64,000 nt of DNA, from assembly GCF_000003815.2 (NCBI RefSeq), contig NC_049987.1, positions 16,195,390 through 16,259,389 of the forward strand. The letters are read 5' to 3'. The DNA is from Branchiostoma floridae. Lineage: Eukaryota; Chordata; Leptocardii; Amphioxiformes; Branchiostomatidae. A program made the position numbers and the translations under genes. Below, one piece after another: positions 1 to 64,000 of this stretch (position 1 is its first letter; every line of letters begins with the position of its first letter). The notes beneath the pieces were generated by a model. The model had not been told where the DNA came from, searched no databases, and saw only the letters and a program-made list of their open reading frames with translations.

Positions 1-595
1 CCTAGGCCTAAGAAAAAGCAAGGCTTGAAGCAATTTACTACCAGTACTAGTACTATAGCTAGGTTAAACCTGTCTTTCTGTGATTAAACAATAAGTAAAG
101 AAATACAGGGTGTTGAGCTACATTAAGAATTATGTCCCTTTTGTGCTATGTCTTTTAGCAGTTAACATACATTTTGTTCCAAACAGCTAAAGACAGTTAT
201 ACTTTAATAAGCATTTTTGTGATGATTATGTGTGTTAACACATTACATTTAAACTAATAACTTAGATTTTACACAAATAATGAATTAAATATTTATTCAA
301 TGTTTTTGAAATGTTGGCCACTCTCACATTCTGTAGTACATATGTATTATGCACAAAACTTAAGACCTAGTAGTCATTTAACACACTGCAATAAGAGTGA
401 AAATTGTGATGTTATTTAGTATGAAGAGCTTAAGCAGCATGTTTAAAGCTATATCTACTAACAACCATTTTGGCTGCTATCTAAGCTTAGAATTCAGGTC
501 TTTGACATTATTACTTGACCCATTGAATGATCATTTTGATATTAATTTCACCTGTATGTTTAAAAAGGGCCGAAATTCTTATCTTTATATCACAG
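1..595. other. non-coding, probable intron
   Basis: AT-rich sequence with no convincing coding exon on either strand. It ends in a plausible 3' splice site (TTTATATCACAG, ending at 595), so it is probably the last intron of a + strand gene that begins before the window. Confidence 0.35.
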
Positions 596-643
596 GTACC
601 AGACTCAACACATGGCCGAACTGTTGATGCAGATGAGGATTAA
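596..643 (+). CDS. possible terminal coding exon of a + strand gene (partial)
   Basis: A good splice acceptor ends at 595. Reading from 596 gives 15 codons ending in an acidic tail (DADED) and a TAA stop at 641-643. An AATAAA signal follows about 1.2 kb downstream at 1816, which fits a long last exon with its 3' UTR. The rest of the gene is outside the window and the family cannot be recognised from 15 residues. The reading phase at the splice junction is assumed. Transcript data would be needed to be sure. Confidence 0.35.
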   Translation, partial: VPDSTHGRTVDADED

Positions 644-1815
644 GCAGACCCACCTGGACCAGTCTGCTTGCCTTTGGGACAAAGCGCGATATGGAATAAC
701 CTGTGTTGTACTCTATTTATATCATGCCAACCTGAGCAAACTCAAGTTTATTGCTAGAAAGGACAAGAAGCTCAGATAATCGTGCAGCAGCGGATTACCC
801 GTTTCTACATGGATTAATTATTCAGTAACACCAACCAAGTCCTATTTTTTAATGCAGTGAGGTTTAAACAAATTTGTCTCATCCTGCTCATCGGTCCCTT
901 GACCGGGGGTGGTTGTTGGAGCACTTTGCTACTGAGGAAATGAACAATGAGTCTGTTAAACTAGTAGTAGTAGAGATGTACAGACAGCTTGTATATAGAA
1001 AGTTTTTTTGTAATTTCTGCAGTGTGTTGTGTTTGTTATCATGTTATAATGGCTGTAACTCAGATTCAGATTCTTTAAAAATCATGTCTCTTTGGATTGA
1101 GGATGTAGTTCTAGTAGAGTACAATACAAGTTGTATCTGTTTTGCGTGTTAATTACAACTAACTTGTATTATACATTCCATGATGCAGAGAACTTTCTAA
1201 TGTTCTGTGTTGTTAGATATTCCATGTAACAGCCTTTGCATGTAAGGTAGCTATGGGGAAGGATGGGTTAGTTGTATGTTTCAGATGCTCATCCAAAAAT
1301 GTTTAAGTATATGGGCAATTGCTGATGACTTTCCAAACACCAAAACACAGCGTTGGAGCTATTGAGCTTAAACTGTACAGTTGTACATGTATGAGGTCAC
1401 TGTCAATGTCAGATACATGTGATGAGACCTAATGCAAGTCTTGCTATGTAATCCTGACATAAGTCATGATGATGAGAAATAACAGGAATAGGAGTTGTTT
1501 TTATTTTGTATTAATATACTGGGTAATCTGGATATTTCCATATCAATTTATTACATAAATGTGTGCGCCTGCTGAGAACTGTACATTCCACTAAAAGCCC
1601 AGAGGTTGTATGTGAATGAAGCTAACTGGGATTGGGATTCGGTCATTATGATCTGTACAGCGGCATGGAAGATTTATACAAAGTATCAACTTTGTAAGTA
1701 TTAGCTGTAAAGGGTTAGAAGATTTAGTGCAATACTGTATTTGTCCAAAATTAATCAGTAGTTTCTTATATGTATACAAATAGATAAGTGCAAACACAAA
1801 GGATTATGAATTTGC
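644..1815 (+). other. probable 3' UTR
   Basis: There is no coding signal on either strand. The region lies between the TAA at 641-643 and an AATAAA at 1816. The short open frames here have no recognisable protein features. Confidence 0.35.
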
Positions 1816-1821
1816 AATAAA
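1816..1821 (+). terminator. polyadenylation signal AATAAA
   Basis: A canonical AATAAA is followed by a T-rich stretch, at the expected place for the 3' end of the transcript ending with the 596-643 exon. Confidence 0.45.
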
Positions 1822-2245
1822 GATTATTACTATTTCTAGTTGCATGTAAAAGTTGTTGGTCTGTCTTATCCATGTGTGGGACCCTATTTTGTCAAGCTTT
1901 ATTTCATTGTAGTCAAGTCATCACGAAATGAATAGTGGACTTTGAAAAAGCAACATCTGCTTCATGAGTTTAAGTCCATAATTTTAGGACAGGTAAGCAG
2001 TCATGATCAAGATTCCTTAGTAAAGGAGGAAACATGTGTTTTTGTTTTGACTTATCATAGTTATGTTAGGTTATATACAGCACTCAAAGAAAGGCTACCA
2101 TATGCATAGTTTTGAAGTTGTTATGTTTTGGATAAGTGATACTGAATCTTCTAGCTGACATAGCAAATTACTTTCAGTAAGTATTGTTTGTGGTATCTCG
2201 CCTATAAAACAAATATGCTTTCTTTCACGTTTGGCTGGCATATAT

Positions 2246-2784
2246 GTGCATTATTATTACCTTTGCCAGAATGGCTAAGGTTATGTTTTGGGCTTGTGAG
2301 TCTGTGTGTGTGTGTGTCTGTCTGTTAACAGCATAACTCAAGAAGTCTTGGATGGATCCCGATAATATTTGGTAGGTGGGTAGGGGTCGGGAAAACGAAG
2401 GTCAAGTTCGATAATGGGCCCCCTAGCGGCTTGCTAAGGTACTGCAGCAGAACCTCAATTTTTGATATCTCGTGTTCTGGACATGCTGTGATCATGATTT
2501 TTGAGTGGTAAATAGCCCTCGAGGCAGAGAGTAAGTGCTGTGAGTTTGGGCCCCCTAGCGGCTTTTTTGGAACTGCAGGCGCCGGTTTCCTTTCAAACTT
2601 TGGATGAGAATAACTCTTCAACGTGTTGACGGATCGTCATGATTTTTGGTATGTAGATAGAATGAGTGATGACTTACATAATGGTATACTAATTATGCAA
2701 ATCAGCAGCTAATTTGCATAATTAATGAGGAAAAATTATAAATCCACTACATTCCATGATAGGACTTTCAAACTTGTCACATAT
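2246..2784 (+). repeat. interspersed repeat with GT-run and ATTTGCATAAT motif (5' half)
   Basis: This block starts with a short imperfect hairpin and a GT-rich run, followed by CATAACTCAAGAAG and text ending in CATTCCATGAT and CACATATG. The same order of motifs recurs at 4079-4640, 50677-52275 and, on the - strand, 57601-58497. This copy is cut at about 2784 by a LINE fragment and resumes after the gap near 4079. It has no coding capacity that I can see and I do not recognise the family by name. Confidence 0.65.
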
Positions 2785-3846
2785 GCCCTGATAATGGATT
2801 TTAGCAAGGCATTCGACAAAGTTTGCCACTCCCTACTCATCCATAAGTTAAACTACTACGGCATCACAGGGTCGCTGCAGACCTGGATCCAGAGCTTCCT
2901 CACCGACCGCCGGCAAGCGGTAGTAGTGGAAGGCTCAATTTCAAGTTTTGTACCAGTAGATTCAGGAGTGCCGCAGGGATCTGTTCTAGGCCCCACCCTG
3001 TTTCTGTTATATATAAACGACCTCCCTACCAGTTTGTCGTCTATTGCTCGTCTGTTTGCAGACGACACCTTGGCACACAAAACCATCAGCTCGACTAGGG
3101 ATCAGGAAGTACTTCAAGAAGACTTGGATCGTCTTGCTGAGTGGGAGCAAACCTGGATGATGAGTTTCCATCCAGACAAGTGCCAAGCACTCCATATCAC
3201 AAGGAAGAGGGTCCCCCAAACAATGAACTACAAACTTCATGGTCACACTCTTGTCTCAACCAAGGAAGCCAAGTATCTAGGAGTGACAATTACTTACAAT
3301 CTCACTTGGTGTACGCACATCGCAAACATCACCAACAAGGCCAGCAGAACCCTAGGTTTTCTGAGAAGAAACATAAAGGTAGGATCCAAAAAGATAAAAA
3401 ACCTTGCTTATGTTACATTAGTCCGACCATTACTAGAATTTGCTAGTCCCGTTTGGGACCCCTATACAGCAAAGGATATAGCGAAGCTCGAAGCGGTCCA
3501 GCGTAGGGCTGCCCGGTGGGTGTCAAACAGGTATCGACGGTCCTCCAGTGTCAGCGAAATGCTTCACGACCTTGAGTGGCCAACACTCCAGGAGAGACGA
3601 CGGAGGGCCAGATTGGTCACTTTTTATAAATACCACTCAGGGGATCTGGCTATTAACTGCAAAACGAGTCCCGCTCCACAAGCTAGAAGTTCGAGATCGA
3701 CCCATCCCGCAGCATACAAGGTACCGACTAGTAGAACCCAATATAGGCAAAATGCCTTCTTCCCACGTACAACTAGAGACTGGAACGGCCTCCCAGCGGA
3801 GGTGGCGCTATCGCCATCCTTGTCTATGTTTAAATCCAAAATATAA
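2785..3846 (+). pseudogene. LINE reverse transcriptase fragment (CR1/jockey-like)
   Basis: About 353 residues read without a stop to TAA at 3844-3846. In order: the palm motif DFSKAFDKVCHSLL, then GVPQGSVLGPTLFLLYINDLP-type text around 2965-3023 (motif 4), the catalytic FADDT near 3055-3069, YLGVTI (thumb side), and the long C-terminal region with LVRPLLEFASPVW and AVQRRAARW that is common in jockey/CR1 elements. The N-terminal endonuclease and the start of the reverse transcriptase are missing, so it is a dead 5'-truncated copy. The frame is open from 2725, but the first 20 codons are the older repeat, not the LINE. Confidence 0.8.
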
Positions 3847-3941
3847 TCCCCCCTCAGTCTGCGCAGTGAACCTCTCCATGTTGCCACGGCTGCAGAATCC
3901 TCAAAAAGATGAGGTTGGCAGGCTAACCGAAAGAAGAAGAA
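2785..3941 (+). mobile_element. 5'-truncated LINE, CR1/jockey group
   Basis: The element carries a reverse-transcriptase C-terminal half and a short tail ending in GAA repeats, which run into an assembly gap. It begins abruptly in the middle of an older repeat (the text up to CACATATG at 2784 is matched at 4138-4195), so it inserted there. The endonuclease half is absent. Truncated 5' ends and a short 3' repeat are typical of CR1/L2-like LINEs. Confidence 0.7.
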
Positions 3942-4078
3942 NNNNNNNNNNNNNNNNNNNNNNNNNNNNNNNNNNNNNNNNNNNNNNNNNNNNNNNNNNN
4001 NNNNNNNNNNNNNNNNNNNNNNNNNNNNNNNNNNNNNNNNNNNNNNNNNNNNNNNNNNNNNNNNNNNNNNNNNNNNNN
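3942..4078. other. assembly gap (N)
   Basis: A run of N immediately follows the GAA-rich end of the LINE and precedes the resumed host repeat, so the gap covers the LINE 3' junction. Confidence 0.99.
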
Positions 4079-4640
4079 AGACCTACATAATGAGATAACA
4101 ATTATGCAAATCAACAGCTAATTTGCATAATTAATGAGAATATTTTATAAATTCACTACATTCCATGATAGGGCTTTAAAACTTGTCACATATGTAGCTG
4201 AGAAAGAGAGAAATGCCAATACATATTTATCATGCAAATGATGATTTCATTTGCATAATTAATGAGAAAATATTAACGTGTTGACGGATCGTCATGATTT
4301 TCGGCATGTAGATAGCCTAAATGAAGACTTATATAATGTGATACTTATTATGCAAGTTAACAGCTAATTTGCATAATTGATTAGGAAAAGTTCATAAATC
4401 CACTGCATTCCATTATAGTACTTTCATCAAAGTTGTCACATATGTAACTGAGAAAGAGGGAAGAGAGTAAGAGGTGTATTTAAAGACTTTGAAAGAGAAT
4501 AAGTCAAGAATGGATCAAAGGATCATCATGATTTTTGGTATGCTGATAGCTTAAGTAATGCTTGATACAATTTGATATCAATTAATTGTAAATTGGGATC
4601 TAATTTGCATAATAAATGCCGATATTTTATAAACCAACTC
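4079..4640 (+). repeat. interspersed repeat, resumed part and tandem partial copies
   Basis: The block contains at least three partial copies of the motif set CAGCTAATTTGCATAATT, CATTCCATGATAG and GACGGATCGTCATGAT seen before the LINE. The first copy continues past the point at which the 2246-2784 block was interrupted. The others (from about 4274 and about 4500) look like diverged tandem copies. Confidence 0.6.
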
Positions 4641-5175
4641 CAAGCATTTAATTATAAAGAAAATGAAATGAGTAACGCATTTGTCTACAGACATCATTCT
4701 ACATAAGAAACCTGGTTTATTTGGCAAAGGTATGTGTTCGTGGAACTCTAGTTGTTATATAAATTGATTTCATACCTGAGGTAATATTACGTTATTGAGA
4801 TATCTATGATTTAACATATCTCCGAACATTCATTAACTGCAAACGCCCATAAACACTTTTAGTGGATACAACCGAAAGCTAAGGACTTCCATAGAAAATG
4901 ATAACATCGATATCTGCGCCTTTGTTAGGGTAAGTTAAGTATTTTTTTAAACATATTTGAGTGTTAAGTATTTTTTTTAAACATACTTGAGTGCACTGAA
5001 AAGACCTGAACAAATGAAATGTCACAATAAATCGTACCGCGCCAGGGAAATTTCTGCAGTACCGCTGAATGTTGCTAGGTTATATACTGTCGCTTTTACA
5101 TATTATTCGTATGTTTTTTGTAAATATATTTATCAAAACACACTCTGAAAGCTATTTGACAAATGGAACATCAAC
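4641..5175. other. no feature seen
   Basis: AT-rich sequence with no coding signal and no clear repeat structure on either strand. Confidence 0.4.
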
Positions 5176-5298
5176 ATACGGATGTTTGCTAGTTATGCAG
5201 AGCATTAAAAAGGCATTCCAAGCCAATGCAACATCTGAGGATGGCAAAGCATTCCGAGACGCAATCAAAACATACTCTTTCATGGCAACGGGGTCAAA
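5176..5298 (+). other. open fragment before gap, possible exon of unknown identity
   Basis: Reading on from a moderate splice-acceptor-like sequence (TTTGCTAGTTATGCAG), the frame gives protein-like text (SIKKAFQANATSEDGKAFRD and on) up to the gap. It could be a host exon or the 5' part of the retrotransposon that resumes after the gap in the same frame. I do not recognise it. Confidence 0.3.
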
Positions 5299-5800
5299 NN
5301 NNNNNNNNNNNNNNNNNNNNNNNNNNNNNNNNNNNNNNNNNNNNNNNNNNNNNNNNNNNNNNNNNNNNNNNNNNNNNNNNNNNNNNNNNNNNNNNNNNNN
5401 NNNNNNNNNNNNNNNNNNNNNNNNNNNNNNNNNNNNNNNNNNNNNNNNNNNNNNNNNNNNNNNNNNNNNNNNNNNNNNNNNNNNNNNNNNNNNNNNNNNN
5501 NNNNNNNNNNNNNNNNNNNNNNNNNNNNNNNNNNNNNNNNNNNNNNNNNNNNNNNNNNNNNNNNNNNNNNNNNNNNNNNNNNNNNNNNNNNNNNNNNNNN
5601 NNNNNNNNNNNNNNNNNNNNNNNNNNNNNNNNNNNNNNNNNNNNNNNNNNNNNNNNNNNNNNNNNNNNNNNNNNNNNNNNNNNNNNNNNNNNNNNNNNNN
5701 NNNNNNNNNNNNNNNNNNNNNNNNNNNNNNNNNNNNNNNNNNNNNNNNNNNNNNNNNNNNNNNNNNNNNNNNNNNNNNNNNNNNNNNNNNNNNNNNNNNN
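5299..5800. other. assembly gap (N)
   Basis: 502 N. The reading frame before and after is the same, but the gap size is probably an estimate. Confidence 0.99.
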
Positions 5801-7849
5801 TCTTGTGTTTCTAAAATCTTTCACCAAATCTTGTCCGAAAGATGGACGAAATACATGACCGACAATAACTTGATTGACCCTGAAACTCAAAAAGCTTTCC
5901 TAACGGGTATCAACGGCTGTGTGGAACACATCCAAGTCATGAGGGAAATCTTGGCCCATGCAAAAAAGAATCGGCGGACAGTCCATATAACCTGGTTCGA
6001 CCTTGCAGATGCATTCGGATCCGTTGAACACAACTTGATCTACTATCAAATGTCAAGGAACAAGTTCCCCCCCATCATCATGGAATATGTCAAAAACTTG
6101 TATTCACGCCTCGAAGGGAAAGTTAAAGGTCCCGGCTGGGAATCCAATCCATTTTCGTTTGGTAGGGGTGTATTTCAAGGAGACAACCTGTCACCTATCA
6201 TTTTCTTGACTGTGTTCCAACCCTTGCTACAGGACCTTAAGGCTGTGGAACAACAATACGGCTATGACCTTAATGGACAACGCTACATCACACTGCCTTT
6301 CGCGGACGACTTCTGCCTGATAACTACGAACAAGAAACAACACCAGAAACTAATCAGTGAAATTTCTTCGAACACCAAGTCAATGAACCTTTCACTGAAG
6401 CCGCGCAAGTGCAAATCCATGTCCATTACAAGTGGTAAACCAACAGAGACTACTTTCACAATTGATGGAAAACCTGTCAAGACAACTAAAGATGCTCCAG
6501 AGAAGTTCCTGGGTGGGTACATAACTTTCTCGGGTAAGACAAAAGAGACATATGACATTGTGGCGAAGACAATACAAACAGCAGTTGAAAACATAAACAA
6601 ATCGGCTATAAGAAACGAGTACAAACTCAGGGTCTACATGGAATACGCTTTTCCGTCATGGAGGTACCTTCTAATGGTGCATGACTTGACCGACACTCAA
6701 CTACAAAAACTCGATGCAATCCATACTAAAGCAATTAAGTCATGGCTCAAAGTGCAGGCTAGTGCCACTAACGCTATCCTGTACAACACAGCAGGACTAA
6801 ACTACAAAACCATTTCAGATCTGTATCTCGAGGCCCACACATTGGCCTACAGCAGATCGGCTCTCAAGGCTGACGACAAGGTGAAACATGCTCTCCATTC
6901 CAAACTAGATGGAGAATCACAGTGGACACGGAAGATGAAGAGATGGGGCCTTGGAAAATGACACTCAATCCACCAACAAGCTATGAATGCGACAACAGAC
7001 ACATGTTGGCCTTCGGTCCGAAAACAAATCAAACATCAAGTTACAAATATGCGTCACGAAACTTGGTCTGAACATCAAAAGAACCTACAACAACAAGGAC
7101 ACATGCTACAGCTTATCGAAGAAGAGAAATGTGATCTCACCTGGAAGTCAGTGATGTATGACCTCCCAAAGGGTATTCTCAGCTTCGCGGTACGTGCATC
7201 GATAGACGCTCTGCCGACATTCTGTAATCTAGCCACTTGGGGCAAGCGTACCAATGACAAATGCAAACTGTGCGGTAACAGGGAAACTCTACATCATGTT
7301 CTTAATAACTGTGGCGTCTCCCTTCAGCAAGGACGATATACGTTCCGGCACAATTCCATACTTAAACACATAGTGGATACCCTTCAGGAGAACATTGATC
7401 ACTCGCAGATAGACGTCCATGTCTACGCAGACTTGCAAGGGTATACAACTGACGGCGGTACTATTCCTGTTCAAACCATACCTACAGCACAGAAGCCGGA
7501 CTTAGTCATATTCCTGCCTAGAGAAAACACCATCCATATACAAGAACTAACTGTACCTTTTGAACAGAACATTAAAGCCAGCCACGAACGTAAGGTTAAC
7601 AAATATACTTCCCTTGTGTCAGACTTGAGCAAAACAGGCAATTCAGTTACTCTTACTTGTGTTGAGGTTGGATCAAGGGGGCTCATCACCCCAGATAACA
7701 AGAATAGACTCAGAAGGATGTTCAAGACTGTTAAGGCAAAAGTACCAAAGAAGCTCTTCAGAGACATTAGTCGAATGTCATTATTGTCCTCCTATGCGAT
7801 ATGGAGAGCTCGACATGAGCCACACTGGGAATACTGTGCAATAGAATGA
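5801..7849 (+). pseudogene. HERO/R2-like pol: reverse transcriptase plus restriction-like endonuclease, one nonsense codon
   Basis: Reading frame 2 is open except for a single TGA at 6959-6961. Before it lie the reverse-transcriptase motifs: FDLADAFGSVEHN (motif A), GVFQGDNLSP (motif B) and the catalytic FADDF at 6299-6313, then the thumb. After it, in the same frame, come a zinc knuckle (CKLCGNRETLHHVLNNC, from about 7262) and the endonuclease signature KPDLVIF followed by QELTVPFE (about 7490-7565). It ends with a TGA at 7847-7849. One stop in an otherwise intact frame suggests a young copy. Its 5' end cannot be judged because of the gap. Confidence 0.75.
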
Positions 7850-7993
7850 TTTTAAGACGATACTGAACTAAAGTGTTTGATATCATTATTGTAATGTCGT
7901 ATGTCAATTTGTCCATGTCTCCCTGCATGTTTGATCTGCAAAGACCGGCATGACCTGGGATCAATGTCACTTTCCTTTATTTTCCGAATAAAG
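5801..7993 (+). mobile_element. HERO/R2-like non-LTR retrotransposon with restriction-like endonuclease, 3' part
   Basis: The element has a reverse transcriptase followed by a zinc knuckle and a PD-(D/E)XK type endonuclease. Among LINE groups, this order is found in the R2, NeSL, CRE and HERO clades, where the endonuclease is C-terminal. A 3' UTR follows to an AATAAA at 7988-7993. The 5' part is in the gap or missing. HERO elements are known from lancelets, sea urchins and fish, and I lean to that clade, but a tree would be needed. Confidence 0.65.
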
Positions 7994-8062
7994 AATGATT
8001 TTACCCTACTGGATACAAGCTTTTTAACTCGACAGAAGACATCAATAAGCGCCACGGTGTTA

Positions 8063-9270
8063 GGGAGACCAAAACTGCTAAAGGCACATATAGATCAGAT
8101 CAATAGCCTACCGTGGTGACAATTTCGTCGACAAATAACGCTTCTTTTCCGTTTTATGAACGAAAACGCACTTCGGTCATGTGGGGTTCAGATTGAGCTA
8201 GAATTGTCTATGTCGAACATAACAGGCGGACAGCGCCCTCGCTTTACGCGAAAGTGGATCGTCTTGGTTTTTCATAGCTCGCCAAAAAAACGCCGGATTC
8301 CTTCCAAATTTGGTCGATATATCAATGAAATCTTACTTAGTTGCTGTATGAATTCCCATGTAGTTATCTTAATCGATTATTGAGTTTTGAACCTTTGAAG
8401 TTTGGAACATAGCAGTCGGAGCGCGCTCTCACTTTGCGCAAAACTAGAACGCGTCTTGGTCTTTCGTATCCCTCCAAAGAAACGTCGAATTTCTTCCAAA
8501 TTTGGTCGAAATTTCAATGCAATTTTACTTAGTTGCTGTATTAACTCCCATGTAATCATCTTAAATGATTATTGAATTTTGAACTGTTGAATTTTAGAAA
8601 CTGTGTAATCTATTTCTTGCACAACTCGTAGCACGGTGCTCATAGATAAAAGTTCACATTTCTCCTAATAAATTGAGTGAAGCTACTCACAAAGGAAGCG
8701 ATGATACCACAAAAATATCATTAACAGAGTCATATGTCTATTTCACCATGTAGATCCCTTATTGGACATCATTTTGTGATGTCGGACTGACTTTGCGGGT
8801 TTCGTATGGTCAAAAATGAACAAAGATTAATTGCCTATATCTTCAGTTGCATCAAAGGGAGACCAAAACTGCTAAAGGCACATATAGATCAGATCAATAG
8901 CCTACCATGGTTAAAATTTCGTCGACAAATAACGCTTCTTTTTCGTTTTATGAACGAAAACGCACTTCGGTCATGTGGGGTTTAGATTGAGCTAGAATTG
9001 CCTATGTCGGACATAGCGGGCGGACAGCGCCCTCGCTTTACGCGAAAGTGGATCGTCTTGGTTTTTCATATCTCGTCAAAAAACGCCGGATTCCTTCCAA
9101 ATTTGGTCGATATGGCACTGAAATCTTACTTAGTTGCTGTATGAATTCCCATGTAGTTATCTTAATCGATTATTGAGTTTTGAGATTATTGAGTTGGAAC
9201 ATAGCGGTCGGAGCGCACTCTCACTTTGCGCAAAACTAGTACGGCTTGGTTTTTCATATCTCTCCAAGGA
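8063..9270. repeat. 794-bp tandem duplication
   Basis: The block beginning GGGAGACCAAAACTGC at 8063 recurs at 8857 with few mismatches (8063-8390 against 8857-9185). A third related segment (8407-8585, beside a CATAGCAGTCGGAGCGC motif) matches the end of the second unit at about 9200-9270. There is no coding content: the small open frames differ between copies. Confidence 0.8.
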
Positions 9271-10438
9271 AACGGGTTTGAACTGTTGTGTGGTCAAAGA
9301 AAAACAAGGGAAGATAAATGTACTAGGTATTTGCAAGCAGGATAACGGAAAACTTTTTCAAAATATACAAGTAGTATGTTTAGAATACCCCTCTCATTTC
9401 GTTTGATGAAGACAAACGCACTTCCGTACAGGTGTATGTGGTTCGTTTGGACGTGGGTTTCTGGCTAGAACGTGTAGGACTTCATGTCTCCTATTAGAAT
9501 CAGATTTCTTAAATTTGGCTGAAATGTTGATAAATGCCTGTGAAGTCGTTATGTCAAATGTTATGCTGAAATCATGGATCATTATCAAGTTACTTGTTGC
9601 TTGGTAATATCATTAGTGTGGAACACATAGGGCATTCACCATTCCCCACCTCCGCACGTTTTCCAAACACCATGTCTACAAAACTCTACACTGATTGGGT
9701 TGGCATACATCTGTCTCGGAAGATAATTGTAGGTAGACATGGTAAGGTCTGCATGGCCTGCACTTGGGTTTCTAAGGTGTAGGAGGGGTGTGCAATTCCT
9801 TCTCCGCCCTCTCGTCTACTGGTGCACTAACATATTCACATACATAAACACATAACCAGTCCATTTATTCACATCCACACCTGAGGTGGATACGGCTTCG
9901 GCTTAATAAAGTCCAGGTTTAGGTCCACAGGTTTGGGCTCAGATCCGAACCTGACCATGTCTAGTTGACATATTATAAGACAGAAGTTCTTGGTGAGAAG
10001 ATTCTTAAGTCAAACCAATTGTGATATATTTGAACACAAAGTTGCACAAAATTACCATTTGTACCTCATGGTTAACTCAGGAACGTATGAAATGTATTGT
10101 CCTAAAACAGAATCAATATGATAAAGAGTCATATCATATTTCATCGAGGCAATCAGATCTAGATTTACTTTATTTATCCCCTTTCTGTCAAATCACCTAC
10201 TAGGATTTCTAAATATAAATGTCGACATTTATACTTTGTTCAATTTTGTTTAAATTTCAGAATTAGGTCAGGTAATTTGGTATCTACCCATGTTCTACAC
10301 ACATGTATACAATTTTAACACATATTATACAGATAAAGTCAATCAATGATGACAATAGGCCAACCCATCAATATCCGCCCCAGAGTCTATTATATCAAAA
10401 TGAATGAATAAAGAGGCTCTTTTTCTCACAACTCTTTC
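9271..10438. other. non-coding, no clear feature
   Basis: No exon is seen. A short stretch around 9880-9960 (AGGTCCACAGG and nearby text) resembles the end motif of the MITE at 13026-13871. Confidence 0.4.
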
Positions 10439-10444
10439 TTTATT
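10439..10444 (-). terminator. polyadenylation signal (AATAAA on - strand)
   Basis: TTTATT on the + strand, about 760 bp beyond the stop codon of the - strand terminal exon at 11203-11301. Confidence 0.4.
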
Positions 10445-10867
10445 TCACGCCAACGTTTCAGTAACCATCTGTCACCTTCCTTGGGACAATATTGGGCAGT
10501 ATATGCACTGTAGCTATATACACAGATGTAGATCTTGTTGCTTTCAGATACAGTCACAAGCGTTTACATATATACAGTAATTGCAGATGTACGGATTCAA
10601 GGATGCACATTTATCAGGCATCGAAATATGAACCAATGAATATGACACACTGCACACAAAAGGCATTCGAAACAATAGAGTTAACAGGTGTAGTTTAGTT
10701 TTTTTTTTCTAAATGGCATATCAAACTATCACAAATAGAGGTATATACAGTACTCCAATTGGTAAAGCAAACTCACATTACACTTAGTATCAGCAGGATA
10801 CAAATTATTGTGCTAAATACAAGATTCATTGCACATTCACTTAGTATATGCTTTATACAGTTTCATT

Positions 10868-10984
10868 AGCCTGAGTATCATCCTCCGTAGTGACTGCTGG
10901 CTCAGTACTTTCCCTTGCTAATCATGGTGGTTAGCAAGCAAAAGTGCTGAGCTAGCAGTCACTACGGAGGATGATACTCAGGCT
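10868..10984. repeat. near-perfect palindrome, foldback MITE
   Basis: Two arms of roughly 40-45 bp, beginning AGCCTGAGTATCATCC and ending in its reverse complement, flank a short loop. A related palindrome with AGCCTGGGTACCATCC ends lies at 13983-14071. It sits in the likely 3' UTR of the - strand gene ending at 11203. Confidence 0.85.
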
Positions 10985-11202
10985 ACAGTTTTATAGAGAC
11001 CTTGTCCTAAATATGTGCAACTCAGATGACTTGGCATCAAAGAGAACAAAATAAAACAACACAGTCCTATTCTACAATTCATTAGGACATCTATTTCTAA
11101 CCAATCTACCTGACAATTTCATATTTGTCTACTAGTATATGACCAGTAGTCTTCAATCAGACCAAGGACATGGTAAACAACTGAAGCTGGTGTTTGACCA
11201 CT

Positions 11203-11301
11203 CTATACTGACAGACAGCAGTGATGCATGATGAGCTTCATCTCCTGCTGTGTAATCTGCTTCCCTATTTCTGCCAGTTCACGTTTCCAGACATCGATGA
11301 A
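11203..11301 (-). CDS. terminal coding exon of a - strand gene (partial)
   Basis: On the - strand a strong acceptor (T-rich tract then CAG) is followed from 11301 by 32 codons and a TAG at 11203-11205. The peptide begins FIDVWKRELAEIGKQ and ends in HHCCLSV. It is amphipathic and coding-like, but I do not recognise the family. Upstream exons would lie at higher coordinates and I found none with confidence before the MITE cluster at 11.77 kb. The phase at the splice junction is assumed to be 0. Confidence 0.5.
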   Translation of the reverse strand, partial: FIDVWKRELAEIGKQITQQEMKLIMHHCCLSV

Positions 11302-11767
11302 CTGAAAAAAAGAAATACGTTTATGAAGGTTAGACATCCAGGTAAACAATATTAAAATAGAATTCATTCTCTAGAACTGGATAAAAAAACAGATATTTAC
11401 TTCTGGACGTTTCGAGTGACATCCATCACTATTCTTCAGCATCACTAGAATGAACTGGCAGGACAATTCAATACAAAGAAAAAAAAGAAGTGTTCTAGGT
11501 GATGTACTTCTGATTAAACAGTTGTAACATCCAGTCACCAATGGAGATGTGAAGGGCATTTATCTTGTTCTCAGATAGCTAAATTAAGTGATGAACCTGT
11601 ACAATACATTACATGTACCTTACCTTACCTAGCCTAGATACCAGACCCCAGCCTGATCTCCAATAAAATATCTATCATAGATATTTTTGAGGCTACACAT
11701 TACCTGTTTGGTACTTTACCTCAGTGTCCAGCTTAGATCAAGGAACCACGCATACATTACCTGTACA

Positions 11768-12706
11768 CAGGGCTCGAAATGCCTTTTTCCTGCATACCTG
11801 CACTGGTGCAGGTAAAATTGAGAATTACCTGCACCAGACAAATTTTGCCTGCACCACTCTGAACTTAGGAAGTATGGCTCACGGTGACCACTTCACCGCG
11901 AACTTAAAACCACCGCGAAAATTTTTCTATTATGGTATTAGATTGCAGTCTATGGTGTTACCGCGAACTTAAATCCACCGCGAAANNNNNNNNNNNNNNN
12001 NNNNNNNNNNNNNNNNNNNNNNNNNNNNNNNNNNNNNNNNNNNNNNNNNNNNNNNNNNNNNNNNNNNNNNNNNNNNNNNNNNNNNNNNNNNNNNNNNNNN
12101 NNNNNNNNNNNNNNNNNNNNNNNNNNNNNNNNNNNNNNNNNNNNNNNNNNNNNNNNNNNNNNNNNNNNNNNNNNNNNNNNNNNNNNNNNNNNNNNNNNNN
12201 NNNNNNNNNNNNNNNNNNNNNNNNNNNNNNNNNNNNNNNNNNNNNNNNNNNNNNNNNNNNNNNNNNNNNNNNNNNNNNNNNNNNNNNNNNNNNNNNNNNN
12301 NNNNNNNNNNNNNNNNNNNNNNNNNNNNNNNNNNNNNNNNNNNNNNNNNNNNNNNNNNNNNNNNNNNNNNNNNNNNNNNNNNNNNNNNNNNNNNNNNNNN
12401 NNNNNNNNNNNNNNNNNNNNNNNNNNNNNNNNNNNNNNNNNNNNNNNNNNNNNNNNNNNNNNNNNNNNNNNNNNNNNNNNNNNNNNNNNNNNNNNNNNNN
12501 NNNNNNNNNNNNNNNNNNNNNNNNNNNNNNNNGACTGTTAACATACATAAAGTAAAAAAGAAAATAGCAATAGTTCCTGAACAATTTTAGCATGATCCAT
12601 ACTTCCTAAATTCAGAGTGGTGCAGGCAAAATATGTCTGGTGCAGGTAATTCTCAATTCTACCTGCACCAGTGCAGGTATGCAGGAAAAAGGCATTTCGA
12701 GCCCTG
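11768..12706. mobile_element. MITE with ~110-bp inverted ends, CAGGGCTCGAAAT termini (hAT-like)
   Basis: Left (11768-11880) and right (12595-12706) segments are inverted copies. The outer ends are CAGGGCTCGAAATGCC and its complement, and inner motifs include GGTGCAGGTAA. The CAGGG start suggests the hAT superfamily, but I could not find a matching 8-bp target duplication. The middle is an assembly gap, and a second small repeat with ACCGCGAACTTAAA motifs lies beside it at about 11893-11985. Confidence 0.7.
11986..12532. other. assembly gap (N)
   Basis: 547 N within the MITE at 11768-12706. Confidence 0.99.
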
Positions 12707-13106
12707 GCATATGTAAGGCTTCCTTCAGTCAATATTGACCATGGGAAACTAGAAGCATCAATGTTTTGGATTAATGTTACTCACAATTTTGGATTTTACC
12801 ATTGGAGGGACCCAGGTGGCCATGCAGTATAGCTGGCAGCTATACAGTGAGTATCAATTTCTACAGGTGCACTAGTAGAGCTATACAAAAACATTTTATG
12901 CTGACTGAAGAGACCTTCTCTCTCAAACAAGAAGAGGTGCTGCCCACATCATTGCAATGCAAGGTATCTATATATATTCAAGTAAACTAGGATTGGAAGC
13001 CTGGCCTACATGTATGTCAGGACATAGAGCTGTGGACAGGTACACAGGTTTATAAGGTACAGGTTCGGATCTGAACATGTACCTAAAAAGTTTGATCAAC
13101 TACATG

Positions 13107-13544
13107 CAGGGCTCGAAATACCACCTGCATATGCAGGTTAGTGCAGGTAAAATTGGAGCTGTGCAGGTATTTCAAGTGTCTACCTGCACCTAACCTGCAC
13201 TGGTCCATGTACTGTGGGTTTTACACATAAATGTCCTATAATGTAGCTGTGTATGGATTGTTACTAGCTGCATTAACTGTAACCACCTATAAATAATTAA
13301 GTATAAAAGAAAAATTGCAATGGTTTCTGAACACTTTTAGTATGATCCATACTTCCTAAATTCAGACTGGTGCAGGTAAAATTTGTCTNNNNNNNNNNNN
13401 NNNNNNNNNNNNNNNNNNNNNNNNNNNNNNNNNNNNNNNNNNNNNNNNNNNNNNNNNNNNNNNNNNNNNNNNNNNNNNNNNNNNNNNNCAGGTAATTTTA
13501 AATGTTAGGTACTTTGTATGCAGAAAAAAGTATTTCGAGCCCTG
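13107..13544. mobile_element. inner MITE, same family as 11768-12706
   Basis: The ends are CAGGGCTCGAAATA and its complement, and the interior shares GGTGCAGGTAA text and the ATGATCCATACTTCCTAAA segment with the 11768-12706 element. It includes a 100-N gap at 13389-13488. Confidence 0.65.
13389..13488. other. assembly gap (N)
   Basis: 100 N, a conventional unknown-length gap, inside the inner MITE. Confidence 0.99.
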
Positions 13545-13982
13545 ATATGTAAGTTATAAAAATAGCCAACTGACTGTTATGGTAATGAACTGTCATCATT
13601 GTATGATTCTATGAATATTAACATACATTGTATTTGAGCTTCATAACAAAGTTTTCTTAATTTTCAATTGCAAGCTAATAGTATAACAAATCATTAATCA
13701 AATCATCATTAATTTGGAATTGACTTATCTGTGGTCAATTTACACTTTATGTAAAACCCACTATTGATTTAGTTTGTTATAGGTACAGGAACAGGTCCGG
13801 ACCAGTACCTAGACGATTTTACAGGTACAGTACAGACTAGTACAGGTACAGATATTTAGGTCCACAGCCCTACAGGGATTATGACTGTTCTGACACTGCT
13901 TCAATATTTCTTCTTACCACATGCAATCATAGAATCAATCAACTTCAGTACATCGTGGTATCATACAAAAGTCAATTTTCCT

Positions 13983-14071
13983 AGCCTGGGTACCATCCCT
14001 ATTCTACCAGGGCTCCTTACACTCGCTACCCTAAAAAAGCCCCGGTAGAAAACGGATGGTACCCTGAGGCT
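13983..14071. repeat. short palindromic element
   Basis: Arms AGCCTGGGTACCATCC and its inverted partner (GGATGGTACCCTGAGGCT) enclose about 55 bp. It is related to the palindrome at 10868. Confidence 0.6.
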
Positions 14072-14578
14072 AAATTTTCCACCATTTCACAAAAAAGTTT
14101 CCAACCATGATGTAAACCGTACAAAGCAGCTGGAAACATGAGGTAAATTGAAAAAAAAAATAACACATTCTAAGTATATGCTAATGTTACAGAATGCCAA
14201 CATCAATTTCACGGTCAAAGAAGATGTCAAATAACAAAAAAAATTCTATTGTTCTACATTCAATACGCTATATCTGGTCATTTGTCTAACCTTCCTGGGC
14301 ACTTAGATTTCATAATAAAGTTGGCCAAACTGTTTAGTTGCACGCTCGCATCATTTTTGGGGTTCCCATAGGATGTAATCCATATTTCAACATGGCCTTA
14401 GTTCAGTTTCTGGAGGTGGCCTACACCAGCCTTGTATTGAGCAACACCATTAAAAAAATATAAAATAGAAAGATGGAAGCAGTTATTGTGTACTAGTAGC
14501 ACAATAAGTTACATTTTCAAACTGGTACTAGTAGACTTGTGTGGCACACTACTGTGCTACATTGCTTTGAACCTGAAT

Positions 14579-15626
14579 TTAAGAGTCATTGCACGAGAAA
14601 ACCAGGCAGAGGCCGGAAGATGGGGGTCGGCCAAATCGGTTCATACTTTGTATGTATGATAGGTATGTGGAACTATTAACAGCCATATACTTAAAACCCT
14701 CCAGCTATTTTCCGTTATGGCGTTCTGGGACCCCCCTCAGAGAACCTCAAAAAACCAACAATTTATGGCTGAAAATTACTCAAATTGCGATGGCTATCCT
14801 GAAAAATGTACATTAGATACGAACCTACCTTATATATTTTCATATAGCATGGGTCCTTAAGTTTTACAGATCAAAAGTTAAAGATGATACATCGAAGTTA
14901 AGAGGGTGTACTAGGGGGTTACCTGAACCACTGAAAGCAGATTTTCATCACTGTAAATTTTGGTGATTTTTAAGGCCCATTATCTGCTATACGCAGTGGC
15001 TCTGGTGAATGGTTTTACTGTTGCTAGATAGAGGAACATCTACTTATTCAAAAACAATCGTCATCTATTTGGGCCATACATAACGCGGGCCGTGAGAGGG
15101 GGGTCTTTATGGGGACTTTTCGAGTTTGGGGCTATAATAAATCGGGCAATTATATTATAATATGGGGTAAGTCACGGCAAATGTTTGTATAGTTGTTTGT
15201 AAACAATGTATAACTGTCAAAAATATTATGATTGATTAGTTATGTTAATTGGGCTCCACATGGGGGATATAAGGATACTGGAAACGGTATTTTGCCGATT
15301 TTACACGTTTTAATTATTGCTTTCTTATGTGATTAAGCTGGTACCTTCTGAAATCACTTCGTATATACCTATTTTGTAGTGCGCAACTGAAAAGGCTCTA
15401 CATGGGGGTTACCAGGACTCCACAAATGTGATACTATTTAATAAACAGGGCACATGGATGCATACCTACTTCAGAAATGTTGAAACAAGACCACAACAAA
15501 AGTCAAAATTAATGCTATTTTGGGATGGATACAAGTGCATCGTACTTTTGTTATTAATTACGCAATACAGTACATGTACAGCTATAGACAAAGTGCTGTA
15601 CACCAATGGCGTGTTAGTATACCTGG
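14579..15626 (+). repeat. long inverted repeat, left copy
   Basis: It starts with TTAAGAGTCATTGCACGAG at 14579 and matches the reverse complement of 38956-40039 over its whole length, mostly with single-base differences and small indels. I see no coding frame in it. It is AT-rich with several tracts of G or C such as GACCCCCC. No third copy is seen in the window. Confidence 0.85.
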
Positions 15627-16419
15627 TCCTGTTGATTTGTCTATGTGGATGACATGGCCAAATGGCCAAAAAGTTGCATTCATTATGAAATCAGGTGAGT
15701 TACTGTAGTCCGAAAGGAGGAACATTGACAAAACACGCAGATTATGATATACCAAACAACAGATTCTGATTTTCGTTCCTTCACATCTTCTTGTTTGTCA
15801 CTAAAATTGACTTTGGCATTCTAAGACATTGGCATACATTTGTCGATACAGTTGCAGCCTACGGCATATATTTGTTCATTTTGTAGCTGCTTTGTTTGAT
15901 ATACAATATGGTTTAATTTTTTTTCTTAATGTGAAAATGGCCAATAACTGACGTGAACACGGATGTCATCCAAAACAACTTGGCCTATAGTCATTAGTTA
16001 AAAGTAAACTCTATGGCAAACCCTTTACACATAGAGCCACATAATAAATCATACGATCGGCAAAAAACAAAAACACACAAGAAATTATACTTAAAAAAAA
16101 CTTTTAAAATGCATTCTTACAAAAAGAAAAGTTTACTTTTGTTGGACTACTGATACAATAAAGAACTAAGTTAAACCTTATCTGTAATTGCTAACAGATT
16201 CTTGTGAGACCTTAAACCTGACATACTCGTATTGCAATTGAGTAAAAAAACTCTTGAAAGCTTTTTTTTACATTTTAATTTTGTACAAATTGCGCAACCA
16301 AAACTGAAATGAGAAAAAAGGCAACTTGCACATGTGCATCTGCCAAGGATAGTCTCTAATGCCTGTATAAAAATAACTTTCCTTGTCACGGAGCCTGTAA
16401 TGCCACTGGGGGAAAGGGT
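15627..16419. other. no gene seen
   Basis: AT-rich. A faint match to the mirrored position (about 38750-38800 on the other strand, CACTTTTGTT..GTTGGA text) may be diverged inverted-repeat sequence. No exon is seen. Confidence 0.35.
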
Positions 16420-17090
16420 ATCGGATGTAGCCATATTCGAGCAGGGATATTTGCGTATTTGTAACAAATGCTAGCGAATGCAAACGGATTCGAGTTGGAT
16501 ACCTAAAATATCCGAAATTTGGATTTTTTGCATCCGGAATGAAAAGACTCAAAAATATCCCAAAATGGGATTTTCCACGGATGCGAAGTCGTTTTTTTAG
16601 GGATTTCTTTGGATACCTGGAATGATCGGATCGCAAAGAATCCCCAAACGGTATTTCCCTCGGATGCGAAGTCGTTTTTAAAAGAATTTCTTCGTATACC
16701 TGGAATGAACGGGTCCCAAAACGGCCATTGCCACCTATGCGAAGTTGTTTTCATAGGAATTTCTTCGTATATTTGTCATGGTCGGATCCTAAAGAATCCC
16801 AATACGGAATTTGCCGCGGATGCGAAGTCGTTTTTATAGGATTTTCCTCGTATATTTGTCATGGTCGGATCCTAAAGAATCCCAATACGGAATTTGCCGC
16901 GGATGCGACGTCGTTTTTAGAGGATTTTCCTTGTATATTTGGCATGGTCGGATCCTAAGAAATTCCAATACGGCATTTGCCCCGGATGTGAAGTCGTTTT
17001 TTTTAGGAATTCGTCGTATTTTTGGAATAATCGGATCCTAATTAGTTTTGAAAAAACGGCTTTTGTTGCGGATACGAAATCGCGTCTTCG
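16420..17090 (+). repeat. 83-bp subterminal tandem repeats
   Basis: The marker ATGCGAAGTCG and its variants occur at 16581, 16664, 16737, 16820, 16903, 16986 and 17072, mostly 83 bp apart. Other landmarks per unit are GGTCGGATCCTAAAG, AATACGGAATTTGCC and a T-run. A degenerate leader runs from about 16420. Because 83 is not a multiple of 3, the open frames here shift between units and are not genes. Related words (AATACGAATTTGC, GGATCC, CGGATGC) occur in opposite orientation at 37640-38480. Confidence 0.85.
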
Positions 17091-17238
17091 TTTACTTCAC
17101 ACATTCCTGAATATTAACGTTATTCTCACCTATACCTTCACCTCAGTAGGCAGATCCGACATGCCTATTGAGAAAATATTTATACTACTGTATGCCTATA
17201 AAATACATAGGAGTGAATGGATGTATGAATGATAAACC

Positions 17239-17244
17239 TTTATT
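17239..17244 (-). terminator. polyadenylation signal (AATAAA on - strand)
   Basis: TTTATT on the + strand, about 200 bp beyond the stop codon of the six-exon gene. It gives a short 3' UTR (17239-17445). Confidence 0.55.
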
Positions 17245-17445
17245 CAAAACCAAATACTAAGTGATTGAAACTACAGAAAAGAACAAAAAGAGAAAATACA
17301 ATGTGATTGATGATATGATATACTACTTGTACAATCTAATGTATGTCACAGTATGTCTCTTTGTTACCTACTCTAGCATTGTTGAACCTTTCGTTGTCTA
17401 TACATTGCCACTGATGCAATTTAACTACATATAACATCATCTCAA

Positions 17446-18072
17446 TCAGCCACTAGCCTCTTCATTCTCCTCATTTTCAAATGGACGTATTCCATCTTCC
17501 ATTTCATACTCTCCGCCTACTGACCAGTCACTTCCCTCTGACACCTCACTTTCCTCTGAGTCTGACACCTCACTTTCCTCTGACACCTCACTTTCCTCCG
17601 ATACCTCACTCTCTTCCTGTACCCCACTCACCCCACTCTCTCCCTGAACCCCACTCTCTCCCTGTACATCACTCTCTTCCTGTACCCCACTCACCCCACT
17701 CTCTCCCTGAACCCCACTCTCTCCCTGTACATCACTCTCCTCCTGTGCCTCACCCCCCTGCCCAACGTCTAGGTATTCCTTCCCTACAAAGTGTATGTCT
17801 GGCACATCTCTTTTACTAGGCTCGGTAGAGCGAATCCTTTTGTATCTAGATTGGGGGTTCTTTCTGATCACGGCTTCCACCCCTGGCTGGCATCTGTCAA
17901 TGATATCGGTGAGTCGCTTTGCCCGCCAGGATGGACGCCTGACCACCCATGTTTTCTCCTGCTCTTCGTCCGTTTCCTCATCCGACATGAGGTCAGGCTT
18001 GGCGTCGCTCAGGTACTTCAGGGATGCTGGACTCAGGATGTCCTGGCCGACCTTGACCCTGAGCTCCTTCAT
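17446..18072 (-). CDS. unknown acidic-tailed protein, exon 6 with in-frame repeats
   Basis: The terminal exon has an acceptor TTTTTTTAG directly before 18072. The Met codon there is internal, not the start. A 63-bp unit repeats in tandem at about 17612-17738, giving a repeated ESGVQGESGVSGVQ-type peptide, followed by EESEVS copies. It ends at a stop at 17446-17448. Confidence 0.75.
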   Translation of the reverse strand: MKELRVKVGQDILSPASLKYLSDAKPDLMSDEETDEEQEKTWVVRRPSWRAKRLTDIIDRCQPGVEAVIRKNPQSRYKRIRSTEPSKRDVPDIHFVGKEYLDVGQGGEAQEESDVQGESGVQGESGVSGVQEESDVQGESGVQGESGVSGVQEESEVSEESEVSEESEVSDSEESEVSEGSDWSVGGEYEMEDGIRPFENEENEEASG

Positions 18073-21000
18073 CTAAAAAAACAGAACAAATATGGTTTAG
18101 AACATTGGCATCAGAGTCATAGGCTTGGAATTGTGATAACCACAAAGTCCATCCAATCTGAGGACTATTATCAAATAATTAGCTAGAGAAAATCTAACAT
18201 TATGTTAACATTATGAGTAACAAAAATACTTTGGGGGAATATATTATCTTACGTGTTAGCAATTCTGTTTCAAAGAATGAAGTCTCTAAGTGTAATAAAT
18301 CGTTAGTTAGGAGTGGGGCTGGGTACTGGTTTGGCCAGACCGTTTTTTACCAGAACCGATTCGCAAGTTAAAAAATTTCAAGAAATCTATTGTATTTAGA
18401 CAATGTCACATCCCACTATTACTTTGGCCATGGAATTGGAAAATACCCATGAAACAAAGATGATTAGCCTACAATATATCAATATTCAATTCATTGTGTC
18501 GGTTCTAATTAAGTGAACAATAAAAATGCGCTACGAAAAAAAAACACATCAAATTTGCAAGACACAAGGTTGGTTCGTGCTATTGTGGAAAGTTCCTCAA
18601 CAATCCTCGTAAAATTTCACTCATAACGAAAAATCAGTGCTCAGAAAAAATAAGCCTGGGGGCAAACAACATTTCTTCTTTCTTGTGCATGTGTATTCAA
18701 TCCATATTTCCGAGTTTGAGGCATATCTATGTCGTATTCAAAAAAAGAAACTTCAGCGACCAACGAAAACAACAACAACAAGCAGTTATATGCATAGTGG
18801 ATGAATTGCATGGTTGCTACAAGGCGTTGTTTGGAGTTTTCGTGTGAAGTGATTGGCTAACATTGTTATATTCTTGTGTGGTTTGGTGAGAAACCACGAG
18901 ACTTGTCCGGCGATTCAAGATGGAGTTGTTGTTTTAATACGTCCGGCACAAAACCTTCTTTCTTTGGGCCACATTTCTGCCACTTAAACTCAGCCAAATG
19001 GATTGTATACATGCTCACAAGAAGGAAAGAAATATTGTATGCCCCATGGTTAATTATTCTGTTCACTGATTCTTGATTTAGATTGAAAATTTACGAAGAT
19101 GATTGAGAAATTTTCCACTCGAGCTAAGTATGTACCAACCTCAGCCTCTGTGTATATTGACGGACAGGACCAGGTCCAGACCTGAAGTCAGAACCAAAAC
19201 CTCTGGCCTGAACTGGACTTGAACCCGATCAAGCAAAAGGGTATCCACCCCTAGTCAGTAGTTAAGAATATTAAGATAACGCTTTTCCAGCTACATTATT
19301 CAATGATGGAGAGAGACGAAAATCCTTACCCTAGTCCGTCTGTTGACCCGCTTGGTCTTGTCTTGTTCTTCCGCAGACGTCCCATCCCTCTCACTCTTCT
19401 CTGCCCGCCGTATGTTGTACTGTATGTTCCTGCATGCCCCTAAAAAGAGAGTATGAATTATAATCCATGATCACATAGGAATATTCTAGTATGCATATTT
19501 TCATTCACCAATTTTCCATTTGTCTCTTGATATACATGTGTTTAGTCTTACACTGCATTATACTTCTTCAGCAGCTTTAAAACATGTCAAATATGCTTGT
19601 AAGACAACCAAGGAAGCATGTTCGAAGGAAGTGGAATGAATTAACCTAAATCAAGTGCTGAACATAAGGCAGTTTTTCTTTTTATCTGTGAAGATTCTGA
19701 TTAACTGGTTTTACCAGACTGCGCCAGACTTACTATTAGGAAACTAACTTTTGACAGACAACACCTGTGACTTACTTCTTATGGCTCTGTCGGGGTATGG
19801 GACATCACCATCCTTGATGGCCTGAGTGATGCGCCTGGTCACCTCCTGGTTGTGTTGGCCTTCCATGAACCTTTAAAAATAAAGTGTATGTTAATCCTAA
19901 AAGCATCATAGAAGTCTTTGGCATAAGGTATGGCCAGTAATGGATCATCATTCAATGCATATCCCTGCGGTGAACACCCACCGTGGTAGACCTACTTTGA
20001 ACGTGTGCATTTTTTTCAAATCTTTTCATTACTGATATCTTGTTGAAATCCATATACATGCAAGCTTATTTTAATTACAGTGTTGTGTCTGAGACACCTT
20101 TTTCACATGCTATTTGGAAGATCACAGCAATAATTTGTAATTCATAACCTTTCATAGCTAGTATGTCAAAGATTCTCTGTAAACAAGCATGACATTTTTG
20201 CAATGCAATGAAGTGTAATATCATATTTTACTTACTTTTGATCCCCACGGTAGGTCATGTCCTCCCCCAGTGCCTTGTAGATTCGCTTTGCCTCACGCTG
20301 CAAAGATCCAATGAAACAAATTTAAGTCTTGCTATCACATTTCATACATACATGTTATCTTTCCAGCTTTAAAAGGCAAAGGCAATAAATAAAATTCCCT
20401 GAAATTACATTCATCCATCATAATATTGCTTGATATAATGATAATAATAATGATAATAATAACATATACATCTGCATAAAAACACCTTTCTGATGTTATT
20501 GAACATCGAACCATCCCATCAAAAATCAAAGTTCTTGGTCCCTCTCATGCCACCAGGTATCAAGATTAAACAGTGACTTAAGTTAATGGCTCATAATGTC
20601 ATTAAGGTCATGAACTCCTTTCAGCGATGAAGGACAGTTTTTGGAATTGGAGGTCAAACTCTGTGTGCTTCACCTCGTGATGAAGATGAATGTCGCAGTG
20701 AACATGGCAGCCGAGCTGGAACTTTTGAACTTTTCAATAGCCCAGGTAAACAAATAAATTTAAAGGTGGCAAAATGGACAGCAAACATCATTCACAAAGA
20801 TTTCAAAAAATTGTGGAAAGATTGACATAACAGGTGACTATCACCTTTTCAAGATGTCAACTCCGAACATTAATAAAGGACTGCGAAAGTTTCTGCATTT
20901 TTGGTACATCCCTAATCTAAGCTTGGTACTCATTTCCCCTTAGTGAAGTGAAGTGAAGAAAGTCGTGTTAAGTGCCTTTCCCAAGGGCACAAGGTTGTTG

Positions 21001-24000
21001 ACATAGCAGGATCCGAACCTGGGACCACTTGGTCCTGAGCCAAACATTCTACTACAAACCTACCATTATATTGTCTTTGATTGTATATAATCAGGATGAG
21101 AAATTGAACAATGTTTTTCACAAGCTGTAGTGACAGGTTCCAAGTAGGCTGCCATGTTCAATGTGACATCGTGAGAGCGTATAGTCACCATTTTTTTTTA
21201 ATTACACCAATCTAATAACCTAGTGGGAAGATTCAAGAGCTGGAGGTATAATTTTGGATGGCTCAATAACATCAGAAATGTTTGTATTCCACATTGTATG
21301 TTCACTGAAAGACACTATTCTAATGTCACAGATACTAAGAAACTGTTGTAGTTTGGTGTAATATGCCTTTTAAATCTTAAATGATACCAGATTTAAAAGC
21401 TGACATTTTGAGGTTTTACTACAGATAAAACATTTGCCAAATACTAATCAGTTCAGGGACTGATTGGGCCTCCTCTCGGAGAGGCGTGACCTGAGTGAAA
21501 GGGTACAAAGAATACTTGACAAGAAGTACAAGTGTGTGTGAAGTATGAACAATGTAATAGATTTGACAAGCGAGCAAACTTACTACCAGTTCTTTAGAGG
21601 GTTTGGGGGTTCTGGGAGAAGGAGGGACGACTCGAGGGTGAGTCTGGTTCTGGTTCTGGTTCTGCTGAGTGAGCATATCCATTAGCTGTCTGGTACTCTC
21701 CCTGTTCTCCTCCTGACTGTCCTGGACATTTTTGGAGAGTGTCCTGACCTCTTTAGTTACCTGATGTAGAATCCTGGAAAACAGGCAGAGATCAACATAA
21801 AGATTGCATAGTCAGTCATACCATAGGCAATTAATATAGACAGAAGATAGGCATACAGGGCTCTAGCCAGCTAAAAATTTATATCGGTCAGCCAGTTAAT
21901 TCCTATTGTTTCGCAAACCGCGAAAAATTAACTGTTGATACTACAAAGTTTTTGAGAGAAAATAAGATGCCACGCGGACGTTTTGTAATCTAACTTTTAT
22001 ATGAACAACTTTTAAAGTCGAAACATGCGGGTCGTGTGCACGGGGAATCCCCGCGACCCCCAACAGTGCTCTTGGCAGTGCGACGGAATGAATTCATTCA
22101 TAGAAGAAATGTAGGACATAAAAACAATAAGTATAACTTTGCTTTCGTTCTGATATGAGTTTTGAGGCCATAAAATCTCCTGAGTGGCACAAATCTAGAA
22201 GATAAGCAACACTCGAAACTTGGCAGCAACAAACTCAACGGTTCAAACCGGATTTGAACCGGACAATTACGTCTTAATACTGGCGACAAGGAAATCCTCC
22301 TTACATTGTAAGAAAAATCTAACTACTAGTACAAGTAATGTTTAGATCCGATGAAAGTTAATAGAATGCACTATTCCAGGGTTTGGAAGGACTGAACTGT
22401 GGTAGTAAATGTGACATTGATAAAATAGTCACTTTCTTTCCTCAAACAACCTCTGCTTGGGGTATGATGTATGCCCCAGGCACAGATGGGGAAGGCCTGA
22501 CTTTACTGGCTATCTAGATCTAGTCCATTTCATGAATTTAAACTTTGACTTGAACTTTCAATTACATTTTATCAGAATTTTGACCACTTAATTGAGGGGC
22601 ATCGCTTTGCTGACCAGTTTATGAAAAACTCTGGCATTGACCTTGAGGGTCAAGCAGTTTGTCACAGTTTTTTTATCATTCAGCCAAGTGGACTGACTTG
22701 GCTACATGGATTTTTGAACCCAGGCATTTTTCAACTGTCACACTCATAAGGGTTACTGTAGTTTGTTATGTTTCGTGTGTGAAGAGGTGAAGGTTGTTTA
22801 CCAGAAGATGCCTGGCGGAAATATCTTTTATCTATTACTTGAGAAGTCGAGAGATCTCTAAACAACCTTACAGGAGAAAAATGAATGTATGTTTTGTGTG
22901 TTTTGTTGTCTTTTCAATCACACTTTTACATTCTGTCGGTGGTCGCAGCGTGTGGTATTTTACTTTGAAAGGAATGCACCGGAACGCGCGGGGGGGTGGG
23001 GGAGGAGAGGAGATGGCGCCCATAAACCCCCTAGTGTTTTACATATGGGGACAACACCAGAGCTATACCGACAAAGAAGGTTACGGCCACACATGTCTTT
23101 TGTCCTTTTGAAACAAGAAAACTGTTATGCAAATTTTGTTTCGACTATTGTTTCGACTTTTGACAATTCACCTCGATGCCTGGTACCAGTGGTGTAACGT
23201 TACACACAGAGCAGTCATTGTTGGATCAATTATCACCGGGTCTGCTCACCGCTTCACACCCTTTGTCTAGAACGTTTAGCAGGCAAACTTGATCAAAGGC
23301 AAGTTTGCAAAATAAAACAAACAATTCAATATTCATTTCATTCTGTTCGGCACGACTTGTGAAATAATTCATGCTTCTAAGGGTGAAAATACCAGAGTAG
23401 GGTTTTGAATAACCATCCACATGACGAGACTGAACAAATACATAATTCTTGTGAATTGGATCGGGTGAAAATGCATAAAAGTGTAAATTTCGAGAAACAG
23501 CGCTTAGAACAAATTGAAGAAAGATGAAGAAAAAAACATGCACAAAAATATCTAACGTTACTCCCGACCGTAGTCTGAATGGCCTGATGCGTTTGTATAA
23601 TCCACCTCCAAAGTTTTTCAATTATGATACATTTCAAGTTTAACAGTTCAAAAATCAAAGAAGAAAAAAAAAGTAATCTGACACCGCTACTAAAAATACT
23701 ATAACGTTATAACTTACTTCCACATGTCGTCAATGGTCGGTTTACGGCCATGGTTGTCGTTCGGCTGGTCCCGCGGGCTTCTGCTGTTTCCAGGTAGCCT
23801 CGCCCCGTTCCCGATGCCTCTCCCCGCCCCGACCCCAGCGCCACGGCCCGGCGGTGTGTTGTCGGTCGGCTGGTCCCGCGGGCTTCTGCTGTTTCCATCC
23901 AGACCGTGCCGGTCTGATGGCGTCGTTCGTGCCATCTCCGCCCCGTTCAGAGCCGGAGCGCGCGGAGACTTGTTCAGTGCGCCTTTACCTTTGCGGCCAC

Positions 24001-24019
24001 TTTTCTTGGACTTTGGCAT
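17446..24019 (-). CDS. six-exon gene, acidic-tailed protein of unknown family (461 aa)
   Basis: Six exons join in frame with canonical GT-AG sites: 24019-23718, 21773-21584, 20297-20236, 19870-19776, 19439-19330 and 18072-17446. The total is 1386 nt, which codes for 461 residues plus stop. The N-terminus is basic (MPKSKKSGRKGKG), then low-complexity with two copies of NSRSPRDQP. Residues about 100-165 look like a coiled coil ending in a Q/N tract. The conserved-looking core (REAKRIYKALGED, YPDRAIRRACRNIQYNIRRA) spans exons 3-5. The C-terminal third is strongly acidic with in-frame repeats. I do not recognise the family. The basic N-terminus suggests a nuclear protein. It starts 374 bp from the divergent transposase gene, so the two may share a promoter. 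If the giant-element idea holds, it could be an accessory DNA-binding factor, which is conjecture. Confidence 0.7.
18313..19253. mobile_element. possible hAT-like non-autonomous relic in intron 5
   Basis: The left edge (GTGGGGCTGGGTACTGG) and right edge (complement GGGGTGGATACCC) are imperfect inverted ends about 0.94 kb apart, with GGTCCAGACC motifs near the right. No coding sequence and no clear target duplication are seen. Confidence 0.3.
19330..19439 (-). CDS. unknown acidic-tailed protein, exon 5
   Basis: 110 nt. The acceptor TTTTTAG and donor GTAAGG flank a Lys/Arg-rich segment (ACRNIQYNIRRAEKSERDG, then KRVNRRTR), consistent with a nuclear localisation signal. Confidence 0.72.
19776..19870 (-). 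CDS. unknown acidic-tailed protein, exon 4
   Basis: 95 nt, with an AAAG acceptor and a GTAAGT donor. It encodes FMEGQHNQEVTRRITQAI and PYPDRAIR. The phases fit exons 3 and 5. Confidence 0.72.
20236..20297 (-). CDS. unknown acidic-tailed protein, exon 3
   Basis: 62 nt between a TTTGCAG acceptor and a GTAAGT donor. It encodes REAKRIYKALGEDMTYRGDQ and ends in a split Lys codon completed by exon 4. Confidence 0.72.
20924..21066 (-). mobile_element. tRNA-derived SINE fragment
   Basis: It shares AAGTGCCTTTCCCAAGGGCA and GAACCTGGGACC, with a following TGAGCCAAACATTCTACTA, with the copy at 40105-40232. The inverse of these words forms the tRNA-like head of the longer SINE at 54036. Short SINEs of this type are known in lancelets. 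Confidence 0.6.
21584..21773 (-). CDS. unknown acidic-tailed protein, exon 2
   Basis: The acceptor TTTTCCAG and donor GTAAGT are both strong. It encodes a helix-prone segment (ILHQVTKEVRTLSKN) and a QNQNQN tract. 190 nt, phase 2 in and phase 0 out. Confidence 0.72.
21774..23717. other. intron 1 of the six-exon gene
   Basis: A 1.9-kb intron with no exon-like sequence on either strand. The open frames near 22.8-23.2 kb and 23.2-23.6 kb lack protein-like composition. Confidence 0.5.
23718..24019 (-). CDS. unknown acidic-tailed protein, exon 1
   Basis: ATG at 24019. The donor GTAAGT follows AA of a split codon (phase 2). It encodes a basic start, then Pro/Gly/Arg-rich text with a repeated NSRSPRDQP. 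GC content is far above that of the neighbouring introns. Confidence 0.75.
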
Positions 24020-24392
24020 TGCTGAGTTGGTCTGTTATGAACCACAAGAACCTGAAATTCTGGAGAAATGCAGTCGGGAGATCACGGCCGAGTGGTGACT
24101 CTGCAGGCTCGCCTCTGCAATGATTATTTTCCCAGGGAATTGGACCAGACCCCTGGGGCTTAGTGTTGCAGTATTCGAGTAGAGCAGAGTTCTGATTGGT
24201 CATCGGAAAGATGACAGCAGAGCAGATGTGAATCAAAGTAGTTTACCGACAGTTCTTGTACATGTGCTAAATAGTTGGAATCCACCGGGCCATTCAAATT
24301 GATATTTGCTGTGAAATGTCACAGGGCTTAGAGCGTAGTCTGTCTAGTCAGTTCTTGTCCAGTGGTTCGTGTGGTTGTGGAGGTTTATAGAC
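24020..24392. promoter_or_regulatory. bidirectional promoter region
   Basis: 373 bp separate the ATG of the six-exon - strand gene (24019) from the ATG of the + strand transposase gene (24393). Both first exons are GC-richer than their introns. No TATA box is obvious. The close head-to-head spacing suggests a shared promoter (inference). Confidence 0.5.
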
Positions 24393-24548
24393 ATGCCCAG
24401 GCGAAAGGGACAAACTGGAAGCGAGTACGACAGAAATCGTTGGTGCGCGCATTGTAGCGACCTCATCCCAAAATCGACATACTACGACCATGTCAGAAGG
24501 TACGGGGATGATGCCTGTGGGAACGGCGATCAGCCTTGCACAAAGAGG
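24393..24548 (+). CDS. tnp2 transposase, exon 1 (zinc-finger-like N-terminus)
   Basis: 52 codons from ATG 24393 to a GTAAGT donor. It contains RWCAHCSDLIPKSTYYDHVRR, the Cys-x2-Cys and His pattern with a following Arg-rich helix seen at the start of animal tnp2 proteins. An upstream in-frame GTG exists, but the ATG is the better start. Confidence 0.7.
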
Positions 24549-24681
24549 GTAAGTACCTTGGCTGAAAACACTCTCTTTATTTTCTTTACAAAATTAGACT
24601 GCCACATAGATAACAGTTAATACAGCTGCGTGAGTATTGTCTAAATGATTGTGAAACATCTCCTCGCTAGACCTCCTCTCC

Positions 24682-24813
24682 CTAATCTCCAAGCAGATCC
24701 TACGGTGCCATAAGATAGTATCAAAGCTGGCCAAGGAGTGTAGCCGGCCAAAGGAAGTCAAACGGTGGGTTTGATACTAATATTACGCCACAGTAGGTCT
24801 GCTTGGAGATTAG
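24682..24813. mobile_element. palindromic MITE in transposase intron 1
   Basis: The ends CTAATCTCCAAGCAGATCC and GGTCTGCTTGGAGATTAG are inverted partners. The interior TAAGATAGTATCAAAGCTGGC is mirrored by TTTGATACTAATATTA. It is followed by a run of C (about 24814-24829). A relative lies at 27094-27263. Confidence 0.8.
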
Positions 24814-25345
24814 ACCCCCCCCCCCCCCCAACCGGACTAATACCCCATAGACTCGAGATTTCTTAGCCGGAACTAGCAGAAGGACCATCTTGTGTCCAGG
24901 CTTCGAGGATCACTGGACAAATACTAGCATAAATTGGACAAATAGAAAGAATAGTTTGATAGAGGAGCCGGCCAGCCAGAAAGGATTACTAGTATGTATG
25001 CGAGGACGCATGCATTTATTGCCTGCATATGCAAATAATAATCAATAGGCTTTAAAATCCTTGGACTTACCAAGTGCTCTTATAATTTGGGGATGGATTT
25101 GCTTTGATTTTATAGTATGAATTTAATGGAATTTTTTCCATTTAACAGTTGACAATCTCACAATGATGATGATGATGGTAATAAATCTCACAGTACATCA
25201 GTATGGAGCTGCAGAAATATGTATTGATGCTGTATTGATATGTTATACTTAGTAATGGGCAGAAGTCAAATACTTGAAATGTACTGGTCATGCTGTATGT
25301 AATATAAATGTATGTGACATTGTGTGTCTTCTCCTTTCTTTACAG

Positions 25346-25468
25346 CAAAAGTTAGCTGGAGCAACAGTTGAAGTATCTCAGGACTTGATGTCAGGTGACC
25401 CCAGCCTATCCTCAGAGTCAGATGTGGATGACACAAGCACCCCCCAAGTGATGTCAGAACTGAGAAAG
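25346..25468 (+). CDS. tnp2 transposase, exon 2
   Basis: 41 codons between TTTACAG and a GTAATT donor. Ser/Asp-rich (SSESDVDDTSTPQ). Phase 0 on both sides. Confidence 0.6.
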
Positions 25469-26294
25469 GTAATTTTGATCTCCTTTAGACCCCATTCACA
25501 CTAACAACGAGTGGATTAAACAACAATCTGGGTTAAAATTTGCAATCCGATTGAAAAAAATGCCTTCACACTAATTTTTAGACAGTCTTAAATTATCAAT
25601 TGCCAACACTCCAAGCCATTTCTGCTCCTCTTGTTGTGGCTTAATTGGAAATTTACATTAAAATCATATCTTCCTGAAAGGGAGGTCACATGATGGTGAT
25701 CTCATGGTCACCTCCAGTTGCTTTGTCTAGTGTTTGTGAATTTTTTTTTAGATATTTGATATTAGCACTAGGTGTTCTATGAAGGCAGCCAACCCTATAA
25801 ATTTGACCACTGGGTGCAAAATTTTTTTCTTGATTCTCACCGACTGCTTTGCTTCTTGCCGCGAGTAGCTCATTCCCGGCATATTCAAATCTTAGCATAG
25901 ACCTGTGCAATACCTTTGGCTTGTATCAATTTGGTTTTAAACTTTGCCAGACCTTCTTCAAAGTGCGCATGGCATCTTTTACACTAAACTTGCATAGACA
26001 CCATTGTCATTCATGCATAATTTATCACCCCTGTGTGCTTCTGCCCTACCTAATGTCTCCTTCTTTTATTCTCAACTGCTGTGAAATGCCCTATTATCTT
26101 TGCGAATCTACCCTTGCAAGGTGAAACTTGCCCCTATCTGTGAAATAGTTGCCTCTGTTCATTTTGTGGGAAATTTTAAAGATTGTCAACTGTTGTTTCT
26201 GCAGTGGTCCCTATTTTGCATCCAAATTTGTTATGTCGTATTCTATTGTCCTTTCCCAAATCTGTTGGTTTAGGCAACAGGTGACAACTTTGTT

Positions 26295-26786
26295 AGGCCT
26301 AGGAAAAAAAATGTTGTGTTTCCTCAAGGAGCTTTTATCAAAAGCTCCTTGGTTTCCTGTTTCAGTCCTGAAAAAATTAGGGTCGGTAGGTAGGGATTAT
26401 CTTTTTTTTTTCTTGTATTTTTTTTTAGGCTGGCCAAAATTCTAGTGATACATATTTACAATACAGTTGAACAAAGTAAACTGAAATGTATGATGACACT
26501 TGTCTTTTCATGTCAAACTTTAATTTTGTGCATGATAGATACATTTATCCTTCATTAGATGGCACTTGTCTTTCAATGTCAAACTTTAATTTTGTGCATG
26601 ATAGATACATTTATCCTTCATTAGATGGGACAAGCAGTGTTTTACTTCAATAGGAAGCAGGCCAAATAAAAATTCTAACTGGAAGCTATGTGACTCCACT
26701 GCCCACCCAAAAAAAAGTCTAGGGTCGGCAGTTTTTTTTAGGGTAGGTAGGGAAACAGGAAACACAACATTTTTTTTCCTAGGCCT
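26295..26786. mobile_element. MITE with perfect 30-bp terminal inverted repeats
   Basis: 26295-26324 is the exact reverse complement of 26757-26786 (outer end AGGCCTAGGAAAAAAAATG). A second inner inverted pair involves AGGGTCGG and GGTAGGTAGGG. The interior has no coding frame. Confidence 0.85.
26498..26628 (+). repeat. ~66-bp tandem duplication inside the MITE
   Basis: ACTTGTCTTTTCATGTCAAA at 26498 recurs at 26564 with one base change and a 1-bp difference in the T-run, each unit ending CCTTCATTAGATGG. Confidence 0.85.
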
Positions 26787-27093
26787 TACGTTTCCAAAAT
26801 TGACTAGCTCCCGACAGCAGACTTCCACTCCCTCTATCCCTTCCTTGATAATTTTGAATAAGCGCTCATCCCCTCAAAATAAGAAAGAGGGCGATATAAG
26901 AAATAACCTGGGTGTGCTAAAGAATTTGTAAATTACTAACAGTGCATCTAAAGCAGTGGAAGACGAAACAGATTTTATTTCCAAGTGTTCTTTTAACCTC
27001 ACTGAAAGAACCACATTGTTTAAAGAAATCACAATTATATTCCCCAGCTTCCCTACATTTACGGACAAACAAAAAGCAACTTTCCTCTTAAAA

Positions 27094-27263
27094 TTAATCA
27101 GATCCTATGGTAGCACAAGATAGCATAAAAAGCTGGCAGACGAGTGAAGCCGGCTTAGGAGTATGTTTTGCTACATGGCAAATGTACACCTCTTATTAGC
27201 TGACTACACTAGTTGGCCAGTTTGGTACTATCTTATGCCATTGTAGGATCTGCTGGGAGATTA
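27094..27263. mobile_element. palindromic MITE, second copy of the 24682 family
   Basis: The ends AATCAGATCCTATGGTAGCA and TAGGATCTGCTGGGAGATT are inverted partners. It shares AGATAGCATAAAAAGCTGGC-type text with 24682-24813. Confidence 0.65.
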
Positions 27264-27523
27264 CTTAAAATCACAAAACCCACAAATTATAGAAAAAGTG
27301 TGACTTGTCTTCCTTAAAAAAAGACATCAAACCCAACCTATCTTGATCAACACTTTAGCATTCCAGTAGTCCCTTTGTATACTAAGTATTTATCAAAGTC
27401 CATTGTTACATTCATATTCCCTTTATAGTATATGATCTTGTTTGTACCATGTTCTTGCACTGATTAGCCTATGGGCATGAACTTGCAACTAAACTTTCAA
27501 TGCGTTTTTTCCTACCACTGTAG

Positions 27524-27664
27524 CAGTCACACCTTCCTGATAAAGTGGCGAACTCTGATGCACAAGACTGCAGTACTAGTAGTCAACAGGACATGGAAAC
27601 AGAGGACAATGGACAAGCAACAGAGGGGTCTTCTGGGAACTCTGACTCTGAGTCAGACTGTGAG
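27524..27664 (+). CDS. tnp2 transposase, exon 3
   Basis: 47 codons. The acceptor is TAG ending at 27523 or CAG ending at 27526 (both in frame) and the donor is GTAATT. Acidic linker with SGNSDSESDCE. Confidence 0.55.
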
Positions 27665-28195
27665 GTAATTCCAATATCAGCTTGTCTGATTTTGTTTAGA
27701 ACATCTAATTCTAAGTTACGCATTTGTGAGAAGGGGGAGGTTGTCAGAGGGATTTCAAGCGTTTTTTGCCAAGATGCCAGACTGTTTTCAGGGCTCACAC
27801 AGACAGCCCAGGCTTTAGAGCCCATATGATCCCCAGAATGGATTTTAGATTAGAAGTGTCACTAGTTGATGACCCCTGTTTCACTGAATGTCCATTTTGT
27901 TATTGTTTACCATTCAGTATCATTATCATCATTGTACTTCATTCATGTATCTTTGCAATTAGCCTTCGGGTATCGATGATTTTGCAATAAAGAATATTAT
28001 TTTTACCTATATAGTCAGTGTAACACAAACTCTGCTGTCCGGGGCTGTAACTGGCCCCTCCACGCGGAGGCTGGCAGTTGTGGGCAGGCTGCTATAAGCG
28101 AGATTAAATCAGGCTAATTTTTACCCCAGACTCAGAATTCAGGTTGGCTGCCAACTCTTGTGGGGGGAGGATAGTAACTATCATAATTCTACTAT

Positions 28196-28397
28196 CATAA
28201 TTCCACCAAGTGCCATAATACCGTCACCTCAAAAAACGTTAGTATAGAGGTCTTCCCAAGATTGTCTTGAACACTAAATGTTAAATATCCTAAATATAAT
28301 ACAATTCAAATATTTAGGTGTTGAAGACAATCTTGAGAAGGCCTCTATAACAACGTTTTTTTGAGGTGGCGGTATAATGGCACCTGGTGGAATTATG
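28196..28397. mobile_element. palindromic MITE with CATAATTCCACC ends
   Basis: The arms contain GCCATAATACCGTCACCTC and, inverted, GAGGTGGCGGTATAATGGC, with internal AAGATTGTCTTGAACAC and GAAGACAATCTTGAGAAGG. A diverged copy is at 32943-33096. Confidence 0.8.
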
Positions 28398-29565
28398 CAA
28401 ATGTATGTTACCTACAGTCAGTATTTTGAAGCTCACCCTATCTAGGTGGGGGATCATAGCACCTTGTATAATCTGTAGACTCAGGCTGCTCAATTTCAGT
28501 AGAACTATACGGTATTAGCCAGAGATGATCTGTCAAGATTTCCATGGAAGAGAAAAATGGATGGTGTCACAGAATTAAATTTCATTGAATCTAGTTAACC
28601 CTCCAGTACTAGTGTTAACTCTGAACGTCATATCAGAATCTGGGATGTGGAGACTTTTTTAAAGTGGATAAAGAAATTCTGATCCAAATTAAAATGTTTA
28701 ACTCAATAACTGTAACTAACTTTGTTTTATTTTTTTGGGGGTGTGATCAAAGGGGTCTAACTTCTAACATGGTAAGGACATGAAGAGTAGAGGTTTTCCA
28801 GAAAACAAGAACACAGATCTTCTGATAAATGTAGTAGCATAAAAAAAAATATAACTGCAATGCATTTATCATAACTGCCCTGAGTGTATCTTGGAATGTT
28901 CAAATCTGCAGGAAGGATATCTTTTCTTTGACAGATAAAGAAATACTAGATTACTGAATTAAAGAACTGTCATAATGAGTTGACTGACAAAATTGATTTG
29001 TCTGCCTCGATACAAGGCTGGAAATACTTGTATCAATGTATGTAACGTTATACACTTTTGTGTTCCCCAAATTTGAGCTGTGCACCTAATCTTCGAGATA
29101 TTGTGTAAAATGTATAATGTTATATGTATGTAGGGCCATGTATGGTAAAGGTACCATTGATTTGTACGCTAGTGTACAGCATGCTGTTGACATTTAGATT
29201 TGTCAGAAAAAATGCTAAAATCTTTGTTGTAATACCGAGTTTGAAATTACTCAAGTTGTATTCCAGCTTTTCAGGTGATGTTTTACTTTTGTGCAACCAG
29301 AATGTTTCTGAGCACCTAAAAAATTTTACAACTCAAACTTCTGACTGTCTAGAATTTGAAGTTAAGGCTTCTTTGTATCCCTTTAAGCCTGCCACAGGTA
29401 TTTTGCAATGCAAAAGGTGCTAATTTCTACTGGCTGAGCTTAGGAGACGAGAAGAAGTTAGATCAAACAACTGAACTGATACTAGTGATTGACAAGTCTG
29501 CCACACAGGCAGGTGTGGAAATTAGCACAAATAATTTTCAAAGAAAGATACAAGGAATGTAAGTT

Positions 29566-29665
29566 NNNNNNNNNNNNNNNNNNNNNNNNNNNNNNNNNNN
29601 NNNNNNNNNNNNNNNNNNNNNNNNNNNNNNNNNNNNNNNNNNNNNNNNNNNNNNNNNNNNNNNNN
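29566..29665. other. assembly gap (N)
   Basis: 100 N inside transposase intron 3. Confidence 0.99.
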
Positions 29666-30245
29666 GAAAATGAATTGTGCCCTGAGATGCTAACTGTCTT
29701 TTTAGCTGATATAATTAATTTATTTAAACAATGTGTTTTTTCTTCTTTGGTTTGTTGTGGCAAAGTGGAGCAGAGCCCCAAGCTCAATTAATGATTGTTT
29801 ACAATGGCAGTCATTTGTACTAATACAAGCAGAAGTATTGGGCTGCTTTACACAAATGGCAAAACAAATGACTTGTCCTAAAAATGTCTTTCAGCACGCT
29901 GTGCTTTTTTGTCCACATAAAAAGATCTCCTGAGGTGCCACACTGCAGCGTGCCGCAGCACGTCATTTTGGTTTTTACGCTTACCTTTTCTGTAGTAAGG
30001 GACTTCTGGCCGGCTGACTCCCCTAGTGTACTATGACTCTATTTGTACAATTTCTACAGGTCACCGATATACAAAGCCTGGTAGAGACTAGGCAAAAGTC
30101 TGTACTACCTAACTTTAAAAGTCTGTTTTACTTGAGGAGTATTGTTCTACTTGACTATGAGGGTAGTTTAAAATTTGAAAAATCTCAGCGTAGAAAGGTT
30201 GGATGGAAATTAAGTTCTTGTATACAATTTATTTTCTTTTCACAG

Positions 30246-32911
30246 AAAGAGGACAAAGAGGATACTGAAATATGGAGTGATGCTGAGATGGAAGAAGATA
30301 CGCTGGACTTTCAACGTGGCACAGACATGGAGGACATCAATGATGCAGGCCAAACAGAATCAAACATGTTTATGCCTCTAATCTGTTTATTGTTGCTACT
30401 GCTAGCCAAGTGGAAGTCAGTTTTCACAATATCAGATTCAGCTGTAGAGGTACTTTTGAAGATTATTGGGAGTATTTTGATGGCCATAGGAACGACACTG
30501 TGTATGGAAACTCTGAAGAGCATTGCTTTGGCTATACCAAGAACCATATATATGTTTAGAAAGAAACTAGGTCTGGATAGAAATGATTTTGATCGCTATG
30601 TTGTCTGCCCTGTTTGTGATTCTGTGTATCCAGTTGAGGATGCAGTAGTAACTATTCGTGATGGCAACGGTAGAATTGTAAGAAAAAAATCAGCTAAATG
30701 TTCTCATGTTGAGTTTCCTAGGCATAAGCAGAGAAAGTTTCGAAAGCCATGTGGAACCATTTTGATGAAGACTGTCCTTGGTAAACATCAAAAAGAATTC
30801 CTATATCCCAAACGTACATTCTGTTATCGCAGTGTAGTAAAGTCCCTTGAGGACATGTTGCAGAGGCCAGACTTTATTGAGGCCTGTGAAGCATGGAGAA
30901 ATAGAAGTACACAACATGGAACTTACACAGATGTGTTTGATGGTCAAATCTGGAAAGACTTCCAAGTGGTCGATGGTGAACCATTTCTTGCTGAGCCATG
31001 TAACTTGGCTCTTATGTTAAATGTAGACTGGTTTCAGCCTTATGGTTTCAGCCTTACAAGAACATCAAAGAGTCCATTGGCATTATGTATTTGTCTGTAA
31101 TGAATCTCCCAAGAGAACAAAGGTTTAAAGAGGAAAATATCATTGTGGTTGGAATCATTCCAGGTCCACATGAACCCAAACTACACATCAATGGTTTTCT
31201 CGAGCCTTTAGTAGAGGAGCTACAAAAGCTTTGGAAAGGTCTATGGCTGCATGATAGCTCTTTGGTCAAAAAGCAACGTTACCGTGCTGCTCTGTTATGC
31301 CTTGCCTGTGACATCCCTGCAGCCAGAAAAGTTGCAGGTTTTTATGGCCACATGGCAACGAAAGGATGTAGTAAGTGTCTGAAGTCATTCACTAGAGATT
31401 GTAATAATCGTGTAGATTATTCTGGGTTTGAAGAGGAGTTTCCTCTCAGAAGTCACCAGGACCACTGCAGGTATGCTAAAAGGGCAAAAAGAGCAAATAA
31501 TAGAGCAGCAAGGGAAAGAATTGAAAAAGAGTATGGTGCTAGATATAGCTCCTTGCATGACCTTCAGTACTTTAATGTTATTAATATGCACATTGTGGAT
31601 GTTATGCATAACTTATTGGAGGGTACAGCAAAACGGGTTATGCAAGTGTGGAGAGATACTGGGGTGCTGTCAAAGGAACAGTTCTGCACACTGCAGGCTC
31701 GAGTTGATGAAATGACAGTACCCAGCAACATTGACTCCAGCATACCCGCAAAGATAGAATCGTCTTTTGAAGGATTTACAGCAGCCCAATGGAAATCCTG
31801 GGTTTGCATTTATTCATTGTTTGCATTGAAAGGAGTAATACCTGAGGAAGATTATAATATCTGGAGGTTGTTTGTATCTGCTACAAGACTTCTGTGCTCT
31901 AGGATTATAACAGAAGACCAACTTAATGATGCCCATCGCTGTCTGAAAATGTTCTGCAATGCGTTTGAAGGAAAATATGGAAAAGAATGGTGCACTCCTA
32001 ACATGCATTTGCACCTCCATTTAAGGGCATGTATTCAAGATTTTGGGCCTGTTCATGCATTCTGGTGCTTTTCCTTCGAACGTGCTAATGGATCCCTTGG
32101 CGACTATCATTCCAACAATCGACACACTGAAATAGATATGATGAGAAAATGGCTTATAGACTGGAAAGTTGCTTCCAAGCAGAACGAAGGATCAGATTAT
32201 GATGTAGATTTTGCCTCATTTTTCGATAAACCTGTTTCAAATAAGTCCATCTTAACTGCAGAGCAGGTAAACATGTTGAAAGAATTAGCCCAGAATGATG
32301 ATCTACAGCACAACAATTTTGAAGTAAATGATCAGTGCGAATCTATGTTACCACCAGTCAAGAGAAGCAGTATGTCAGTAGAGGAGAATGAGGCACTATT
32401 AGCCATGTTTCAGGTACTTTATCCCCATGAAGTTGTTAGGGTTTCTCTGATCCACAATTACTGTGACAGATACTTGTTAGGAGGTTTTCTACTGTGTCCA
32501 TCTGAATATAGAAAAGGATCCTCTTCATGTATAGATGCAAAATGGTTTAACCATAGGCAGATAACTGGTGAACCTATTATCGACCCCAGTGCTTCCCCCA
32601 GACCAGGTCGCATTTCTAAGATATGGAAAGTTTTTGTGTTCTTGAAGGCAGAAGAAACAGAACGAAAGATTGAACACACAGTGGCAGAAGTCAGGTGGTT
32701 CAAGGTACATGGGAAACGGTACTTCTATGGGATGAATAGTTCCTGTACAGTTTGGGAGGAAAGCTATGAACCCTGGTCCTATGCTTCCTTCCTTCCCATG
32801 AAAAGGATTTTGAATCAGTGTGCTTTCTGCACATATAAGGTGCCATTCAACAACAGATGGGAAGAAACTGTCAATGTTGTCTCAACTTTAACGTCAGTAA
32901 GGTGTGTATAA
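30246..32911 (+). pseudogene. tnp2 transposase, exon 4 (catalytic domain, frameshifted)
   Basis: The acceptor TTTTCACAG ends at 30245. An early hydrophobic stretch (MFMPLICLLLLLLAKW, about 30366-30413) is unusual for a transposase. The frame runs from 30246 until the duplicated TGGTTTCAGCCTTA (31029-31042 and 31043-31056), after which the protein continues in frame 2 to 32911. Exon length minus 14 is a multiple of 3, so the duplication alone explains the break. Confidence 0.75.
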
Positions 32912-34456
32912 TCTCGCACAAATAATTGTTACTGTTGAACTAGATGCCATAATACCGCCACATGAGAAATACATGAAAGAGATGTATACAGCAAATGCAC
33001 CATCAGTAATCCTGAGCCACGTACACTTCAGATATTTAGCTGTCTTGAGAAGGCCTCTATAATGTGTTTTTGATGTGGCGGTATTATGACATCAGGAGTT
33101 GATGAAAAGGTATCCCTTAATGACTTTATCTGTCTGCTAAAACACACATTGATATTCAATGAAAGGTATCATTGATGATGATATGCTACATGTACTTAGG
33201 ATAGTACAATAGGGAGCAAATACCTTTGTTGTAACAAAATGAAATGTAAATGTAGCAATAAATGTGTCCTGATATGATCCCCCAGATGTTCATTTTTTTA
33301 GTTACATGATAATTTATATATGCATACATTCAATGATACTAGGTCTCTCCCAGTGAAGTGGCATGTTGATAGCACAATGTGTTAGCATTGATAGTCAGGA
33401 GTTTTACCTAGAATAAATATGCAGCACTGCAATGTTGTTTTTTTGTTGGGGTATATTTGGCAGTTGCATACAGAGTGGTGTACAGAAATTATAAGTGAAC
33501 ATACATGTGTCTAGTTCATGTAGCTATATATTTACCTTGTCTGGGGGTGATCCAGATATGTTATTAAATATGTAAATATGCTAATATTGCTGAAACTTGA
33601 CTTTTGCACATTATGTTTCTTAAATTGTTTCCTCACCAGTTTGTATCTGTTAGCACCTGTGTACCAGAGAGATGGGAATAAAATTTGTTACTTTTATATA
33701 ACATGACAGTTCTGCATGTGTTGTATTTCTGGTTTTATCGTGGTCCATATAAATGAGATAGTCAATAATTTTGTGGTAACAAACTTTTTAAATACAACAA
33801 TAAATAAATCTATAGTTGTAAAGTTTGAGCTTGATCTGAGACTTTCTGTCAATCATTGTAACATGAAATCTGGTCACGATCATATGGTGAGACCCATTTA
33901 TCAGCTCGCCTGGTTACAAGTACAGAGTCTGCCATGCTATAGTCTCTAATCTCTCCCACCCTGGAAACAGCTTGTCCCGCTGCCAAACACAGCACGCGGG
34001 TCATATTATAAGCTTTGGGTGCCAATAGAAATCGGGTGCCAACTCTCAACTTGTGACCATCTCGGGCGAAAGGGCTATACTTAAGTGTGAAAGGGCCATA
34101 GTTTAGAGCAAGGGTCTGGTATCCAGGCTATTTATCAGCATATATTATCTGGAGGTGCTAAACTGTCAAACAATATGAGGTCTGGTGATTTTTTTTTTGC
34201 GATAAAGCATATTGCAGTAACCTGGATGAAGCTAACAACTAAGAACTCCAGCTATGCTACTGAACCCAAGAAATCCAACCTACAGAAGCATTTTCAAAGA
34301 AAAGAAGATAAATTTTCCGTGACTAAGTGTGGGAATTTTCTCGGCTACTGTAGTAATCGACTTTTAGTTTCCTTGTCAAACAGAAGTAGTAAAACCTAAA
34401 TTTGAAAATCAGCATATCAGAGCTAAGCTAGCAGTATGAATGCCAGCTATCATCCA
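32912..34456. other. 3' region between convergent genes, with a MITE
   Basis: It holds a second copy of the 28196-type palindromic MITE at 32943-33096 (ATGCCATAATACCGCCACATG and its inverse). AATAAA candidates for the + strand transcript occur near 33257, 33413 and 33678. I see no exon. Confidence 0.55.
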
Positions 34457-35588
34457 TTATTCCACAGCCTGGGGAGAACCCTGCTGGCACAGACTTGAAA
34501 GCCATGCACTTAATGGCTTTTCATTAATATGCTCATCTAATGTTTTATAGTTATCCTGATTATTAACAAATGCACGGTGTTTTTCAGAGTTTAGATGAAA
34601 TGTGAGGTCATAGTACTGTTCATTGCAACACTCACAGTAGGATGGACATTTTCTTGTGACGGTATTTCCTGTCTTCTTGCACGTGGACCTGTTGGGATTT
34701 TTGTCATTACCATGAAGGAAAGACAACGATGTACATGTGCTCCATTCCCTATTCGTGAACTCTTTATATAATGGCCTATACTTCCCTGACAAATCTTCAA
34801 CCTTTACGAATGGTGACTTGAGTGTTCTTGTCTGTGGATTTGGCAGTTTGCTTTCTGCTGGCCTAGGTGGCCCACTGTTCGATAGTATGGAGATATCAAG
34901 TAAGGATGTGTCGAATAACTGTTTCCCAGAGTTGCGCAGTTTGTCAAAATCTATCTGAGGAGTTAGAGATGCAAGTATACCCTTTCTATCAAAAGCAATA
35001 CATGTCGTGTTGGTATCTAAAAACATAACATTTGCTCCACCCTTAGAAAGTATGAACTTCTGCAAGGCAGCAGCTTTCCCTTTAGCCATTCCAACTTCAT
35101 AAATAAAAACTTTTTCATTGCTTAAGCATGTGTTATCATCCAATATGTTTATACCGCTGGTGGATGTCCCATGTCCTTGCTCAGATGAAGTCTGTTCACA
35201 GTCAGTGGATGCATCGACAAATGGTGGCAGGTGTGCTTGAGATGATGACTCACTGGATACTGATTCCCTGCAGTCTGCATTGAAGCTCTTACATGGAGTA
35301 GGAATATCCTCCACATCTGTGCATTGTTTGATGGTAATATCAGAAATTTCTTTGCTCTTGCTAGGTTTATGCAAAAACTTCAAGCCAACATAGTGGGTAA
35401 TACGTTTACTGCCCAGGCGACGTTTCTTGAACTGTCCATGAAAGTGATGGTGAAGAATTTTGGCAAAAGTGTTTGGTTCAATGCCAGTGCCTGTAGAACT
35501 GCGAGTTTCACTGAGAAATCCATGAATGCAGTCCTTCAGCTGTAGACCACATGTCACATCACTTGTTGTGGAGATGTTGTCTTGGATC
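34457..35588 (-). CDS. RFX-DBF4-like gene, exon 2
   Basis: The acceptor TTTTTTAG ends just before 35588. The exon is open for 1132 nt to the stop at 34457-34459. It carries the rest of the RFX domain, a Ser/Thr-rich linker, the N-like region, motif M and the zinc finger, and ends SLCQQGSPQAVE. Confidence 0.8.
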
Positions 35589-36698
35589 CTAAAAAAGCAG
35601 AACATTCCTTATAAGAAGAGCATACCATGCTTGCAGATGAATTTGTGGAGTAAAATGAGGTTTTAGTAGATGTTTAAACATTATCTCATATAATAAACAG
35701 CGCAAATCTTATGAATTTTCTGTCACACTAGCCCTATATATATTTCAAGGTACACCCTAGCATATAGTGATAAATATGACAAATACTATAATATTACTCT
35801 AGTAATCAGAATCAGGGTAAGCCCTACCCTGGGGGCCATCCGAGATCGAGCAGGCTAGGACAGTTTATTCGGTAGCCCAAGACAATTAGGTCCGCCGAGC
35901 TCCTATTAGCACCCCGGCCCCGGGGAGTTTAAGCCCGATTAGGGGTAACGATAACCCCCGGAGCGCTAATGTGATGTCGGCGGGCTGACTGCCTTGGCTC
36001 CCCGAACAAATCTCGCGAACAAATCTGCTAGCTACTCGGTTCTGTCTGACTCCCAGGGTAGGTAAGCCCCGGGCCTGAGCATATTATTAAGTTTCCCCCA
36101 GTAGATAGAAGGGCCAGGGCAGCCTGAATATCCAGTCGGCGGCAGTGCTCAAGGTGGCCGAAGAAGCAAGTCCGAAGCTTCGGGAGATTAGCGCGGCCTG
36201 CCTGCCGGTGGCCTGGCTAAGTTCCTTCGGCTTCCATGGCCGCCAGTATAATAACAGTTTATTCTCATGCACTGTGGCCCATATAGACGGACAAATGTAT
36301 ATGTATAAATCATATCTTGAATTGTGGGGTGTCCCTTCAAGCGGGGGTGTTGGGTTTCCCGCTGTAGGAGGCCCCGAGCGCAAAACTACCGAGTGCCATG
36401 GTCGGACCCGGCGGGCGGCGCACAACAACAGTCCTGAGAGGACCACCCAATACAGTCGGTAAACTGGTTACTGTAGCTTGACGGCAATTAAGCTCATTCT
36501 AGGGTAAAAAGACCACCACTGAAAAGACGTCGACTCGACGACTCGAGCAAAGCGTCTGAAATAAGACTAATTATTATAAATAATATAGCGAGCACAGACA
36601 CACATGTAGAGATTGAATATCTAATGTTAACCGCACAAAAATAAATCGATCGCTCCTTACCACTTTAGGCACTGTCGGTTGACAGAGTTGGAAAACAT
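34457..36698 (-). CDS. RFX-type winged helix fused to DBF4-like N/M/C regions (389 aa)
   Basis: Two exons (36698-36661 and 35588-34457) join in frame through a split Trp codon. Residues ~8-85 resemble an RFX DNA-binding winged helix: CLKWIQDN, NTFAKILHHHF, KKRRLGSKR and HYVGLKF follow the order and spacing of RFX proteins. Residues ~172-218 (KVFIYEVGMAKGKAAALQKF and on) resemble the BRCT-like DBF4 motif N. Residues ~270-290 (SPFVKVEDLSGKYRPLYKEF) match DBF4 motif M, and C331, C334, H344, H350 form the CX2CX9HX5H DBF4-type zinc finger (motif C). In known DBF4, motifs M and C bind and activate Cdc7, so this protein may target that kinase to DNA. The pairing with an RFX domain is not one I know. 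It is short compared with DBF4 (usually over 600 residues). Confidence 0.72.
35824..36061. mobile_element. GC-rich MITE-like element in the RFX-DBF4 intron
   Basis: It is bounded by CTACCCTGGG and its inverse CCCAGGGTAG. The inside is GC-rich with AAGCCCGATTAGGGGTAACG and other short palindromes, and is unlike the flanking AT-rich intron. Confidence 0.45.
36062..36660. other. GC-rich intron sequence, unassigned
   Basis: The rest of the RFX-DBF4 intron. The part at 36100-36460 is GC-rich and open in several frames, but no frame has splice sites or recognisable motifs. It may be another repeat. Confidence 0.35.
36661..36698 (-). CDS. RFX-DBF4-like gene, exon 1
   Basis: ATG at 36698, 12 codons plus 2 nt, then a GTAAGG donor. 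It supplies MFSNSVNRQCLK, and the Trp codon split over the intron completes the first helix motif of the RFX domain, which supports this start. The 5' UTR lies in a locally duplicated segment (36773-37450). Confidence 0.65.
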
Positions 36699-36772
36699 GA
36701 TGACTGCACCAAAGTTTCCCGGAAACTTCGCAATAAATCGTCTCTCCTGAAGTGCGACTGGACCCCTAGCGC

Positions 36773-37450
36773 CGTTGGCAAGTTTAGCTGACCACTTCCA
36801 GTGCCGAAAATCTTTACATACTCTTTGCTCGCCTTGGGCGTCGCGGACACACGTAAAATACGCAGGGATGCTGCATGTTGTGAGTGCGCCTTCTAGCGGC
36901 GTTCATAATTTCTACAACAACCAACACATCAGCTGTACATTACCCAGAAGGCATCTCTCCACTGGACGACACCACGGATGCAAAGAAAACCAAATTCGTA
37001 TATTTAACGTATCCCAATATTACTAGTACCCATTGGCAAGTTTAGCTGACCACTTCCAGTGCCGGAAATCTTAACATACTAGTACTCTTTGCTCACCTTG
37101 GCCGCCGCGGACACATGTAACACACACACGGAAGGAACTAATTATTTCACTTTGTCTTCTCGCTACCAAACTTTGACGGTCTGAGAAAATTTAACCTGTT
37201 CTCGGAACTAGATGTTCACTGTCGCGGCAAAAAGCTTAAGTCTGTGATTTATTTGTTATCAGCAATGAAGTTCAATGTTACAGTCGTCACCGTGAAAACC
37301 GTGAACATAACAGCACATTAAAAAAAACAGTATTTTGCTACATGTTGTGCGTGCGCCGTCTAGCGGCGTTCAAAATTTCTACAATCACCAACACACCAGT
37401 TGTAGATTACCCAAAAAGCATCTCTCCTATGGAGGACACCACGGATGCAA
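36773..37450. repeat. duplicated segment upstream of RFX-DBF4 exon 1
   Basis: 36773-36990 (from TTGGCAAGTTTAGCTGACCA to CACCACGGATGCAAA) is repeated as two pieces: 37031-37120 and 37338-37450, separated by about 220 bp of other sequence. Both copies contain the GTCTAGCGGCGTTCA-type word. The duplicate covers the probable promoter and 5' UTR. Confidence 0.75.
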
Positions 37451-37639
37451 AAAAAAAAAACAATTTGAATATCTAAGATATCCCACGATGACCTACGAGG
37501 CACTAAAAGCCAGAAAAACAAACAAACACTTGTCTCGGATCCCAAAGATTACAACGCTACCACAGTGGCATCCGATGGAACTGTTATGAAAAGAGAAATA
37601 ATAAACTTTGAATATGGAAGACCCATGGAATGATACGAC

Positions 37640-38480
37640 AAGTAATATGTTTGGCATTTTTTGGTATCCATGCCGCTTCCGTTCGGAGGTTGCAAATTCG
37701 TATTCTTGGAATTCGGCTGCATCCGAGGCGTTTTGCGGGTGCGAAAAAAAAGCAGATGTGGATGTTCAAGGCATACCAAGATTGTCATAGGGCATTGCTG
37801 CAATGGTGTGGATCCAATGGATGCACCAGAAAAATACAAAACATCCTTACGAATTCCAGTGTATCGTGAAATGTCACACTTACATGGACACAGCACACTG
37901 TGGTATGCGATGTATAAAAAACAAGGAATGATACGCCCACATCAGTACAAGCAACATTTTGCTGATAAACAAGAGTCCTCACCACGTATTCTTTCGTTTA
38001 TGTTAGAAGTAAGTACCCATACGAATATGTTTGAATCTGTAGGTGATTTAAGGATACCAACGAATGCGTCGCGAATGTGTTTGGGATCCGTTAGCATCCG
38101 CCAGGATGTTGCAAATTCGTATTCTTGGTATCCGTCTGCATCTGAAGACTTTTCGTTGTAAACAAGAATCCTGACCACGTATTCTTTAGTTTACTCTAAG
38201 AGTAAGTATCCATACGAATACAATGTTTGAATCCGTTAGTGGCTTACAGATACTAACGAATCCGTGATTATAAGTAAGTATCCATACGAATGCCGTGTTA
38301 GCATCCGTTTGTATCCTCCGAGAGTTACGGATACCAACGAATGCGTTGCGGATGAAAGTGGGATCCGTCATTTTTTGGGATCCGTGATGGTTTTGGGGAT
38401 CCGTCAGCATTTGTCAGCATACGTCAGCATCCGTCAGGTGTTGCAAATCGGAATCCGTCAGCATACGTCTACATATTCGG
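37640..38480 (-). repeat. subterminal repeats near the right inverted repeat
   Basis: Words such as TTGCAAATTCGTATTCTTGG (37693 and 38107), GGATCCGT, GCATCCG and AAGTAAGTATCCATACGAAT recur irregularly. Read on the - strand they resemble the left-side 83-bp unit (CGGATCC.., AATACG.AATTTGC, CGGATGC). The open frames through this block are not genes. Confidence 0.65.
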
Positions 38481-38955
38481 TCTTTTCGTCTAGTGATGGG
38501 CAGATGAAAATGGCCCGATACACGCATTTATTGCTTTAGCTTTAATGATTCGAGGCCACATTGGGCTTGAACAACAGCTTTGCACCAGCTACCTTAACTA
38601 GCTGCCTGGGCCACTTGACAATCATCAGCTTTCTGGCCAGACAAAGGAAGGGTAATCCAAGGCACGTGACTGTATGAGTGCAAGTTGATTTTTGTAATTT
38701 GTTGCTTTTATTGAATTTGTAGCATACTTTTCAGCAAAGTGCTTTATCACCACTCCAACAAAAAACAAAAGTGAACTGTCCTTTTGGTGAATATGCGTTT
38801 CGACGGTTTAGCTATTTGTAATTTCTTGTGAGTTATTACATGTACATGTATTTTGCAGATCTAACAGTAACTGTTCCCTTCTAAAGGCGTCTCACATATA
38901 CAGGTTTTGTGATAGGCTTTGTTTTTGGTTTGTCCTTATGTTGATACATGAATAG
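38481..38955. other. no gene seen
   Basis: Sequence between the subterminal repeats and the right long inverted repeat. No exon is seen. Confidence 0.35.
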
Positions 38956-40039
38956 CCAGGCATACTAACCCCACATTTGATGGACAGTACTTTGTCTATA
39001 GCGGTATAACTAAACTGTACCCTACTGTATACCGTAATATTGATGAAAAAAGTAGCATGCACATGTATCCATCCCAAAATAGCTTTAATTTTGACTTTTG
39101 TTGTGGTCCTGTTCTTGAACTTTCAGCATTTATGAAGTAGGTATGCATCCTATGCCCCTTTTATTAATTGTACCATAGTTGTGGAGTCCTGGTAACCCCC
39201 ATGCAGAGCCTTTTCACTTGGGCACGATAAAGTGGGTATATATAAAGTGATTTCATAAGGTACCAGCTTAATCACCTAAGAAACCAATGATTAAAATGTG
39301 CTAAATCAGAAAAAATCCGTTTCCAGTATCCTTATATCCCCCATGTGGAGCCCCAACTAACATAACCAATCAATCATAATATTTCTTAAAGTTATGCATG
39401 GTTTAAAGACAACTATACAAACATTTGCCGTGACTTACCCCCATATCATAATATAATTCACCCAATTTATTATAGCCCAAAACTCGAAAAGTCCCCATAA
39501 AGACCCCCCTCTCATGGCCCGCGTTATGTATGGCCCAAATAGATGACGATTGTTTTTGAATAAGTAGATGTTCCTCTATCTAGCAACAGTAAAACCATTC
39601 ACCAGAGCCACTGCGTATAGCAGATAATGGGCCTTAAAAATCACCAAAATTTACAGTGATAAAAAATCTGCTTTCAGTGGTTCAGGTAACCCCCTAGTAC
39701 ACCCTCTTAACTTCGATGTATCATCTTCAACTTTTGATCTGTAAAACTTAAGGACCCATGCTTTATGAAAATATATAAGGTAGGTTCGTATCTAATGTAC
39801 ATTTTTCAGGATAGCCATCACAGTTTCAGTAATTTTCAGCCATAAATTGTTGGATTTTTGAGGGTCTCTGAAGGGGGTCCCAAAACGCCATAACGAAAAA
39901 TAGCTGGAGGGTTTTAAGTATATGGCTGTTCATAGTCCCACATACCTATCACACATACAAAGTATGAACCGATTTGGCTGACCACCATCTTCCGGCCTCT
40001 GCCTGGTTTTGCCTGGTTTTCTCGTGCAATGACTCTTAA
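38956..40039 (-). repeat. long inverted repeat, right copy
   Basis: The reverse complement of 14579-15626 with mostly single-base differences. It ends CTCGTGCAATGACTCTTAA at 40039, mirroring the left start. It includes a small local duplication of GCCTGGTTTT near 40005-40020 that is absent from the left copy. Confidence 0.85.
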
Positions 40040-40104
40040 CTCAATCGGATTCCTATCATAATCTGAGAAGGATGTACATAACCACAGTTACAGTAGTCAT
40101 TGTA

Positions 40105-40232
40105 GGTACCCATTTCCTCCTCAGTGACTGAAGTGATGTCAAGTGCCTTTCCCAAGGGCACAACATCAGTGGCATGTCAGGGGATTCAAACCCAGGACCT
40201 CTGTGTTCTCGGTCAAACAGCCTACTACTAGA
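40105..40232 (-). mobile_element. tRNA-derived SINE fragment
   Basis: It shares AAGTGCCTTTCCCAAGGGCA and the inverted B-box-like ATTCAAACCCAGGACC with the fragment at 20924-21066. Confidence 0.6.
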
Positions 40233-40348
40233 AGTAACTGTTACTAGTATGCCAATATGACACCAAGGTCAGGATGACACCACGGTTCATGTCCAGAGGA
40301 TCAGGTTCTAGTCCGGACCCACTATAGTAGTATAGTAGTCCTATATCA

Positions 40349-40942
40349 TCTGCCTAAACACCACATACGACCACAACAACCACAAACGACTCTAATAAGC
40401 AGTGTGTATGGGGCAATGACCTTGTGTGACGCACTGGAGACAGTATTTATACATTTATGAATTTAAAAAAACAAAGCAAGTCCTGTGCATTCACCAGTTT
40501 TTCGACTTATTTCGCTGATTTCAAGATCAAAGCAATTCATGGCCGCCATGTTGGATCGCCCGTGCTAGGAGTCTGCCTGTGGAAGTTCTCAATACATTCC
40601 TTGTTTCATAGACGACAGGGCGATAAAACTATGGAAGCTGTTGATTCATAGGTTATAGCATACCGCAATTCTATCATTGTCAACTTATAAAAACATGTAT
40701 TCTAAGAGTTTTTCAGGCTCAAATGTTAGCAAGCATGATCCAACATGGTGGCCAAGAATCTCTTTCATCTTAAAACGGAAATAACTTGAAATAACTGGTG
40801 AATACATAGGATGCTGCATTTTTTTTTAATTCATAAATGTATAAACAATTTCTCCAGAGCGTACACAAGGTCGTTGCCCCATATACACTGCATATTAGAG
40901 TCGTTTGCGGTTGTTTGAGGTTGTTTGTGGTGTTTAGGCAGA
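40349..40942. mobile_element. MITE with ~200-bp inverted repeats
   Basis: The ends are TCTGCCTAAACACCAC and its inverse. The arms carry inverted pairs such as GGGGCAATGACCTTGTGTG and TACACAAGGTCGTTGCCCC, ATACATTTATGAATT and its inverse, and CCATGTTGGATC. The centre (about 40555-40740) is not repeated. No coding frame. Confidence 0.85.
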
Positions 40943-43900
40943 CACGCAGCACGCCTTGGATGATGATGATGATGAGGCAGACACCATATATTTTGGAGAG
41001 CGAGACACATGTAGAGGTCTCTCTGTTTACAAGTTACCGTTTGTACAAGTTGGAAGTCGAACATTTATGTTATTTTCATTATCAACAACTAATATGCAGA
41101 TAGAAAACGAAGGTGTAACATTCAACATTTCATTTTGTTTCTTACTTCATACTTTCTTTTTTCTCCTTTGGCATGGCTGACTGTTTAATAATTAATTTAG
41201 CAAACTCAGCAAACTATCTCCCCTAAAAGACAGAATAAGACCAATAACTCCTGTCAGTTTTTCCTGCCCGGTGCAGCAAGAATTTTGTGCCAGTCCCTGA
41301 TACTAGTACTAAGTACCCACGTGCACCTAGCCAAGCATAATAGAAAGGGTACTAGTACTGATTTCAACTGCTCTGGCGCTTGATTTTGGTGATGGCACAG
41401 TCACATTCGTTGCAGGCCGTTGTACAAATTTTCCAAATTTTCAATGCCATAGAATTTTCAATGGAACAGTCATGGTGCCTCAACATTTTTTTACCCATCC
41501 AGAGATCAAGGGATATCAAAATACAATGTAGGTGAGGTGAGGTGAAAACTTTTATGCAGTCTATGTGGACAGGCATCCTTTTTGGTACCAAGATAGCAGC
41601 ATTTTTCACAGCAATCCCTATCTATCCCTGACCTATCATGTGTTATGACAGGAACATTTTGAGTGCACAGTCAGCATCTTGTACTGTTGTAGTCTTGTTT
41701 TTGTTTCATAGAAATTCATAGAGAACTAGGGAACATCAGCTACCGGTGTAATGACTACTACTACTATCACCAGAAGTGGGTACCCAGTGGACATTGAAAC
41801 TAGCCCATCGTTTGCTGCCTTGTCCAGATACGAAATGTGTACGTGCAACACACAGTTAGAGCCACTCTCTAATTGCAGAAATCAAATTTTGTTCCCGTGT
41901 CATCACAGTAGTGTTTCCCTTTGTATGTTTGTTACAATGCAGGGCTTTGCTGGAGAATCGCAGAACAAATCTTGCTGATTACCAATTTGTGTGCGCTTTG
42001 CTGGTGCAGAACCAACATCCCACCACAAGGCAAAACACTGTGAGTGTGATTATGAAAATAAACGATTTGAAGGTAACTTGTGCATTGTTTGGGAAATATT
42101 TACAAGTTTTACAAGGAGAGTTGCATAGGGCCCCACTGTAGGCGGGCTGAATCTGCAGCTGGTACACCAAAATGGCAGACTTCACTTAATGTGATATTGA
42201 AGCTGGTTAGTTGCTATGGGGAGGATCATGTAACTGAATAAGCCGTATAAAAGGAGGATACTAGGACCTGCCATGGTAGCCTGCCCTACCTAGCCAGCCC
42301 ATATTTTCCTGGAACCCCCTGTAAATCACTACTAGTCATATGCAAATACATATGGGAAAATATCTCGGTATCTGGCTCACAGAGACAAGAAATATCTAAG
42401 ACTTACTTGTTACTTGATAAGGCCTTCTTCTTTGAATGGCCTGCATCAAGGAGTCTACTAAATTGAACTGAATATTGAAGCATGCAATATGGACAGTCAA
42501 TAAACAGTGTATGCCTTACCGTATATCTGCCCCGATGGAACAAAGGAATATTTTAGCCATCCTCTGAATACCGCCTAATACTTTACCTTTAGACTAAAGA
42601 GCCTTCTTTCCAGGGGAGTCCGTTCCTGCCACTGCCGACCGGATAATGCCAGGGATGGACGCCAGGCCAGGCAGGATACTGGGCAGCTGCATGCAATCAC
42701 TACGAAAAGGCCGCCATTTTGTTTGAAGTGATCAGCTGGTCAGCACGACTCCCATCACGCAATGCGCGTCACAGCGTCATTAGTCTAGCACCGACAAGCA
42801 TCGCTAATGGCAGCGATCTGGAACACTGGATCGTAATCTATACCCGATACTATCGCCTAATGATTTCCCATTTTTAACGACAAGAAACGCTAATGACAAC
42901 AGTATCGGGTGCGAGCCTTTCTGATAAGAGCACAGAAGCTAAATACATGCCATACATGAATGACTGACAGTGTTTTGGTTTAGAAGATCACAGTTTCTAA
43001 AGATGTTGTAAAATGATGCCTTAACATCCCCTCCTGAATAGTGCTATAAAATTCCGTCTAATATTTCTACTGAATATAGAAGGAAGTATAATGTTTGATG
43101 GAATATTGGCAGAACGACTTTAAGCTTTTTGTCATGTAGGATGGACTGATCAACATATAAGTACATGAAGCTGGGATACCATTTTTCAGGATGTTTTGAC
43201 CATACCAGTATGGTATACCACACCACACGGACAGCTAAGAACTCAAAGAATAAACCGAGTGTAGTGTGTCTGGACAGGAAAATGTCTACAGGTCAATGAC
43301 GCTCTGATCAGATTAGCGATTTAGTTCTCATAGACCCCTGAAAAGGTCACAAAGCACATCATACAGAACTATGACAACTTCTACATGTGCTTTACCACTC
43401 CAGATCTATATCTTAAAGCTCTCTATTCTTCATTGTTCTTGTGTTCCTTCATAAAGGCCTGACTGTCCCTTAACAGCTGTCGTTAGCTTAGAGACTCTAC
43501 CGTTAGCGAGAAATAGTGCTCGACGTCGGTCACACGAGCAGTTTTAGCGCCGCGAGTTTACGTTGACATTCTTTTTATCTTCTATTACCTTTGTAGAGAA
43601 TGGAAAAATTCAACCGCTCCCTTCTGAGTGGTCTCTGATAAGTGTCGACGTGTCAGCTGAATCATATCTCTGCTTTGTTTATTGTTCCTGCTGACGTGTC
43701 GTATTCTGGTCGCGCAGTATACTTGACAAAATGCTTCACAAACTGTGGTGTGGTGTGTTTTAGTCCTTTAACTTCATGGAATAAGCTACCAAGAGAGGCT
43801 AATAGTTAAATAGTTCGATAAAGTAAAACAAGGAATTTTCTCGAGATAATTTTGCAATCCATTAACGTAACAGCGAGATATTTCTTATCAAGGACATAAA

Positions 43901-44898
43901 TATGACGAAAAGGTGCCAAGTTGAACTAGTGGAAGGATTTTACTTATTGGAATGACAATGACAAAATACTTTTTATTGTAATACTTTTCATGGAACACTG
44001 TATGTATTTTGGGAGCCCATGATGATTCTTCTATCGTGTGCAGTTTCCATATAGTCAACGGGCTTTTCATTTAATAAAATATCAGGGGTGGGGGCAGTCT
44101 TTCATGAAAGAAAATGTCATGAGCATACATTTCTCGTTTTTTAAAATCATGTCATTTCTGATCGACCAGGTATTGAGTTGGTCAAGTGAGAATCGGCTTA
44201 GAGTCGCTTCACATCAAAGTCGACTCTCATACACTGACAAGTCATCAACATATTTATATCAATTTAAGAGCATCATTAATATATATCAAAAATAGAAGAG
44301 GGCGGTTTTGTGCCCAGTGGCACTCCAAAAGAAATTTCTTTAAAATCTGAGCATTTGGTGTGTTATCGGACACACTGACTTCGTTTTGAAAGAAAACTAC
44401 AGACCCATGACATAATGGACGTTTGTAACTGCAGTATTTTCTTCCGACCAAATGTAGGTGTTTCTAGTGTTGTTGCTGTTGTTTGACGTAAAATTTGAAA
44501 ATTTAAGAATTTTTTAAGATTTGTGTATTTTGTTGTCTTTTAGATAATACTTTTACGTCTTATACAATATTCAAATGATAACGTGAAGGCTGTAAACAAA
44601 TCCAGTTTTGGTCACTGTACTATTCGTTCAGCATGAATCTAAGATCATTCATACGTTCGGCTTGCTATTTTTTTAATCAAATTTGTCATGTAACTTTAAA
44701 ATGAATATTATCAATATGCCACGTTATTATTGTAAATTATAGAACAATGAAACAATATGATCTATTGAAAATATACACCTTGTCCTATCCGCCATTATAA
44801 CTTTACTGCTGAGATCACGTGGTCCAAGAAATCGTATGTTTATCTCTTTATTGCCTCTTATTATTTTGTCTTATAGCAGAACCAAGCCAACAGCCGTC
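40943..44898. other. intergenic and 5' region of the Kelch gene
   Basis: I see no exon. There are short inverted words (CCCGATACTATCG and AACAGTATCGGGT at about 42843-42911). A splice acceptor (CTTATAGCAG) ends just before the Kelch ATG, so the Kelch 5' UTR exon(s) lie somewhere here and cannot be placed from sequence alone. Confidence 0.45.
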
Positions 44899-46833
44899 AT
44901 GTTCCGTTCTGACGACTACAATGAGTTTGGCGGGTATTGTGACTCCGACGTCAATAGCGGGAGCGACAGAGAATCAATTGAAGAGGGCTCTTGCTATGTC
45001 AATATCAAATACAAAGCCCAGGGACGCAAGTTCCTTGCTGAACTTGCCAGCCAGCGTAAGAACGGGGAATTCCTCGATGTTGTGGTACAAGTAGAGGGTA
45101 GTGAGTTCCCTTGCCATCGCGCAGTGCTTGCATGTACACCATACTTCAAAACCATGCTGTCGTCCAACTTCACTGAAAGTACCTCAAAGGCCGTACAGCT
45201 GCATGGCATTGACCCATCCAGCTTCTCAAAAATCCTGGACTTCCTATATACAGGGGAAATCTGCATCGGTAAAGACGATGTCCAAGACGTTCTACAGACG
45301 GCGCATATGCTACAGTGCGAAAAGATTCTACAGTACTGCCAGAAATTCATCCAAGACAACCTTTGCCCGGATAACTGTCTGGGCGTCTTGCGCCTGACAG
45401 ACATGTATGGTGATCTTTCTGACCTGAAGAAGAGCGCGAGGACCATGACAGTCTCAAACTTCTCAGAGGCCACAAAAGATGAGGAGTTCCTTAGCCTTTC
45501 GTTGGAAGATCTCTTAGATCTACTTGGAGATAAAGATCTGAAAGCTGAAGACGACGTTGTCAATTCTGTGATGAGGTGGCTCGACCATGCCCCCGAGAGC
45601 CGTCAAACAGCAATCTTAAAGATTTTGCCAGAAATCCGTTTATCTTGCGTGAAAGTTAGCGTGCTACGGAAGCTCGAGTCACACCCTGCGATACGGGACT
45701 CCGCTGAATGTCTGGCAAAGATCACAGCAGCCAGAGAGAAACATCTTCTCGGTACACATGTAGAGAAAGAAGAGGCAAGGAGTAACAGATGCGGGGTATC
45801 GGACAAGCTGGCAATCATTGTCGGCGGTTGGAAGGCAGTCAATAAACCACATCTCCGCATAAACGGCGAGTCAGAACCCCTTTCTGTACATCCTTCGCCC
45901 GGACCCCTGCAAAGCATAATTTGCTTAGATCCAGATAATCAACAATATTACCACATAGCTAACCTTCCAACGCCTGTCAATGGGTACATGAGCGTGGCAA
46001 ATGCAAGGGAACACCTGTACGTGACAGGTGGGCGGGAGAATCGTCTTATCGGCAAGGGTCCTTACCCTAGCCCATCCAGGCAAGCATTTCGGTACCATTT
46101 CCCCTCAGACAAGTGGCTGAGGTTGCCCGACATGCCCCTCGGAAGGGCAGGGCATCAGTCGGTGGTCGTTGACGGGAAACTCTTTCTGACCGGCGGTGAC
46201 GCTGAGGAGAAGCCTTTGGTGACCATGGATTGCTATGATCCCGAAGAAGCAGCTTGGATAAAGCTACCCGTGCCACCTACATTATTCACTCAGTCATCCA
46301 CAAAGTTGACAATGACAGCTTTCGGAGACAAGGTTGTATTCATCACGGTGACTCCAACTGAGTTAGAGAGACTCTTTAACCTGTGTGTGCATTTGTTTAA
46401 TGTGAAAACCAACGGTTGGAGGAAAGCCGATACATTTTTGGGGAACGCTTGGGCGGAGGTCCCAGACGTCTTTCTTCCGTCCTCTGCCAATGGCAAGCTT
46501 TATATCCGTGCCGTATATACAGCGACATCACATTATTCCGAACAGTACATTTTCGATGACGAGACGCAGACCATCACTTCTGAGAGGTCTGACGATAAAC
46601 AGTGTTTCATAGATGACCTCCTTTGCGCGCAAAGGGAGTACTACTACTTCTCCACGAAAGGAAAAGAAATTGTAGATAACATCAGCAACTACGGGTCTGG
46701 AAATAACTACTGTCCAAAAAAGTGCGCGCCTCTTCCCTTTGCCTTATTCGGCCAAAGCTTCCTTGACATCCAAAAGAGCCTAGTAGGATGGTACTGCCGA
46801 GACCTTGCCGCACTGGAGGAAGAGAACGAGTGA
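44899..46833 (+). CDS. BTB-BACK-Kelch protein (KLHL-like, 644 aa)
   Basis: A single open coding exon from ATG 44899 to TGA 46831-46833. The frame extends 21 codons further upstream, but that part reads through a likely intron end (polypyrimidine tract and CAG at about 44879), so I take the Met at 44899. Residues ~57-160 are a BTB domain (FLDVVVQVEG, FPCHRAVLA, FLYTGEI), ~165-265 a BACK domain (DNCLGVLRLTDMY, VMRWLDH), and ~305-600 degenerate Kelch repeats with LYVTGGREN, FRYHFPSDKWLRLPDMPLGR and VVVDGKLFLTGG. KLHL proteins serve as substrate adaptors of Cul3 ubiquitin ligases in the cytosol; which substrate is unknown. The last Kelch blades are weak. It starts with an acidic Ser/Asp-rich leader. 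No disabling change is seen. Confidence 0.88.
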   Translation: MFRSDDYNEFGGYCDSDVNSGSDRESIEEGSCYVNIKYKAQGRKFLAELASQRKNGEFLDVVVQVEGSEFPCHRAVLACTPYFKTMLSSNFTESTSKAVQLHGIDPSSFSKILDFLYTGEICIGKDDVQDVLQTAHMLQCEKILQYCQKFIQDNLCPDNCLGVLRLTDMYGDLSDLKKSARTMTVSNFSEATKDEEFLSLSLEDLLDLLGDKDLKAEDDVVNSVMRWLDHAPESRQTAILKILPEIRLSCVKVSVLRKLESHPAIRDSAECLAKITAAREKHLLGTHVEKEEARSNRCGVSDKLAIIVGGWKAVNKPHLRINGESEPLSVHPSPGPLQSIICLDPDNQQYYHIANLPTPVNGYMSVANAREHLYVTGGRENRLIGKGPYPSPSRQAFRYHFPSDKWLRLPDMPLGRAGHQSVVVDGKLFLTGGDAEEKPLVTMDCYDPEEAAWIKLPVPPTLFTQSSTKLTMTAFGDKVVFITVTPTELERLFNLCVHLFNVKTNGWRKADTFLGNAWAEVPDVFLPSSANGKLYIRAVYTATSHYSEQYIFDDETQTITSERSDDKQCFIDDLLCAQREYYYFSTKGKEIVDNISNYGSGNNYCPKKCAPLPFALFGQSFLDIQKSLVGWYCRDLAALEEENE

Positions 46834-47260
46834 GAAGGGTCGGATTTAGGATTTTTGTATTCATAATACACCAGCACTCAATATCACTCTTTATAAATCT
46901 CTCCCACCTCGCCATCGAGCGTCATTGGGTAATATAATGCATCTCAGTAAAATGGCTGTGTTCTAATAGTTAGCTTGACTTTTACTATTTATCAACCAAT
47001 CTTAGTCTTATTTTGATTTAGACAACAACATGCTCATCACGAAAGTTCTAGTTCTAAAATCATCTGGCAAGTATACATGGTATACCTATTATCATACAAA
47101 TTGAGGTATGAGCATAGTACGAAACAGCTCTATGGTATACGCTTGAAGTGTTTCGAAGGAAACTGCAATGCAGTATGTCAATCAATCAATCTATTAGTCA
47201 ATTGACCAATCAGATGAAAAGCTATATACACGCATGTATGCTCCTTAATTGTAGAGGATG
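46834..47260 (+). other. Kelch gene 3' region
   Basis: Non-coding. No canonical AATAAA is clear in the first 400 bp after the stop. Confidence 0.4.
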
Positions 47261-47294
47261 TGTTTGTGTGTATATCTGTGTGTGTGTGTGTGTA

Positions 47295-47327
<33 letters not shown>

Positions 47328-47357
47328 GTTTCACTGTTTGTGTCTGTGTCTGTGTGT
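47261..47357 (+). repeat. GT microsatellite
   Basis: An imperfect (GT)n run of about 97 bp with T and C interruptions at the head of a repeat of the hairpin/GT family. The open frame across it is an artefact. Confidence 0.9.
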
Positions 47358-49222
47358 AACAATATAACTCAAGGTCGGCTTTACGGATTGCCTTCAAACT
47401 TGAAAGTAATTCATCTCCGCCGTTCCTGGACCGAATGAACCGAATTTGGCACAGGGGTAGAATGGGCCAATACCTTGATGCTTTTTTCTCAGTTTTTTTA
47501 TATCTGCCTCTAAAATGATTTTATTGAGGTTTAAAGGTCATGTTTTGACCAAAACGGTATATTTGGCCCCCTGTACCCTGGTCTTACAATGGAATGGCCT
47601 GAAATTTGGTGTATATAGGCATTAGATAGTTGTTAAAATGATCCAAGTAAAAGTTTTGACATAAACTACTTTAAAATGATTAATTTTGGCACTTTTCTGA
47701 TGGGAAATTTGTTTTCTTTTGGCCTCCTGACGTGACCTTCCGTGACCCCGCACAGAGCCCACACCTGTGCGCGAAGAGGGCGAAGGCTAATTAATATTCA
47801 TAAGCGGGGCCCCACGATTCCGTATATACTGCAGTGTTCCCGCCAGAATTTTTTTCGGGGGCCGCCGAAGAACGCCGAAGGCCCCGGCCCGGCAGGGTCC
47901 AGGGGCAGAGCCCTGTTGGGGGTCCCAGATGGCGAAGTCCGCCTGAAACTCTTGCACTTTAGGCTATTCGGAAGGCTTATTGAATCAGTTTTTAGGGGCA
48001 TTTCTGTGATAATCGCAGCAGTCACTTAACTTCTCTTCAGGAGTTTAGCGTAACAGTATTTCAGGTCAAACCGTCAAAGGCAACTAAAAACAAACTTTAA
48101 CGTTAATGACTTCAACAGTACTTATAACTTTTGTCCGGTTTGCCATCGAAGTTGAATCGCTAGCGATGGTAGTTTCGCTGCGCTGTTAGCTCCGTACGTT
48201 TTGAGAAGGTTCCGTTTATCACGGAACTGCTGTTGTTTCAGAAATCTCACGGACTTATGCTTACAAACACGTAAATTCCTAACTTGTGTTTCTTCTTTCT
48301 TTCTTTCTCCAAATTTTCAAATCGAATCATCTCCGTCGTTCCTGGACCGAATGACCTGAAATTTTGGTACAGGCGTGCATGGGGTATTTATTTAAAGAAC
48401 CTAATTTTCATTTTTGGCGTATATCACTTCAAAATGACCCATTTCGGGGTTTTACGGGACGTGTTTTGGCCATTCTCGACGTTTAGTGCGTTCCATATAT
48501 GGCAAACAAAGCAATAACTCCCGCCCTGGGCGACAGGTGACAGGTGTCGGTCTGCTAATTAATTGAATTGTGCCGCCAGCCAATCAGCGAAGAGAAAGGA
48601 ACACTTCGTCGGCAATTACACAACATCTGATTGTCATGTTTAAATGTAGACGGAACCATTCATTATATTTCAGCCATACATAGTATGGTGAAATATATTG
48701 TATCCGTAATGTTTCTTCTTCTTTCTTTCTTTCTCCTGTCAAATCTTCATCTCCGCCGTTCCTGAACCGAATGACCTGAAATTTGGCACAAGGGTAGAGT
48801 GGGTCAATACCAAGGTGTTTTTCTCATTTTATTCATATCTGCCTCTAAAATGATTTTATTGAAGTTTAAAGGTCACGTTTTGACCAAAACGGTATATCTT
48901 GGCCCCCTGTATACTTGAATTACAATGGAATGACCTTAAATTTGGTGTAGATGGGCATTAGATAGTTGGTAAAATGATCCAAGTAAAATTTTTGGCATAA
49001 ACCAATTTCAAATTATCAATTTCTGCACTTTTCTGAGGGGAAATTGGTTTTCTTTCGGTCTTCTCCCGTGAACTCCCGTGACCCCAGAGCCCACACGTGC
49101 CAGGTGCCAGCGGTCTGGGGAGAGCGAGAGTTAATTTCTTTATGGACACCAGCCAATCAGCGACGAGAAAGGCGAATGCTAGGTAATATTCATAAGCGGG
49201 GCCTTGCAATCCCGTATATACA
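47358..49222. repeat. triplicated interspersed repeat block
   Basis: The word CATCTCCGCCGTTCCTGGAC recurs at about 47411, 48329 and 48749 with one or two changes, followed each time by GAATGACCTGAAATTTGG-like text. Copies 1 and 3 stay similar for about 430 bp (for example TTGACCAAAACGGTATAT) up to ATATTCATAAGCGGGGCC and CCCGTATATAC. T/C-rich runs precede copies 2 and 3. Confidence 0.75.
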
Positions 49223-50676
49223 CAAACAAATGCATATTACAGCCTTACAGTGGCCACATGTTACCCTGTGCCCGGTTTTAGATTGTACTTTGCGAGGATT
49301 TGGAGTTCAGACAGGGTCATTTGAGCGGTAGCGGACGGTACGCGTGCCTTGAACGTTAGAATACAAGTCTGTGTCGATGAATTTACCAACATTCCGCATG
49401 GCACTATCAATCATTTTCGGCAGATTTGACTTTGGGGGTTAGTTGAGACAATCGAGAAAATGTTACTTGGCAGAAAACGCGGGAAAATTGGACAGTTTGC
49501 ATTTAGTTTTGATACGTAAGTTTGACAGTGGCGAGAATGCATGTATTTTTTTCCGAACAAATGTAAGTACTTCTAGTGTTGTTGTTGTTCTTTTTTGACG
49601 TAAACTTTGTACATTCAAATTGTAAGTAACTTTAAACTGCCAGAGTTTGAGCCCAATAAAACACTCTCAGTACCAGAGTATCACCACTGACCTCCGAACA
49701 GAAACCCCCGAACAAGGTAGAAACTCCTATCCTCCGGGTCTCGCACGCTACGAGCAGGAAATTATAACACTCAGAGAAGATTACGTCCGATGGCTGATTG
49801 CATACAAAGTAAAACAATTTAACAGTAGTATGCAAGGGGCATATACTTAACAAAGAATTCGAAGGAAAATGAAATATGTAGATAAAGCCAAATCAAGTTA
49901 ACTTGTTGGTCCTGGGATTTTTCAGAAAAGAAATGAAGTGACAGGGTGGTAAAATTCTTGTAAAAATTCGAGACGTCTCCGTTTATGTAATGGCTCATAC
50001 AAAACAAGAAGAAGATTGGAGTGTTTAGCTTGAAAAAAACACTCCTACTACACAGTACCTGCACCTGCTTGACAATTATCAAAACGTATGCCCTACTTGA
50101 TTAAAAAAAGTTCACTGCAATAATAAATGTACCCACATCACAAGGAGATTATAACGGTACTTAGACCTAGTTATCGAAGTGGAAATTGTTGAATGGCGTC
50201 ATGTAATTTCATGATGAAAAGCTTCTGAATGGAAGTTGCGTTTTTTTTCACTCTCGGAAAAAAAGGAGCTGCCGCAATTCTAAAAACCAATCAGTTATGC
50301 ATAGGCGCTCCTGTGGAAGATTATATTCTTCCATATGGGCCCGGGCATATTGGGCAAGGTCTGTTTTGACCAGGAATCAATTCACAATATTAGTTCTCTT
50401 TTAGGGATAACTTGCAGTTGAAATATTGCATTTTTGGTACAGGGGTGACTTGGCACAGTTCAATGTTGCGTGGAATGGGTATGGCTGGAATATGCTGTAT
50501 TTGCACCCAAGCAAATGTCGGCCTTTCTAGTTCATGTACTTAATAATATATCATATACACTTGTGTTCACAGTCTTTTAGCTCATAATGATGTATAATAT
50601 AATACACGTGCTACCATGTTTGAAAATTTGGCATACATTTGGTAAAGATATCTCAAAATAACTCAATGTAAAACGC
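49223..50676. other. no gene seen
   Basis: 49540-49600 resembles 44440-44500 (CTAGTGTTGTTGTTGTT and TTTGACGTAAA text), a short duplication. No exon is seen. Confidence 0.4.
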
Positions 50677-52275
50677 CAATGATTATCTTCGCCAAGAAGA
50701 CTATGTTTTCTGTTACATGGGTCTGTATGTAGGTCAACAGCATATAAGTCGAGAAATTGTGAATGAATCTTTTTCACTTTTGGTAGGTGTGTAGCGGTTG
50801 TGAAAATGTATGCCTAGTTCGACAACGGTTTACCTGGCGTTTTCCTACGGCACAGCAGCGAGCTTGGTAATTCTGCGGTTTGTTTTGGGCAGCATAAGTC
50901 AAAATGCAGCTGGGGGATTTTCACGATATTTGGTAGGTGTGTAGCTGTTATGGAGAGGATTGAAGAGAACTGCGAGACTGGCTTATCTAGCTTTTACCTT
51001 TAGTTCTGTAGCTAGCTTTGTACGTAAGTGCGCTTGTACGTAACTCGAGATGTTCTTGATGGATGTTGATGATTTTTGGTGGATAGGTAGGGTCACAAAA
51101 AGGGAGGTCAAGTTCGATAATGGGAGGGAGGTCAAGTTCGACTGGTTTTGGTATTGCAAGTGTGCATCAAAGTTTTCACTGAAATTTTCTTGAAGTGTCA
51201 GGTTTATCATTTTTAAGTGGTGGATAGCTGGGAGTAAACGGTGTAAGTTTGGGCCCCTAGCAGCTTGTTTGGAACAGCAGTGAGTCTTATAGTTTGTAAC
51301 TTTTGAGAAGGATAGTAATAACTTTTGGTAGGTAGGTACCTTGGGTGATAATCAACATAATGAGATGCAAATTATGCAAATAGATATCTATTTTGAACAA
51401 TTACTTGGAAAAACTTCTGTGACCGCTGTATCATGCTGCATTGTGTTAAGGTAGCAGAACACAGTTTTCGGCCAATGGGGATTTCTATAGTTAAGGGCCT
51501 CAAGGTGACTAGCTTCGACGCATTGAAAAATATAGTAGGGTGCACTTTTGGAATACCAAAATCGGATATGTTTGAGTTGAAGGTACAAGCCACAATATAT
51601 TAAGAAACAAAAAAATACTGTCGGCGTATCGTCTTCTCACGCCCTCTTTGAAATGCCCCTCTGCGGAGGTCACAGAACTGCAGCCGGCTCACGCTAGAAA
51701 GGCAGTTGCGTAATGGGGCGCATTTATACACAAAATAGAAAACTTTCACAATCCAAACCATGCAGTCTCAGAGTCGACACCTTCCGTGACCACGTAGCAC
51801 AGGTTATATCTGGCTGCCCCTCAAATAAGGCTTTTTACCTCTCCTTCAACAAGTTTATCCGTACTATTTTATGTACCCGCGTCATACACCCCGGGGTTCG
51901 CGCATTAATACTGTGTTCTGCTACCTTAACGTCGGTAGCGTGATTTACAGCTGGTGTCTTTAGATCTAGGTCAATAGGTCAACATGATACAGCTGGCATT
52001 ATTGTAGTTAGGCCATTGGAAAACAAGACTGGTTTCATGGAGATAGTTTAAGTGAATCTGATGATAGGGAGATACTAATTATGTAAAAAGAGCTAATTTG
52101 CATAAATTATGAAATCCGACACTTTCCATGATAGTACAGGTTGTACGATGTGTCATCTGTCACTGAGAAAGAAAGGAATATCGATAAATATCAATTATGC
52201 AAATAAGGACCTCATTTGAATGATTAATGAGAACAAACTTTTTATACTATGATAGGAATTTTTACCATCGCCCAA
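50677..52275 (+). repeat. hairpin/GT-family interspersed repeat, several copies, split by a MITE
   Basis: It has the family markers seen at 2246-4640: GTCAAGTTCGATAATGGG, GGGCCCCTAGCAGCTTG, and ATTATGCAAATA with ATTTGCATAA-like words. The TTAA-flanked MITE at 51446-51929 interrupts it. Confidence 0.6.
51446..51929. mobile_element. TTAA-flanked MITE (Kolobok- or piggyBac-like target)
   Basis: The first 20 bases (TTAAGGTAGCAGAACACAGT) are exactly inverted at 51910-51929. The TTAA at each end reads as a target-site duplication, leaving GGTAGCAGAACACAGT as the terminal repeat. It has no transposase frame. TTAA duplications are known for Kolobok and piggyBac. The terminal bases do not start with the CCC usual in piggyBac. 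Confidence 0.75.
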
Positions 52276-53427
52276 AACAGGTTACGGTATGTTTTTGGTT
52301 GTGCCATGGTGGAGTGGCTGCAGTGTGGTTGTGTATGTATGTCATCAGCATAACTCAGGCGAAAAGCTGAGTGAGACCTTAGACTTAGAGTCACGAATAA
52401 AGACACTATCCATAACAAGCATTGTTACAAGCCTGCTATCATTTTACATCGCCATTTTATAAAACACCTCCCGAGACTATAGTAATGAAAGGGTGTGTGA
52501 CCAACATATGATATGACAGATAATCACCTTAGAGTATAGAGACAGTTACAGTATCATTTCCATACAGCAACAATAATTTGAAACTACACATGAATCATTG
52601 GAACAACATTGTCTACTTTATAATTCCGTTTCTAATTTTGCAATTGGAATAAGATAAGAATCATTTCCTTAATGGACGCCATGTATCAAAGGCAGTCATA
52701 ACGCCACTCTAGATCTCTAATCCTCACAGCTCTAGAACCTGTCATGAAATGCGGGTGTGTGATTCTTATCTTATGCCCGATACAGGGCATCTAGAAGTAA
52801 AACGAAGCGACATGAGATGTCATTTGCACCCCGCTCTGTACGATTGCTGTACGAAAGTGCTAGATGATCGGCAAAGAATGTTGATTCTGTCATGTATATT
52901 TTCTTAATCCGATTGCTGTCTAATTTTAAATGTTGTAAATGTATTAATGTTTTAAAGTTGATTCTGTGACTGATGACGTATTTCATGTGTATATACATGC
53001 CAAGTCATCCAGAAATAAAGCTGAAAAATCTGAGCCAGTAAAGGTGTGACACACCTGTTCTCTCACCACATTCAACGGGCTGTCCAACAATCTTTCTACT
53101 ACAGTACAATGCTACTTTTTCTAGTTAAAAAGGTATACTTAAAAAGAGCAAGAGTTAAAACAAAATAGTCAAAGATCACTATATCACTAGCACGAACGTC
53201 TTCATCAAACTGTCAAAACTGCTTTAAATACATTAATGAAATAAACATTACCAGTACTTTAAGAGTATACAGAACTTTCGTTCAATCATTTCCTCACTCG
53301 CTACTTGGATGCGAAAATAATGCGCTGTTACTCCAAGAAGTACGCCGAGACTTTCCAAATGTCGTCCAATGACGAGTGAATTTGATCGACGTATTGTCCA
53401 ACCATTTCATTACCAAATACAATGTCA
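52276..53427. other. non-coding, includes the lectin gene 3' region
   Basis: No exon is seen. The 3' UTR of the - strand lectin gene must run into this region, but I could not pick its polyadenylation site. Confidence 0.4.
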
Positions 53428-53484
53428 TTACTTTGATTTCTCGCAAATGTATGGCTTCTTCTTGCTGCAGTTAAGATCCGCCCA
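53428..53484 (-). CDS. lectin gene: C-type lectin exon 3 (terminal)
   Basis: 19 codons ending in TAA at 53428-53430. Encodes [18 protein letters not shown], the usual domain ending. The acceptor (GGGACAG ending at 53485) is chosen to keep phase 0; a nearby AG would give a different junction. Confidence 0.75.
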   Translation of the reverse strand, partial: WADLNCSKKKPYICEKSK

Positions 53485-56400
53485 CTGTCCCGCTGTCCTA
53501 GGTTTGACGCCAGGCCACCAATGATCCCTTCCGGCCTATCGAAAACATCAGGTTTTGTTTATTGATCAACAGAATACAGTACAAGACAGAGGGGTGGTGA
53601 ACTCTAGCATCATGCTAATATTAACATCATATCTCAAGAAAAAGTTAACAACTGACAAAGACAAATGAAATAATGATAACCAGAACAGGCAATTCACAGC
53701 AAGTTAGAAAATGGTTTTGGTAGTCCAAGATACAGCGTAACAAGTTATAGATTGAAAGCTTTTAGTATGTAGTTACGAAGCGTTCAATATGTGCAATATA
53801 AGTTGGGGTTATGTTTGAAATACTGCAGTGGGGCAGTATAAAAAAATGCACATCGCTTTCGTTTCGACACAGTTACAGTTGGCGAATGGCAAGTTGGCAA
53901 ATGCAAGTCAGCCTATTAAAACTTTCGATACGAATATTAGTGATCAGTTCCAAGTCCTAGTGCAACATGATATATATCTTTTAATCTCAATACCTTCCTT
54001 GCCAATTTCGTCATTTCATTCTCTTTCAATTTCTGGTGCGGTTGTGCGGCTTAACGGTAGACTGTTTGGCCCAAAATGAGAGGTTTTGGGTTCGACTTCG
54101 TTAATATGCAACCGGTCGTGTGCCCTTACGAAAGTGAAACTTTTTGAAGACTTTCCTCACTTCACTCAGCTGAAGATGAATGGAGGTCTCGTGTTTGAGA
54201 AAAGACACACCTTTAGCACGTAAAGGACCCCGCAACACTTATTGAAAGAAGTAGGAGTTCTTCCCGGTGTAAATGGCTAGCAATATTACCGTCTTATGGA
54301 AACACCTGTCGTATTGAGGTCACCTGAGTTAACACAGGACTTAAAAGTGGAAGTAAAATCAGAGGCCCGAACCCTGACTGCTACTTCCAGAAACCTAAGT
54401 CTAAGTCTAACACTAAATAGAAATCATTAACAGCAGGTTCACAAAACATAGACAAACACATGGGCAGAGAGAGAAACTGCAACTAAAACATAAAACCTCC
54501 TTTAATTAGCAAATGTAGCAAAAACGAAGAAAGAATTCACACCTTATTGTACATGACGACGCATCCCTCCCCGTGAACCCAGCTGTTGTTATCCGGCTGA
54601 CCCTCTGCCCAGTTGGTGTAAGAACACGATGATCCATCCGTCCACTCAAATCCTTTCTTTTTGCGTTTCAGTCCAACCCATACCATGTCGCCCTCTGCAC
54701 CTGCAAGACATAATCACATGTTCATGTTAGTTGGCCTACCCAGTAAACAGCCTTTAAGGCGTAAAACACCACTTTTGTAATCAATGGTGTTCTCGCCAAA
54801 AAGCAAAAGATTTGAACAAAAAAAAAAGTTCAATTAAGTCAACAAACAACTGTACGCTCATTGTTGGCAGGAGTTAGGGATAATTATTCTGTGAGAAAGT
54901 ATGGAAATCATGCTGATATTAAAGAGTAAAGTAGGTAAAAAGATTCCGGATACTTCACAATTAAAAGGTTTAGGCCGGACCAATTGCAAAACACACTGAT
55001 GTAAAGTTCCATCGGCGTCGTCTTTGTTTACAAAACTAGCGCCTACTCAGACTGAGGACCTACAGAGACCGGGGAAAAAACGTGAGGGCACAAAGATTTT
55101 GACAGAACTCTGCCTCTCAGAGCTCAAGACCCTCAATGTATTTCACTTATCTTTTAATTAAGGGTTAATGACCCGCCCCGAGGTGTATATGGTGTCATAA
55201 CGCCTGGTCCTTTGCTATAACCACCGAATAAAACCACCGAGTGAGCGGCTTTATGACACAATATAAACCGAGGAACAGGTGGGTCATTAACCCTATTATC
55301 ATATAGCCTATACTACCCACACTGACACATTTAAGAGTAGAGTAGAGTTTCCGGTTAAGTAGGAGCGACAAATTCCTTTACAAAACATACATCTTTTATT
55401 CAGTACATAAATTTGAACAGTGAATTTGAACAACATAAAACTTGTACGTTAGATGTATTTCTGTTCCAAGGCTTGAAATAAGAACAAAGTCGATTCATTA
55501 TGTTACAAACTGTTGCACGCTCCGTATTTCTCCACTCGCCCATTCTCCAGTTTGTCGAGTTCGTATCAGGCGCTAAATCTCTGCCGGCTTTCCTGAGGCA
55601 TTCCGGGATCCCTGTGCTTCACAGCTCTTGAGAATCTCGTTCACTACGAACTCAGACACGACTTCTCCGAAGAAAGGTAGCATTTTGGTCCTCCAGCGCC
55701 ATGACCGCTACTCAATGGCGGACCGTGGTGTTATTGTCGTCTGAACTTGAATGGGCGGGGGTGCAAATAATCTTTTTTCCATTTGCAATTTAAATTGGCC
55801 ATGACTTGAAATAGATTTTATTGTCTTAAATATTATAGGTAAGTCAATGTTGTTTTAATACGGCAAATGTTTTCTTTGAACAAAGAAACACGCACTGCCG
55901 ATGTTAATAGAGGGAGCCATCCCCCCTGCCATGCCTGTACTTATTCGCCTATCTTGGCAGATGGACGATTCCTGGATATCTCATTCTGATTGGCCAGCGT
56001 CCTGTTTGTGTGTCCTTCTGATTGGTTTAAACTTTCAAAAGTTTTTAATGCACACGTGCAATAACCACCTGCCTGGCCTGAATCTACGTGTTACGGCGTC
56101 ATAACCAACGTGGAACGGGGCCTTCTGATTGGTCCGCGGCGCCTGGCTATATGATAATGACCTATAAAGAATGATTTCTAAATGATTGTTCAATGATTCT
56201 AAAATTCAATGATTTTTAGTCACTACTTAGTTGCAAAATGGTCACCGTTCTGTGGAAATAGAATAACAGTGATGCATTATTCTCATCATATTTCTTCAGG
56301 TGTATGAACTGTTACTAAGTTACTAAGTACTTCACCTTCGTTAGGGAGGAGGACGGAATTCGCCTTCCTATACCGTGCCATATAGGCACAGTGGATAGCA

Positions 56401-57295
56401 ACCTACTACCACTATGTCTTCACTCTTAAGGCTATAGGACTACATTTACCTTTTATGGTATTTGCGATGAATGTGTTCTCATGGCTGCTCCGGACAGAGG
56501 CAAGATTAGCACCCATTCTTCTGCACTTTTGACTCGCTGAATCCTGGCTGACACTTTCCATCATGAGCTTGTAGCACTGGTTCTTGTATTCTTTCCACCC
56601 AGTCTGGCATTGTCGGGCTAACGCTGACAGAGCAATGATAAGTAAATATCAATAACCTGATTTTTCGAAAGTTTACTTGTTTACGGTTTTGATAATTCCT
56701 TTCAGCGTTTTATCCTGTAACGTCATTCATGTAATACTATGTTTATTAGGCAATGGAATGATATGATATATAGTTTCTATCCTGATCGCAGTTCGTTAGT
56801 ACGTTATGAAAGGAAATATCTCTAAAAGAAGAAATGCGAGAAGCATATTTATTGTGCACAAGAAGACGAACAGTTGTAGCAATAAGAAATAAAACACATT
56901 TGCCGACAGACAGTTCTGTCCAATCCATTCAGGTGAGCATGCACATTTATAACCATATTCGTTCTCACAGCGTCCATGTAGATAATATCATGGATTTCTA
57001 ATGCATTCTTTTATGTCTGTGCTGTCATGAAACATGTACTGTCACCAAATTAAGCTAACCAAAGCATGTTTGATAAAGAATGTTTAAAGACCGGAAAAAG
57101 AGGATGGAAAAACTAAAAAGAAGATGTTCAAAATTCTTCCATTGAAAAAGCTTAAAAGACTTAGAACTCACCTTGTTGACAGTTCTTACCAGTCCATCCA
57201 GGCGAGCAGGTACATTTGTATCCGCCATCTTGGTTCACACAGCGTCCATTTTGACATGGTGCTTTGATGCATTCATTGATGTCTGTTTGATGTAG

Positions 57296-57334
<39 letters not shown>

Positions 57335-60300
57335 ACTAAACAGATTTGATTAAAGCTTAATTGAAACAATGAAAATCTAAATTGCCAGTAAAAAAAGACA
57401 ACTATTAAAATAGTGAAAACCTTAAAAAAAGTTCGGCGACCTCATGCCTCCATGAAATATTTAGAGCTTTTGTAAATTTAAGGCAATTGACTAACTTCAC
57501 TTCACTTCACCTCACTTGACTAACACATTAACATAATTCATGCATGGTGTTGTTCATCATTGACTAACGTACACGTGTCACAATAATAATTTTCCTATCA
57601 TTAATCATAAAGAGGTTTTGCAATTTTTACATAAGTTATGCAAATAAGTTCCTCATTACCATATTTGGTATCTGCTTATATTCCACCTATCATAATTAAC
57701 ATGTGTTACATATTGAACTCCAGTCATTGAAAACAATGGAATTATACAATTTCCTCATTGAATATGCAAATTAAGTCCTCATTTGCATAATATGTATATC
57801 ATTATGAACGTCTTTGCGTAAGGTACCCGCATGCCTAATATGATGCCAATCCGTCAATCCTTTCTGCAGTTATCCTCTTTGGAATGTCTTGACAAAAACG
57901 CCCATGCAGTTTCGAAATTAAATGTTAGGGGACTGAAACTTGCCGCACTTTGTCATGACACTAAAAGCTATCTACCACCGAAATGTCAAGACCATATCAC
58001 ATCTGGGACAAGAGATACATTGAAAAAACTGCTATGATAGAATATTCTCATTAATTATGCAAAGGTACTCCTATTTTGCATAATTAGTATCTTATCTTGT
58101 ACAACATTGTCTAAGGTACATACATAACAAAAATCATGAAAATCTGTTGTTTCCTTCTTGACTTATCCTCTTCAGAAGTTATTGACAAAAATGCCCCTGC
58201 TATCCCCAAATTAGACGCTAGGGGGCCAGTTATAACTTATATCACTTTTTCATGAGCACAAGAGCTATCTTACACTCAAAAATTGTGACCATAGCGTGTT
58301 CAGAACACAAGATAGCAAAACCGGAAGTTGTGCTGCAGTACCAAGGGAGCCCAAAATCTAATCATTTCCAGCTTTCATCCACCAATCCACCAAGCCGTTC
58401 TTGAGTTATCTTGTTTACACACACACAGACACACAGACAGACAAACGCAGTAAAATATAACCTCCATGACATTTCATGGAGGTAATAAAAGCACCTTGCT
58501 GGCAGTTCCGTCCAGTCCATCCAGGTGAGCAGATGCATTTGTATCCGCCATTTCCGTTCACACAGCGTCCATGTTGGCATGGATTTTTGATGCATTCATT
58601 GATGTCTGATTGAAAAAAAAACGTCGAATTTTTTAGGTGGTTACTACCTATTTTGCTGCAGTCATTAAACGTTTCATGTCAATTGAAGAAGAACGAAGGA
58701 GCAAAGTTTGCATTGACGACGTCACATGTGAAAATTCCTAACATTAGTGACCTCACAGGAAAAAAAAAACTGACCTTGCTGACAGTTTTGTCCAGTCCAT
58801 CCAGGCGAGCAGGTACATTTGTATCTGCCATCTTGGTTCACACATCGTCCATGTAGACAGGGCATTCCAAAGCATTCATCGATGTCTGTGTGATAAATAT
58901 AAAAACATCTTGTCACGAAATCAAGCTAATTAAAGCATGATTGGAAGAATGGGAGTTCGAAGTGTGAGCAGAACAAGACAACTGCTAAAACATGAAAGTC
59001 AGCTTAGTTACATTCAAACATAGAACCCACCTTGCCGACAGTTCTGTCCAGTCCATCCAGCTGAGCAGGTACATTTGTATCCGCCATCTTGGTTTGCACA
59101 GCGCCCATGTAGACATGGCCTTGCAGTGCATTCATTTATGTCTGTGTGAATAAGAAACTTATTGTCGCTAAATCAAGCTAATTAAAGCCTGATTGGAAGA
59201 AGGGGAGTTCAAAGTCTGAGCAGCCTGTGTTATAAAGATTAAAAAAATGTTGTTACGAAATCAAGCTAATGAAAGCATGATTGGAAGAACAGTGAGCAGA
59301 GAAGACTTATACTAAATCATAACATCAACTTCGAAACGTTCAAAAATAGAACACACCTTGCTGACAGTTCTCTCCAGTCCATCCGGGTGAGCAGATACAT
59401 TTGTAACCGCCAGCTTTGTTCTCACAGCGTCCATACCGGCATGGCTTTTCAATGCATTCATTGATGTCTGTGTGGTAAAAATGAAGCATATTGTCACGTC
59501 ATCAAGCTAATGAAAGCATGATTGGAAGAAGTGTAAGCGGAACAAGACAAACGATAACTCATAAAATCAACTTCGAAACGTTCAAAAATAGAACACACCT
59601 TGATGACAGTTCTGCCCAGTCCATCCAGGTGAGCAGATACATTTGTAACCGCCAGCTTTGTTCTCACAGCGTCCATACCGGCATGGCTTTTTGATGCATT
59701 CATTGATGTCTGTGCGTTCATAAAAACATGTACTGTCACAAATTAGCCTAATCAAAGCATGATTGATAAAGATGTTTGAATACTGGGGAACAGAGAATAG
59801 AAGAAAACTAAGTAGAATATGTTCAGAAACTACCTTTAAAAGTTTTGACTAAAATACTTCGCAAGAAGACTTCTTCTTGCGAAGTTCTTTTTGACCTTGT
59901 TGACAGTTCTGTCCAGTCCATCCAGATGAGCAGGTGCATTCATATCCGCCGTCTTGGTTCGCACAGCTTCCATGTCGGTATGGCGTTTTGATGCATTCAT
60001 TGATGTCTGTTTGATGTAGGAAAACAATGTATATTGTACCAAATGAAGTTGATTTAAGTTTGATTGAAAGCAGGAAGTCTTGATTACCGGTTGTAACCGG
60101 GAGCGACAGTTTAAGGGAGTTCGAGAAGAACTTTCAAAATATTTGACCTCACCTTGCTGACAGTTCTGTCCAGTCCATCCAGGTGAGCAGGTACATTTGT
60201 AACCGCCATCTCGGTTCACACATCGTCCACGCAGACATGGGCTTCCAATGCATTCATTGATATCTGTGCGTTCATGGAATCATATACTGTCAACAAAATA

Positions 60301-63300
60301 ACCGAACCAAAGTATATTTGATAAAGATGTTTAAAGACTGGGGAACAGAGAATAGAAAAGACTAAGAAGAACATGTTTAAAAAAAACTACCTTCAAAACA
60401 TCTTAATTGAGATACTTCACAAGAAGAAGTCACCTTGTTGACAGTTCTGTCCAGTCCATCCAGGTGAGCAGGTACATTTATATCCGCCGTCTTGGTTAGC
60501 ATAGCTTCCATGTCGGCATGGCTTTCCAATGCATTCATCCTTGTCTGTTGATCAAGGAAAACATATTGTTAAAAAGCATGACTAGAAGCAATAGGAAAAA
60601 CTAAGAAGTATATGTCCAAAAACGTCCTTCAAAACAGCTCCTTGTTCTTGCCCACATGGCATTTTAATGCATTTATTGATGTCTGTGCGATCATGGAAAC
60701 AGACATCAATGAATGCATTGGAAGCCCATGCAAACATGGACAATGTGTGAACCAAGATGGCGGATACAAACTGAATGTCACTAAGTAATCCTAAGCAAAG
60801 ATTGGTAAAAGGAAAGTATGAAGACTTCCTTGATCAATACTTCGGAAAACATCCTTGAAAACAACTTGAAATACTTGAAATAAAAGACAGGCTCACCTTG
60901 CAGACATTTCTGTCCAGTCCATCCAGGTGAGCAACTGCATTTGTATCCTCCATCGATGTTCACACAGCGTCCATGTTCGCATGGTTTTTCATTGCATTCA
61001 TTGATGTCTTTATGAATTAGAAAGATGTTTTGTCAATGAATAAACGTTATTGAAGTGTGGTATACGATGCCATGAGAAAGTTTGAAGACATGATACTGGG
61101 ATGTAAAGCTATTTAAACTCGTAGATCTTTAAAAAGAAAACTGACCTTGCTGACAGTTTCGTCCAGTCCATCCAGGTGAGCAGGTACATTTGTAGCCGCC
61201 ATCTTTGTTTACACAGCTTCCATGTTGACATGGTTCACTGGCACATTCATTTATGTCTAAGTGACAAAAGAAAAAAAGAAGTTTTAAGTATTCTTAAAAT
61301 ACCTCTTCACGTATGAGGTGCGTATTAAATTTATTTGTGGTTTAGTTAAAGTTTACAACGAAGACGTTTTCTTGTAGCCTGGGTGTCATGCTCCGTTGCA
61401 GTGAAGCTAACAAGCAAAAGGATTGAGAAAGTGAACATATTGAGTAAGGTTTATTAATTAGCCTGCGGTGATTATGGATGATGGTGGGATAAGATTAAGC
61501 TTCATGGCTTAATTTGAAAAAAATTACATTGAAAATAATGTGAAGTCGTGTCCCAAGCAGTGCCCGACTGTAAAGGTCTGTGCCCGGAAGCGCTATCAAT
61601 CACTATGATTGTGACGGGACAGTGATGATTAATTATTTACATTAATTATTTATGTTTCCAAATAAGGCTTGATTTTGCAAGATTTTGTGAGAGTTTCTTT
61701 CGAGAGTTGGAAAAAGTTTGGTACTAGTAGTTTGGCGGACCTTTTGTGTGCCAGGTGTCCAGAGGAACTGATTGAGAGAATTGAGATAACATATGCAGTT
61801 ATTTGTTTGCTTACAGCCCTGCTGTACTGTATAGTAACTTTTATTTCTCCCCCAGCGTGTCCCCAAACGTGCTTTTGCCCCAGGCACGGTTCTGGATACA
61901 CGTGGACTATCCAGGACTGTGACTGGGCACGGTTCTGGATAAGGCCTCTTTTATCCAGAACCGTGCCTAATGGTTAAATGTACAGTCTTGGATATATATA
62001 TATATATATCATTGCTGTAGAAATTCGTACTAAAGGTGGACTCTCACTGCACTTGGGGCCCGGTGCGACACTGCGGTGGTTGTAGATGACTCAACGAATG
62101 TCAGAGATTGAATAAAACGAATTTTCTTCCGTTTAGTGTAGTTTTTTTGTCTTTTAAGTCATATTTTACGTATTACGCAATATCTAAATTATAAAAAATA
62201 GCCAAAAAATATAAAACAGTGCCGCAGTGAACGAGCAACGCAGTGCCGCACAGGTACCCCAAACGCAGTGCTGCACAAGTGCAACTCTAAGTCTGTAAAT
62301 GATCCAACGCAAGCGTGAAATGTATTTTACTGGGCGAGAATTACACTGATTCTTCCTCATCCCAGCGCCCCGAAAAAAAGATGGCGGGGATGCAGAAAAA
62401 AAGCACTCCTCCACTAAAGTCACTAAGCTCCGCCCCAAAGCACAGTATCGGATAAGGCCCCTTGTGTGTCCAGAACTGTGTCCAGAACCGTGCCTTTGCA
62501 CCCTTTTAAGGTCAACGTTTGTGTGTTTGAGAGAGAAGGAGAGAGAGAGAGAGAGAGATTTAAGATACTACAAATCAAGATAATCATACTTACCATCAAT
62601 ACTGGTTCTGGTAGAGCTGGTAAGGACATCAGGTCTAGGTCCTATAACATTGAATATAACTGTTTAGTGTGTAGTGTGTAGTCTGTATGTGAGAAATCAG
62701 ACATTATCCACGAGCTAATATGACGTTCAAGTTAAAAGTACCACCATTTCAATGTACATGTCGTACAAGCTTTTCATGATTGTGTAACAGTAACTATACA
62801 TATGTCCCTATATGCATTTCCAATTAGTGACAAATGAATATACTTACATTCTAGCGAAGCCGGTTCAGAACGGCAGCTTCTTTAACATTGTAAATATATC
62901 AATAACGTTAAGTAAGTACATGCTAAATATCAAGACAAGTAGACAAAACATACCGTCAGTGCTGTGTAGAACAGAGTGCGGTGCACTAGCAGAGCGGGCG
63001 ATGAAAACTGGCATGGTAACCATCAACGTAGTCCGGTTTCTGGAGCCTTGGATATGTTTGGGCTGAAGAAAAACGTAATTTTCTAGCTTGAAGTGTCCGA
63101 AAGAACCTTGTCCCAAACTTGACGTGACTGAGTCTATACCCCTATATCTCCTTTCGTGAATGATGTTCCAAAACAAATGCAGTTGAAATCACCAAAAAGG
63201 TATAAAATTGACGTTGGTTGTGATGAAATAACGCAAGTAATACTTGTAAATGATGCATGATTTCACACCTTACCATTTCAATGCCGTGCTCCTGTGCGTT

Positions 63301-63395
63301 GTGGTACATCCCTGCGAGAAATGCTGCACCAGTCATTAGTCCTACCAGGACAACAGTGGCGATGAGGCAGAAACACCGCCGGATAGAACAAGAGC
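53428..63395 (-). CDS. type II membrane protein with 11 EGF domains and a C-type lectin domain (5' end missing)
   Basis: Seventeen exons join in matching phase from 63395 down to the stop at 53428. Order: a transmembrane helix exon (63395-63274, [20 protein letters not shown]), a stalk (63062-62954 and 62641-62594), eleven 111-bp EGF exons, then a C-type lectin domain over 56623-56450, 54700-54543 and 53484-53428. Each EGF carries the calcium-binding start D-I-N-E-C and six Cys. The lectin part has [14 protein letters not shown] (QPD, the galactose-type motif) and the terminal WADLNC..PYICE. No signal peptide is seen and the hydrophobic helix comes first, so a type II receptor on the cell surface is likely. 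The first coding exon lies beyond 63395. The ligand is unknown, and galactose binding is an inference from QPD. Confidence 0.82.
54036..54415 (+). mobile_element. tRNA-derived SINE, long copy
   Basis: The head has A-box-like GTGCGGCTTAACGGTAG and B-box-like GGTTCGACTTC, as in tRNA-derived SINEs. The body contains ACACCTTTAGCACGTAAAGG. The two - strand fragments at 20924 and 40105 share its head. It lies in a lectin-gene intron. Confidence 0.6.
54543..54700 (-). CDS. lectin gene: C-type lectin exon 2
   Basis: 158 nt, acceptor TTGCAG, donor GTGTGA. Encodes [18 protein letters not shown], then [10 protein letters not shown] and [10 protein letters not shown], the core with the QPD sugar-binding motif. 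Confidence 0.87.
55155..56158. repeat. inverted-repeat element in a lectin intron
   Basis: Local inverted words: AGGGTTAATGACCC at 55162 with GGGTCATTAACCCT near 55280, and ATTATCATATAGCC near 55298 with GGCTATATGATAAT near 56145. It looks like a composite of MITEs. Confidence 0.4.
56450..56623 (-). CDS. lectin gene: C-type lectin exon 1
   Basis: 174 nt, acceptor CTGTCAG, donor GTAAAT, phase 1-1. Encodes [16 protein letters not shown] and [16 protein letters not shown], the first half of a C-type lectin domain. Confidence 0.85.
56902..57016 (-). pseudogene. decayed EGF exon
   Basis: It aligns with the 111-bp EGF exons (DIKECIRNP.. [24 protein letters not shown]) but has a TGA where the third conserved Cys codon region begins, two extra codons after it, and no splice donor at its end. 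It lies between EGF exon 11 and the lectin exons and is probably not spliced in. Confidence 0.75.
57172..57282 (-). CDS. lectin gene: EGF exon 11
   Basis: 111 nt, phase 1-1, donor [21 protein letters not shown], then [13 protein letters not shown]. It is the last intact EGF before the lectin domain. Confidence 0.85.
57298..57331. repeat. (TA)n microsatellite
   Basis: About 34 bp of alternating TA in the intron just upstream of EGF exon 11. Confidence 0.95.
57601..58490 (-). repeat. hairpin/GT-family interspersed repeat, inverted copy
   Basis: Read on the - strand it starts with the hairpin TTACCTCCATGAAATGTCA, then a GT-rich run, AACTCAAGAACGG, and two blocks with CTAATTATGCAAA-like words. 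It fills most of the intron between EGF exons 10 and 11. Confidence 0.7.
58495..58605 (-). CDS. lectin gene: EGF exon 10
   Basis: 111 nt, phase 1-1. Its donor GTGCTT sits only a few bases from the end of an inserted repeat (57601-58490), so part of the donor context comes from that junction. Confidence 0.82.
58775..58885 (-). CDS. lectin gene: EGF exon 9
   Basis: 111 nt, phase 1-1, donor [21 protein letters not shown], then [16 protein letters not shown]. Confidence 0.85.
59031..59141 (-). CDS. lectin gene: EGF exon 8
   Basis: 111 nt, phase 1-1, donor [21 protein letters not shown]; all six Cys present. Confidence 0.84.
59357..59467 (-). CDS. lectin gene: EGF exon 7
   Basis: 111 nt, phase 1-1, donor GTGTGT. 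Recent duplicate partner of EGF exon 6 (same ENKAGGYKC core). Confidence 0.83.
59599..59709 (-). CDS. lectin gene: EGF exon 6
   Basis: 111 nt, phase 1-1, donor GTGTGT. Nearly identical to EGF exon 7, including flanking intron sequence, 242 bp apart. Confidence 0.83.
59896..60006 (-). CDS. lectin gene: EGF exon 5
   Basis: 111 nt, phase 1-1. Its donor is the weaker GTCAAA, so this exon may be skipped at times. Skipping keeps the frame. Confidence 0.78.
60153..60263 (-). CDS. lectin gene: EGF exon 4
   Basis: 111 nt, phase 1-1, donor [21 protein letters not shown], then [16 protein letters not shown]. Confidence 0.85.
60434..60544 (-). CDS. lectin gene: EGF exon 3
   Basis: 111 nt, phase 1-1. 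It begins DKDEC rather than DINEC; all six Cys present. Confidence 0.83.
60640..60682 (-). pseudogene. internally deleted EGF exon remnant
   Basis: It retains the 5' end of an EGF exon (acceptor, ACATCAATAAATGCATT) and the donor-side CTTGTT, with about 68 bp of the middle missing. Confidence 0.6.
60703..60780 (+). pseudogene. inverted EGF exon fragment
   Basis: On the + strand, opposite to the gene, a CAG acceptor is followed by [20 protein letters not shown]-type coding that breaks off after GGYK. It is back to back with the remnant at 60640-60682, forming a head-to-head inverted pair. Confidence 0.8.
60897..61007 (-). CDS. lectin gene: EGF exon 2
   Basis: 111 nt, phase 1-1, donor [21 protein letters not shown] with [16 protein letters not shown]; all six Cys present. 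Confidence 0.85.
61146..61256 (-). CDS. lectin gene: EGF exon 1
   Basis: 111 nt, phase 1-1. [15 protein letters not shown], then [16 protein letters not shown]: a complete six-Cys calcium-binding EGF. Confidence 0.85.
61882..61968. repeat. palindrome with GGCACGGTTCTGGATA ends
   Basis: AGGCACGGTTCTGGATA at the left is inverted at the right (TATCCAGAACCGTGCCT), with a third direct copy of GCACGGTTCTGGATA at about 61927. The word TCCAGAACCGTGCC recurs near 62482, so a larger element may span 61.88-62.5 kb. Confidence 0.65.
62531..62558 (+). repeat. GA microsatellite
   Basis: A short run of GA repeats with one AAGGA interruption. Confidence 0.9.
62594..62641 (-). CDS. lectin gene: stalk exon 2
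   Basis: 48 nt, acceptor TTATAG, donor GTAAGT, phase 1 to phase 1 like the EGF exons. Encodes [15 protein letters not shown]. Confidence 0.65.
62954..63062 (-). CDS. lectin gene: stalk exon 1
   Basis: 109 nt with an acceptor TTCTTCAG and a donor GTATG. Encodes [17 protein letters not shown] and on to HSTD, Ser/Thr-rich with one N-glycosylation sequon (NRT). Confidence 0.65.
63274..63395 (-). CDS. lectin gene: transmembrane exon
   Basis: Acceptor CACAG, donor GTAAGG. It encodes [19 protein letters not shown] and on through a ~22-residue hydrophobic helix with basic residues on its N side (type II orientation). Phase 1 in, phase 0 out. Confidence 0.75.
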
Positions 63396-64000
63396 CTGTG
63401 TAATCCAATACAATTCATATCAGTGAGGGTGTAAGAACAGGAATGACTTCTTTGACCACATCAACCAAGTAACGTTAGATGTTCATACAGGAGTCGAGTC
63501 AGGACAACATGCTCCTCTTCCTGTACACCAAAACTATCATAGATAAGGATGGCAACCTGAAGGCTAGATGCTGGTCAGTGAAACGGGAAACCGACGCGCA
63601 CAGATCAGTATCTGGCCCCAGACTCTCGGCACTCACTGGAACGCAAACTGGCATTGATAAAAATTCTCTTTCGCTGAAAAGTTTGCATCAATATCTCAAA
63701 CATACCCAAAACAGACGAACATTGATGTGCCCTGACCAAGTATAGCTACCAAAACTGGACCTCCAACAAAGCGCTAAAACCCTCGGACTAAGAAAACGTT
63801 CAAGTGCAACAATAAACTATCAGAAACAAGGTCAACATTACCATTTCATGTCAAAGAAATTTTGGAAGAGAATTCAGATCTCTCGAAACGTTAACATTGC
63901 CACTATTATATTATTGCACTATCTCTGTCAAATCTGGTACAACCTAAAGACAGACTTAGGAAAGGTATCAAGGCCAATGTAATCTACCAATTTGAAATCA
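63396..64000. other. upstream intron of the lectin gene and unassigned sequence
   Basis: An open + strand frame at 63479-63745 reads FLYTKTIIDKDGNLKARCW and similar text. It has some protein-like composition, but no motif I recognise and no start context. It may be a relic retroelement. The first exon of the lectin gene is not visible. Confidence 0.35.

Follow-up and report, generated by a model that had tools for sequence, protein, structure and literature searches.

Two inverted repeats of about 1.05 kb bracket three genes, one of them a tnp2 transposase gene, in the window analysed here, a stretch of 64,000 nucleotides, raising the question of whether repeats and genes form one 25.5-kb mobile unit, as the preliminary description proposed, or belong to separate elements, and what the cell-cycle-type gene among the three does there. 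We conclude with high confidence that the locus is a 22.1-kb CACTA/EnSpm element, carrying tnp2, DBF4-like and weakly DUF4616-like genes, that has inserted with an ATG duplication into a TTAA element of approximately 3.5 kb. The DBF4-like gene is recurrent in this CACTA clade, with tnp2 sequence alongside at six loci representing three diverged lineages, and both CDC7-activating modules are kept. The locus looks like a single 25.5-kb unit because the CACTA element is nested in the TTAA terminal inverted repeat (TIR) element. The features of both elements are listed in Table 1.

Table 1. Features of the nested CACTA/EnSpm and TTAA elements, in window positions.
Feature	Position	Strand	Basis
Outer TTAA TIR element, left half including ~1.05-kb arm (14579-15626)	14579-16403	+	Aligns to other ~3.5-kb copies, 97% with C11:9924193-9926020
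Outer TTAA TIR element, right half including ~1.05-kb arm (38956-40039)	38496-40039	+	Inverted match to left arm; contiguous with left half at other loci
TTAA, 5′ edge of outer element (target duplication)	14579-14582		Single 4-bp site in uninterrupted paralogues of exon hit by C7 copy
TTAA, 3′ edge of outer element	40036-40039		Sequence
Inserted CACTA/EnSpm element, 22,092 bp, CACTGGGGG...CGTCTAGTG	16404-38495	+	Both ends are the C323 copy ends; right end is the C15 copy end; five of ten other host copies have the site empty
Target duplication ATG, left; extra C at 16403 before CACTG	16400-16402		Sequence at empty sites is GTAATGGGCAG or close to it
Target duplication ATG, right	38496-38498		Sequence
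Left subterminal repeat zone, 83-bp units, CGGATNC motif	16404-17100		TRF; 11 motifs at 16485-17069
Right subterminal repeat zone	36772-38495		Self-matches; 17 CGGATNC motifs at 36975-38452
Third gene: exon 17449-18072 with KYLSDxxPDLMSDEE...RRPSWRAKRL motif; possible upstream pieces 19747-19872 and 19303-19470	17449-19872	-	DUF4616 weak; pieces conserved in C17
tnp2 gene, region of probable first exon, with Cys/His motif WCAHCSDLIPKSTYYDH	24348-24617	+	E=6e-6 for conservation in C17; Pfam negative; splicing inferred
Main exon of tnp2 gene, Transposase_21 domain, frameshift in window copy	30027-32911	+	Pfam; C323 frame open for 956 aa
14-bp tandem duplication breaking transposase frame	31029-31056		Absent from C323 and C15 copies
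DBF4-like gene, open exon of 383 aa with motif M and zf-DBF (motif C), preceded by weak RFX-like (N-terminal) and BRCT-like segments	34457-35608	-	Human DBF4 4f99_B; Pfam; relatives in C17 and C9, and of the N-terminal part only in C11

EnSpm/CACTA elements are recognized by CACTG/CACTA termini, a 3-bp target duplication, a tnp2-type transposase and repeated subterminal motifs, and the inner element shares all four. The earlier assignment to this group is therefore upheld, with the boundaries corrected to those of the inner element. Its termini are inverted, reading CACTG...TAGTG in the window and C323 copies and CACTG...CAGTG in a relative on C17, and the 3-bp target duplications are CCT at C323, GTA at C17, and ATG in the window, where an extra C adjoins the left edge; this additional base is a point against the nested reading. 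The mirrored subterminal repeats previously seen just inside the arms are confirmed. Of 29 CGGATNC motifs within the element, 28 lie in its terminal zones, with 11 in the leftmost 0.7 kb and 17 in the rightmost 1.6 kb. Similarly, 30 of 39 TTTCCGG/ATTCGGA motifs of the C17 relative fall within its two terminal kb bins. Compared with known EnSpm/CACTA elements, the family differs in its size of 22-24 kb and in encoding, in place of the TnpA of plant elements, a DBF4-like accessory protein that may include a DNA-binding segment of the RFX type.

The transposase is of the tnp2 type, matching Transposase_21 (PF02992) with E=3.3e-15 and 56.3 bits against a cut-off of 28.6; a 100-N gap lies in the window at 29566-29665. 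DUF4616 matches of the third gene are all below the cut-off (E=3e-4 in the window, 1.2e-5 in C17 and 8e-4 in C9), and the C17 relative conserves its pieces (E=4e-9, 2e-4 and, weakly, 0.008). The count of three genes with a transposase among them holds, and the splicing reported for them becomes a likely reading of separate conserved pieces. The window copy is probably now non-autonomous, because its transposase frame is broken. In the C323 copy this frame is open and the DBF4-like exon has a premature stop, and the C15 copy is partial with stops in both genes, so that none of these three copies of the window lineage is intact. The relative on C17 is diverged and complete, spanning 23,783 bp with a TIR matching at 28 of 30 bp, GTA on both sides, and all three genes arranged in the order seen in the window. 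At C235, two end regions are 99% identical to C17 with different flanks, and tnp2 is fragmentary there and split over frames in the C9 copy at 0.86-0.89 Mb.

The cell-cycle-type cargo gene anticipated in the preliminary description is DBF4-like and recurs across the element family. Its zf-DBF domain (motif C) is found in the window protein with E=9.7e-14 and 51.6 bits against a cut-off of 24.8, and residues 256-362 align to motifs M and C of human DBF4 (4f99_B) with E=1.1e-11. The Pfam domain Dfp1_Him1_M scores below its cut-off in the window protein (14.3 against 25) and was not found in the C17 and C9 proteins. Invariant in all three lineages are the CxxC...H...H of the zinc finger and the motif-M core P-F-x-K-x-x-D-x-S-x-x-Y-R-P; the stretches SSQAHLPPF and NTTC are likewise kept, and conservation is not confined to motifs M and C. 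The protein resembles DBF4, the regulatory subunit that turns on CDC7 (DDK), the kinase initiating DNA replication, in having motif M (PFVKVED...YRP) followed by the motif C zinc finger, with a weakly BRCT-like segment upstream in the order of motif N, and differs from it in being transposon-borne and in its extra, weakly RFX-like N-terminal segment. The 383-aa region lies within a single open frame. In the gene presumed to be host DBF4 (C15:12.306-12.308 Mb), by contrast, the ORFs suggest that an intron interrupts motif M. No conserved exon was found upstream of the DBF4-like exon, and the splice acceptor is, by eye, apparently at the same place in all three lineages.

The N-terminal domain calls rest on the C11 relative, which reaches 27.4 bits for RFX (PF02257), at the limit of the cut-off of 27, and weakly matches BRCT with E=0.013 (16.2 against 21.3 bits). 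This relative is partial, its ORF stopping ahead of motif M with no zf-DBF match nearby, and Pfam BRCT and RFX were not found in the window, C17 and C9 proteins. What the protein may share with RFX transcription factors is a core resembling KLIxxxFxGxxxKRRLGxxxxxxYxGLxW; unlike them, it has a recognizable match to the second half of the domain alone, and the window copy is below threshold. A PDB profile search placed RFX1 on top with E=0.11, about equal to the next hit, an unrelated silencing protein with E=0.14. The strict RFX X-box consensus has no site in the ends of both elements, a result of little information as there is also none across the whole window. An AlphaFold model of the exon has a mean pLDDT of 33.5, too low for use of the fold.

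It is quite possible, if somewhat short of an even chance, that the DBF4-like protein engages CDC7 and ties transposition to S phase. The protein would take the accessory, TnpA-like job of the element, with a putative RFX-type N-terminal domain binding the subterminal repeats and motifs M and C recruiting and activating the host CDC7 kinase. This recruitment would tie excision and re-insertion to S phase or to replicating DNA, and moves from replicated to unreplicated DNA would favour a gain in copy number. A more specific proposal is possible but less likely than not: this animal CACTA clade would encode an activator of CDC7 joined to a DNA-binding domain of the RFX type, and the protein, seated on the subterminal repeats, would deliver DDK to the transpososome or to origins of replication close by, coupling transposition to S phase and giving the transposon a replication-timing switch of its own. 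Links between transposition and replication are known mainly for elements that exploit host replication; if the element does carry a DDK subunit, such a link would be directly testable in one protein. PMC open-access searches, covering titles and the openings of abstracts, returned no report of a transposon-borne DBF4.

A credible alternative, to be regarded as possible, is that the protein is a mere DNA-binding accessory analogous to TnpA, its DBF4 modules reflecting ancestry only and CDC7 no longer being engaged. CACTA elements are known to carry TnpA, which binds subterminal repeats, the RFX-like N-terminal segment would suit this task, and PDB searches gave no match to DBF4 outside motif M and the zinc finger. 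However, the CDC7-binding modules are kept in all three lineages, and pure DNA binding would not need them. It is unlikely that the protein works as a decoy, competing with host DBF4 or dampening the checkpoint signal through its BRCT/motif N segment, rather than as an activator of the kinase: the motif N-like segment with its BRCT match in the C11 relative is consistent with this role, and the DBF4 H-BRCT is described as binding the checkpoint kinase Rad53 in yeast (PMC6394760), but both activating motifs are retained, including the Cys and His of the zinc finger, and no observation here suggests inhibition.

The possibility that individual copies passively captured a host gene without a role for the element is very improbable. 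CACTA-type elements can acquire host sequence, with gene capture known for some plant elements, and in the window lineage the gene evolves by drift. Window and C15 sequences differ by dN 0.024 and dS 0.029, a ratio near 1, and the four differences from C323 over 1,149 bases are all non-synonymous, one of them a stop; no selection on the gene is visible within this decaying lineage. However, three diverged lineages, with 36% identity to the window protein, all place the gene alike with respect to tnp2, in both position and orientation, and C17 and C9 differ by dN 0.43 and dS 1.33, a dN/dS of approximately 0.3 that carries no significance test (dS is saturated for the window exon against either). 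This shared placement in three lineages and the dN/dS between two of them suggest that the gene is an old component of the element. Six of the ten zf-DBF matches in the genome adjoin tnp2 in these elements, and none lies near the tnp2 loci of 37-49% identity (such as those on C5, C6, C13, C16 and C19) among the 69 of 89 tnp2 candidates scored.

The outer arms, 14598-15626 and 38956-40010, are inverted repeats with TTAA at their outer edges as first described, sharing 89.9% identity over 1,057 columns (86-98% in separate pieces) with the outermost 30 bp identical. They recur elsewhere in the genome, the left arm giving at least 41 matches with the best 40 of 471 candidates scored. Ten other arm pairs were examined; eight span 3.25-3.64 kb, and the other two are a truncated pair and one that a different insertion has lengthened; three further pairs in the match list, on C1, C2 and C5 (14.16 Mb), have arms 3.2-3.3 kb apart. 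None of the ten holds DNA of the inner element, a single 101-bp match at the C10 locus lying outside the TIR element there, and in five of them (C6, two on C11, C12 and C14) the insertion point is uninterrupted, giving an empty site at the exact junction. Conversely, copies of the inner element that lack the 1.05-kb repeats lie at C323, with CCT on both sides, and, in partial form, at C15. A single 25.5-kb mobile unit with kilobase TIRs, a TTAA target site and all three genes aboard, suggested by the window's arrangement of TTAA-edged arms around the genes, is therefore rejected as having practically no probability, because the arms lack the genes in all ten other pairs examined and the inner element exists free of the arms, bounded by CACTA ends and target duplications of its own. 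The kilobase-long ends once attributed to the tnp2 element belong to the separate TTAA element, and the nested structure removes the claim for a new transposon class with such ends; what is left is a CACTA element in which the accessory gene that recurs encodes a homologue of DBF4 with both CDC7-activating modules.

The outer element is older and apparently non-coding, with no long ORF in its copies (the longest, in the C8 copy, is 146 aa). In its TTAA target duplication, terminal inverted repeats and missing long ORF it resembles other transposase-less TTAA TIR elements, from which its arms of about 1.05 kb set it apart; superfamilies that use TTAA include piggyBac, Kolobok and Sola3. Duplication of TTAA on insertion was observed at one locus, where the C7 copy has entered an exon that we take, from a protein motif, to be deltex-like. 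Four paralogues of this exon span the joined site, and the two examined are uninterrupted, the single 4-bp site reading GCAA; one of the two has a 3-base gap near the joined site. An arm pair 11.3 kb in extent, C5:762679-774002, was considered as a second giant unit and rejected, as it consists of a 3.6-kb host element and a 7.7-kb insert at 764270/771947 whose ORFs are reverse transcriptase and tyrosine-recombinase-like.

The 25.5-kb unit that the preliminary description treated as one giant transposon does not exist as such; the stretch comprises an outer element with TTAA edges, found elsewhere in the genome as separate arm elements without the intervening DNA, and an inner CACTA/EnSpm insertion with its own boundaries at a second locus on contig C323. 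Nested transposons are ordinary. The inverted arms described earlier were borne out, aligning at 89.9% over 1,057 columns with identical outermost 30 bases and TTAA at either edge. A left-arm search of the genome (513 Mb, 431 contigs) gave at least 41 matches; 40 of 471 first-look candidates were scored, so the arm-copy counts are lower bounds. Among the matches listed, 13 arm pairs lie outside the window, of which three (C1, C2 and C5:14.16 Mb) measure 3.2-3.3 kb across by the match list and ten were fetched. Eight of these ten measure 3.25-3.64 kb from TTAA to TTAA, the C12 copy is without tips, and the C5 pair measures 11.3 kb because it holds a separate insertion, different from the CACTA guest.

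The expectation that the arms would bracket the same genes at other loci did not hold: guest DNA was found inside none of the ten fetched copies, and the sole guest match at these loci is 101 bp at C10, beyond its TIR element. In five copies (C6, two on C11, C12 and C14) the flanks to 16402 and from 38496 adjoin directly in alignment to the window, the empty site of three copies reading GTAATGGGCAG and that of the other two differing by one base. The C5, C7, C8, C10 and C230 alignments to the window end before the junction (left at 16168 or 16276, right at 38557 or 38688), and no guest DNA was found at their junction region.

Principal features (bare positions are window coordinates; C numbers are contigs of the same genome)
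Feature	Position	Remark
Outer TTAA element	14579-16403, 38496-40039
Inverted arms	14598-15626 vs 40010-38956
Inner CACTA/EnSpm element	16404-38495	22,092 bp
14-bp tandem duplication	31029-31056	tnp2 main exon
Foldback	40375-40915	just right of outer element
Inner-element copy	C323:273576-296014
Diverged relative	C17:5344764-5368546	23,783 bp
Three-gene locus	C9:0.866-0.894 Mb
Partial copy	C15:2.97 Mb	tnp2 and DBF4-like
Presumed host DBF4	C15:12.306-12.308 Mb
zf-DBF pair	C10:10.427-10.429 Mb
RFX-like ORF	C11:11962801-11964400	289 aa
DBF4-like fragment	C6:27.88 Mb
Gene-match pile-up	C6:19.7-27.9 Mb	mostly fragments
Interrupted TTAA element	C5:762679-774002	7.7-kb insertion
TTAA element in exon	C7:24628837-24632472

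The C7 copy splits an exon whose sequence, joined across one TTAA, stays in frame, showing at the level of sequence and at this one locus that TTAA is the target duplication of the outer element; two of the four paralogues spanning the joined site were fetched, and both are uninterrupted with a single 4-bp site that reads GCAA. The coding exon hit lies in a single gene of a tandem array, presumably deltex-like by protein motif. The C5 insertion gives another instance of nesting within a TTAA host element, with ORFs matching reverse transcriptase (E=4.3e-12) and, just under the cut-off, a phage-integrase-like (tyrosine-recombinase-like) domain (E=1.1e-5); from this gene content we take it to be DIRS-like.

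The boundaries of the inner element were set in three ways, by the host empty sites, by both ends of the C323 copy and, on the right side, by the partial C15 copy. It begins CACTGGGGGAAAGGG and finishes CGTCTAGTG, flanked on each side by ATG; one extra C at 16403, between the left ATG and CACTG, may be an insertion footprint or a later mutation. The C323 copy (96-99.5% identity in long pieces) is flanked on either side by CCT, and the diverged C17 relative likewise by GTA, with CACTGYGCGAAAGGGGTCRATTTCCGGACA at both ends (28/30 identical). Both end regions fetched from C235 match C17 at 99% identity but with differing flanks, the second sitting within rearranged repeats. The mirrored subterminal repeats reported earlier are present: the window element has 28 of its 29 CGGATNC motifs at its ends, and in C17 the two terminal kilobase bins contain 30 of 39 TTTCCGG/ATTCGGA motifs. 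Such termini, a target duplication and subterminal motifs define EnSpm/CACTA elements, and the inner element has these features.

The three genes reported between the arms were confirmed, with matches to Transposase_21 (tnp2, E=3.3e-15), zf-DBF (E=9.7e-14) and, under the cut-off, DUF4616 (third gene, E=3e-4). All three occur at five of six loci, in the order third gene (-), tnp2 (+), DBF4-like (-) common to the window, C323, C17, C235 and C9; the partial C15 copy is without a third-gene match. The tandem duplication shifts the window tnp2 frame, which is open at C323 (956 aa) and C17. The C323 DBF4-like exon has a premature stop, C15 has stops in both genes, C235 retains tnp2 fragments only (query residues 10-153 of 635), and tnp2 at C9 is split across frames; both genes were seen open at C17 only. 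The C6 pile-up, perhaps a low-recombination region, holds 14 of 22 third-gene matches and, among matches listed, 19 of 59 for tnp2.

Of particular interest is the DBF4-like protein, which upholds the suggested cell-cycle-type cargo. Residues 256-362 of its 383-aa exon align to the part of human DBF4 that was co-crystallised with CDC7 (4f99_B, E=1.1e-11; E=5.1e-16 with a profile of three lineages), spanning motif M and the motif C zinc finger. In all three lineages, at 36% identity to the window protein, the motif-M core and finger CxxC/H/H are invariant. The ten genome matches to zf-DBF (all 22 candidates scored) comprise six CACTA copies, the presumed host DBF4, whose motif M is apparently intron-split and near which no tnp2 match was found, a C10 match in two places, probably two exons, and one weak C6 match. 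Upstream of motif M, the segment KLIHHQFRGQFKKRRLG...YLGLRW resembles the RFX DNA-binding domain; the window, C17 and C9 proteins have no Pfam RFX match, and a PDB profile search placed RFX1 top (E=0.11), closely followed by a silencing protein (E=0.14). A relative on C11 aligns collinearly with the N-terminal region (E=1e-12 against the C9 protein); it scores 27.4 for Pfam RFX (cut-off 27) and weakly matches BRCT (E=0.013) in the segment equivalent to motif N. This ORF stops before motif M and the genome-wide search found no zf-DBF nearby, so it backs the N-terminal labels only; a weak tnp2 match lies ~17 kb away. From these matches we read the protein, tentatively for its first two parts, as RFX-like and BRCT-like segments followed by motifs M and C.

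Nei-Gojobori counts, made by script without a significance test, gave dN 0.19 and dS 1.79 for tnp2 between the window and C17, and dN 0.43 and dS 1.33 for the DBF4-like gene between C17 and C9; for the latter exon, dS is saturated between the window and either. Against C15 (281 codons) the window gives dN 0.024 and dS 0.029, and all four differences from C323 are non-synonymous. By these counts, selection is visible between lineages and not inside the decaying window lineage.

The DBF4-like gene is present, recurs, matches motifs M and C, and has dN/dS below 1 between lineages. Its product may be, in the leading but still doubtful reading, the accessory factor of the element, which would bind the subterminal repeats and bring CDC7 kinase activity, motifs M and C being those that bind and activate CDC7, so that movement would be tied to S phase. 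About as likely is a plain TnpA-like role without CDC7. Passive capture of the gene is very improbable. The literature searched yielded no DBF4 homologue that recurs as a gene within a CACTA clade; one may stand annotated without comment in Repbase or in other animals. Just to the right of the outer element, a short foldback spans ~540 bp, its inverted arms measuring 53 and 43 bp (92% and 88%).
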